This document shows, one piece after another, positions 1-36,909 of a stretch of 36,909 bases of DNA. This DNA is from a virus: positions 1 through 36,909 of the IMG/VR virus record IMGVR_UViG_3300047471_000694; one strand, 5' to 3'. Each line of letters begins with the position of its first letter. The first letter of the stretch is position 1. The notes beneath the pieces are model-generated. The model had not been told where the DNA came from. It did no database searches and worked only from the letters and a program-made list of their open reading frames with translations. Made by a program: the position numbers and the translations under genes.

Positions 1-20
1 CTAAAACGATTCAGTAGTTT

Positions 21-96
21 TACTTCGTTATTTAGCATGTGTTCTATATCCCTGTCCACTTCATTATTTTAACTTGTTTCCTTACTTCATTTTAGT
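21..96. repeat. Three imperfect ACTTCATTATTTTA direct repeats in an AT-rich leader
   Basis: Three related words occur in the same direction at 21-34, 58-71 and 83-95, with consensus ACTTC(A/G)TTATTTTAG; the last copy lacks a few bases. The surrounding 1-225 stretch is AT-rich compared with the rest of the window and holds no convincing gene. Short repeated words in an AT-rich block can be protein-binding iterons of an origin or an operator, but nothing here shows which. The third copy runs into one of the dispersed AACTAAAA words (reverse orientation, 90-97). Confidence 0.45.
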
Positions 97-189
97 TTCT
101 CGTTTGATCCACTTTCTTGAGGGGTTGAGCCATTCTCCCTTGGGGTGTGGTTGCGCAGGGCGATATGTGCCACGCATATCTAAACTATA

Positions 190-215
190 CGCAGCATATA
201 TATAACATCTATATT
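190..215 (-). promoter_or_regulatory. AT-rich element shared with the 5.91-kb element
   Basis: Read on the minus strand, this stretch contains TGTTATATATATGC followed by a TATAG word. The same 14 bases occur perfectly on the plus strand at 5910-5923, again followed by TATATAGG. Such TATATA words are scarce elsewhere in this GC-rich sequence. It lies just after the stop of the leftward gene at 226-522, so it could be a leftward promoter for something beyond the window edge or a shared binding site. The promoter role is inference. Confidence 0.35.
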
Positions 216-225
216 TTTAGTTTGC

Positions 226-522
226 CTAGTTCGGCTTTTCCTCGGCCGCAGCTTGCGCCAGATCGGAAACCTCGCGGGCCTTCGCGCCGTCCTCGCGCAG
301 CGCCATAATCGCACCGACCGGCTGGCGCGGATCCGTTTGGACGATGTGATTCGAGGCCAGGATCAACCGGCCAGGGCGTATCTCCGTACCGCCGCGATGA
401 TTGACGCCCGTCACCAGGCCCCCATCCTCCAGCTCCACCACGCGACACTGGATCACAGGCCGCTCCAGTTGCAACACCACCAGGTCGCCGACTCTCAGCT
501 CATTGCCGATCGCATCCCGCAT
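226..522 (-). CDS. Small KOW/SH3-like phage protein, unknown function
   Basis: A 98-residue leftward gene. The start is supported by a GGAGGG ribosome-binding site about 8 bases before the ATG at 522. The N-terminal half (NELRVGDLVVLQL, then an R/E-rich strand and GGLVTGVN) has the spacing of a small beta-barrel of the KOW/SH3 type, with a helical Ala/Glu-rich tail (residues about 70-98). Small proteins of this look are frequent in phage accessory regions, and I do not recognise a named family. It is the distal leftward gene after the DUF1376 protein, separated by 279 bases that carry an inverted repeat (550-565), which suggests its own regulated promoter. Start and frame are well supported; function is not. 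Confidence 0.7.
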   Translation of the reverse strand: MRDAIGNELRVGDLVVLQLERPVIQCRVVELEDGGLVTGVNHRGGTEIRPGRLILASNHIVQTDPRQPVGAIMALREDGAKAREVSDLAQAAAEEKPN

Positions 523-801
523 TTCATTCCCTCCAGTTTTCTACTACCGCTATACTCACGTATAGCGCTTTCGTCTAACGTTCGCCCACTGGTTTATATA
601 TTACTCATGCCGCGCATATTCCCCACATATACGCCGCCAATCTAAAACATATAGTTTTTATAGATTTTTAGATGATCTTGCGACCCGCGCCGCGTGAAAT
701 GGCGAGCGAAGCACCCTACCAGATTTGCGCATATCTCAACATGGCTTACCTGGCGCAGCGTCGAGTGACCTTGTTCGTCGCCATACTTCAGTTTCTCCCT
801 T
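523..801. other. Intergenic region between the two leftward genes
   Basis: No convincing gene is seen here; open frames lack ribosome-binding sites and protein-like composition. Besides the element at 550-597 it holds the inverted repeat AAAAC-ATATA-GTTTT at 644-658 and a run of TATA-rich words around 594-665. On the minus strand, GGCGTATATGTGGGGA (rc of about 618-633) resembles the GGCGTATATGGGGA found on the plus strand at 24032-24045. These are candidate promoter or operator sites only. Confidence 0.4.
550..597. promoter_or_regulatory. Operator-like inverted repeat and copy A of a ~50-bp repeated control element
   Basis: CTATAC at 550-555 and GTATAG at 560-565 form a perfect 6-bp inverted repeat around TCAC, upstream of the leftward gene at 226-522. 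On the minus strand a TATAGC word overlaps it and could be a -10 box with a weak TTAGAC box 18 bases upstream. The stretch 551-597 (TATACTCACG, then TTTCG, TTCGCCC and a T-rich end) aligns with 1510-1560 and 2855-2905, giving three copies of one layout. The operator role is inferred from position and symmetry. Confidence 0.5.
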
Positions 802-1905
802 TCAATACTGGCGCGGGGGCCGCATCTTCCTGTTGAACTCATTCAGCGGACCGGAAGCATACCCGTATACGTCGCGTAGCCACCTATGCACCGGCGCTGA
901 TTCTGGCACTGCCGATTGAGCGCGGTTAATCAGCAGCCGGCGGAACTCGGATCTGGCCATCTCTGGGCATATTCGCAATAGCTCTTTCAGGGCGTTCTCG
1001 TCAGCCCGCCGCCAGGGGCATTTTCCGAGGGATGGATTCAGCGATTTCCAATACTCGAAAATTTCATTCTTAAATTCCACTTCCCGGCGATTAGAACTCC
1101 CCCCCGCCTTTTTACTTTGATGTTCACTTCCAGAATGCCCCGTAATCGCCGCTGCTGGCCCCGCCACGCGATTTCTACGTCCTGGGTCATGGTTTCCCCC
1201 ATCACGGCCTCTAAACGCCGCTAGAACAGGCTTTCTCGTCATTTTCGCATTCTCTACGCTTTTGCCTACTCGCCGCAGCTCGCGGCCGGGCCGGATCGCC
1301 GAGCCCGCCGCCGGGCGCCGGTGGGAGTGGGGGCGATGGGTGCGCGCCAGGTGTTCGGGGGGTGAGTTTTTCAAGCCCCCGTTTGGGGGCGTACAGGGGC
1401 CGTTTCTGCTTTTAATTTTTGCTTTTTCTAAGAGGGGTGCAGGGGGGATTTCTTTTTCATTTTTAATTTGCGCGTTTTTCGCCGCATTTGTACTCGGCTG
1501 TACTCGCGTTGTACTCACCGTATGCGCGTTTTCGCTTAAATTTCGCTCCCTCCATTTTCGCCATCTGACGTTGACGGCCGCGCGCGCTTTCTCGCTTCGT
1601 TTCTGCTGTTTAGCGGCGTGCTCGCCGCGGCGAAGGTCGATTTCCGGCATACGCAGCCGGCCATCGGCGCCAGGCTCGAAAAACCCCCGGATCGCGGCCT
1701 CCTGTGTACTCCACGTATCGGTATCCATACGTGCCACAGAGGCTAGAAATTTGTCATTGTTGGGGAGGGGTCCATTCCACCAGTAATAAGAACTGAGCAG
1801 CGTGTAAGCGCCAACCAGTGTGGTGTTTAGATGCATCGTGCCGATTAAGAATTGATGCACGTCAAGCGGCATCACGGCATACAACTGTGTGTGAGGGAGA
1901 CGCAT
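802..1905 (-). CDS. DUF1376-type phage replication protein
   Basis: A 367-residue leftward gene. Residues about 12-95 follow the DUF1376 (YdaU-like) pattern: MPLDVHQFLIGTMHLN, then GAYTLLSSYYWW, NGPLPNND, and a W...FFE...GRLRMPEIDLRR end. This domain is common at the N-terminus of phage replication-initiation proteins. Residues 95-285 are a long basic, low-complexity linker. The C-terminal 80 residues (FEYWKSLNP, then K-rich and RWLRDVYGY segments) resemble the C-terminal part of such proteins. It most likely helps load the host replication machinery at the phage origin, together with the DnaC-like protein at 32154-32897. The ATG at 1905 lacks a clear ribosome-binding site. The linker-coding DNA contains phased TACTC sites and copy B of the repeated element, which is unusual. 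Family assignment is fairly sure; the exact role is inference. Confidence 0.75.
   Translation of the reverse strand: MRLPHTQLYAVMPLDVHQFLIGTMHLNTTLVGAYTLLSSYYWWNGPLPNNDKFLASVARMDTDTWSTQEAAIRGFFEPGADGRLRMPEIDLRRGEHAAKQQKRSEKARAAVNVRWRKWRERNLSENAHTVSTTRVQPSTNAAKNAQIKNEKEIPPAPLLEKAKIKSRNGPCTPPNGGLKNSPPEHLARTHRPHSHRRPAAGSAIRPGRELRRVGKSVENAKMTRKPVLAAFRGRDGGNHDPGRRNRVAGPAAAITGHSGSEHQSKKAGGSSNRREVEFKNEIFEYWKSLNPSLGKCPWRRADENALKELLRICPEMARSEFRRLLINRAQSAVPESAPVHRWLRDVYGYASGPLNEFNRKMRPPRQY
1491..1560. repeat. Helically phased TACTC triplet and copy B of the repeated control element, inside a gene
   Basis: TACTC begins at 1491, 1501 and 1512, a spacing of 10-11 bp, about one helical turn. From 1510 to 1560 the sequence matches the copies at 551-597 and 2855-2905: TGTACTCACCG, then TTTTCGCTTAA, TTTCGC, CTCC and a TTTTC end. 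It lies in the linker-coding part of the DUF1376 gene, where the protein is low complexity, so the DNA signal may be what is conserved. Another TACTCCACGTA lies at 1707-1717. Confidence 0.5.
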
Positions 1906-2309
1906 AGTAGAGGCCCGTTTCCAGCCGGCTTTTTAGGGTGAATTGGAACGCAGCAGGAGATTTCTACGGGTTGTACTCACGTACTACTCACGTAATACTC
2001 CGAGTACAACTGCTAAACTTTCGATCTCACTTGAGAAGGGAAAAAATTAGAGCCGCGGCCCCGAGGGGTGCTTGCCAGCTATGAAAGCCCAAGCCAGAGC
2101 CGCTATCTATAAGCCGCTGTTAAAGATACAGCGCCCCTCCAATTCAGCGCCTTTTTCTTCCAGCGAAAAATTATCACTGAATGACATAGGGAAACGTTCT
2201 AGTCACAGACCCGCAATGCGTCAAGACGGAAAATACGGCGAATACGTGCGCCGATCTTAGTACAGTGTAATTACATTTATGCAACATACTCGCGGTATAG
2301 GATTCCGCC
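1906..2309. promoter_or_regulatory. Divergent control region with phased TACTC operator array
   Basis: This gap separates the leftward DUF1376 gene from the rightward RusA gene and should hold divergent promoters. Two TACTCACGTA words (1974-1983, 1985-1994) and the perfect palindrome TACTC-C-GAGTA (1996-2006) start exactly 11 bp apart. A further TACTCGCGGTATA lies at 2287-2299, immediately before the RusA start. A 60-codon open frame at 2081-2260 has no good ribosome-binding site or family resemblance, so I do not call it a gene. The phasing on one face of the helix suggests a cooperatively binding repressor or activator; its identity is unknown. Confidence 0.55.
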
Positions 2310-2837
2310 ATGCAGCGCATGAGTAGAACCGCCGAGCGCCAGGCGTGGACAAACTACGTCGAAGCCGGCGCCTATCTCGATACTCCGAGTACTCCGAGCA
2401 GACCGCGGGAAATTCACTTCATGGTGGAATGCCGGCCGGTGCCGCAGGGCTCGATGAAGGGCGCCGCCATCACCCGCGACGACGGTACGCCGGGTACCGT
2501 GTTCATGTGCGACAACAAGCGTACTCACGTATACCGCCGCGAAGTGGGCTTCGACGCTCTGCGCGCTCGCGCTCTACTCGGAGTACACGACGTATTCGCG
2601 CCCGCTGGCCCGCTGCGCCTGAATTGTACGTTTGTATTCAAAAAGCCCAGGAGCGCGCCCGCGGATCGCGCGCGGCCGATCGTCAAGCCGGATCTGGATA
2701 AGCTCATGCGCGCGTGCTGCGATGCGCTGAGTGGCGTTCTCTGGAAAGACGACGCGCAAGTGTGCGAAGCCACCATCGCGAAAATCTACGGCGACGTGGA
2801 GTGTGTACACATCAGCGTGCAGATGATCGAGAACTAA
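2310..2837 (+). CDS. RusA-type Holliday junction resolvase
   Basis: A 175-residue protein matching the RusA family of phage endonucleases that resolve Holliday junctions. It has the core ECRPVPQGSMKG at about 40-51, a strand with FVFKKPRS at 108-115, and the acidic motif KPDLDKL at 126-132 followed by GVLWKDDAQV at 142-151, which supply the conserved metal-binding aspartates. RusA of E. coli is about 120 residues; this one has a 35-residue N-terminal extension whose codons contain overlapping TACTC palindromes (2381-2400), so the true start could be further in, for example the ATG at 2421. AGGA lies 7 bases before ATG 2310. As the first rightward gene after the divergent control region, it is probably early. 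Another palindrome, TACTC-G-GAGTA, lies inside the gene at 2575-2585. Confidence 0.85.
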   Translation: MQRMSRTAERQAWTNYVEAGAYLDTPSTPSRPREIHFMVECRPVPQGSMKGAAITRDDGTPGTVFMCDNKRTHVYRREVGFDALRARALLGVHDVFAPAGPLRLNCTFVFKKPRSAPADRARPIVKPDLDKLMRACCDALSGVLWKDDAQVCEATIAKIYGDVECVHISVQMIEN

Positions 2838-2854
2838 AAAATTTATACTCCCGC

Positions 2855-2915
2855 TATACTCGCGCATACGATGTTTCGCTTAATTTTCGCCCTCCCTATT
2901 TTCCCCAATTAAGCG
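2855..2915. promoter_or_regulatory. Copy C of the repeated control element, with a 9-bp inverted repeat
   Basis: The gap after the RusA gene holds TATACTCGCGCATACG (2855-2870), then TTTCGCTTAA, TTTTCGCCC and a TATTTTC end, aligning with copies A (551) and B (1510). In this copy CGCTTAATT (2877-2885) and AATTAAGCG (2907-2915) form a perfect 9-bp inverted repeat with a 21-base loop. It precedes the structural-type gene at 2962, so it may be the switch point between early and late rightward transcription. That role is inference. Confidence 0.5.
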
Positions 2916-2961
2916 CACGCTGGAGGCACGTTTCTAAGCGTCCTTGAAGGAGGACTCGACA

Positions 2962-3540
2962 ATGAGCAGTTCTGCGATCCGCCGCGCGGCGCCGGCCAAC
3001 CCGGTTAATGCCGCACTTGCCACAGCCCAGGTTTTCCCCCTCGCCTCCAACACCGCCCTGGCTTGTACGCTGGGGGTCCCCGGCAAACTTGTACTCGAAG
3101 CAAAACGCTTCACGGTGCGCGCCGAAGGCATCGCACAGGTGGGCGTGAACACCGTCACCGCCAACATTTCTCTACTCGGCGCATTGGCCCTGCCCGCTTC
3201 CCCGCTGGTGATCGGCAACTGGACCCTGCTTAAAGCGGGGACCGCCGCGGCCGTCGCGGCCCTGGCTTCGCCCTGGTGGTTCCAGGCAGACCTGATCTAC
3301 GACTCCATCAGCGGCTTGCTGAACGGGACCGCGGCGCAGGTCATAGCCAACACCATCACCGCCGCCGCCGCCGTCACCGCCCTGACGGGCTTGAATGGGA
3401 CCAATCTTCCCGTGGTACAGGCCGGCCCGGTGACAGTGCAGCCCGCAGATCCGGTCTTTTACCTGGCCGCGGCGATCACGTTCTCAGCCGGCGCCGCCGC
3501 CAACATAGGCACCCTGGCCAATTTCGAGATAGCATTCTAG
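2962..3540 (+). CDS. Hydrophobic, Ala-rich probable virion protein
   Basis: A protein of about 192 residues read from ATG 2962, chosen because AAGGAGG lies 8 bases upstream; the same frame extends 6 codons further up to 2944 without such a site. It is rich in Ala, Thr, Val and Asn with alternating beta-strand patterns (VFPLASNTALACTLGV, NWTLLKAGTAAAV, WWFQADLIYDSISG) and has no charged coil or membrane helix of clear type. That composition suits a virion surface or decoration protein. I recall similar hypothetical proteins in soil-phage genomes but cannot name a family. A strong hairpin terminator follows at 3575-3615, so it ends its own transcription unit. Coding is well supported; function is open. 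Confidence 0.7.
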   Translation: MSSSAIRRAAPANPVNAALATAQVFPLASNTALACTLGVPGKLVLEAKRFTVRAEGIAQVGVNTVTANISLLGALALPASPLVIGNWTLLKAGTAAAVAALASPWWFQADLIYDSISGLLNGTAAQVIANTITAAAAVTALTGLNGTNLPVVQAGPVTVQPADPVFYLAAAITFSAGAAANIGTLANFEIAF

Positions 3541-3574
3541 GCATAGTAGCGGCCCCCTAACCTGCCTCTCGCAG

Positions 3575-3615
3575 CCGCGCCGGGTTCCTACCTTTCCCCC
3601 GGCGCGGGCATTTTC
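3575..3615 (+). terminator. Rho-independent terminator after the 2962 gene
   Basis: CCGCGCCGGG (3575-3584) pairs perfectly with CCCGGCGCGG (3598-3607) around a 13-base loop, followed by GCATTTTCT. The T tract is short, so termination may be partial and let some transcription into the packaging genes. Confidence 0.65.
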
Positions 3616-3629
3616 TACTCGGAGGAACT

Positions 3630-3968
3630 ATGGACAAGACACACGAAGCGGCCAAGCGCGGCCTGGGCGGCGAGAAGAAAAAAGGCAAGACGCATACTCA
3701 TGGTGTGCACTACGAGCGCGCCGGCAACGGCGGATACATCGCCCACGTACACAAACACCACGGCGCCGGCCCGCACAGCGAAGGCCACAGCCACACCGAG
3801 GAACATTCGCTGCCCGACAAGGATGCGATGGCCGAGCACATGGAAGAACACATGGGCGACCAGCCGGCAGTGGGCGAGATGCAGCCCCAGGAGCAGCCCG
3901 AAGAGGCCCAGGAGCAGCCCCAGGCGGCGATGGCCGGCGGCGGCGGCGGGCCACAGCAGGGAATGTAA
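3630..3968 (+). CDS. Histidine-rich small protein before the terminase
   Basis: A 112-residue protein with a good ribosome-binding site (GGAGG, 6 bases before ATG 3630). Residues 20-60 are full of His pairs (THTHGVHYER, HVHKHH, HSEGHSHTEEH), followed by an acidic, Gln/Glu-rich coil and a Gly-rich end. His-rich proteins with this layout are found beside packaging genes in other short-tailed phages; metal binding is likely from composition but not proven. The TACTCGGAGG of its leader overlaps the ribosome-binding site, which could tie translation to the TACTC sites. It heads the packaging and head gene cluster. Confidence 0.7.
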   Translation: MDKTHEAAKRGLGGEKKKGKTHTHGVHYERAGNGGYIAHVHKHHGAGPHSEGHSHTEEHSLPDKDAMAEHMEEHMGDQPAVGEMQPQEQPEEAQEQPQAAMAGGGGGPQQGM

Positions 3969-3971
3969 GCG

Positions 3972-4247
3972 ATGGCGTTAACGACGCGACTAGAACCCGA
4001 TTCCTGCCCGTGCTGCGGACACATACTCGACGCGGCGAGCAACCTGGACTATCACACGCCGAAAGTGGGCGACCTGACCGTGTGCATCAACTGTCAATCG
4101 GTGTGCGACTGGGATGAAAACATGCGTCTACGCCTCCTGAGCGCAGCTCAAATAAATGCATTGCCGCCCAATGTGCTCGCGCAGGTTGCACACATCGCGA
4201 TCACGATACGAAGAGAACTTCCGCGTTTTCGCCGCGCGAGGAATTGA
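3972..4247 (+). CDS. Zinc-ribbon protein upstream of the terminase
   Basis: A 91-residue protein with two CxxC knuckles, CPCCGH at about 12-17 and CINCQS at about 38-43, a classic spacing for a one-zinc ribbon, followed by a helical basic tail. It starts 4 bases after the His-rich gene and its TGA overlaps the terminase ATG (TGATG). The position is that of a terminase small subunit, but I see no helix-turn-helix, so a DNA-binding packaging partner is only a possibility. It is one of several small zinc-binding proteins in this genome. Confidence 0.7.
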   Translation: MALTTRLEPDSCPCCGHILDAASNLDYHTPKVGDLTVCINCQSVCDWDENMRLRLLSAAQINALPPNVLAQVAHIAITIRRELPRFRRARN

Positions 4248-5905
4248 TGGACGACAGCATCGACGTGGCGCGGATCCCGGCCGATGAGGACTATCGCCAG
4301 GAGCTGCGCTGGCGAATGCAGACCGATCTTTTCTGGCTGGCGAAATTTGTACTCGGGTACAACAAGATCACCGAAGAGTGGCACCGGCCGGTTGCCGATG
4401 TATTCGTAAAAAAGGATCCCGGCAAGCCATTCGCGCAGCAGACCCGCAAGCGCCGGCGCATCCTGCTGCTGCCGCGCAAAACCTATAAAACTAGTTTGTC
4501 TATCTGCGACACCGTGCAATGGGTGATCGGCTTTCCCGACATTGCCATTATGGTAATGACGGCTTCCAATTCTCCCGACTCGCCCCTGGCCGATGCGTTC
4601 GTGGCCGAAGTGGCGAGTCATTTCTATTGCCCCGAAGGCACGCCGAAAAACCCGCTGCATCTGTGTTTCCCCGAGCACGTTTTGATCAAGATGGACAAGG
4701 CCGGCCAATTCACCACGCCGGCGCGCACCCGGTTTCGCCGCGACCCCACGGTGAAGGGCGTCTCGATCGAGCAGAGCTTGAGCGGCTGGCATCCCGACAT
4801 AATCAAGGGCGAGGATGTGCAGGACAACAGAAATTCGCAAACTAGTTTCGGGCTGCGCAAAGTAAGGAAGAATTTTTACTTGAATCTAAAAATGCTCGGC
4901 GAAGATGGCCTGGTGGATCTGACCGCCACGCGCTACGGGCCGGCGGATCTGTACGGCGACATGATCGCCAAGGCCGGCGAGGAAACAATTCTCTTGTGGA
5001 AGCCGGCTTATTTCCGCCGCGAGCACGCATTAAAGCTGGACGACGACGAATTGAACGAGCAGGACGTGATTTTACAGTTCCCCGAGCAGATTTCCTGGGC
5101 CTTCCTGCGCAATGAGAAGGCGCTCGACCCGGAAAGTTTCTGGACGCAGTACATGAACGTGGCCGAGGGCGCTTTTGTGCCGACCTTCGCGGCGGAAAAG
5201 CTGGAGCGCGCCAAAGTTACCGAGGAACACGCCCCCGCCGAGGATCAGACGCATATCTGCTGGCGCCTGGAGTATGCCGAATCGAAGCACGCCGCCTGTG
5301 CGGTGGGGATCGAGCGCGGCGGGCGCATGACGATTGTGGAAGTGGCACGCGGGCAGTTCACCCCCACCACGCTGGCCTGGCGCATTGTGGACACCTGCAA
5401 GCGATGGGAAGTGCGCCGCGTCGAAATCGAGGACACGCCCGGCGCGCGCAGCATGATTCCCCACATTCGCAACGAGGCTCTCGATGCCGACTGGCGAGTG
5501 GATATTGCCTGGACCGAGTTTCTACAGGATGAAACCGCGCGCTCGCTGGCCATCAAGGCCGCGGAGCCGCATCTCGCGACCGGCCGGCTGCTGTTTGCCG
5601 ACAAGCTGCCCTTGTGGCAGGAAATCTTTCGCCAGCTCTACCAGTTCGGCATGGTGGAGGAATTCGACCTGGCCAGCGTGATCAGCAGAGTAGCGGCGAA
5701 GCTGCCGGCGTCGATCGCGGCCGAGGGCTTCGAGGCCCAGGACGAGGAACAGTTTCGCGCCTACATCGAGCAGGACGCCTACGATCGCGTGTATAACCGC
5801 GGGCGCTACCACGAGGCCGAGCCGGTGGCCGAACCGGAACAGGAATGGGCGCCGGCCGAGCCCGGCGACGGGCTGGGGGAATGTATGCCGGGGCTTAGCG
5901 GTTGA
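4247..5905 (+). CDS. terL: Terminase large subunit
   Basis: A 552-residue packaging motor protein that cuts and translocates DNA into the head. The start is ATG 4247, overlapping the previous stop and preceded by GAGGAA; a TTG at 4244 is in the same frame. The ATPase half has a non-classical Walker A, LLLPRKTYKTSLS at about 73-85 with K/R early as usual in terminases, and an acidic segment DIIKGED near 184-190. The C-terminal half from about 345 has the RNase H-like nuclease layout: a beta strand GIERGGRMTIVEV, then VEIEDTPGARSM. The first catalytic Asp position is unclear; it reads RLEYAES where an Asp is usual. Two palindromes AAACTAGTTT lie in the gene (4488-4497, 4839-4848). Confidence 0.9.
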   Translation: MDDSIDVARIPADEDYRQELRWRMQTDLFWLAKFVLGYNKITEEWHRPVADVFVKKDPGKPFAQQTRKRRRILLLPRKTYKTSLSICDTVQWVIGFPDIAIMVMTASNSPDSPLADAFVAEVASHFYCPEGTPKNPLHLCFPEHVLIKMDKAGQFTTPARTRFRRDPTVKGVSIEQSLSGWHPDIIKGEDVQDNRNSQTSFGLRKVRKNFYLNLKMLGEDGLVDLTATRYGPADLYGDMIAKAGEETILLWKPAYFRREHALKLDDDELNEQDVILQFPEQISWAFLRNEKALDPESFWTQYMNVAEGAFVPTFAAEKLERAKVTEEHAPAEDQTHICWRLEYAESKHAACAVGIERGGRMTIVEVARGQFTPTTLAWRIVDTCKRWEVRRVEIEDTPGARSMIPHIRNEALDADWRVDIAWTEFLQDETARSLAIKAAEPHLATGRLLFADKLPLWQEIFRQLYQFGMVEEFDLASVISRVAAKLPASIAAEGFEAQDEEQFRAYIEQDAYDRVYNRGRYHEAEPVAEPEQEWAPAEPGDGLGECMPGLSG

Positions 5906-5909
5906 AATG

Positions 5910-5935
5910 TGTTATATATATGCGGTATATAGGCG
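5910..5935 (+). promoter_or_regulatory. AT-rich promoter-like element before the portal group
   Basis: TGTTATATATATGC followed by GGTATATAGG sits in the 42-base gap after the terminase. It matches the minus-strand element at 190-215 over 14 bases and resembles CATATATGGCGTATATGG at 24025-24042. Paired TATA words about 11 bp apart in an otherwise GC-rich genome suggest a phage promoter or activator site. No good -35 box is visible. Confidence 0.4.
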
Positions 5936-5947
5936 AGCGAGGGGAAT

Positions 5948-6190
5948 ATGAAAATCACTCTGGAGAGCACGGATCAAATTGTATGCATCGCCGCGGAGCC
6001 AGGCGGGGCGGAAATCGAATGCCGGGTATGGCAGGGACACACCGGCAAGGGAACGCCGGTACAGGTGATAATTCCTCGAATCGCAACGCCCAATGGGGGA
6101 TGTATCGACAGGCAGTTTGACCAGGATTTGCGCGAGGTTAGCGCGCCGCTGGCGCTGCCGCTGGCGTTTCCGTTACGAATGGTGATCTGA
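5948..6190 (+). CDS. Small conserved-type phage protein, unknown function
   Basis: An 80-residue protein. AGGGGA precedes ATG 5948 by 5 bases. The sequence is beta-rich (MKITLESTDQIVCIAA, ECRVWQGHT, PVQVIIPRIATP) and ends in a hydrophobic segment LALPLAFPLRMVI. Its TGA overlaps the ATG of the next gene, so the two are translationally coupled. I recognise no family beyond small phage proteins found between terminase and portal. Coding is well supported by the ribosome-binding site and coupling. Confidence 0.65.
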   Translation: MKITLESTDQIVCIAAEPGGAEIECRVWQGHTGKGTPVQVIIPRIATPNGGCIDRQFDQDLREVSAPLALPLAFPLRMVI

Positions 6191-6486
6191 TGCCCTGCGA
6201 ATGGCTACGAATGCCGGATGGCACGGTGATGCACCTTAACCGCGGCCGTGCGGGCAGGAGACAGACATGCAAGTTTTGCGGGCAGAAGTACTCCGAAGGC
6301 AAGCTCTGCGATTTTCCTATAGGGAACGGTAAAACCTGCGATGCGGCGATGTGCGATGACTGCGCTAAGACTCTTGGAAGGCAACATACTGAAATCGGCA
6401 ACGGCATAAAAAAGTTGAACGACACGATTGATGTTTGTCCTATTCACCGCGAACAGGCAGCAGTCAGCGGAGGAAAGTTTACATGA
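6190..6486 (+). CDS. Cys-rich zinc-binding protein
   Basis: A 98-residue protein that starts at ATG 6190 inside the previous stop. Eight or more metal-binding-type residues are spaced as knuckles: CKFCGQ at 27-32, a lone Cys at about 40, CDAAMCDDC around 50-58, and CPIH near 83-86. This resembles a two-zinc finger fold, but I cannot name the family. It is coupled by ATGA overlap to the portal gene. A role in protein or nucleic-acid contact during head assembly is inference from position. Confidence 0.7.
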   Translation: MPCEWLRMPDGTVMHLNRGRAGRRQTCKFCGQKYSEGKLCDFPIGNGKTCDAAMCDDCAKTLGRQHTEIGNGIKKLNDTIDVCPIHREQAAVSGGKFT

Positions 6487-8627
6487 GCTTACTTTCTGAA
6501 ATGGTGAACGGCTCGAACCTGATTCAGCCGGGCGACGTTGAACTACAGGCGCCGGGCCTCGATCCGAAGTACACCGATGACGCCGCCGTGCAGCTCACCA
6601 TTCAGGATGCGCAGAAGGCGCGCACCTACCTCGATCAGAAGCAATGGAATTTGCACTGGCGCGAGAGCGATGTGCTCTACCAGAGCCCGCGAACCAATCA
6701 ATCCTTCGAGGGCTCGACGGTGGCGCGCGCGAACATTTCACGCTTCACCGTGGCCAAGCACGTCAACAGCCTGGTGCCGGGAATGAAGAGCGGCATTTTT
6801 TACGAGATGCCGCCGTTCCTGATTCGCCCGCGGCCGTCCACTTCGCAGACCACGGCGCGCGCCAAAGTGGCCCTCTATGGCGCGCTGTTCGATGAATGCA
6901 ACTTCGAGGATGTGAGCGAGCGGTCGCTGGAGGACATGACGACATTCGGGACCGTGATCGTAAAGGGCGGCTGGCGCAAGGAAACTAAAATTCGTAAATT
7001 GCGATCGCCGAAAGCGTCACCCGTCAAGTTCAAGCTGCCGATGGGCGGCGAGCTGACCGTGCACACCCGCGAGAGCGATGAGATTGTCGTCACGCCTACG
7101 GAAGTGACCGAAGAGGGGCTGACGTGCGAGACGTGCGAGCTGGGGTCTATTTTGGTGGATCCGACCTGGAAAGACGCCAACGCCTTGCACACCGGGGCGA
7201 AGTATGTTGTCCATGTTTCCTATCCCACGTTCAAAGACCTCGACAAGCTGCGCGAGGAAGTGATCTACGACGAGGACGGAAACCAGGTCGGGGGTTACGA
7301 CATTCCCGGCGAGGAAGAACTAAAGTTTTACTTTTTCGGCCATGAGGGCAACGCCGGCGCGCCGTCCCAGGTCCAGCTCAACCTGGGCGGGCAAAACTGG
7401 TCGATCCACCACGCGCAGAACGAAGATGAACCGGCCAGCGCGGATCCGCTGGAACGGCCGATTCAGTTGTTTGAACGCTGGGACAGGTCGAACGTCTATG
7501 CGGTTTTAGTTCCCGAGGGCGGGGACCGCGGCGTGCTGATTCGCAAAGAAGAACATGACTTGCCGTTTATTCCGTTCTTCGCGGCGAACTTCTGGAACAT
7601 TCCCAAAGCCGGGTTCGGGATCGGCGTAGGGCGCCTGGCGGGATCCGACCAGAGAATCGAAAAGGGGCTCACCGACGCGCTGCTCGACATTCTGAGCATG
7701 ACGGTGAATCCCATGTACGCACGCGATCGCGGGGCCAACGCGCCCACGCAGCAGATACGCCAGCGCCTCGGCGGCATCGTGGACGTGGACACCAAGCCCG
7801 GCCAGGGCGTGCGCGATGCGTTCGGCATGATCGAACTGCCCAAGGCGCCGCCCGAGGCGTTCACCATGCTCCAGGCCGCGGCACAGAGCGCGCAGTCGAC
7901 CACCGGGGCCGATGAGGCGTTTACGCAGGGCAACCTGCCCTCGCGCGGCACCAGCTCGGCGGCGCGCACGGCCACCGGCGCCGGCGGCATCATCGCAGCC
8001 AACGCGGGGAAAATTCAAGGCCCGGTGGGGCATTTTGTCAAAGGCATACTCCTGCCCATGATCCAGCTCACCGAGCATTTTGTGAAATCGCGCATGAGCC
8101 TGGCCAAGATCCGCGAAATTCTCGGCCAGGAACTCGGCGACGCCTTCGAGCTGGACGCGCAGAATTTCTACCAGTCGAATGACCGCTTCGAGTGCCTGGC
8201 GGGCGCGCATTTAGCCGCCAAAAAAGCGATGGCGCAAGCCCTGCCTATGCTGGTGCAGATTTTTGAGAATGCGCCCATCATCCAGCAGCTCAACGCGACC
8301 GGCTGGATGATCGACATTCGCGTGATGCTCGAAATGTTTATGGAAGTGAGCGAGTGGAAAGACGCCCGCGAGCTGATCCGCCGCATGACGCCCCAGGAGC
8401 AGCAGAGCTTCCAGCAGTCCAATCCCGGCCAGCAAAAGGTCCAGGCACAGGTGGCCGCGATCGGCGCGCGCCACGAAGCCAAGACGGCGGAAATCGACCA
8501 GCAGAACGAAGCCAAGCTGGCTACGCAGATGATCGGGAAAGCCAACGACGAGGCCGCGCTGTGGGATGAGCGCAAATGGAGCCGGCACGCGATCGAGCAG
8601 AGCGTGTATGCGCCGGCAGGGGGTTAA
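6483..8627 (+). CDS. Portal protein
   Basis: A 714-residue protein that forms the head-tail connector ring and DNA entry channel. The start is ATG 6483: GGAGG lies about 8 bases upstream and ATGA overlaps the previous stop, while the same frame extends upstream without support. Portal features are a long N-terminal helical region with WRESDVLYQSP, a beta-rich wing (VHVSYPTFKDLDK to WDRSNVYAV), a clip and stem region with GVGRLAGSDQRIEKGLTD, and a Gln/Ala-rich helical crown (about 630-714). Size and position between terminase and scaffold support the call. The family is that of large podovirus portals. Confidence 0.88.
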   Translation: MSLLSEMVNGSNLIQPGDVELQAPGLDPKYTDDAAVQLTIQDAQKARTYLDQKQWNLHWRESDVLYQSPRTNQSFEGSTVARANISRFTVAKHVNSLVPGMKSGIFYEMPPFLIRPRPSTSQTTARAKVALYGALFDECNFEDVSERSLEDMTTFGTVIVKGGWRKETKIRKLRSPKASPVKFKLPMGGELTVHTRESDEIVVTPTEVTEEGLTCETCELGSILVDPTWKDANALHTGAKYVVHVSYPTFKDLDKLREEVIYDEDGNQVGGYDIPGEEELKFYFFGHEGNAGAPSQVQLNLGGQNWSIHHAQNEDEPASADPLERPIQLFERWDRSNVYAVLVPEGGDRGVLIRKEEHDLPFIPFFAANFWNIPKAGFGIGVGRLAGSDQRIEKGLTDALLDILSMTVNPMYARDRGANAPTQQIRQRLGGIVDVDTKPGQGVRDAFGMIELPKAPPEAFTMLQAAAQSAQSTTGADEAFTQGNLPSRGTSSAARTATGAGGIIAANAGKIQGPVGHFVKGILLPMIQLTEHFVKSRMSLAKIREILGQELGDAFELDAQNFYQSNDRFECLAGAHLAAKKAMAQALPMLVQIFENAPIIQQLNATGWMIDIRVMLEMFMEVSEWKDARELIRRMTPQEQQSFQQSNPGQQKVQAQVAAIGARHEAKTAEIDQQNEAKLATQMIGKANDEAALWDERKWSRHAIEQSVYAPAGG

Positions 8628-8870
8628 ATGACTACCGGAGCGACCCAGCACTACACCAAGAACACGGTGGAAGTTTCGGCCTGGTGCAACAGGTGCGGCT
8701 GGCCTACGATGCACCGCGTACTCGGCGGGAAGCTGGCGGCGTGCCTGGTGTGCGCGTCGGTACCGGAAACTAAAACCGCACGGCCGCGGGCGCTGAAACC
8801 GGAAGCGCCGGCGCAGGGAGATTTATTCGGAGGAACCGGGAATGCCAGTCCAGATCGACGCAGAAACTAA
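8628..8870 (+). CDS. Small zinc-finger phage protein
   Basis: An 80-residue protein whose ATG follows the portal stop with no gap. CNRCGWPTMH at about 20-29 and CLVC at about 39-42 make a CxxC-T-H-CxxC zinc ribbon of a type widespread in phages. The C-terminal half is Pro/Ala-rich and ends in QGDLFGG. An AACTAAAA word (8768-8775) is encoded as part of ETKT. Function is unknown; nucleic-acid or protein binding is possible. Confidence 0.7.
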   Translation: MTTGATQHYTKNTVEVSAWCNRCGWPTMHRVLGGKLAACLVCASVPETKTARPRALKPEAPAQGDLFGGTGNASPDRRRN

Positions 8871-9066
8871 AACTTATAGAATCACGCTGGACCGGAACGA
8901 TTACGAATCGCTCTTAGTCACGCTCGGCTATGCCATCGGCGCCGCCATCAAGGATGAGGACGCGCGGCGGGCGTGGGCGATTCTGCGGCTCGCGAACCGG
9001 ATTAATGAAGGGAACCCGGCCTATATCCCCTACAAAGTGCCGCCCGAGGCCGAGGCGCACACATGA
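8842..9066 (+). CDS. Small helical phage protein
   Basis: A 74-residue protein overlapping the end of the previous gene in another frame. A good GGAGG lies about 8 bases before ATG 8842. The middle (YESLLVTLGYAIGAAIKDEDARRAWAILRLANRIN) is a helical hairpin pattern. Its stop overlaps the next start (ATGA at 9063). It has no recognised family. An AACTAAAA word at 8865-8872 is encoded as ETK, just 97 bases from the previous copy. Confidence 0.65.
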   Translation: MPVQIDAETKTYRITLDRNDYESLLVTLGYAIGAAIKDEDARRAWAILRLANRINEGNPAYIPYKVPPEAEAHT

Positions 9067-9503
9067 CCGACATAAAGCTGCGCACAACCCGGAGCCTGAA
9101 AGTGACAGAGCTGGAGATTGCCGCGCCCGAAAAGGAGCAGCTTGCCCAGCTCTACCTCGATCCGCGCTATGACGCCCTGCTGGATGTGATGGAGCGCGCC
9201 TGTATCCAGCTCGACACCGCCCTGGTGAACGCCCCCACCGGCGAGCCCGAATCGGTGCTCGGCGCGCATTGTGTTTCCAAGGCCGGATGGTTGTTCTTTA
9301 CTTACGTGCAGAAACAGGTGTTAACTTGCTACAACATACGCACCGATGAAGATGCGGCCAAAGACACGCAGGAGCCGCCCAGCCTGGACGACATTTTGCA
9401 GGGAGTCGGGGGAATCGAAGGACACGATGCTCTGGGTATCGGGTTTGTTCTGGATCATCGCCTCGGCCGGCACGGGATGGCTGATGGGACCACGGAAGAA
9501 TGA
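9063..9503 (+). CDS. Small head-region protein, unknown function
   Basis: A 146-residue protein coupled to the previous gene by ATGA. The N-terminal half is helical with charged residues (LEIAAPEKEQLAQLYLD, YDALLDVMERACIQLD), and the C-terminal half is Asp/Glu-rich and less ordered. It sits between portal and scaffold. It might be a minor head or assembly factor, but no domain is recognisable. The last 77 bases overlap a small membrane-protein frame starting at 9427, so its exact C-terminus is the less certain part. Confidence 0.6.
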   Translation: MTDIKLRTTRSLKVTELEIAAPEKEQLAQLYLDPRYDALLDVMERACIQLDTALVNAPTGEPESVLGAHCVSKAGWLFFTYVQKQVLTCYNIRTDEDAAKDTQEPPSLDDILQGVGGIEGHDALGIGFVLDHRLGRHGMADGTTEE

Positions 9504-9597
9504 AAGGCGGGTGATCGCCAAACCCCGCATCTGGCTATTCTTATCGAGAACGCAGGGGAGACGCCGCAATGGCAAAGAGCTGGCAGGACCGCGGTAA
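9427..9597 (+). CDS. Possible small single-span membrane protein, overlapping two genes
   Basis: A 56-residue frame with AAGGA 5 bases before ATG 9427. Residues 1-20 (MLWVSGLFWIIASAGTGWLM) make a good membrane helix, followed by a positively charged tail, the typical layout of a small inner-membrane protein. It overlaps the end of the 9063 gene and the beginning of the scaffold gene in a different frame. The hydrophobic helix and ribosome-binding site argue for coding, the double overlap argues against. Confidence 0.4.
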   Translation: MLWVSGLFWIIASAGTGWLMGPRKNERRVIAKPRIWLFLSRTQGRRRNGKELAGPR

Positions 9598-10402
9598 CGG
9601 ACAGTGGAAGCTCACGGTCACATCTGACGATCCGACCGACTCGCCCTCTGTGTTCTACGGCACCAGGGACGAAATCACCGACAAGCTGGCAGACGCCCAG
9701 GCCAACGCCAACCGGCGCATCGCAGAACTGCGGCGCAACGGCAACGGGAACGGCCACCAGGCGGTGAGCCCCAACGAGCCCCGGCCGCTCTCGGCCAGCG
9801 ACCGGATGCAGACCGTGGCCGAACTCTCCGACCCGGCCACCGTAGACAAGGCCGTTACGCGGGTGCTCGAAAGTGTGGTGGGGCCGGTGGAGACATTGCG
9901 CGCCAGCCAGGCGCAGGGCGGCGAGGAACGGCGCGCCAACCTGGCCGCGGAAGCCGCCGAGCAATTCAGCCGGGAAACCCCGGACTGGTTTGCTTCGGAC
10001 CACAACAAAAACACTCTGCTGCGCTACATGATGAGGATGGGGGGCGACCCCACCAACCCGGCGCACTATACGCGGGCCTTCGAGGAACTGAGTGCGGCAC
10101 AACTGCTGCAAGCAATCCCTTCCGATGAATCCGCCAACCTCAACGATGAGCCAGGGCCGGAACGAGAGCGTAATGCTCCCACGCCAACGCAACCGCCTAA
10201 AGCTCCCACCAGGACCTCGACGGGAATCCGCGCCAGCGACATAAGCGGATTGCCGCCGCGGCCCACCAATCGGTTGAAGTACACGCGGGAGCAGATCGCC
10301 AACCTGAGCGCGGCGGAATACAAACGGCTGATGTTTGCAGACCAGGAATTCAGCCGGTGCGTGGACTACTACGCGAAACCCAAACGGCAAGCTGTTGGCT
10401 GA
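9569..10402 (+). CDS. Probable scaffolding protein
   Basis: A 277-residue, hydrophilic, largely helical and disordered protein directly before the major capsid gene, the normal place of the scaffold that guides procapsid assembly. Charged coils (RDEITDKLADAQANANRR, residues about 35-55; DKAVTRVLESVVGPVE at about 90-105) flank Pro/Thr-rich stretches (about 190-225). The C-terminus is a compact helical segment (REQIANLSAAEYKRLMFADQ) suited to capsid binding. AGGGGAG precedes the ATG. No protease domain is seen. The call rests on position and composition, not on a recognised motif. Confidence 0.65.
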   Translation: MAKSWQDRGNGQWKLTVTSDDPTDSPSVFYGTRDEITDKLADAQANANRRIAELRRNGNGNGHQAVSPNEPRPLSASDRMQTVAELSDPATVDKAVTRVLESVVGPVETLRASQAQGGEERRANLAAEAAEQFSRETPDWFASDHNKNTLLRYMMRMGGDPTNPAHYTRAFEELSAAQLLQAIPSDESANLNDEPGPERERNAPTPTQPPKAPTRTSTGIRASDISGLPPRPTNRLKYTREQIANLSAAEYKRLMFADQEFSRCVDYYAKPKRQAVG

Positions 10403-10410
10403 TCCGGCCC

Positions 10411-10433
10411 CTCCCGCGAATTCATCTCGGGAG
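10411..10433 (+). promoter_or_regulatory. Hairpin that can hide the capsid-gene ribosome-binding site
   Basis: CTCCCG (10411-10416) pairs with CGGGAG (10428-10433) around an 11-base loop. The 3' arm is the only ribosome-binding-like sequence before ATG 10441. Such a fold could tune capsid translation. The stem is short, so the effect is inferred. Confidence 0.4.
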
Positions 10434-10440
10434 CGGTACG

Positions 10441-11613
10441 ATGAAAAATTTTACAAGTGATGCCACTTTCCTAAAGCGGAGAGCGTGGCTGTTGCGGAAC
10501 ATTCTGCAACCCATTCTCTATGCGCTGGCCCTGTGGGGCTCGGCGATCGCCTACCTGGTGAAGATGGAAGGCGCAGGACTCGCCACCCAGGCGAGAGTGG
10601 GCGCGGGCTATTCGCCGGCGTCCAACATGACCTCAAATCTCACGCAGACACAGGTCAACTACTACGACAAAAATTTTGTCGATAACTTGAAAGCGGAAAC
10701 CCCGCATCTGCGCTGCGTGGAGCGCCGGCCGCTGCCGGAAAACTCGGGCAACACGCTCAACCTGTTTGAGTATGTGACCTTCGGGCCGGATCTGAGCCAG
10801 GCCCCCGAGGGAACGGTGCAGTCGGGCGAGACAATCAACATTCTGAGCGACAAAATCGTGATCGGAAACTACGCGGATTACCTGAATTATTCGCGCTTTT
10901 CGATGCAGCTCGCGATTGACCCGGCGCTCGAAAACGGCGGCAAGGAGCTGGCCTACCAGGCCGCGGTCACCGTGGCGTATCTCATCAAGAACACCACCGA
11001 CGCCCTGAATGTGATCGACGCCTCCGTGGCCACGCCCAACGCCTACAACGTGCCGTTCAACAAAAACAACATCACATCGGCCGTGGCCTCGCTGCGCCAG
11101 CGCAACGTGAAGCCGATGGAAGGCGGCGACTTCTGCGGCATCATCGCGCCTTTCGCGTGGGGCGACACCTTGAACGACGCCACTAATAACAGTCTCACCG
11201 ATGTGCTGAAACGCACGCCGGAAGGCCAGGCGGCGCTGAAAGAACTACCCTCGGGCGACGGCGGCATGATCCAGGTAATGCACTGGGCGGGCTGCGCGTT
11301 CTACGAGTCGACCATCGTCACCACCACGCCGAACTATCTCGCGCACAGCGGCGTGACGGCCTACAGGACGTACATCTACGGCAAGGATGCCGTGATTGCG
11401 GTGAGCCTAGGGGCCAAGGAAAACACCAGCCTGGACGATGGCAACTGGCGCAACCTGAAAGTGATCACCAAGCGGTACGACGACGCCAGCGTGAGCGACC
11501 CGGCGATGATGATCGGCGGATCCACGGCCTATAACTTTAATTTCGCCGTGGGCGTGGTTCCCGATATTGTCGGCCGCGCGCGCTACATCGACGCTCCCAC
11601 ACTGATCACCTAA
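10441..11613 (+). CDS. Major capsid protein, N4-gp56-like
   Basis: A 390-residue HK97-fold shell protein. The region from about residue 65 follows the N4-gp56 family: YYDKNFVDNL, a Leu-rich helix, RPLPENSGNTLNLFEY, then PEGTVQSGETI, NYADYLNYSRFSM and a long helix with KELAYQAAVTVAYLIKNT, ending in a beta-rich domain with the GVVPDIVGRARYIDAP end. Start ATG 10441 follows a hairpin containing the ribosome-binding site. Residues 21-40 (ILQPILYALALWGSAIAYLV) form a strongly hydrophobic segment not usual for this family. Starting at ATG 10564 (MEGAGLATQ) would remove it, but that start has only a weak upstream site. A stable hairpin at 11623-11646 follows. Confidence 0.85.
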   Translation: MKNFTSDATFLKRRAWLLRNILQPILYALALWGSAIAYLVKMEGAGLATQARVGAGYSPASNMTSNLTQTQVNYYDKNFVDNLKAETPHLRCVERRPLPENSGNTLNLFEYVTFGPDLSQAPEGTVQSGETINILSDKIVIGNYADYLNYSRFSMQLAIDPALENGGKELAYQAAVTVAYLIKNTTDALNVIDASVATPNAYNVPFNKNNITSAVASLRQRNVKPMEGGDFCGIIAPFAWGDTLNDATNNSLTDVLKRTPEGQAALKELPSGDGGMIQVMHWAGCAFYESTIVTTTPNYLAHSGVTAYRTYIYGKDAVIAVSLGAKENTSLDDGNWRNLKVITKRYDDASVSDPAMMIGGSTAYNFNFAVGVVPDIVGRARYIDAPTLIT

Positions 11614-11622
11614 ACACCACCG

Positions 11623-11646
11623 GAGGGCGGCGGCAATGCCGCCCTC
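11623..11646 (+). terminator. Hairpin after the major capsid gene, without T tract
   Basis: GAGGGCGGC (11623-11631) pairs perfectly with GCCGCCCTC (11638-11646) around GGCAAT. There is no T run, so it is more likely an attenuator or an mRNA-stabilising 3' end that raises capsid expression above its neighbours than a full terminator. Confidence 0.5.
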
Positions 11647-11663
11647 GCCCATGAGGGGAAGCC

Positions 11664-12113
11664 ATGCCTAAAGAAAAACTCGATGCCGACTCGATCGAAC
11701 TGCAATGGAAGCAAATGCAGATCGAGGAAATGCAGGAGAAGATGGCCGACCGGCTGGAGCGCCGCGAGCGCCTGGCAGCATCGCGCCGGCAGCAGTTGAC
11801 CGACTTTGAAAAGGCCCAGGAAGAGCGCGCGCGCCGGCAGCGGGTGTGCAAGCACCGCAAGGGCGGGCGCAACAACAACTTCGCCAACGGCGACAGCAAC
11901 GCCTACTCCGTGATCCGCAATATCTACCCCACCGGCCGCGAAGTGATCATGTGTACGCGCTGCGGCAAGGAAGTGGAGAGGCCGGCTCTCGGGCTGCGCA
12001 AGAGCGATGCCGACCTCTACGCGAAGATGCGCGAAGAGTGGAATCGCTGGAACGAATTCCCCACCGACAACAGCCCCAGCGGCGGCAAGATTTTTGAGAT
12101 TGTGGCCGCATGA
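11664..12113 (+). CDS. Coiled-coil protein with zinc knuckle
   Basis: A 149-residue protein; GAGGGGAAG precedes ATG 11664. Residues 5-60 are a charged coiled coil (IELQWKQMQIEEMQEK, RLERRERLAASRRQQLTDF), then VCKHRKGG near 62-69 and CTRCGKE near 97-103 can form a C-H-C-C zinc site, followed by a helical end. The next gene starts with ATGA overlap. Position between capsid and adaptor suggests a minor head component, but I recognise no family. Confidence 0.65.
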   Translation: MPKEKLDADSIELQWKQMQIEEMQEKMADRLERRERLAASRRQQLTDFEKAQEERARRQRVCKHRKGGRNNNFANGDSNAYSVIRNIYPTGREVIMCTRCGKEVERPALGLRKSDADLYAKMREEWNRWNEFPTDNSPSGGKIFEIVAA

Positions 12114-12586
12114 CGACCAAGAAAAAGAAACCCGCGCCGGCGCGCACTAAAGCGAAAACTAAAAGCCGGCCCACGCCCGCGGCCAAGGCCGCGACGAAAG
12201 CGAGGAAAAAGTCCATGACGGAAAAACACGAAAAAAGCAAGAGCAGCAGGAGCGCGCACGCTTCTACTTTCAGCACGCCCGAAACCGTCGCGCTCAACAT
12301 GGCGATGAACGATTCCACCGACAGCATCGTGGCCCTGGTGGACGCATCGACCACGGCCACCGTGGGAAGCAATCTGCAAATCGACACGGAATATATGGCC
12401 GTGACCGACGCGAGCGACTTGAGCAATTTGCAAGTGACGCGCGCGGCCGGCGGATCCACCGCCGCGGCGCATGACGTGGGCGCGCCGGTGACGATCGGCG
12501 TAGAGCTGCCCGAGGCGCCGGCAGTGCCGGATCTGCCCGAGGGTCTGAGCCCCAATCAAAAGGTAAGCGCGGTTAGAGGATTTTAG
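12110..12586 (+). CDS. Lys-rich head protein with a virion-type beta module
   Basis: A 158-residue protein coupled to the previous gene by ATGA. Residues 1-55 are extremely Lys/Ala/Ser-rich, resembling a DNA-contacting or disordered tail. Residues about 70-125 follow a module common in phage structural proteins: DSTDSIVALVDAS, then LQIDTEYMAVT, LSNLQVTRAAGGSTAA, H-D-V-G-APV. A virion role is likely; which part of the virion is not shown. One AACTAAAA word (12157-12164) lies in the Lys-rich part and another, reversed, spans the stop (12581-12588). Confidence 0.65.
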   Translation: MTTKKKKPAPARTKAKTKSRPTPAAKAATKARKKSMTEKHEKSKSSRSAHASTFSTPETVALNMAMNDSTDSIVALVDASTTATVGSNLQIDTEYMAVTDASDLSNLQVTRAAGGSTAAAHDVGAPVTIGVELPEAPAVPDLPEGLSPNQKVSAVRGF

Positions 12587-12588
12587 TT

Positions 12589-13593
12589 TTGGCGAACTCT
12601 ACAACCACAGTTCAAAACGTAGTCGATTATGTTTCCGCGATGGGGGAGCTGGCGCCGGTGATCCCCGCCGCGGGCTACTCGGTGAACAACTGCCTGAATA
12701 TGGCCACCGATGTGATGGCCGACCTGATCAGCCAGCGATTCAATCACAAGTGGAACCGGATGAAAGTTCGGCCCTGGTACACGAGCAGCTGGCAGCAGGA
12801 CTATGCGCAACTGGCGGGGTGGTTCCCGGCGCCGATCGGCTGGCTCGAAACCGCGTATTGGGTAGACATAAACAATACCGCCCTGCCCAAACCCACGTAC
12901 TACATCGAGGTTGACCGTGATCTGCCCACAACGTCCATCTCAGGAAACCCGCCGGCAAAAATTGACTGGCTGTACAACCGGCTACTCGCACAGGGGACAT
13001 GGCCCGGCCCCGCCAAGCCCTACACCCAGCCGCTCGGCGCCGTCATTACCCCCACCAACCCCGCCACCAACATACTCGACGCTAACGGCAACATTCTTGT
13101 TCTTACCGCCTACGGAGTGACGGGGGCCACGGCGCCGGTGCTGCCTGTCGACGCGGCGGAAGGTACGAACGTGACCGATGGGACGTGCGCCTGGACGGTC
13201 GCGGATCCCGACTCACAGGGATTTCGGATCATGCCTCTGCCGCCGCAGCAGGGCGTCGTCTACCAGGTAAACGTGATTGCGCAGATGCGCACGCCGCCGC
13301 CCTTCACGCGCATGAATCAGCTGATCAACCCTATCCCCGACGACTACGCGAATTATTTCCGCGACGGCTTCGCGGCCTACTGCTACAAGCTGAGCCCCAA
13401 CCCGGCCATGCGAATGCAATTTCCCAATCAGCGCATGGGCTGGCTGGCGGGGATCGAGGCCAGCATGAAGCAGGGGGACCGCGAGCAGACCAACGCGGGC
13501 TTCGTGCCGGATCGCAGCGTCGTTGCGCCGCAGGGCGGCATCGACATTGGGCCGGCCAATCCATACCTCTACAACGTGTGGCCGGGACGGTGA
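12589..13593 (+). CDS. Probable head-tail adaptor carrying an inserted beta repeat
   Basis: A 334-residue protein starting at TTG 12589, with AGAGGA about 8 bases upstream. The N-terminal part is helical (NNCLNMATDVMADLISQRFNH) and the C-terminal part runs from GFRIMPLPPQQGVVYQV to a helix and PYLYNVWPGR end, the look of a podovirus connector or tail tubular A-like adaptor. Residues about 150-205 contain a GVTGATAP...TNVTDGTCAWTV module closely resembling repeats in the nozzle-like protein at 14999-18439, apparently inserted between two adaptor halves. The role is inferred from position and fold pattern. Confidence 0.65.
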   Translation: MANSTTTVQNVVDYVSAMGELAPVIPAAGYSVNNCLNMATDVMADLISQRFNHKWNRMKVRPWYTSSWQQDYAQLAGWFPAPIGWLETAYWVDINNTALPKPTYYIEVDRDLPTTSISGNPPAKIDWLYNRLLAQGTWPGPAKPYTQPLGAVITPTNPATNILDANGNILVLTAYGVTGATAPVLPVDAAEGTNVTDGTCAWTVADPDSQGFRIMPLPPQQGVVYQVNVIAQMRTPPPFTRMNQLINPIPDDYANYFRDGFAAYCYKLSPNPAMRMQFPNQRMGWLAGIEASMKQGDREQTNAGFVPDRSVVAPQGGIDIGPANPYLYNVWPGR

Positions 13594-13596
13594 GAT

Positions 13597-13962
13597 GTGG
13601 AGACACAGAACGCGATCAAGTGGCTGAAAACTTCCGGCCTGGCGGCGGTGGGCGGCGGAATTGCGGGGGCCTTCGCGGCGGCGATGGATCCCACCAAATA
13701 CCATTTCCCGCACGACATTGGATCGGGGAAGCTCTGGAAGTTTTTTTTCATGGGCGCGGGGCTCACGTTCGGCAGCTTGCTATTGCGCTCGCCGCTGGGA
13801 CAACAGGCCATGAGCGCGTACAGGGATTCGCAGCAGCAAGCCGCGGAGGATAAGGCGGCGATCGAAAAACTAAAAGGCGAGCTGCGCCAGGGAGGTTCCG
13901 ACGATGCCGGCAAAGCTGGAACGCAAACTAAAACGGGAAGCAAAGAAAAAGGGCCTGGGTAA
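13597..13962 (+). CDS. Two-helix membrane protein, holin candidate
   Basis: A 121-residue protein starting at GTG 13597, 3 bases after the previous stop. Two hydrophobic segments, SGLAAVGGGIAGAFAAAM at about 13-30 and FFFMGAGLTFGSLLL near 50-64, are followed by a charged helical tail ending in Lys/Gly/Thr-rich residues. That is compatible with a class II holin or another small membrane protein. It is not next to the hydrolase gene (25218), so the lysis role is uncertain. Its 3' end overlaps the small basic gene at 13904. AACTAAAA words occur at 13868 and 13926. Confidence 0.6.
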   Translation: METQNAIKWLKTSGLAAVGGGIAGAFAAAMDPTKYHFPHDIGSGKLWKFFFMGAGLTFGSLLLRSPLGQQAMSAYRDSQQQAAEDKAAIEKLKGELRQGGSDDAGKAGTQTKTGSKEKGPG

Positions 13963-14041
13963 GAAGAGAGCCGGCGCCTACGTGTATGGGACGCTGGCGC
14001 GGCAAAAGGCTAGCAAGAAACGGAAGAGCCAGCGACCATAG
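13904..14041 (+). CDS. Small Lys/Arg-rich phage protein
   Basis: A 45-residue basic protein with GGGAGG upstream of ATG 13904, overlapping the previous gene's end in another frame. MPAKLERKLKREAKKKGLG followed by AGAYVYGTL resembles a family of small phage proteins that, as I remember them, usually continue with RKTGWKP. Here the ending is instead ARQKASKKRKSQRP and stop, while the missing-looking RKTGWKPKKKSKR end is encoded about 65 bases further on (14109-14147). Both junctions are at ACGCTG. See the finding on the recombination scar. Confidence 0.65.
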   Translation: MPAKLERKLKREAKKKGLGKKRAGAYVYGTLARQKASKKRKSQRP

Positions 14042-14057
14042 CGCAAGGAGGTGAATT

Positions 14058-14150
14058 TTGCCTTGCACTATAACAATTCAGGACACCATAAATTTCTGTC
14101 TGACGCTGAGGAAAACCGGATGGAAGCCCAAGAAGAAAAGCAAAAGGTGA
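14058..14150 (+). pseudogene. Chimeric 30-codon remnant made of two gene ends
   Basis: AAGGAGG lies 6 bases before TTG 14058, the best ribosome-binding site in the area. The frame begins MPCTITIQDTINF, matching 8 of 13 residues of the true gene start at 14301 (MASTITIQATANW), then switches to LRKTGWKPKKKSKR, the expected end of the small basic protein family, and stops. It therefore looks like the start of a relative's next gene joined to the tail of another copy of the small basic gene. It may still be translated as a short peptide. Confidence 0.55.
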
Positions 14151-14335
14151 AACGCAGCCACGAGTGTAACCAGATGGCCGCGCAGCTCGGACTAAGCGAG
14201 CATCAAATGCGGCGAATCGGACTGGAACATTTCAAGGCCATGAAGGACGACGCGCGAGCGTACATGCTGAATCTGGCGCACAAGAAAGGCCGGTATAAGA
14301 TTGGCGTCCACGATAACCATTCAGGCGACTGCTAA
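14120..14335 (+). CDS. Small helical protein, unknown function
   Basis: A 71-residue protein read from ATG 14120, with GAGGAAAA about 5 bases upstream. The same frame is open back to GTG 14051, but that codon overlaps the ribosome-binding site of the 14058 frame and is unlikely. The protein is charged and helical (EEKQKVKRSHECNQM, LGLSEHQMRRIGLEHFK, AYMLNLAHKKGRYKIG). Its end overlaps the next gene start by 35 bases. I recognise no family. It sits in the recombined segment between two adaptor and tail genes. Confidence 0.55.
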   Translation: MEAQEEKQKVKRSHECNQMAAQLGLSEHQMRRIGLEHFKAMKDDARAYMLNLAHKKGRYKIGVHDNHSGDC

Positions 14336-14999
14336 CTGGACGAAAGCATTCCTCGAACAGCAGCCCCTTGAAATAAACGGAATGGAGCCGGCGATCAGCT
14401 CTGCCACCCTGATACTCCAGACCATTCTCGGGCCTCCGTTCGCCTGGCCATTCAATCGCGGATTTTTTAGTTTCGCCACCACTGACCAGGATTACGCCCT
14501 GGCCCTGGCCGACTTCGGATTTCTGGAAGGCGGCACGGTGCAGCCGGATTCCGGTAAAGGCTTCGAGCTGATGGTGCGCAACGTTCTCCAGGCCGAGCAG
14601 CAACAGGCGCGCGGAATGTACATCGCGCCGTTGATCGACGACGGCGCCGGAAATATAACTTTTAGATTGTCGCCGGCGCCGGATGGGTCTTGCTTGGTGA
14701 CCGGCATCTACCAGAAAAAAGCTCCGATCATCTACAGCCTGGCGCAGACCTGGACGCCGATTCCCGATGAAAAAAATTACGTCTGCCAGTGGGGCTTTCT
14801 GGCGCTCATGTCATTAATCGGCAATGATGCGCGCTTCAATGAGTACAACACCAAATTCATAACCGGCTTGCTGGGACAGCAGGGCGGGCTTACCGACCTG
14901 GAAAGAAATATTTTCCTGTCTAACTGGACGCGGGTTATGGGGCAGCTGCAAGGCACGCAGCTGGCCACCGCGGAACGCTACAAGGCGAGGGAGGTCTGA
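14301..14999 (+). CDS. Structural protein between adaptor and nozzle
   Basis: A 232-residue protein starting at TTG 14301, inside the end of the previous gene; the upstream site is weak (AAAGG). It opens MASTITIQATANW and has WPFNRGFFSF, a beta-rich middle (ITFRLSPAPDGSCLVTGIYQ) and a helical end with GLLGQQGGLTDLERN. I recall phage structural proteins with this opening but no assigned role. Position between adaptor and nozzle suggests a head completion or tail tubular component. Its stop overlaps the next ATG (TGATG). A degenerate copy of its first 13 codons lies at 14058. Confidence 0.6.
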   Translation: MASTITIQATANWTKAFLEQQPLEINGMEPAISSATLILQTILGPPFAWPFNRGFFSFATTDQDYALALADFGFLEGGTVQPDSGKGFELMVRNVLQAEQQQARGMYIAPLIDDGAGNITFRLSPAPDGSCLVTGIYQKKAPIIYSLAQTWTPIPDEKNYVCQWGFLALMSLIGNDARFNEYNTKFITGLLGQQGGLTDLERNIFLSNWTRVMGQLQGTQLATAERYKAREV

Positions 15000-17900
15000 T
15001 GCCCGGCTCCCCGCTCGAAGCCGCCGGCGCGCAGATCCAGGCCACGGCCGCGGCCGACTTGCACACCAACGAATTTTTTACCGGCATGTGGACGCAGGGA
15101 AACCCGCTGGGGCCGGGCGCCGTGCCGTTCCTGTATTCCAAGTTTTATTCCGCCTCGCGCTTCGATCGCCTGATCGGCGGCGAGAACATGGAAGTCACTT
15201 CCAAGCTCACCCTGGCGCGCCGGCCGGGCAGCAGTGTTTATAATTCCGCGCTCATTCCGCCGGTGAATCGCTTCTATGAATTCCGCGCCTGGGATGCCGA
15301 AGGCGAGGACATACACCTGATGGCGAGCTGCGATGCGCCCAGCAACCTGCTTGCCAATCCAGAGTTTCTCGATGGAGCAACAGGATGGACTCTCGGGCCT
15401 GGCTGGGCGATCGGATTCGGCAATGTTCCCCGACCCGACAACACCAATTTTGTGCCTGGCCCCGTGGGGCAATTCACCGGCCCAGGAACCGGCACCATCC
15501 TCAACAGCGCGCACGTAGCATGCGCGCCAGGGCAAACCGTTTATGTAACCTGCTGGGCGCTGGGCGAGTTGGGCGCAAACGGCAACGCCGTATTGCGCCT
15601 GGCCTTTTACACTGCCGGCGGCGTGCAGATCGGAGCGATTCATAACGCACCCCCCCTGCCGTCGAATTACATCTGGGCGCAGCAGTCAGTTTCCGTTGTG
15701 GCGCCGGCCACCACCGCTTATGCGATGGTTGACTATCAAGTGTTGGGAATGACGGTAGCGGGGCCGCGATGGTTCGCGGTGAACTTCTATGCCTCGATCG
15801 TGAACGGCGGGCCGACCGTGCGCGACGTGACCGGATCCGCGACCAACCTGGTGATCTGGAATAAAAACGCGAAGGCCGGCCGCACCAGCTTTGTAAGCGT
15901 GGGCAACGTTCTACATTTCGGCGACGGCGTGGACTTGAACAAATGGGTACTGAGCAAAGAGAAGTGGATTCAGGGAACGCTCTACGACCATGACCACTTC
16001 ATCGTGGACTCGAACAACAATCTGCAACTGGCGATGGGCGCGCAGACCGCGACCATCACAAACGTTCTGGTGGAAGCTATCACCGGGGGGATGAAAGTAA
16101 GCCTGTTTTTCTCGCCCACAACACCCATAGATGTGCTCGACAATATCGCCCTCACCCTGGCCGGCCTTACCACCGTGCCGAGCTTGAACGGGACCACGCC
16201 CTACACGGCGGTTGTCGAAAGCAGCACGGTTATAGTTTTTACCGGCCCATTTGCCGGCGTGCCGGCGACGGCCTACTCACCCGAAACCGGCACGGCGACC
16301 ACGGGCAGCGGAGTAACCGGCGCGACGGAGCCGGTATGGAATACCAACTACGGCCAGGTGACGCAGGACGGAGGCCAGCAGTGGGTCAACGTGGGATCGA
16401 GCGTGCAGGACTGGGGACTGCCGGCGCCGACGACAGCGCCCACCGTGACCCAGGCCGCGGCCCCCTCGATCTATCACGCCTGGCAAGCGAACACCTGGTA
16501 CGGGCCTTTATTCCTGATTTTCGACAGCGGCGGAAACATCCAGCAGCTCACCACCGCCGGCGTGACGGGCGCCGCGGCGCCGGCCTGGTCGGCCGTGGTG
16601 GGTGCAACCACCAATGACGGTACGTGCGTGTGGACCTGCAAGGGGCCGGGCCTGTGGACGGCCAGCCACGCCCAGGTGGTAGGCGACAACATCACGGCCA
16701 CGTACACGTACTACATCACCACCACTTATTTCAATCATGCGGTGATGATGTGGATTACAGAAACGGTCCCCGTGACCGTCACGAGTCTGTTCCGCTGTAC
16801 GGTGGCCGGCATTACCGGATCCACTCAGCCCTCATGGAGCAACGGCCTGGGGGCGGTGACGATCGACGGATCCGTGACCTGGACGAACGCCGGCTCCCCG
16901 CCGGCCTGGCCAGGCGCCACACAGACGCTCTCGCTGGACACCGTGATTCTCGATTCGCTGGGGAATCTCGAAATCCCGCAGCAAGTGGGCATGACCGGGG
17001 CGGCGGCGCCCACCTGGCAGAGCGCCGCGGGCTCAACCACGATTGACAGCAGTCAACGCTGGTTGAATAACGGCTCTTATTCCGCGGCCAATACCGGGGC
17101 CTGGCAGTGGGCCTACAGCGGCAAAAGCTCGATCACCGGGCAGACCTCGACGGCCAGCCCGCGCAGCCTTCCCCTGGTGGTGAGCGCCGGGCAGCTCGCC
17201 ATCGTGCAGGGCCTGGGGCTCGCGGATCCGCAGGAGGACACCATCGTGCTGTGGCGCACGCAACAGGCCGGCGATGTGCTGATGTACGACGATGAGTTTC
17301 CCAACCCCGGCGCGGGGCAGACGTGGATCTACACGGAAACCAACAGCGACGACGATCTAAACGAGCTGATCACGGCGCCGATCGACGGGGCCAACGACCC
17401 GCCGCCGGCCGGCTTCGTGCCGCAGTGCTACTACCTGGGGCGCATCTGGGGCTTCGTGAAAAACGTTCTGCAATGGTCACAGGCGGGGCTCAACGAAGCC
17501 TTCCCTGCCCTGAATCAGTTCACCTTCCCCTCGCTGGGGGTGAAGTGCTGGCCCACTTCCATCGGCCTGATTGTTTACACCAATTCGGACGTGTGGGCGG
17601 TGCTGGGGCAAGGCACATCGAGTTCGCCTTTCTATGTCGTCAATTTTCAGGAGGGCGTGGGCCTGGCCAACCAGGATGCCTTCTGCGTGAATGGATCCAC
17701 GGCTTACGGAATGCTCACATCCGGCCAGGTGGTGAGCATGGACCCCGGCGCCGGCGAGCTGGAGGTCGGCTTCCCCATCGGCGACCTGTTCGATGAGCTG
17801 TACGACACCGCCAACACTTATTGCGCCTGGCACCAGGGAGCCAGCGGCGACACCGCGCTCTACGTGGCCGATGGATCTGAAGGATGGTTTCGCATGGCCG

Positions 17901-18439
17901 CGGTGGCCGCGCCGGAATCTGGCAACGTGTGGAGCCCGCGGGCGCTGATCGAGGGCGGCGTCAAGGCGATCGCGTCGGTCGAAACTATGCCGGGACTAAG
18001 GCGCTTAGTTTTAGGCCCGGTAACAACCGGGCCAATACTCATGCGCGATCGCACCACGCGCCAGGACAACGCCACGCCCTACGACACCCTGGCGCGCCTG
18101 GGGTCGATTGTGCTCGCCCAGCCGGGGACCACCGTAGGCGTGCAGTTCATCACCAGCGAAGAGAAGGCCATCGCCGGCGCGACCCATTGCGCCGTGGCCG
18201 TGCTGCTGGATGAAATCGAGGGCGACTTCCTCGACTTGCGCAATACGTCGAACGATCCGCCCAACCTGCCCCCCAGCCTGAGCACCGTGGCCACGCGCTT
18301 CTGGCTCTCGCAGGATGCCGAGACGATCCCCAAGTGCCGGCACATGCAAATCGAGATGAGCTGGCCGGCCGAGGACTTCGCCAATGAATTGCTCACGTAC
18401 ACGATTTATGGCCGGTTGCCCGAGAAAGCGAGGAAGTGA
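14999..18439 (+). CDS. Giant nozzle-like tail protein with inserted binding modules
   Basis: A 1146-residue protein, GGAGG upstream of ATG 14999. The N-terminal 110 and C-terminal 450 residues, including LADPQEDTIVLWRTQQAGD and YYLGRIWGFVKNVLQWSQ, suit the propeller-type tail tubular B (nozzle) proteins of short-tailed phages. Two additions are visible. Residues about 115-272 begin SNLLANPEFLDGATGW and look like a carbohydrate-binding jelly roll. Residues about 438-692 hold four repeats of the pattern V-TG-x-P-W-x5-G-x-T-x-DG-x3-W (starting near 438, 521, 604 and 665). Such modules probably face outwards and could bind host glycans; that is inference. The length exceeds that of plain nozzle proteins by several hundred residues because of these modules. 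Confidence 0.7.
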   Translation: MPGSPLEAAGAQIQATAAADLHTNEFFTGMWTQGNPLGPGAVPFLYSKFYSASRFDRLIGGENMEVTSKLTLARRPGSSVYNSALIPPVNRFYEFRAWDAEGEDIHLMASCDAPSNLLANPEFLDGATGWTLGPGWAIGFGNVPRPDNTNFVPGPVGQFTGPGTGTILNSAHVACAPGQTVYVTCWALGELGANGNAVLRLAFYTAGGVQIGAIHNAPPLPSNYIWAQQSVSVVAPATTAYAMVDYQVLGMTVAGPRWFAVNFYASIVNGGPTVRDVTGSATNLVIWNKNAKAGRTSFVSVGNVLHFGDGVDLNKWVLSKEKWIQGTLYDHDHFIVDSNNNLQLAMGAQTATITNVLVEAITGGMKVSLFFSPTTPIDVLDNIALTLAGLTTVPSLNGTTPYTAVVESSTVIVFTGPFAGVPATAYSPETGTATTGSGVTGATEPVWNTNYGQVTQDGGQQWVNVGSSVQDWGLPAPTTAPTVTQAAAPSIYHAWQANTWYGPLFLIFDSGGNIQQLTTAGVTGAAAPAWSAVVGATTNDGTCVWTCKGPGLWTASHAQVVGDNITATYTYYITTTYFNHAVMMWITETVPVTVTSLFRCTVAGITGSTQPSWSNGLGAVTIDGSVTWTNAGSPPAWPGATQTLSLDTVILDSLGNLEIPQQVGMTGAAAPTWQSAAGSTTIDSSQRWLNNGSYSAANTGAWQWAYSGKSSITGQTSTASPRSLPLVVSAGQLAIVQGLGLADPQEDTIVLWRTQQAGDVLMYDDEFPNPGAGQTWIYTETNSDDDLNELITAPIDGANDPPPAGFVPQCYYLGRIWGFVKNVLQWSQAGLNEAFPALNQFTFPSLGVKCWPTSIGLIVYTNSDVWAVLGQGTSSSPFYVVNFQEGVGLANQDAFCVNGSTAYGMLTSGQVVSMDPGAGELEVGFPIGDLFDELYDTANTYCAWHQGASGDTALYVADGSEGWFRMAAVAAPESGNVWSPRALIEGGVKAIASVETMPGLRRLVLGPVTTGPILMRDRTTRQDNATPYDTLARLGSIVLAQPGTTVGVQFITSEEKAIAGATHCAVAVLLDEIEGDFLDLRNTSNDPPNLPPSLSTVATRFWLSQDAETIPKCRHMQIEMSWPAEDFANELLTYTIYGRLPEKARK

Positions 18440-18648
18440 TGCCGCCGAGAACGCCACTGCAAAGGATCGAGCCGCCCAGGCTTCCGCCGCCCACGCCGCC
18501 GATTGAGATTGTGGGAACGCACGGCGTGGGGCCGCTGATGCTGACGGCGCTGCCGCCGATGGCCAGCGGCGCGGACGTGTACGCGCGGCAGTTCTACCGC
18601 GGCAGCAGGGTTCCCTACCGGCGCTATTTGCCGATCAGTCTCGAATGA
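18439..18648 (+). CDS. Proline-rich small protein
   Basis: A 69-residue protein whose ATG overlaps the nozzle stop (TGATG). Residues 8-25 are Pro-rich (RIEPPRLPPPTPPIEIVG), and the C-terminal part has YARQFYRGSRVPYRRYL. Small proteins of this type are common downstream of podovirus tail genes. Its function is not recognisable. Confidence 0.6.
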   Translation: MPPRTPLQRIEPPRLPPPTPPIEIVGTHGVGPLMLTALPPMASGADVYARQFYRGSRVPYRRYLPISLE

Positions 18649-18662
18649 GGGCTGGAGTAAGC

Positions 18663-19136
18663 ATGGAGTTTTTTTCGCAACAATTCGACGGCTATACGCT
18701 GCGCAGCATGAAGCCCGAGGACCGGGAGCTGCTGGCGGGCTGGATCGCGGCCGATCCGCACCACGCGGGGCGCTTGCGGCCGGAATTCTTTATCGACGGG
18801 GATCCGCGGGTGCAGACCTGGATGCTCGAAAACGAGCACGGGCCGCTGTTCTCGATCCGCATGTCGCGGGCCGCGCGGGTGCATATTCAATTCCCCGCCG
18901 GCCGGCAGGAGCAGCGCCATGTGGCCCTGGGGCTGATCAAAGGCATGGCCTTTCTGGAAGTGATGCTGGAGCGCGCCGGCGTCTCGGAGTGGATCTTCGA
19001 CACGCAATCGCCGCCCTTGCAGGAATTGGCGGAAAAACGCCTGGGCTTCGCGCCGAGCCCCTTTGAAATGGTGCGCCTGATTCCGCAGATATTGCAGGTA
19101 CCAGGGCTGCAAAGTCGTGCGGAGAAAGCGAGCTGA
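18663..19136 (+). CDS. GNAT-like acetyltransferase-fold protein
   Basis: A 157-residue protein read from ATG 18663 because GGAG lies 6 bases upstream; the frame also opens at ATG 18645, which overlaps the previous stop. The pattern is GNAT-like: LRSMKPEDRELLAGWI, strands around GPLFSIRMSRAARVHIQF, a long helix ALGLIKGMAFLEVMLERAG, a strand and LAEKRLGFAPSPFEMVRL at the end, where GNAT enzymes often read LGF. The usual Q/RxxGxG/A acetyl-CoA loop is not clear, so it may be a degenerate fold used structurally. GNAT-like genes do occur among podovirus tail and ejection genes. Confidence 0.55.
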   Translation: MEFFSQQFDGYTLRSMKPEDRELLAGWIAADPHHAGRLRPEFFIDGDPRVQTWMLENEHGPLFSIRMSRAARVHIQFPAGRQEQRHVALGLIKGMAFLEVMLERAGVSEWIFDTQSPPLQELAEKRLGFAPSPFEMVRLIPQILQVPGLQSRAEKAS

Positions 19137-19138
19137 AT

Positions 19139-19780
19139 ATGTGCGGCGGGCCGTCATCAACAGAAATGGAATTGCAGACCGAACAGGCCGACTTTTACCG
19201 GACGCAGATTCAGGCGTACAACAGCGCCTATAAGAATTTCTCCGACATTCAGACCCGGCTTAATGCGCAGTTCCAGCCCATCATCGCCAAGGGTCCGAAT
19301 CAGTTCGGATTCTCGGACGAAGAACTAAACAATCTAAATACCCTGGCCACGGAAGGCACGGCGCGCGGCTACGCCAAGGCCAGCCAGGCGCTGCGCGAGA
19401 ACGTGGCGGCGCTGGGCAACGGAACGAGCAACATCAACCTCACCAGCGGCGGGATGGCGCAGACCCAGGAACAACTGGCCAGCGCGGCGGCGTCGAGCAC
19501 CGCCGAGCAGAAGCTGGGCATTCGCCAGGCGGGGTATGCGCAGGGCGCGGCGGAATATGGCGCGGCCGTGGCCGGCGAAGAGGACCTGGCGGCGGGATGG
19601 AACCCCAACGCTTTCGGGCAAACCACCATCGGGGCGGGGAAGTCCGCGGCCGACCTGGCGACGACCATAACCAGCGAACAAAATAGCGCATGGAACGCGG
19701 CGCTGGGGGCGCTGGGCGGGATCGCCGGCGCCGCGGCTAAGAATGTGAGCTATAGCAGCGGCGGAAAGTGGACCGTCTAG
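19139..19780 (+). CDS. Probable internal virion (ejection) protein
   Basis: A 213-residue protein, 2 bases after the previous stop. It opens MCGGPSSTEMELQTEQADFY and is mostly Ala, Gln, Ser and Thr-rich helix (AQTQEQLASAAASSTAEQK), ending GGIAGAAAKNVSYSSGGKWTV. Composition, size and position between the tail proteins and two large Ala-rich proteins match the smaller ejection proteins of short-tailed phages, which leave the capsid with the DNA. The call rests on context. Confidence 0.6.
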   Translation: MCGGPSSTEMELQTEQADFYRTQIQAYNSAYKNFSDIQTRLNAQFQPIIAKGPNQFGFSDEELNNLNTLATEGTARGYAKASQALRENVAALGNGTSNINLTSGGMAQTQEQLASAAASSTAEQKLGIRQAGYAQGAAEYGAAVAGEEDLAAGWNPNAFGQTTIGAGKSAADLATTITSEQNSAWNAALGALGGIAGAAAKNVSYSSGGKWTV

Positions 19781-19798
19781 GAAAGGGGAAAAGCATAT

Positions 19799-21547
19799 AT
19801 GCCGGAACTTATTCCAGGTATGTACAACGAATCGGCAACGGATAGCGTGACGCCGCCGGCACCAGCGGCCGCGGCGCCGCCGGCCGCGCAGCCCTCAGAC
19901 TATGCCGAGCCGGTTTCGACGGCGCCCGCGAATGCGCCTTACATTCCGCTGGAGTCGATGAAGGCGCAGAGCTGGGGCGCCAAGGTTTATCACGGCGTGC
20001 TCGACGCGCTGGGGGGATCCAATGACGTGCACATGGAGCGGGACCCCAACACCGGAAAAATGAATGTGACCACCACCAAGAGCGGGCCGGGGACACAGTG
20101 GAAGCGGATTATCGCGGGCGCGATCACCGGCGGCGGGGCGGCGATGGCGGGCGCCGGCCGCGGCCCTGGCGCGGGGATGCGCTCGGCCGGGCTGGGCGTG
20201 ATGGCGGGCGAGCAACAGGCCGAGCAGGGACACCAGCAGCAGAGGCAGGAGGCCAACGAGGATTACGACGTACAGCAGAAAACTGCGACTGCTAACGCCA
20301 ACCGCTCGATGCTGTCTTTTCAAGTGGCCAAGGGAAGATTCGAACTTGACCAGCAAAAGATGGTTGCCAAGAGCGATGCAATCAAGCGGGAAGTAAGCCT
20401 GATAAGCATGTTGGGGGAACATTCCGGCGCGATTGATATGGGAGTAATTCACGATGGCGCCGAGGCCATGAAAATGTTCAAAGATGACCCCCGGCTGCAT
20501 GGTCATCTTGCGGAAGGGCAACTGATCCCGATTGATCATGTGAACCCGTCCGATGGCACCTATGACGGCCTTCATGTCGTGTGGGTTCCTAAGCCCTGGC
20601 TGGAGCAAATGAACAATCAGGAAATAGAGCTCCCCTACACAAAAGCCGATGGGACGAAGGATGTTTACCATGTGCCGTCGGGTGGAATGAGTAACAGCAC
20701 GGCGATTACAACACTTTTAAGCCAAAGCAAGGAAGCGCAGGACGAGCAGCACAAAATCCAGCAAGACAAAGCCGACAAGGAACGCGCAGATGCGGCGCGC
20801 AGCCAAGCCGCCAGCCAGGCGGCGCGCGTGCCGGCCGAAAACGCGCTCGACTATGCGCGGGGCGCGGCGGCGGCATCGGGCAACGAGAACGAGTTGGGGA
20901 TCGGCGGGAAAACTGGCTTTCTCTCCTGGTACAACAAAATCGTTGTTCCTGTGGCGCAGCAGACGGAAACCAGCTATCGGCTGGCGGCGCACGCGCACGA
21001 CGAATACTATGCGGCGCGCGCCAAGGGACAAAAATTGGCATCCGGCGCGCCGGCCATGCAAATGCTGAGCCAGCACATTGCAACCACGTTCGGAAGCGTC
21101 AAAGGCGCGCGCATCACGAAAGATATGATTTCAAAACACCTGGGCGCGCGCAGCGTAAGCGACGATCTAGAAGTTGCCGTAAATCACATCGTCAACGGCG
21201 AAGAACTAAGCAAAAACCAGTGGGATGCGTTCGGGGATTTAATCAGCGAGCGGCGCAACGAGTCATGGAATGCGGTTCTCGATAGCGCGATCGCGCAGGG
21301 CCGGCCCCTCGATCGCATCGAATTTCCCGCCGACTTCCGCAGTAAAAACGGACTGCCGCCAGGGCGCACGCTGCAAACCATGAACGCGCCAGCGGGCCAG
21401 GCTGGCGGGGGAGCTGGCAGAGCTGCTGCGCCTTGGACGCCGCCGGCCGATGCGCCCGCGGCGCCGGCACAAGACAACAAAGTTTTGAAAGATGGGCAGG
21501 GAAATGTGATCGCCAAGAGTGCGGGCGGGAAGTGGGTGCAGCCGTAA
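19799..21547 (+). CDS. Large internal virion protein
   Basis: A 582-residue protein with GAAAGGGGAA before ATG 19799. A Pro/Ala-rich N-terminus (about 10-45) leads to a Gly-rich hydrophobic stretch IIAGAITGGGAAMAGAGRG (about 100-120), long Gln/Glu/Ala coiled coil (around 135-200 and 300-350), and a Gly/Pro/Ala-rich end closing in KSAGGKWVQP. The previous protein also ends GGKWTV, hinting at a shared C-terminal signal. An ejection protein that helps form the DNA channel is the likeliest role. I see no lytic-transglycosylase motif. Confidence 0.6.
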   Translation: MPELIPGMYNESATDSVTPPAPAAAAPPAAQPSDYAEPVSTAPANAPYIPLESMKAQSWGAKVYHGVLDALGGSNDVHMERDPNTGKMNVTTTKSGPGTQWKRIIAGAITGGGAAMAGAGRGPGAGMRSAGLGVMAGEQQAEQGHQQQRQEANEDYDVQQKTATANANRSMLSFQVAKGRFELDQQKMVAKSDAIKREVSLISMLGEHSGAIDMGVIHDGAEAMKMFKDDPRLHGHLAEGQLIPIDHVNPSDGTYDGLHVVWVPKPWLEQMNNQEIELPYTKADGTKDVYHVPSGGMSNSTAITTLLSQSKEAQDEQHKIQQDKADKERADAARSQAASQAARVPAENALDYARGAAAASGNENELGIGGKTGFLSWYNKIVVPVAQQTETSYRLAAHAHDEYYAARAKGQKLASGAPAMQMLSQHIATTFGSVKGARITKDMISKHLGARSVSDDLEVAVNHIVNGEELSKNQWDAFGDLISERRNESWNAVLDSAIAQGRPLDRIEFPADFRSKNGLPPGRTLQTMNAPAGQAGGGAGRAAAPWTPPADAPAAPAQDNKVLKDGQGNVIAKSAGGKWVQP

Positions 21548-23851
21548 ATGCCGACTAACTACACCATCGAGGACGCGCCGAAATACACGGTGGAGGATGC
21601 GCCCGCCACGCCGCCGGTAACACCACCAGCAGCGACCCCGGCGCCGAATGGCGGGGGCCTGGGCGCGTGGACCGATAAAAATCTAAAAGGCGAGGGGGAT
21701 TCCGGCTGGGAATCTCCGGAACTGGGCGGGATGCTGGCCGGCGCCGTAAAGAGCGGAGGCCAGGTTGTCGGCAACATTTTAGATTTCTTTGCCAAGCCTC
21801 ACCCGATAGACCCCAACGCGCCGCCCGAACAATTGACGTCGCGCCAGGCGAAGTTTCACCAGCATTTACAAGACGCGGCAAACTGGCTGCGCCAGGGATC
21901 GGAGCCGCAAGGCTTTTGGGAGAACGTAGGCGCCACCGGCGAACAGGTGCTCGAATACATCGGCACCGATGGGCTGCTCAAGATGGTAGGCCCCGGCGTG
22001 AAAGTGGCCGCGGCCGGCGGGCGCGCCGTGGAAACGGCCGAGGAACTAAAACAGGCGCAACAGGTGGCCACCACCCTAAGTAAAAATCCCAAGATCGCGG
22101 GCCTCGTGGCCATCGGACTAAAAGCAAGTAAAGACGCCGCGCTGATGGCGGGGCAGACTTACGCGCATACCGAGGATCCGCGCCAGGCTGCGATCGCCGG
22201 CGTGGCCGGCGGCACGCTGGGCGCCGCGGCCGGCGGGCTGGAGGCCGGCGGGCGCTACCTGATGCGCAATGCGCCTAAGACCCTCGATGTGGCGGGCGAA
22301 AAAATCTCTGTCATGGCCAAGCAGCTCAACAAAGCCGGTAAGGCCGTAGAAGGCGGCGCCGGCGAAGCGCCCGAAATGGCGGCAGAGCAACAGCAGGGCG
22401 CAAAGAATGTCATTCGCAACCTGGCGCAACAGGCCACGCGCGGCGTGCTGGAAAAAGTAAACGCGACCCGGCCCATGATCGCGCCGATGGAGGGAAGCGG
22501 GCGGTTATTGGAAGCGCCGGCCGGCGCCGAGCCGTTCACGTTCACACTGGAAACCACGCCGGCCAATGTAGGCACTACCGGCGAGATTGCGCAATCGGCG
22601 GCGAAAGTTCCAGGGCGGGCGGCTTTCAAAGAGCCGCAATATACGAGCGCCAGCGCGCCGTCGAGAGGGGCAACCCGCCCCGGTGGACCTCACCTTGAGG
22701 GCCAGATGGGCGAGGGCATTCGCGCCGCCGAAGGCCAAACAGGCGCGGATATAAGAACCGCGGGCGCGCCCGAGGGCCAGGCCGATGTGGCCAGCGGCGG
22801 CGGGACGTTGCAAACGACCGATCCACACGAGGCCGAGAGCTGGCTATCGCAGCTCGAAGATTTGCAGGAAAGCCCCATACACGAGAAGTTGAGCGCGGCC
22901 GACCAGGCGCGCGTCGAGGCCCAGCGCCAGGCCCTCGAAGAACAGCTCGGCGTATATCATGCTTCGCCCTACGCGAAACGCTTCGACCCGCTCGACAGCC
23001 AGGCCGCGGCCGGCCAGGTGCGCACGTTCGGCGATGCGGCAAGGCAGATCCAGGCCGCGGTAAAGCCGGTGTATGAAACGCTTGATCGCGCCAGCGGCGG
23101 GCAGTTCAACAAGTGGAACAATGCCGCCAAGCAAGCGCAAAAGATCATGCGCAGCGCGACCACGCTGGACGCGGCCGACGCCGCCGAGGCGCGCCTGGCC
23201 GAAGCCAACCGCAACATTGACGAGCTGCTGACCCGGCACGCCGGCGACGTGTCGCGCACCGACTATATGGCCGCACGCGAAGCATGGAAGGCCAGCTCGC
23301 GGCTAGGCGAATTACATTCCGTTTTCGAGCGAATGATGAACGGAGTCACCACCGAGGAAACCGACCGGGGGCTGACGCAGGTTATGACCGGGCGCACAAA
23401 GTCGCTGCAAAACTATCTAGCCAAGGGCGAAAACCTCGACCAGATCGAGAAGCTGATCGGCAGGGAAGGCGTGACCAATCTAAAACAGATCACGCTTTTA
23501 CTTTCCAAGGCCAACACCGCGCGGCAGACGATCGGCGTAGCTAAGGAAGTAGGGCAGGAAGTCGCGCGCCACCTGGGACGCGCCGGCGTGGGCTCGCTGA
23601 TCGGCTCGATCGCTGGCAAGATGCTGGGCGTGGCCGCGTATCCCGCGACCCTGGCCGGCGCGATGGCAGGGGAAGGCGCGCGCTATGTACTGCGCTATGC
23701 GGCTACCAATCCACGCGTGGGAAACATGGTGGAATACGCCGTGCGCAACGGCATCAGTCCCAAGGTTTACGCGCCGCTGATTGCGCGCGCGATCGCCGAG
23801 CCTTTCCAGCAACCGCAGCAGCCCGAGGCCGCGGCCGAGGGAACGCAGTAA
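21548..23851 (+). CDS. Very large internal virion protein with membrane-like C-terminus
   Basis: A 767-residue protein starting directly after the previous TAA. It opens with two copies of YTIEDAP/YTVEDAP, a short repeat. The middle is Ala/Glu-rich helix with low complexity, and residues about 690-740 (VGSLIGSIAGKMLGVAAYPATLAGAMAGEGARYVL) are Gly/Ala-rich and hydrophobic, as in proteins that insert into the host envelope during DNA ejection. No enzyme motif is recognisable. Two AACTAAAA-type words lie close together at 22044 and 22116. Function is inferred from size, order and composition. Confidence 0.6.
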   Translation: MPTNYTIEDAPKYTVEDAPATPPVTPPAATPAPNGGGLGAWTDKNLKGEGDSGWESPELGGMLAGAVKSGGQVVGNILDFFAKPHPIDPNAPPEQLTSRQAKFHQHLQDAANWLRQGSEPQGFWENVGATGEQVLEYIGTDGLLKMVGPGVKVAAAGGRAVETAEELKQAQQVATTLSKNPKIAGLVAIGLKASKDAALMAGQTYAHTEDPRQAAIAGVAGGTLGAAAGGLEAGGRYLMRNAPKTLDVAGEKISVMAKQLNKAGKAVEGGAGEAPEMAAEQQQGAKNVIRNLAQQATRGVLEKVNATRPMIAPMEGSGRLLEAPAGAEPFTFTLETTPANVGTTGEIAQSAAKVPGRAAFKEPQYTSASAPSRGATRPGGPHLEGQMGEGIRAAEGQTGADIRTAGAPEGQADVASGGGTLQTTDPHEAESWLSQLEDLQESPIHEKLSAADQARVEAQRQALEEQLGVYHASPYAKRFDPLDSQAAAGQVRTFGDAARQIQAAVKPVYETLDRASGGQFNKWNNAAKQAQKIMRSATTLDAADAAEARLAEANRNIDELLTRHAGDVSRTDYMAAREAWKASSRLGELHSVFERMMNGVTTEETDRGLTQVMTGRTKSLQNYLAKGENLDQIEKLIGREGVTNLKQITLLLSKANTARQTIGVAKEVGQEVARHLGRAGVGSLIGSIAGKMLGVAAYPATLAGAMAGEGARYVLRYAATNPRVGNMVEYAVRNGISPKVYAPLIARAIAEPFQQPQQPEAAAEGTQ

Positions 23852-23863
23852 AGGAGAAACGAC

Positions 23864-24019
23864 ATGGTTATTTGGGTTTCACTTTTAGTTTGCATCGTGG
23901 GCCTGGTGCTGTACGCATTCGGCACCCATTCCAAAGTACAGGCGATCGCCCTGCATTGCTTTTGGGTGGGACTTTTAGTTTTTCTGCTGCGCTGGAGCGC
24001 GGCCATCATCACGCATTAA
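23864..24019 (+). CDS. Small two-helix membrane protein
   Basis: A 51-residue protein with AAGGAG before ATG 23864. Residues 1-19 (MVIWVSLLVCIVGLVLYAF) and about 29-44 (ALHCFWVGLLVFLLRW) are two membrane helices joined by a short polar loop. This matches, from memory, a very common unassigned small phage membrane protein, usually found near lysis or tail genes; a holin-type role is possible. Both helices use a TTA leucine codon inside TTTTAGTT words (23883, 23973), which is striking in a GC-rich gene. Confidence 0.65.
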   Translation: MVIWVSLLVCIVGLVLYAFGTHSKVQAIALHCFWVGLLVFLLRWSAAIITH

Positions 24020-24048
24020 CAACGCATATATGGCGTATATGGGGAAAC
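24020..24048 (+). promoter_or_regulatory. AT-rich promoter-like element
   Basis: GCATATATGGCGTATATGGG fills the 30-base gap between two genes; its two TATAT words are 11 bp apart, like those at 5910-5935. The downstream GGGGA doubles as a ribosome-binding site for the gene at 24050. It could start a separate transcript for the lysis and fibre genes. Confidence 0.4.
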
Positions 24049-24049
24049 T

Positions 24050-24895
24050 ATGCCGAATATAGTTATTCCGCTGGAACACCAGAGCGCGCCGACTATCCGC
24101 TATGACCCGGTGCTGGCCCGCGAGGCCGCGGCCGCAGCAGACCCGGCCGCGGCGGGGCGGCGGGATTGGGACCGCTTCGACGCCGAGATGGACGCGCCCG
24201 GCCACCATGACCAGGCGCTCGAACTGCTCAGGCAGCGGGCCTACGTGCAGCGCATCGCGCGCCGGCCCCAGGCGTGGGTGGACGAAAGCCTGGAGCTGTG
24301 GGAGGCCAACTGCGACAAGGCCAGGGGCCAGCAGCTCCCCGAGCAGGAGCGATGGCAAGGCGAGGCGCGCGAGCGGGAACGGCTGACCCGCATCATGCAC
24401 CCTAACGAAGTGATGCGCCGGCTGCGGGCCGCGGGCGTGGACGCGCGCACCGAACGGCACCGGGACGCGAGGATCTGGCTCAACGAGTGGAGCACGGCCG
24501 GCCTGGTGGGCGTGAATGCCTGGGTGAAGCCGCAGGAGATGGAAGAGGAAGGCTACCTGCTAGCGCTCAGAGAGGCCGCGAGCGAGGCGCAAAGGGAACT
24601 GATCACCGCCAACTATGCCGCGTGCCGCGAAGGCCGCAAAGTGCAAAAGACGCTGACCAGCTTGCAGGAGCCCTACGGGCCGGAATGGTCGATCATGCGC
24701 TTTAACGATCACTGCGTGGCGACCAAGGAAAAATACCGCGGCTGGCGCACAGCCATGCTGGTTTTGATCGTGGCGGAAATCGTGACCGAGGCGGAAGTCG
24801 ACCGCGCCTTCGGGCCGGCGATCGGCGAGGCCGGCGCCTGGTACCGGCACCAGCTCCAGGTGTGGCGCCAGATCCGGGTGGGGAGGGCAATATGA
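24050..24895 (+). CDS. Charged helical phage protein, unknown function
   Basis: A 281-residue protein with GGGGA before ATG 24050. The N-terminus is beta-like (MPNIVIPLEHQSAPTIRYD), followed by Ala/Arg-rich helices and a conserved-looking core with WSTAGLVGVNAWVKPQEMEE and EPYGPEWSIMRFNDHCV. The C-terminal third is helical (AMLVLIVAEIVTEAEVDRA). No enzyme or binding motif is recognised. It is followed by an ATGA-coupled frame at 24892. Given its place between ejection and hydrolase genes, a virion component is possible. Confidence 0.6.
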   Translation: MPNIVIPLEHQSAPTIRYDPVLAREAAAAADPAAAGRRDWDRFDAEMDAPGHHDQALELLRQRAYVQRIARRPQAWVDESLELWEANCDKARGQQLPEQERWQGEARERERLTRIMHPNEVMRRLRAAGVDARTERHRDARIWLNEWSTAGLVGVNAWVKPQEMEEEGYLLALREAASEAQRELITANYAACREGRKVQKTLTSLQEPYGPEWSIMRFNDHCVATKEKYRGWRTAMLVLIVAEIVTEAEVDRAFGPAIGEAGAWYRHQLQVWRQIRVGRAI

Positions 24896-25221
24896 AAACG
24901 GCCGTCTTGCGCCCGGCCAGAAGGGTTATCAGCCCTCACGCTCCGCTTACGGTGGAGGCCGCGCAGCGAAGATTAACGATTTTTAGTGCGTTCTTCCAGA
25001 GTGGAAATGCGGCCTTCGTGTCCGATATGCAGATCAACGAAATGCTGGACTTGCGAATTAAGGTCATCGAACCGTTTGTCGATGGTAGCGAATTGATGCC
25101 GGTTTTGCAGCCAAACAAACAAAACGCCGACAGTGACAGGCAAGCTGCCCAGGAAAGCCGTTCCAATTTCGTGCATGTTTTTCTCCAAGCGGTTGATTAC
25201 CGCTGGGGTGATTGTAGATGA
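24892..25221 (+). CDS. Plus-strand frame wholly overlapping an antisense gene
   Basis: A 109-residue frame. GGGGAGGG lies about 5 bases before ATG 24892, the start overlaps the previous stop (ATGA), and its own stop overlaps the next start (ATGA at 25218), exactly the coupling style of this genome. Residues 1-27 (MKTAVLRPARRVISPHAPLT) lie outside the antisense gene at 24973-25176; the rest is read against it. The protein has no recognisable domain. Either this is a real gene, or the region carries an inverted insertion that kept both ends open by chance. Confidence 0.35.
   Translation: MKTAVLRPARRVISPHAPLTVEAAQRRLTIFSAFFQSGNAAFVSDMQINEMLDLRIKVIEPFVDGSELMPVLQPNKQNADSDRQAAQESRSNFVHVFLQAVDYRWGDCR
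24973..25176 (-). CDS. XhlA-like membrane-anchored coiled-coil protein, on the opposite strand
   Basis: A 67-residue leftward gene inside the rightward block. GGAG lies about 6 bases before ATG 25176; a TTG at 25188 is in frame. Residues 1-22 (MHEIGTAFLGSLPVTVGVLFVW) are a membrane helix, followed by a heptad-like coil (IDKRFDDLNSQVQHF, HEGRISTLEERTK). This layout resembles the XhlA/Bdr-like lysis-associated proteins of phages. A TACAAT word upstream on the minus strand (about 25211-25216) could be a -10 box. It overlaps the plus-strand frame at 24892-25221 completely, and the two cannot easily both be optimised. Confidence 0.5.
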   Translation of the reverse strand: MHEIGTAFLGSLPVTVGVLFVWLQNRHQFATIDKRFDDLNSQVQHFVDLHIGHEGRISTLEERTKNR

Positions 25222-25637
25222 ATCTGGAAACTTATGTTCGGGCGCAGATGGCGCGCTTCGCTATGGAAGAAGGTTGGCATCATGGCGGGGTAACAAACAT
25301 GCTGGCTGTGGCCCATGTGCTGCGCAACCGCGTATTCGCCGGCTGGGGCGATTGGCTGGAAGTGGTGGTTACGGCGCCGGAAAAGCGCGCCGTGATTTAT
25401 CCGCCCATGACCGCGGCGCTGCGCTCGAAGATCCTGCGCGGAGGCAACGTGCGCGCACTGCTCAATCATATTGACGAGATTTACACCAGGGCAACAGTGG
25501 ACGACATGACCGGCGGGGCGCTGTTTTATTTCGAGCCGGCATTAACCACGGCGCAATGGTTTGTTCAGGAAGTTATCGAGCGGCCCGACGATCACCCGCG
25601 CACGGCGCACATCGGGCCGGTGTGGTTTTACAAGTAG
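25218..25637 (+). CDS. SleB-like cell-wall hydrolase, probable endolysin
   Basis: A 139-residue protein. The pattern of SleB/CwlJ-type hydrolases (Hydrolase_2 family) is visible: an N-terminal helix with EEGWHHGGVTNMLAVAHVLRN-type order (Glu-17/18 then AVAHVLRNRV), a strand with VVVTAPEKRAVIYPP, then DDMTGGALFYFEP at about 95-107 and a closing IGPVWFYK. In that family the closing motif reads IG-x-x-x-FY. It would cut peptidoglycan for host lysis, or at entry if packaged. It lies beside two small membrane proteins (23864 and 24973), together a plausible lysis group. No signal peptide is present, so a holin-type partner is needed. The family call is moderate. Confidence 0.65.
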   Translation: MNLETYVRAQMARFAMEEGWHHGGVTNMLAVAHVLRNRVFAGWGDWLEVVVTAPEKRAVIYPPMTAALRSKILRGGNVRALLNHIDEIYTRATVDDMTGGALFYFEPALTTAQWFVQEVIERPDDHPRTAHIGPVWFYK

Positions 25638-25648
25638 AGAGGCCAAGC

Positions 25649-26224
25649 ATGGCGACGACACCGCAAATTCATTTGACGGCCAACCTCGAAAGCATCATCG
25701 CCGGCGGGGAGACGCCCGGCTATCTCCAGGTGACGCTTTGCGGCTACGGCCCGGTGCTGCCCTGTGTGCCTGGCACGGGAATGCTGGCCGACGCCGGCGT
25801 GCCGCAGCTCATCGGCCCGCAAGTGGGATCCACGCCGCTCGAAGTGGACCTCTACGGTAACGATGTGATCCAGCCGTTGAATCAGACCTTCTACGCCGTG
25901 GCCGTCCTGGACAGAAAGAAGAATGTCATTCAGTCGGGGATCTATCAGTTCACCGGCAGCGGCACGCAGGACCTGGCCAATGCCGGCCAGGTGCTACCGC
26001 CCTTCAATCTGGGTTTCGTCATCACGACGATGCGGTACATGAGCTGCAACGCGCCGCCGCGACTGCCCAACAATGTTTTCACCGCGCCCGGCGCCCCGGT
26101 TCTCGCAGTGGCCTATAACGGCGTTTTTTTAGGCCCCGACTACTACACCATCGACGGTGCGCAAATCAATCTGACGTTCACAACGGAACTGGGGGATAGG
26201 ATAGATGCTTTCTGCATTGTATAA
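25649..26224 (+). CDS. Fibre-associated structural protein
   Basis: A 191-residue protein from ATG 25649 (GAGAGG about 7 bases upstream). It is beta-rich, with IHLTANLESIIAGGETPGYL, the neck VDLYGNDVIQPLNQTFYAV, and VIQSGIYQFTGSG in the middle, then a linker and YNGVFLGPDYYTIDG at the end, a pattern I associate with phage tail-fibre adaptor proteins. Its last 20 bases overlap the start of the spike gene in another frame. It probably joins the spike to the tail. Family membership is from memory only. Confidence 0.6.
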   Translation: MATTPQIHLTANLESIIAGGETPGYLQVTLCGYGPVLPCVPGTGMLADAGVPQLIGPQVGSTPLEVDLYGNDVIQPLNQTFYAVAVLDRKKNVIQSGIYQFTGSGTQDLANAGQVLPPFNLGFVITTMRYMSCNAPPRLPNNVFTAPGAPVLAVAYNGVFLGPDYYTIDGAQINLTFTTELGDRIDAFCIV

Positions 26225-29200
26225 ACTGCCATTCGCGCTTCTGCTGATCGCCGCCGCCGCCTACTGCCAGGGACCGCCGCCGCAGATAGTCAATCCCCAC
26301 ACGCAGATTCGCTGGCCGGGATTATGCGTCACGCCGGGGATGGTCTACACGTTTCAAGACAATACTTGCGTAGACGTGATGCACATCGACCCCAGCCGCG
26401 TCACCTGGCCCACGAGCTGCGCCACCGGCACGTATGTTCCGGCTACCAATACCTGCGTGGCAACCGGCACGGCCGCGAATCCTGGCGGGGGCGCTCCGCA
26501 AATGCAGTTCAACGCGGGAGGAACTTTCGGCGGCGATTCCGTGGTCGTCATGGACACCACCGGCAGCACGACTACGCCCGTGCATACCTTAATGGGTAAC
26601 CTCAACGGAGATATAAACCCGTACAACTACGGGGCGCGGGGGGATAACGGCGCGACAGACGATACGGCAGCGATCACCGCAGCTTGCAATGCTGCCAAGT
26701 CGTATTCTCCCCCCGCAAAAGTCGCCTTTCCTAAAGCGTCGGGCTACTACCTGACCGGACCTCTAGATGCTTGCGCTGGCGTGAGTCTGACGGGGAAACC
26801 AGCCAATTTCGGCAGCGCCACGGCTGGCGGGGGGGTGCAGTTGCGCGGCAAGCCGGGGATGGACGTGCTGCACTGGCACGATCCCAATACAGCGACTGGT
26901 ACGGCTCCCGCCAGATCCTGGGAAATCTCCGACATGAATATCGTGGTGGACAATTCGGTCGACGCTTCAAGCACCGGAACGAACGCCTATCCGCATCGCT
27001 GGCCGGGACGCTGGACGCAGGACGGATCAAACGCAGCGACCATCACCCAGATTGGCATCGCATCGAACGTGCTCACAGTCATGGCATCGAACGCTTTTAC
27101 GATTGGACAGACAGTGACGCTTTCGGGGGTGACGACCAACACATTCTTGAACGCTCAAGCAGTGGTCGTTACATTCGCCAGTGCCACGCAATTTACGGCC
27201 GCATTCACCCATGCGAATGTGACTCTCGCGGCAGACACAGGAACTGCGGCATTGCCTCTGACGATACTTACATCGAACAGGCAGTTGTGGCAGTGCAGCG
27301 ACATAGGATCGGCTATCAAGGTAGTGGGCGCTGGCGCGGCGGGGGCTGATCTAATCACCACCATCGCGTCCATGCCAGCCTGCGGAACCGCGCAGAACAC
27401 TATTACGCTGGCTGCTGCCGCCTCTGTTCCCGTGATCAATGCGCTGGTCTACACGTCTGTTCCCGGCGTTTCCGCCACCCAGACCATGGGTAACTGCGCC
27501 ATAGGTGCCGACAACTCCGATGGCGATACGACTCACTGGGCCAGCGGTTGGACGGGTGGGATGATTCCCTCCTATCCCTCCATCCGCAATGTGAACATCA
27601 ACTCCACGTCAGGCAATGCGGCCAACAATACGTGCGGGATCTTTTTTCAGGGCATCTGGCAACCATACGGAATCCACGCCGAAACGGTGAACGTTCAGCG
27701 TTTGCAGTATGGCGTTGTGCAAGCATGTCCAGATATTGCCCCTCAATCGGGGATCTGCGGAGAAGATCAGCAGTGGTGGATACACGTACTGGTGAATGCC
27801 ACTTATCCCTGGATCTCCTATGGAGGCGGCTACAACCATCTGGCGGGATGGCAACTGTCGTCGAACTCGACAGGCGCCGGTCCCTTCATTCTGGAAGTGG
27901 GCATCAGCAATGGAAGTGCTGTTACCTGGGACATTCACGTTCCCGAGTGGGAACTCGCCAGCATCGGATGGATTGTCAGAGGAACAGGTCATAACCTCCA
28001 CGGCAGTCAGATTGTCGCCGCCGGGACGCGATCCTATTTCGACACATCGAGCGCCACTTGCGACCCCTGCTACGCCAGGGCCACGTATCCGACCGGCTCA
28101 GGACTGACGATCAATGGTTACGGCAATACTTTCAGTTTCAAAAACTCCACTGCTGGGTTGCTGGGGCTGCGCTCATCAGGCAGGGCCGATATAGACGGTC
28201 TGCTGGGTACAGGTGTGCTGCAAGATAATGGTGTGAACAACACAATAACTGTGAACCAACTTGACAGTCCCGGCCTGGGAGGCCAGCCAGGGCAGACTAC
28301 GGCTGTCAACATTTCCCGCGATCTCGGTTTTGCCTTAAGTCGTTCTGCGGAATTTGCAGTGGGAAATGCCGCTACTCCCTACTACAACCGGCAGGATCTG
28401 CTGTTCTTTCCCAAAGACTACATGTTTAATCCCGCCCAACCAATCGTTGCTGACTCTAACTCGTATAGCGGATTCTATGTTGCGCGTACTGTAAACGACG
28501 CTACACGGGGATTCACCACATTTAAGGCTGATCCGCTGCAAGCTGTGGGCAACGGACAGGCGAGAATCTGCAACATCCCTGCGGGGTGCCAGGTTCCTGC
28601 ATCGGTGGTCACGGTATACGAGAGCGCCAAATGCCCGGTGCAGACTTCTTACACATTCAATGTGCAAGCTAATCTGGGCAGCACTGTTGCGAGTGCGACG
28701 TTTCCCTGCACCACGACTTACACCACCAACTCTATCGTGGTCGATCTCTCAACCCAGAACGGCAAGAATCTGGGGTTCAGTTGGAGCGGAGTCACCAACG
28801 AAGTGGATGATGCGTGGATTGCTGTGGTGCCGTATTCGGTTTCATCCACTGGCGCCCCAAATACAGTCCCCAAAACCAAGCCGGGAAGCAGCACTCTCGA
28901 TCCCTCCTGGATTCCCGGCGTGGGCAATGCCATGCAGCGCGTGGCGCAAGTTGCTCCGACTCTCGACACCACCGGGGCCAACATTAACAACATCATCCTG
29001 TACACGACTCCCGCGGCCGGGAACTACATGCTCTGCGGCTACCTGGATATGGTGGTCGCGGCATCGGCCGGGACTTATTCGATGTCAGGCAACTACGTTA
29101 GCGACGGGCATACGTTTGCCGTCATCATCACCGCCTCGGTTGGGCCAGCGCAGTGGTCAGTGTCGAGCGGCGTCTCTCCCACGACCGGCTCGCCTTGCCA

Positions 29201-29306
29201 AAACTTCTATGCCGACGCCGGCACCAACATCACTGCCAAAATTACCGCCACCGGCATCACCGGCAGTCCCACGCTTCGCTATGTCGCCAGCCTCTGGCAG
29301 TTGTAA
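26205..29306 (+). CDS. Large pectate-lyase-like tailspike with a signal-peptide-like start
   Basis: A 1033-residue protein. Residues 1-20 (MLSALYKLPFALLLIAAAAY) look like a Sec signal peptide or membrane anchor, which is unusual for a phage spike. Residues 24-110 contain Cys-rich repeats (LCVTPGMVYT, NTCV, YVPATNTCV) and GAPQMQFNAGGTFGG, a phage virion linker type. NYGARGDNGATDDT near 140-153 is the start of a pectate-lyase-3 beta-helix, with repeats to about 800, followed by a C-terminal domain ending in SLWQL. The spike would bind and perhaps digest host surface polysaccharide. No catalytic residues can be placed by eye. It is the last gene before a strong terminator. Confidence 0.8.
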   Translation: MLSALYKLPFALLLIAAAAYCQGPPPQIVNPHTQIRWPGLCVTPGMVYTFQDNTCVDVMHIDPSRVTWPTSCATGTYVPATNTCVATGTAANPGGGAPQMQFNAGGTFGGDSVVVMDTTGSTTTPVHTLMGNLNGDINPYNYGARGDNGATDDTAAITAACNAAKSYSPPAKVAFPKASGYYLTGPLDACAGVSLTGKPANFGSATAGGGVQLRGKPGMDVLHWHDPNTATGTAPARSWEISDMNIVVDNSVDASSTGTNAYPHRWPGRWTQDGSNAATITQIGIASNVLTVMASNAFTIGQTVTLSGVTTNTFLNAQAVVVTFASATQFTAAFTHANVTLAADTGTAALPLTILTSNRQLWQCSDIGSAIKVVGAGAAGADLITTIASMPACGTAQNTITLAAAASVPVINALVYTSVPGVSATQTMGNCAIGADNSDGDTTHWASGWTGGMIPSYPSIRNVNINSTSGNAANNTCGIFFQGIWQPYGIHAETVNVQRLQYGVVQACPDIAPQSGICGEDQQWWIHVLVNATYPWISYGGGYNHLAGWQLSSNSTGAGPFILEVGISNGSAVTWDIHVPEWELASIGWIVRGTGHNLHGSQIVAAGTRSYFDTSSATCDPCYARATYPTGSGLTINGYGNTFSFKNSTAGLLGLRSSGRADIDGLLGTGVLQDNGVNNTITVNQLDSPGLGGQPGQTTAVNISRDLGFALSRSAEFAVGNAATPYYNRQDLLFFPKDYMFNPAQPIVADSNSYSGFYVARTVNDATRGFTTFKADPLQAVGNGQARICNIPAGCQVPASVVTVYESAKCPVQTSYTFNVQANLGSTVASATFPCTTTYTTNSIVVDLSTQNGKNLGFSWSGVTNEVDDAWIAVVPYSVSSTGAPNTVPKTKPGSSTLDPSWIPGVGNAMQRVAQVAPTLDTTGANINNIILYTTPAAGNYMLCGYLDMVVAASAGTYSMSGNYVSDGHTFAVIITASVGPAQWSVSSGVSPTTGSPCQNFYADAGTNITAKITATGITGSPTLRYVASLWQL

Positions 29307-29336
29307 GGGAGTAAAGTTTTAGTTTCCGCGCGGGCA

Positions 29337-29375
29337 GCGGGCCGGGCATTCCCCACCGGCCCGCTTTTCTTTTCC
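29337..29375 (+). terminator. Strong rho-independent terminator ending the late block
   Basis: GCGGGCCGG (29337-29345) pairs perfectly with CCGGCCCGC (29356-29364) around a 10-base loop and is followed by TTTTCTTTT. It closes the structural operon 30 bases after the spike stop. A TTTTAGTT word lies just upstream (29317-29324). Confidence 0.85.
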
Positions 29376-29398
29376 GCAAAAATATAGCCGTCCGATAT

Positions 29399-29445
29399 GC
29401 GAGGCATATACAAAAGCCTCGCCATGCATTATATTTTGTGCATGG
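29399..29445 (+). promoter_or_regulatory. Two abutting 24-bp inverted repeats before the early operon
   Basis: GCGAGGC (29399-29405) and GCCTCGC (29416-29422) flank ATATACAAAA; CCATGCA (29422-29428) and TGCATGG (29439-29445) flank TTATATTTTG. Both have 7-bp perfect arms, a 10-base AT-rich centre and the same total length, and they share base 29422. They lie 23 bases before the start of the ATPase gene at 29469, downstream of the terminator. The AT-rich centres could be promoter -10 regions, making each arm pair an operator, or the RNA could fold into two adjacent hairpins. Which one cannot be told from sequence. Confidence 0.6.
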
Positions 29446-29468
29446 AACAGGAAAGGACAGAAACACAA

Positions 29469-30872
29469 ATGGCTGATGCATTAAACGGAATCGTGGTTTT
29501 TCTGGCGGAAAACTTCAAGAAACTGCGCATGATCGAGATTCGGCCGGATGGCAAACCCCTGGTGCAGATCACCGGCCGCAACGGCCAGGGCAAAACCAGC
29601 GTGCTGGATGCGCTATGGTTTGCCCTCAAAGGCAAAAAGGCCCTGCCCGACAAGGCCGTGCGCCGCGGCACGGAGACGATGAAAGTGCATCTCGACCTGG
29701 GCGAGTTCACGGTGACGCGCACGCTGGGCAACGGATCCAGTCTGCCGACGCTCAAGCTGGAAATGAAGGACGGCAGCAAGCAGCTCAAGCCGCAGGAATT
29801 TCTGGACGGGATCTTTGGCGAGCTGACCTTCGACCCCCTGAACTTCATGCGCATGACGCCGGCCGAGCAGGTAATCGAGCTGCACAAGACGGCCAAGGTG
29901 AATCTGGATTTCGCCAAGCTGGCGGAAGAAAACGACATTGACTACAAGGACCGCCACAAGCTCGCGCTGGAAATTAAAACTTTAGAAGCGCAGCTCAAGG
30001 GCAAGGAAGTTCTGGCCGGGCTGCCCAAGCAAAAGCTGGACGAAGCGGCCATCATGGCCCGGCTCAACCAGGCCGGCGATGCGCAGCGCAAGGCGCAGGA
30101 ATTATTCAGGGCCAAGCAGGAGCTGGGGGCCGCGGCGGCGCACATCGGCGTAGAGAAGATCGAGCAGGATCGGCGCATCGAGCAGCAGAAGCAAAAAATC
30201 GAGCTGCTGAAAAAAGAGCTGGCCGCGGCCGAGGCCGGCCTGGTGACGCTGGAGACGGAGCGGAGCGCGATCGCGGCCCGGCAGAAGGAAGCGGAGAAGG
30301 CTTTCCAGGCGGCGCCGGCGGGCGAGCCGGTGGACGTGGGCGCGCTGACCGCCGAGCTGCAAGCCGCGCAGCGCACCAACCGGGCCATTGACCAGCGCCG
30401 CGAATATGACGAGCTGCTGGCCGAGGCGGAAGCCAAGCGCCAGGCGTGGGCGATCGTGGACAGCCGCATGACCGGCCGCGACGAGCAGAAGAAGGAAGCT
30501 ATTCGCAAGGCCAAGATCCCGGTGGACGGGCTGACCTTCGATGAAACCAGCGTGACTTACAACGGGCTCCCGCTGGAGAACCTGGGCGAAGGCGAGCAGA
30601 TCAGGATTTCAACCTTGATCGGCATGGCCGCGAACCCCAAGCTGCGCATTCTCTGCATCCGCCACGGCGAGGCCCTGGACGACGAGGGCGTGAAGATCAT
30701 TGCCGGCATGGCCAAAGAGCATGACTTCCAGGTGTGGATGGCGCGCGTGGATTCGAGCGGCAAGACCGGCCTGGTGATCGAGGACGGGATGATTGTGAAG
30801 CGCAATAAGGACGAGCCCGAGGAAGAGGAAGAGACGCCGGCGGGGCAGAAACAGAAAGGGAGAGTGAACTAA
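29469..30872 (+). CDS. SbcC/RecF-like coiled-coil ATPase
   Basis: A 467-residue protein of the SMC/Rad50-like ATPase class. Walker A GRNGQGKTS lies at about 36-44 after the strand KPLVQIT. A long charged coiled coil covers about 175-330, and the C-terminal part has LENLGEGEQIRISTLIG (an ABC signature-like segment) and LRILCIRHGEALDDEG in the Walker B position. The arms are much shorter than in SbcC. No nuclease partner is visible next to it. It probably acts in phage DNA repair, replication or end processing. The start is ATG 29469, with GGAAAGGA somewhat far upstream (11 bases); the frame is open to 29397 but would run through the inverted repeats. Confidence 0.8.
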   Translation: MADALNGIVVFLAENFKKLRMIEIRPDGKPLVQITGRNGQGKTSVLDALWFALKGKKALPDKAVRRGTETMKVHLDLGEFTVTRTLGNGSSLPTLKLEMKDGSKQLKPQEFLDGIFGELTFDPLNFMRMTPAEQVIELHKTAKVNLDFAKLAEENDIDYKDRHKLALEIKTLEAQLKGKEVLAGLPKQKLDEAAIMARLNQAGDAQRKAQELFRAKQELGAAAAHIGVEKIEQDRRIEQQKQKIELLKKELAAAEAGLVTLETERSAIAARQKEAEKAFQAAPAGEPVDVGALTAELQAAQRTNRAIDQRREYDELLAEAEAKRQAWAIVDSRMTGRDEQKKEAIRKAKIPVDGLTFDETSVTYNGLPLENLGEGEQIRISTLIGMAANPKLRILCIRHGEALDDEGVKIIAGMAKEHDFQVWMARVDSSGKTGLVIEDGMIVKRNKDEPEEEEETPAGQKQKGRVN

Positions 30873-30874
30873 AA

Positions 30875-31147
30875 ATGTCTAGTTTACAGGATCACATCGA
30901 AACGATTGAACGCTACTACCGCGGCGGCTGCGAGCCGGGCAGCTGCACCAGGGCGATTCTGGAAAATGATCTGCTCATGGCGGTAAAGAACGCCGACCCT
31001 ACATCGCGCGTGCTGCTGGCCGACATAGTTACCTACGTCTACAAGCATCTGCCCACGGCGGCGTGGGGATCGCCCGGCAAGGTGGATGCGTGGATCCGCG
31101 CCACGAGGGAGCAGCGGGAGAGGGAACGCGAGGCCCGCAATGATTGA
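30875..31147 (+). CDS. Small phage protein with a helical, charged C-terminus
   Basis: A 90-residue protein starting 2 bases after the ATPase stop; a weak GGGAGAG lies 10-14 bases upstream. It opens MSSLQDHIETIERYYRGGCEPGSC, then a helical middle (LLADIVTYVYKHLP) with a conserved-looking AAWGSPGKVDAWI, and a highly charged end. An AACTAAAA word (30867-30874) fills the gap between the two genes. I recognise this only as a small phage accessory protein. Its last bases overlap the next gene in another frame. Confidence 0.6.
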   Translation: MSSLQDHIETIERYYRGGCEPGSCTRAILENDLLMAVKNADPTSRVLLADIVTYVYKHLPTAAWGSPGKVDAWIRATREQREREREARND

Positions 31148-31535
31148 GATTGACGAGAAGATCGTAGGGATTTGGTTTCTGCCTATCACGCCCGCGCAGG
31201 ATTGGATGGGCGCCATTCGAGAACTGATCCCCAATGAAAAATACCTGCTGACCTACCGCTTCCGCTACTACAAGGACGACAAGGTATTCGACTCCGAAGA
31301 TACCAAGAACTGGTACGAAGGCACGGTGAGCGGCACCCGCAACTATGTCGTGCAATCGTTTCGCCAGGTAGCTAATAAATTAGCGGCGAAGGCGATCGAG
31401 CCACTGTACGAGCTGATGAATGACGGCGACCTGGGCGCGTTTGTAAAGAAGATAGACGATGCGCGGTTCATGTTCCGGCGCCGGGTATCGCAAGAGGAAT
31501 GGGAGCGCATGGAGAAGGAGGCCGGCAATGCCTAA
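31140..31535 (+). CDS. Early-operon protein, unknown function
   Basis: A 131-residue protein from ATG 31140, overlapping the preceding gene by 8 bases. It has an N-terminal beta part (MIEIDEKIVGIWFLPITPAQDW, RFRYYKDDKVFDSEDTKNWYEG) and a helical C-terminus (AIEPLYELMNDGDLGAFVKK). The DNA palindrome GCTAAT-AA-ATTAGC at 31371-31384 falls in it. No family is recognised. It overlaps the next gene start at 31528. Co-transcription with the ATPase and DnaC-like genes suggests a replication or takeover role. Confidence 0.6.
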   Translation: MIEIDEKIVGIWFLPITPAQDWMGAIRELIPNEKYLLTYRFRYYKDDKVFDSEDTKNWYEGTVSGTRNYVVQSFRQVANKLAAKAIEPLYELMNDGDLGAFVKKIDDARFMFRRRVSQEEWERMEKEAGNA

Positions 31536-31785
31536 GTTCATCGTGCAGGTTTTCGGCGAGGTTCCCGACTGTATCACCGTCGAGGCCAAGGATAAAGAAG
31601 CGGCCGAGGAACAGGCGTGGGAGGAAGTGGTCGACTTACTCAATTTCGAGGCCGAGCTGGATGAGAGCCAGGTATGCCGTTTTTGCGGCTGTCCGATGAA
31701 GCCCAAAGGGGTGAAGAAGCGCCCTGACGAGTACGACCACGCCCAAGGGTGTCCCTATTCGCGGAGGAAGCGGAGGAAAGCATGA
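31528..31785 (+). CDS. Small zinc-finger protein
   Basis: An 85-residue protein; AAGGAGG lies about 6 bases before ATG 31528. The N-terminus is a ferredoxin-like strand-helix pattern (MPKFIVQVFGEVPDCITVEA, KEAAEEQAWEEVVDLL), and CRFCGCPMKP near 50-59 with HAQGCPYSRRKRRK at the end gives a C-C-H-C metal site and a basic tail. Nucleic-acid binding is plausible from composition. Confidence 0.65.
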   Translation: MPKFIVQVFGEVPDCITVEAKDKEAAEEQAWEEVVDLLNFEAELDESQVCRFCGCPMKPKGVKKRPDEYDHAQGCPYSRRKRRKA

Positions 31786-31939
31786 CTGACTCTGCTCCTA
31801 CATGGACGATTTCGCCGCCATGCTGCGCGTGCTCTATGACAACGGCTATGAGGGGACAGTGCGGCGGCTGGTAAAGATGCTGACCGCCGCGGCCGAGAAG
31901 CACGGCGCGGCGGTCCCGCCGGAATTGGAGAAGCTATGA
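31782..31939 (+). pseudogene. Small helical gene, apparently frameshifted near its start
   Basis: GGAGG lies about 7 bases before ATG 31782, which also overlaps the previous stop, but this frame ends after 30 codons of poor protein composition. From 31802 a second frame gives a convincing 45-residue protein (MDDFAAMLRVLYDNGYEG, then TVRRLVKMLTAAAEKHG, PPELEKL) ending in an ATGA overlap with the next gene, but without a ribosome-binding site. One extra base between about 31796 and 31802 would join MTDSAP to the second frame. A real mutation, an assembly error or true initiation at 31802 are all possible. Confidence 0.5.
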
Positions 31940-32160
31940 GCGGACAGCGGTTTGTGATCCGCATGGAAAGCGGGCTCTACTTTGCCGGCCGGGACGACAT
32001 GCACGGCGGGGCCATCATGGTAACGAACCTGGCTCACCAGGCGAGCCAGTTCCCGAGCCGCTGGGCGGCGCTGGCGGTATGCGCCAAGAGCCCCGCCTTT
32101 GCGCACGCAGCGATCCAGCCATGTCTACCCCCCACCGACCCCGGAGAAACGCCGTGCTGA
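31936..32160 (+). CDS. Small conserved-type phage protein
   Basis: A 74-residue protein coupled by ATGA to the preceding gene, with GGAG upstream. GLYFAGRDDMHGG, SQFPSRWAAL and AHAAIQPC follow a pattern I recall from short phage proteins (beta hairpin then helix with FxSRxxA). Function is unknown. Its stop overlaps the GTG start of the DnaC-like gene. Confidence 0.6.
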   Translation: MSGQRFVIRMESGLYFAGRDDMHGGAIMVTNLAHQASQFPSRWAALAVCAKSPAFAHAAIQPCLPPTDPGETPC

Positions 32161-32897
32161 GCCTTGTAGGCCCGGCGCCGGGCATTCCCTGCGCGCTTTG
32201 CGAGGGGCTGGGGATTATCCGAACTGAAAAGGGGTCCCGGCCGTGCATATGCCAAGGCGAAGCAAAAGCGAAACTGAGGCTGAATCGAGCCCTCATCCCC
32301 GGCCATTTTCAAGCCGCGACCCTGGCCGGCTTTGAGCCCGCGGCCGGCACCAGGGCGGCGCTGATGATGGCGCGGCGCATGGTGGAGGAATTTGTGCCAG
32401 GTAATAAAATAACCGGCCTTCTGCTCACCGGCCCGATCGGCACGGGGAAAACCCACCTGGCGGTGGGGATGCTGCGGGCGCTGGTGGAAGAGAAGGGGAT
32501 CGAAGGGCGCTTCGTGGACATGCGCGAGCTGTTCGACCGGCTGCGATCGAGCTATGACGACAACGCCCGCGAGAGCCAGGCGCAGATCCTGGGGCCGATC
32601 CTGGGCGCCGACCTGGTGGTGATTGACGAGCTGGGGGCGGCGCGGCCGAGCGACTGGGTGTTTGAAACCTGCGAGCTGCTGATTGGCGGGCTCTACAACC
32701 GAGAGATGCCGGTGATTGTGACCACCAACCACGCCATGACGGCGGAACGGCCGCGGGGCGCGGACAACGAATATGCCCGCGCGGCCCGGCCCGAGACGCT
32801 GGGCGACCGCATCGGGGCCAGGATGTTTTCGCGCTTGCAGCAGATGTGCACGGTGGTGGAAGTGAACGGGCCGGATTGGAGAGCGAGAAAGCGATGA
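32154..32897 (+). CDS. DnaC-like helicase loader ATPase
   Basis: A 247-residue AAA+ ATPase of the DnaC/IstB type that loads replicative helicase. GTG 32154 is chosen because GGAG lies 8 bases upstream; the frame is open back to 32079 with another ATG at 32121. An N-terminal zinc knuckle (CALC at 13-16 and CIC at 31-33) precedes Walker A GPIGTGKT at 93-100 and Walker B LVVIDEL at 154-160, with VIVTTNHAM as sensor 1 and GDRIGARMFSR as the sensor 2/arginine region. With the DUF1376 protein it would recruit the host DnaB. The next gene is ATGA-coupled. Confidence 0.85.
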   Translation: MLSLVGPAPGIPCALCEGLGIIRTEKGSRPCICQGEAKAKLRLNRALIPGHFQAATLAGFEPAAGTRAALMMARRMVEEFVPGNKITGLLLTGPIGTGKTHLAVGMLRALVEEKGIEGRFVDMRELFDRLRSSYDDNARESQAQILGPILGADLVVIDELGAARPSDWVFETCELLIGGLYNREMPVIVTTNHAMTAERPRGADNEYARAARPETLGDRIGARMFSRLQQMCTVVEVNGPDWRARKR

Positions 32898-33130
32898 GCC
32901 TGAACTATGAAACCTTCTGCGCCGGGCTGGGGGCGGCGATCCGCGCGCGCCGGCTGGGCGCGGGACTGACCCAGGAGCAGCTGGCCGTGAAAGTGGGCCT
33001 CCACCGCAACAGCGTGAACCGCTACGAGCACGGCGACGACATGCCCATCATGGCCTTTGTGCGCATGTGCGTGGCGCTGGGAACGCACGCCGGCGACGTG
33101 CTGGACGAAGTGATGAACGGAGGGAAGTAG
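32894..33130 (+). CDS. XRE-family helix-turn-helix regulator
   Basis: A 78-residue Cro/CI-type DNA-binding protein, ATGA-coupled to the loader gene. The helix-turn-helix covers about residues 25-45: GLTQEQLAVKVGLHRNSVNR, then YEHGDDMPIMAFVRMCVALG. It has no additional domain, so it is Cro-like in size. It is the best candidate in the window for binding some of the TACTC or inverted-repeat sites, but no sequence evidence links it to a particular one. The TAG stop overlaps the next GTG start. Confidence 0.8.
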   Translation: MSLNYETFCAGLGAAIRARRLGAGLTQEQLAVKVGLHRNSVNRYEHGDDMPIMAFVRMCVALGTHAGDVLDEVMNGGK

Positions 33131-33483
33131 TGGATTATATTTTTAACCCCAAGCGCGTGCAGGGCCATTACATCCTGAGCGATGACGGCGAGCCGGTCCC
33201 CGAGCCGGATCTGATGAAGTGGGCGCGATGGTTTGAGACGACTAGATTCTGGCGCCTGGCCTTCGATCAAATCAGCGAGTATGTTGTCGTCTCGACCATC
33301 TTTCTCGGGCTCGATCACCGATTCGGCGGCGATGGCCCGCCGATCCTTTGGGAAACGATGGTTTTCAAAAACGGCGAAGCGCAAGACATGATCCGCTATT
33401 CCAGCCGGGCGGCGGCGATGGAAGGCCACGAAAAGCTGGTGGCGGAATGGAGGGCCAACGTCAAATGGCACACTTTTGGGTAA
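33130..33483 (+). CDS. Conserved-type phage protein (GLDHRFG family by eye)
   Basis: A 117-residue protein from GTG 33130, inside the preceding stop, with GGAGG 6 bases upstream. YILSDDGEPVPEPDLMKWARW, VSTIFLGLDHRFGGDGPP and ILWETMVF, ending in an EGHEKLVAEW helix, match a very common unassigned phage protein as I remember it. It is usually found in accessory and replication gene groups. Function is unknown. Its last 19 bases overlap the next frame. Confidence 0.65.
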   Translation: MDYIFNPKRVQGHYILSDDGEPVPEPDLMKWARWFETTRFWRLAFDQISEYVVVSTIFLGLDHRFGGDGPPILWETMVFKNGEAQDMIRYSSRAAAMEGHEKLVAEWRANVKWHTFG

Positions 33484-33689
33484 ACGGCATAGTTTCGAGC
33501 CGCGACAAGCAGCCCTATATCCAGCTCTCCAACGAAAAGGGCATGATCACCCTGCGCGCCGCCTTAGCCTTTTCGGCCACAGTTTCTGGACTGTCGGGCT
33601 TCGGCTCCGTGGCGGCGAGGGCTGGAGTGGCTTTAGTTATCGAACGGCAAGTTGACTCACCATTTTTCGCATGTACCCATTGGCCTTGA
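33465..33689 (+). pseudogene. Truncated conserved phage gene at a module junction
   Basis: A 74-codon frame with GGAGGG upstream of ATG 33465. The first 28 residues (MAHFWVNGIVSSRDKQPYIQ, then LSNEKGMI) match a widespread small phage protein as I recall it, whose usual continuation (AQLSMAQAR and more) is absent. After about 33548 the frame is antisense to the leftward gene at 33515 and loses protein character. The gene seems to have been cut by the joining of the leftward module. It may still be expressed as a hybrid. Confidence 0.5.
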
Positions 33690-34030
33690 TACTGCGCAAT
33701 AGGCTGTCCGCAATAGATGCAAATTGCAGTTGGCGCGCTCATTTCGTCTCCTTGGGCTCCGCAGCGAAGGACTGCGCGTGCTCGCTTGATCCAACTAGGC
33801 TCTTCGCCAATAGCCGCACATAGGTCAGCGAATGCTTCATCATCAACCATTGCCCGCAGGATAGGCTCCAGTTTCGCGATGCGCGCTTCGAGGGCGGTTT
33901 TCTCCTGCTTGAGTGACTGGATAACCTCCTGTCCCAGACCATCAAGCATGTCCGACGCTACGGCGCTGCCGGTAGAGAGTTCTGCGACCTGCGCTTTGAG
34001 GGCGGCGATGCGCTTATCTTCTAAGTTCAT
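33515..34030 (-). CDS. Coiled-coil protein fused to a zinc-ribbon protein (probably two genes)
   Basis: One 171-residue leftward frame with AAGGAG before ATG 34030. Residues 1-95 are a coil (LKQEKTALEARIAKLEPILR, then DDEAFADLC). At about residue 97 an internal ATG (33742) has its own AAGGAG 6 bases upstream and starts MSAPTAICIYCGQPIAQYQG, a CxxC...WVH...C zinc ribbon common in phages. In the alternative frame the upstream part would end AEPKETK and stop in an ATGA overlap with that ATG. So two coupled genes may have been fused by a one-base slip near 33790. The last ten residues are read from the truncated plus-strand gene. Confidence 0.6.
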   Translation of the reverse strand: MNLEDKRIAALKAQVAELSTGSAVASDMLDGLGQEVIQSLKQEKTALEARIAKLEPILRAMVDDEAFADLCAAIGEEPSWIKRARAVLRCGAQGDEMSAPTAICIYCGQPIAQYQGQWVHAKNGESTCRSITKATPALAATEPKPDSPETVAEKAKAARRVIMPFSLESWI

Positions 34031-34109
34031 GCTGTCTCCTTCTCGGCCGGCACTTCGTAGGTCGGGTTCCCGGCACTAAGACGATGGTGTTTCCCAGGCG
34101 AAAGCTCAT
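34027..34109 (-). pseudogene. Tiny frameshifted leftward gene
   Basis: AAAGGA lies before ATG 34109. The first 11 codons read MSFRLGNTIVL; in the next frame the rest reads SAGNPTYEVPAEKETA and stops with a TGA that overlaps the ATG at 34030, the usual ATGA coupling. The combined sequence makes a coherent 27-residue protein if one base is restored near 34076, where the current sequence is out of frame. It is too short to place in a family with confidence. Confidence 0.45.
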
Positions 34110-34155
34110 TTTTGAAAATCCTTTCTCTCGTCGAATCCCGATAGACCGAGCATGA

Positions 34156-34172
34156 CCACCGCGGGCCGGTGG
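34156..34172 (-). other. Short hairpin between leftward genes
   Basis: CCACCG (34156-34161) and CGGTGG (34167-34172) pair around CGGGC, just downstream of the leftward virion protein gene. There is no T tract on either side, so it is not a clear terminator; it could slow or process the transcript before the small genes. Confidence 0.35.
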
Positions 34173-34183
34173 ACTAAAAAACT

Positions 34184-34912
34184 TTATGCCTTAGTAATTT
34201 CGACGGTCAGATTGCGCGCCCAAATATCGAGCGGCCCGTGGAGCACGTCGATCTGAAAATTGGGCTGGGCGCCCCACCATCCGGCGTGGGCCTCCAGGGT
34301 GATGGGCGGGAATGCCAGGTTGACAATATTCTTGACGCCGTTCATGACGATCGAGTGATAGGTGAAGAACTGGTTTTCATCTACGTCGATATGCAGGGCG
34401 AAGCTGTTCCAGTCGCCGGCGCGGGGCTGACCGTGAACGCCGCACGGCTCCCATTGATTTTTACCGTTGGTAATGTCCCACTCATACGGGTCTGAGCCCT
34501 CGCCGTTAAGCTGCGTCCAGCGGAAATGATGCGCGCCGGGGATATAGGTCGTATCTAAAAACAAACTAAAATCCAGCTCCACCGAGCCGACATTTGCGGC
34601 CTTGTCCAGCGGGATATACCACTCCCCGCTGTAAATAATCTCGCGGATGGCCGGCAGAGTTGTGCGGTCGGAATCATCGCCCAGGATGCCGAGGTTGTTG
34701 CTGCATAACGCCAGGCTGAAAAGGGCGCACGAGGCGCGATCCGTCTCGATGTGATATTTCGTGCAGAAGCCAGTGTCGATCGGCGAGACGACGCCCACAT
34801 CATAGCTCGCCGTGATGCCCTTGTAGGGCGACGGCCGCGTGGCCCAGCCCTCTTCTGCCAGTTGAATGCTGCAACTCCACAGGGGGCTTGTTTCCATGCG
34901 CTCGATGATCAT
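34184..34912 (-). CDS. Beta-rich accessory virion protein, lectin-like
   Basis: A 242-residue leftward gene. ATG 34912 is chosen for AAGGA about 8 bases upstream; the frame extends further up against the next gene without support. The protein is nearly all beta (SCSIQLAEEGWATRP, YDVGVVSPIDTGF, VELDFSLFLDTTYIP, FFTYHSIVMNGVKNIVN, WARNLTVEI) with aromatic residues, like a concanavalin/jelly-roll glycan-binding or lyase fold. It follows the spike gene by 14 bases, so both form one surface-recognition pair. No family can be named. A GAT TTT AGT TTG stretch contains an AACTAAAA word (34564). Confidence 0.6.
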   Translation of the reverse strand: MIIERMETSPLWSCSIQLAEEGWATRPSPYKGITASYDVGVVSPIDTGFCTKYHIETDRASCALFSLALCSNNLGILGDDSDRTTLPAIREIIYSGEWYIPLDKAANVGSVELDFSLFLDTTYIPGAHHFRWTQLNGEGSDPYEWDITNGKNQWEPCGVHGQPRAGDWNSFALHIDVDENQFFTYHSIVMNGVKNIVNLAFPPITLEAHAGWWGAQPNFQIDVLHGPLDIWARNLTVEITKA

Positions 34913-34926
34913 AGACAGATCCTTTT

Positions 34927-36213
34927 TTAGTTGAGATGGGGCATCAAGACTTGCGTCTCGGTGGCGTTGCCGTTGATGAAGTCGGCTTTGTTGGAACGGA
35001 ACGTGGATACGCCGATGACGGTGAACTTGGGCGCCTTGCCGGGCTGGCCATAGAGTTCTATCGCCGTGCCGCATTGCCGGAAATATCCGCCTAACCTGTT
35101 GCCCCAGGTGTCGCTGGAATTGTCGGACATGACCAGGATGCCATGACAGGATGCGTACTCGACCGGCCGGCCGGTGACGGGGGGAGGCCCGCCGGCGTTC
35201 TCATAATCGCCGTGCTGCAAATCATGCTGATGGCCATTGGCGACGACCAGGCCGAAGGCGTAAGAGTTCATGGCCACGTCCCACACGAACGTGTCGGAGT
35301 AGGGGCCGAAGTAGCCGGCGATCGAATCGGGGATGCCCTCGCCGTTCAAATAGCCGCTTAAAACTTTAATTCGGCTAGTTCCGGTGTACTTGGGCGATGT
35401 GCTGCCCGAGCTGGCGAAGAGAGCGCAGCCGCAGCGGCCGTTGAGCGACCATTCCTTGCCATACTGGGAAAAATCTGTCCCCGGATCGAGATGCACGCCT
35501 ACGCCGCCCCAGTTGATCGCATACTTTTTGCCGCTGCCGTTGGGTCCCTGGTAGTCGATGGCCAGGGTTAAAGACGTGGGCGAATCGACCGTGAGAATTT
35601 CGTAAGGGTAGCCGTCGATCACCAGCCAGCCGCAGGGCGTCATGCATTCGTCCCATTGGGTATTGGAGCCCGTGACCATGCTGGAGCCGGTATCGACCTT
35701 GACCGTGCCATCGTCGTAACGCCGCGGCACCAGGTATTGAAAGCCGATTTTTAGTTCCATGTTGGCGGTGGCGGTGAGCTTGACGGCCGAGCGGAGAACG
35801 TTGTTGCCGGCGCTGCGATCCTGGAATTGCAGATAGTCGAGCCGCGGCCCGTTCATGTTGGAATTCGTTTTGCTGCCGTTCCACCACAGAATCGCGTCGA
35901 TTTCCTGATCGGTGAACAGGACCACGGGCGAATTGCCCATGTTGGCCAGGTGGGCGTCGCCTACCAGCTTGACGTTTTTAGCGTTGGTTTCGACGGTGGA
36001 ATTGAAGCGGTACTGGCCGGGGGGGAAGTGCAGCTCGGAGCCGGCGGCGGCGTCGGAGTTGAGGAAGTCGCCGAGGGCCGGCGCGCAATCTTCCTGGCCC
36101 GAGGGGTCGAGGCCCAGGTCGGCGACCGCTTCGAGGCCGCGGGATCCGCCCGAACTGGCGGGAATAGAAACTGTGCCGGTGACGGGATTGATTTTCAGGG
36201 GATAGTCAGTCAT
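34927..36213 (-). CDS. Leftward tailspike-like beta-helix protein
   Basis: A 428-residue protein. The N-terminal 25 residues (MTDYPLKINPVTGTVSIPAS) suit a virion-anchoring segment; the rest has the stacked-strand rhythm of beta-helix spikes (ELHFPPGQYRFNSTVETNA, LVGDAHLANMGN, GVHLDPGTDFSQYGKEW, SCHGILVMSDNSSD). Residues about 170-245 contain GTVKVDTGSSMVTGSNTQW to SLTLAIDYQGPNGSGKK, a module often inserted in phage structural proteins. No ribosome-binding site is obvious before ATG 36213. A palindrome AAACT-TAT-AGTTT (36232-36244) lies upstream and could be its promoter or operator region. It probably gives a second host-range determinant beside the spike at 26205. Confidence 0.7.
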   Translation of the reverse strand: MTDYPLKINPVTGTVSIPASSGGSRGLEAVADLGLDPSGQEDCAPALGDFLNSDAAAGSELHFPPGQYRFNSTVETNAKNVKLVGDAHLANMGNSPVVLFTDQEIDAILWWNGSKTNSNMNGPRLDYLQFQDRSAGNNVLRSAVKLTATANMELKIGFQYLVPRRYDDGTVKVDTGSSMVTGSNTQWDECMTPCGWLVIDGYPYEILTVDSPTSLTLAIDYQGPNGSGKKYAINWGGVGVHLDPGTDFSQYGKEWSLNGRCGCALFASSGSTSPKYTGTSRIKVLSGYLNGEGIPDSIAGYFGPYSDTFVWDVAMNSYAFGLVVANGHQHDLQHGDYENAGGPPPVTGRPVEYASCHGILVMSDNSSDTWGNRLGGYFRQCGTAIELYGQPGKAPKFTVIGVSTFRSNKADFINGNATETQVLMPHLN

Positions 36214-36231
36214 GCAAGCGATTATCGGCTA

Positions 36232-36244
36232 AAACTTATAGTTT
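36232..36244 (-). promoter_or_regulatory. Palindrome AAACT-TAT-AGTTT before the leftward module
   Basis: Perfect 5-bp arms around TAT, about 20 bases upstream of the spike ATG on the minus strand; TATAAG within it could act as a -10 box. It is related to AAAAC-ATATA-GTTTT at 644-658 and to the AAACTAGTTT palindromes in the terminase gene, all built from the AACTA word. Confidence 0.45.
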
Positions 36245-36257
36245 CGGGCAAATCAAA

Positions 36258-36290
36258 AGGCCGGCACCTTTGGGAAGGTAGCCGGCCTTT
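36258..36290. terminator. Bidirectional hairpin terminator
   Basis: AGGCCGGC (36258-36265) plus ACCTT pairs with AAGGT and GCCGGCCT (36281-36288) with one bulged A and a TGGG loop. The stem is followed by TT and TGT on the plus strand and by CCTTTTG on the minus strand. It separates the leftward module from whatever lies to the right. Confidence 0.75.
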
Positions 36291-36317
36291 GTCTGTGTGG
36301 GGGTCATATTTTGCAGC

Positions 36318-36435
36318 TGCCAAGCACACAAACTATGAACCTAGGAGGTAACTACCCCCCACGGTTTTCATCTTGTCACAGGGCGACGGTAGGCGCAAGC
36401 ATGGAAATGCCAAGCACATCAACACTATGAATCTA
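36318..36435 (+). repeat. Imperfect ~27-bp direct repeat
   Basis: TGCCAAGCACA, CAA, ACTATGAA and CTA occur in order at 36318-36343 and again at 36408-36435, with two one-base gaps and one mismatch, 90 bp apart. The stretch has no coding character. Direct repeats of this size can be recombination or attachment sites, origin elements, or repeated RNA modules; no second clue favours one. Confidence 0.55.
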
Positions 36436-36909
36436 ATCTCTCAACAATTCGTGAGTTGCGAGCTTAGATCATGCCTTGTTCTGCGCCTGGCCGCGTTCAC
36501 GTGTGGCAGAGTCCCGTGAAGTTGATGGGCCGTACAGGGCGAGAGCAGCGCCGATCCATCCGGTAAATACTGCAAAGCTGGCCAGGCCCCGCATTAGGCC
36601 GTAGCCTGTGCAGACCCGCATGTATCTATGCGGCGAGGACGCACGGGTTTACGGGGTTGGGCGGCAAGCCGGCCGGTGGGCTGAAGAACCGATAAGGCCC
36701 CCGGCTCGGGCTTTGCAGTCGGCAAATGCGAGTGAGTGCGTAACGCGAGCGATGGGTTTTCAATAGGCGCTTCCGGGGGAGACACCGCTTTGGTTTCTCA
36801 CCCCGGACCCCCTCTTCCCGCTCTCCCGTGGCGCGCTGCGGCGCGGATCCTTCCGGTTGGTTGGAATGGGGCCTCTCTGTCTATGCGCGGGTTCGCGGTT
36901 TGATGCCGT
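36436..36909. other. Gene-free, hairpin-rich right end; possible structured RNA
   Basis: No convincing gene lies here; the longest frame (minus 36594-36785) has no ribosome-binding site and poor composition. Several good hairpins are visible: CCGCAT-GTATCT-ATGCGG at 36616-36633, and CCGGGGGAGA (36773-36782) with TCTC, a bulged A and CCCCGG (36796-36806), whose loop can pair ACC with GGT. G-rich and C-rich blocks alternate throughout. A non-coding RNA, an untranslated leader, or non-phage sequence are all possible. The sequence shows neither a tRNA nor an intron I can recognise. Confidence 0.35.

Follow-up and report, generated by a model that had tools for sequence, protein, structure and literature searches.

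The window studied here, a 36.9 kb stretch of viral DNA taken as a whole (G000), contains the 8-bp word AACTAAAA at about 50 times its chance frequency, and the excess of this word in the window and in four scattered relatives (G010, G015, G016 and G021, which with the window make up the five carriers, all of them fragmentary contigs) suggests a genome-wide docking signal for one DNA-binding protein. AACTAAAA/TTTTAGTT occurs 20 times, 10 per strand, where Markov models of order 1, 2 and 3 predict 0.33, 0.37 and 1.1 copies for the two strands combined. Against the order-2 and order-3 models no other 8-mer of the window scores higher, and the highest-ranked 9-mer, AAACTAAAA, has 14 copies against 0.11 expected. 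A first-pass annotation of this DNA had reported a dispersed 8-bp word with about 19 copies; the word is real and every coordinate listed is exact, with one copy overlooked (7504, minus strand). Its figure of about 0.2 expected copies was based on an assumed GC content of 62%, where 60.4% is measured. Three shorter contigs (L014-L016), whose IMG names bear other metagenome numbers than that of the window, match it at 99.98-100% and contain the same copies wherever they overlap, which means that the excess is no assembly error.

A trivial origin of the word in base composition, codon habits or chance has to be considered, particularly as copies outside coding sequence coincide in several places with A-rich ribosome-binding spacers and TAA stops. 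Over 300 rounds in which synonymous codons were shuffled within genes and intergenic letters were shuffled as well, the mean was 0.40 coding copies (maximum 3) against 10 observed, and 2.3 copies in total (maximum 5) against 20. The codon shuffle and the count of 8-mers against a Markov background had both been proposed in the annotation; the former does not reproduce similar counts and the latter ranks AACTAAAA as the most over-represented word. Together with a specific substitution profile and about 45 relatives of similar GC content in which the word is at background, these nulls make such an origin scarcely credible, and we regard the synonymous shuffle and the relatives as having refuted it. 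The copies are dispersed across the window, with just a modest local concentration at 1-690 (Table 1): 10 lie wholly within genes, in several frames, five lie over stop codons and five are intergenic. The palindromic relatives of the word previously listed at four places are present as written.

Table 1. Copies of AACTAAAA and associated features in the window
Feature	Position	Strand	Context
Left-end regulatory stretch	1..690	.	rich in AACTAAAA and tolerated variants: 18-, 90-, 215-, 640+, 658-, 666-
AACTAAAA	90..97	-	intergenic
AACTAAAA	215..222	-	intergenic, left-end cluster
AATCTAAAACATATAGTTTTTATAGATTTTTAGAT	639-673		within left-end stretch 1..690
Palindromic relative AAAAC-ATATA-GTTTT	644		
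AACTAAAA	2832..2839	+	over TAA stop of RusA-like gene 2310-2837
Palindrome AAACTAGTTT	4488..4497	.	in terminase gene
Palindrome AAACTAGTTT	4839..4848	.	in terminase gene
AACTAAAA	6983..6990	+	in portal gene, E-T-K-I
AACTAAAA	7504..7511	-	in portal gene, V-L-V as GTT TTA GTT
AACTAAAA	8768..8775	+	in gene 8628-8870
AACTAAAA	8865..8872	+	over stop codon, then inverted half CTTATAG
AACTAAAA	12157..12164	+	in gene 12110-12586
AACTAAAA	12581..12588	-	over stop codon
AACTAAAA	13868..13875	+	in gene 13597-13962
AACTAAAA	13926..13933	+	in gene 13597-13962
AACTAAAA	14465..14472	-	in gene 14301-14999
Variant dyad AATCTAAAAGTTATAT	14653..14668	-	I-T-F-R as ATA ACT TTT AGA
AACTAAAA	22044..22051	+	in gene 21548-23851
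AACTAAAA	23883..23890	-	intergenic
AACTAAAA	23973..23980	-	intergenic
AACTAAAA	29317..29324	-	intergenic, directly past gene 26205-29306
AACTAAAA	30867..30874	+	over stop of SbcC-like ATPase gene, adjoins following ATG
Small XRE-type HTH protein	32846..33130	+	considered, rejected as reader
AACTAAAA	34564..34571	+	in leftward gene 34184-34921
AACTAAAA	34925..34932	-	over stop codon of leftward gene 34927-36213
AACTAAAA	35749..35756	-	in leftward gene 34927-36213
Dyad AAACTTATAGTTT	36232..36244	.	intergenic

A degenerate motif of roughly RRA[A/T][C/T]TA[A/T]AA has AACTAAAA as its core, and its inverted second half is weak. The five carriers pooled (121 kb) hold 60 exact copies against 1.24 expected, together with a clear excess of ATCTAAAA (20 against 1.7), AACTATAA (17 against 0.5), AATTAAAA (11 against 1.4), AAGTAAAA (8 against 1.5) and AACTAAAG (7 against 1.0), while most other single-letter variants stay close to the expected counts. 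Among word-poor relatives, 12 genomes (368 kb) have the word 7 times against 2.8 expected, with no comparable variant excess, and when 7-mers are compared between carriers and non-carriers, the top words are all part of this one motif. Positions -2 and -1 of the 60 exact copies prefer purines. TATAG or TTTAG lies within 18 bases downstream of the word 12 times and never upstream; only a minority of copies have this inverted half, which is weak, and the recognition site is asymmetric, with an RRAACTAAAA core. An exact dyad with fixed spacing was considered and rejected, as strict half-sites show no preferred spacing and there is only the loose downstream excess. Tolerance of specific substitutions is the pattern expected of a protein-binding site, from which we infer protein binding, and the presence of copies on both gene strands without an orientation bias (34 co-directional with transcription and 26 opposed across the five carriers, p = 0.37) argues against an RNA signal. 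Our literature search on the word itself found nothing relevant.

Comparison of homologous sites points in the same direction. The portal codons GTT TTA GTT at 7504 are identical in G000, G010, G016 and G021, where aligned word-poor relatives use other codons, and for synonymous codons shared among these four, the five-codon stretch around them ranks within the highest 0.7% of the gene. Similarly, the codons ATA ACT TTT AGA of the variant dyad at 14653-14668 are common to G000, G010 and G016 and are not found in aligned word-poor relatives; ATT TTA GTT at 13094 is common to G010, G015 and G016, the window being without the word there; and the word at 6983 recurs at the homologous place in G015, where neither the other carriers nor the word-poor relatives have it. 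The sites shared among carriers use TTA, ATA and AGA, and no aligned word-poor relative has the word at any of them. Given that the carriers are not a clade, these shared places come from repeated gain where the protein sequence permits the word, from retention, or from exchange between carriers, and all three routes imply selection on the DNA word. The earlier proposal of selection at the DNA level is thus upheld by the synonymous shuffle, by the occurrence on both strands and in several frames (the different reading frames having been claimed correctly), by the TF-like substitutions and by the codons shared by carriers only, and these lines combined make a protein mark the best reading.

The distribution of the motif is all-or-none and polyphyletic, patchy rather than one of gradual loss. 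Only five of about 50 related contigs carry the excess (log10 p of -33, -26, -25, -13 and -8). A tree of concatenated terminase, portal, capsid and tail protein puts the carriers on separate branches and rejects a single clade of the five (p-AU 1.5e-51), in a test that asks only whether the group, defined by the word itself, is a clade, and the carrier G021 is sister to the word-poor G001 with 100% support. The annotation had named conservation in related phages as a test of its own claim; most of them do not conserve the word, but its loss follows a patchy, all-or-none pattern and is not gradual. When dispersed A+T-rich words of any kind were screened for, one of comparable strength appeared only in the four longer carriers. 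The idea that each relative has a word of its own was rejected, since the longer non-carriers are without a comparable dispersed A+T-rich word, and the repeats that were conspicuous in them, TGCTTGGAGCA, TGCTTGAAGCA and GATCACTGAGCGATC, are clustered.

The window, an IMG/VR record, encodes terminase, portal, head and tail genes, a RusA-like resolvase, a DnaC-like helicase loader and an SbcC-like ATPase. Only one named phage is related to the window by terminase, Tunturiibacter phage Tunturi_3 (28% identity), a match which suggests an Acidobacteriota host. It is conceivable that the reader of the motif is a protein of the host (nucleoid, silencing or chromosome-maintenance), and that several phage lineages living in that host have each gathered sites, in which case the trait would track the host and not a gene of the phage. 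This rival is serious because the tetranucleotide signatures of the carriers are slightly more alike than chance (p = 0.046) and because no carrier-exclusive gene, and no exclusive reader gene, was found in the shared regions. Despite the polyphyly of the carriers, the nearest tetranucleotide neighbours of the window, with the motif masked, are the carriers G010 and G016; G010 and G021 share a metagenome number; and the motif includes AACTA, which is the word that the Bacillus silencer Rok prefers (PMC6212790). However, the composition signal is weak, with the non-carrier G005 nearly as similar, and Tunturi_3, a phage of Acidobacteriota, has no excess of the word (1 copy against 0.85 expected). 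Rok, a xenogeneic silencer, recognises AACTA, tolerates ATCTA and favours TpA steps (PMC6212790), all of which are echoed in our motif. Unlike in Rok targets, TACTA is not enriched here (1.0, with AACTA at 3.3-fold over expectation), an A-run is required after CTA, the phage genomes have a high GC content, and we identified no homologue of Rok. Rok-type silencing, considered for the AACTA preference, favours TACTA as well and disfavours A-runs, which is at odds with the unenriched TACTA and the AAAA end of the motif. Overall, we consider a host reader, the main rival, somewhat unlikely.

Several relatives of about 42-44 kb encode ParA and a neighbouring RHH-like protein, and some of them also a Rep3-type initiator or ArdC, so that the phage family probably persists as plasmids. 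In the relatives, the gene homologous to the first gene of the window is followed, within the leftward early operon, by the ParA/RHH module and, judging from this synteny, the window probably lacks about 6 kb at its left-end junction, which in relatives holds ParA, the RHH protein and sometimes Rep. This raises another explanation, in which the sites form a dispersed centromere bound by the RHH partner of ParA, the phage-plasmid is segregated through it, and the word varies with incompatibility type. RHH centromere proteins bind short A+T-rich boxes, the module would lie just past the left end of the window, and the beta-strand region of the RHH protein varies between relatives. The gene content also resembles type Ib plasmid partition, in having ParA with an RHH-like protein and in some cases a Rep3-type initiator. 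However, type Ib and other known RHH centromeres form compact clusters of repeats close to parA, whereas the word here is spread over the genome; the ParA-bearing relatives, none of which is a carrier, are without a comparably strong dispersed A+T-rich word; and the par region is found in none of the carrier contigs. We judge a dispersed centromere to be quite unlikely.

No integrase or classical immunity repressor was recognised among the scanned window proteins, and the carrier contigs, fragments as they all are, yielded no candidate for the reader gene. The annotation had offered the small XRE-type protein of the window as reader, which is unlikely given that the word-poor G003 and G005 have homologues with nearly the same recognition helix. 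At 34184-36213 the window has two leftward genes whose function we did not recognise, in the place where several relatives have replication and maintenance genes. Portal and terminase scans of 84,980 genomes, run to find prophages in cultured organisms, gave none, and no portal match was found in plasmids. The right-end sequence of the window is in no viral contig searched, a search through ParA or the helicase loader for a carrier par locus or right arm gave no new carrier, and a scan with the SbcC-like ATPase found no relatives.

We predict that the motif is the binding site of one DNA-binding protein, likely a phage-encoded regulator that silences or organises the prophage, and we give this reading an even chance. 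In such a scheme, one protein would read a core of about RRA[A/T][C/T]TA[A/T]AA, which is often joined by a poorly matching inverted half (TATAG/TTTAG) at a distance of some 11-14 bp; the phage keeps about 20 full and about 20 variant sites genome-wide. The reader would be the phage's own regulator, encoded in the roughly 6 kb missing from the window contig, and by binding many sites together it could silence or organise an extrachromosomal prophage. The sites would then define a type, of immunity or incompatibility, that may be exchanged between phages. It is from the behaviour of the trait as an exchangeable type that we infer encoding by the phage, and favour a regulator encoded in the missing part. 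Most likely the sites form a network of the stoperator-like or silencing kind, with a specificity that moves between phages. A bolder and more doubtful picture is that of an exchangeable genome-wide mark, in which some of these soil phage-plasmids would have dozens of orientation-free sites in and between genes, a protein would coat, silence or partition the genome through them, and the trait would be gained or lost wholesale between close relatives via synonymous changes.

The closest parallel, offered as an analogy and not as a claim of membership, is with the cluster A mycobacteriophages (L5, Bxb1 and TipsytheTRex) and their stoperator networks, where temperate genomes have 20-30 short asymmetric sites each, site types vary between related phages, and some prophages are kept by parABS and not by an integrase (PMC6550527; PMC9283540). 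The first-pass annotation had drawn the L5 analogy, and it stands as far as at least 20 copies of one short asymmetric site dispersed over a phage genome are concerned. It fails in that the sites here are not oriented with transcription and are not mostly in short intergenic gaps, half of the window copies being wholly genic. Further, the core here is about 10 bp, often with a weak inverted second half, most relatives are entirely without such a word, and no repressor was recognised in the incomplete contigs. Most documented networks of dispersed operators belong to cluster A mycobacteriophages and to a few related groups of actinobacterial phages. The present case concerns a phage family that is uncultured and apparently acidobacterial; the sites are non-oriented and occur inside genes, and their distribution across this well-sampled family is all-or-none. 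Its carriers and non-carriers form a natural comparison from which to learn how a phage comes by a genome-wide protein mark and what advantage the mark brings. RRAACTAAAA with a TATAG arm is a concrete bait for finding the protein, with AACCAAAA as the control form of AACTAAAA.

Other repeats were seen alongside the motif. Directly upstream of the leftward primosomal-type gene 802-1905, the window has the repeats TACGTGAGTA (four copies) and TTGTACTC/GAGTACAA at 1965-2012, and also at 553 and 2522; TTGTACTCACGTACTACTCACGTAATACTCCGAGTACAA looks like an operator or origin array. The palindromic TGCTTGGAGCA or TGCTTGAAGCA recur several times near early genes in G004, G006, G007, G018 and G021, mostly in one orientation, and G021 has palindromes of this type as well as the AACTAAAA motif. 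Local arrays are present in G017 (2297-2501, TCTGCTTAAAGCAG about every 49 bp) and in G011 (1587-1747, GATCACTGAGCGATC about every 11 bp). In G030 (L134), dyads of the GCATAGGTnnTACCTATGC type lie at 37830-37848 and 38824-38842, one directly upstream of parA and one about 1 kb off, with more elsewhere; these are probably operator or centromere sites of that phage-plasmid. A cluster of GTTAACTA/AACTACCC repeats in L144 (12620-12748), about 2 kb past a ParA gene, is likely a partition site. Finally, GAGCTCGAG and CTCGAGC are strongly over-represented across the whole record of G002, the latter with 89 copies against 12 expected.
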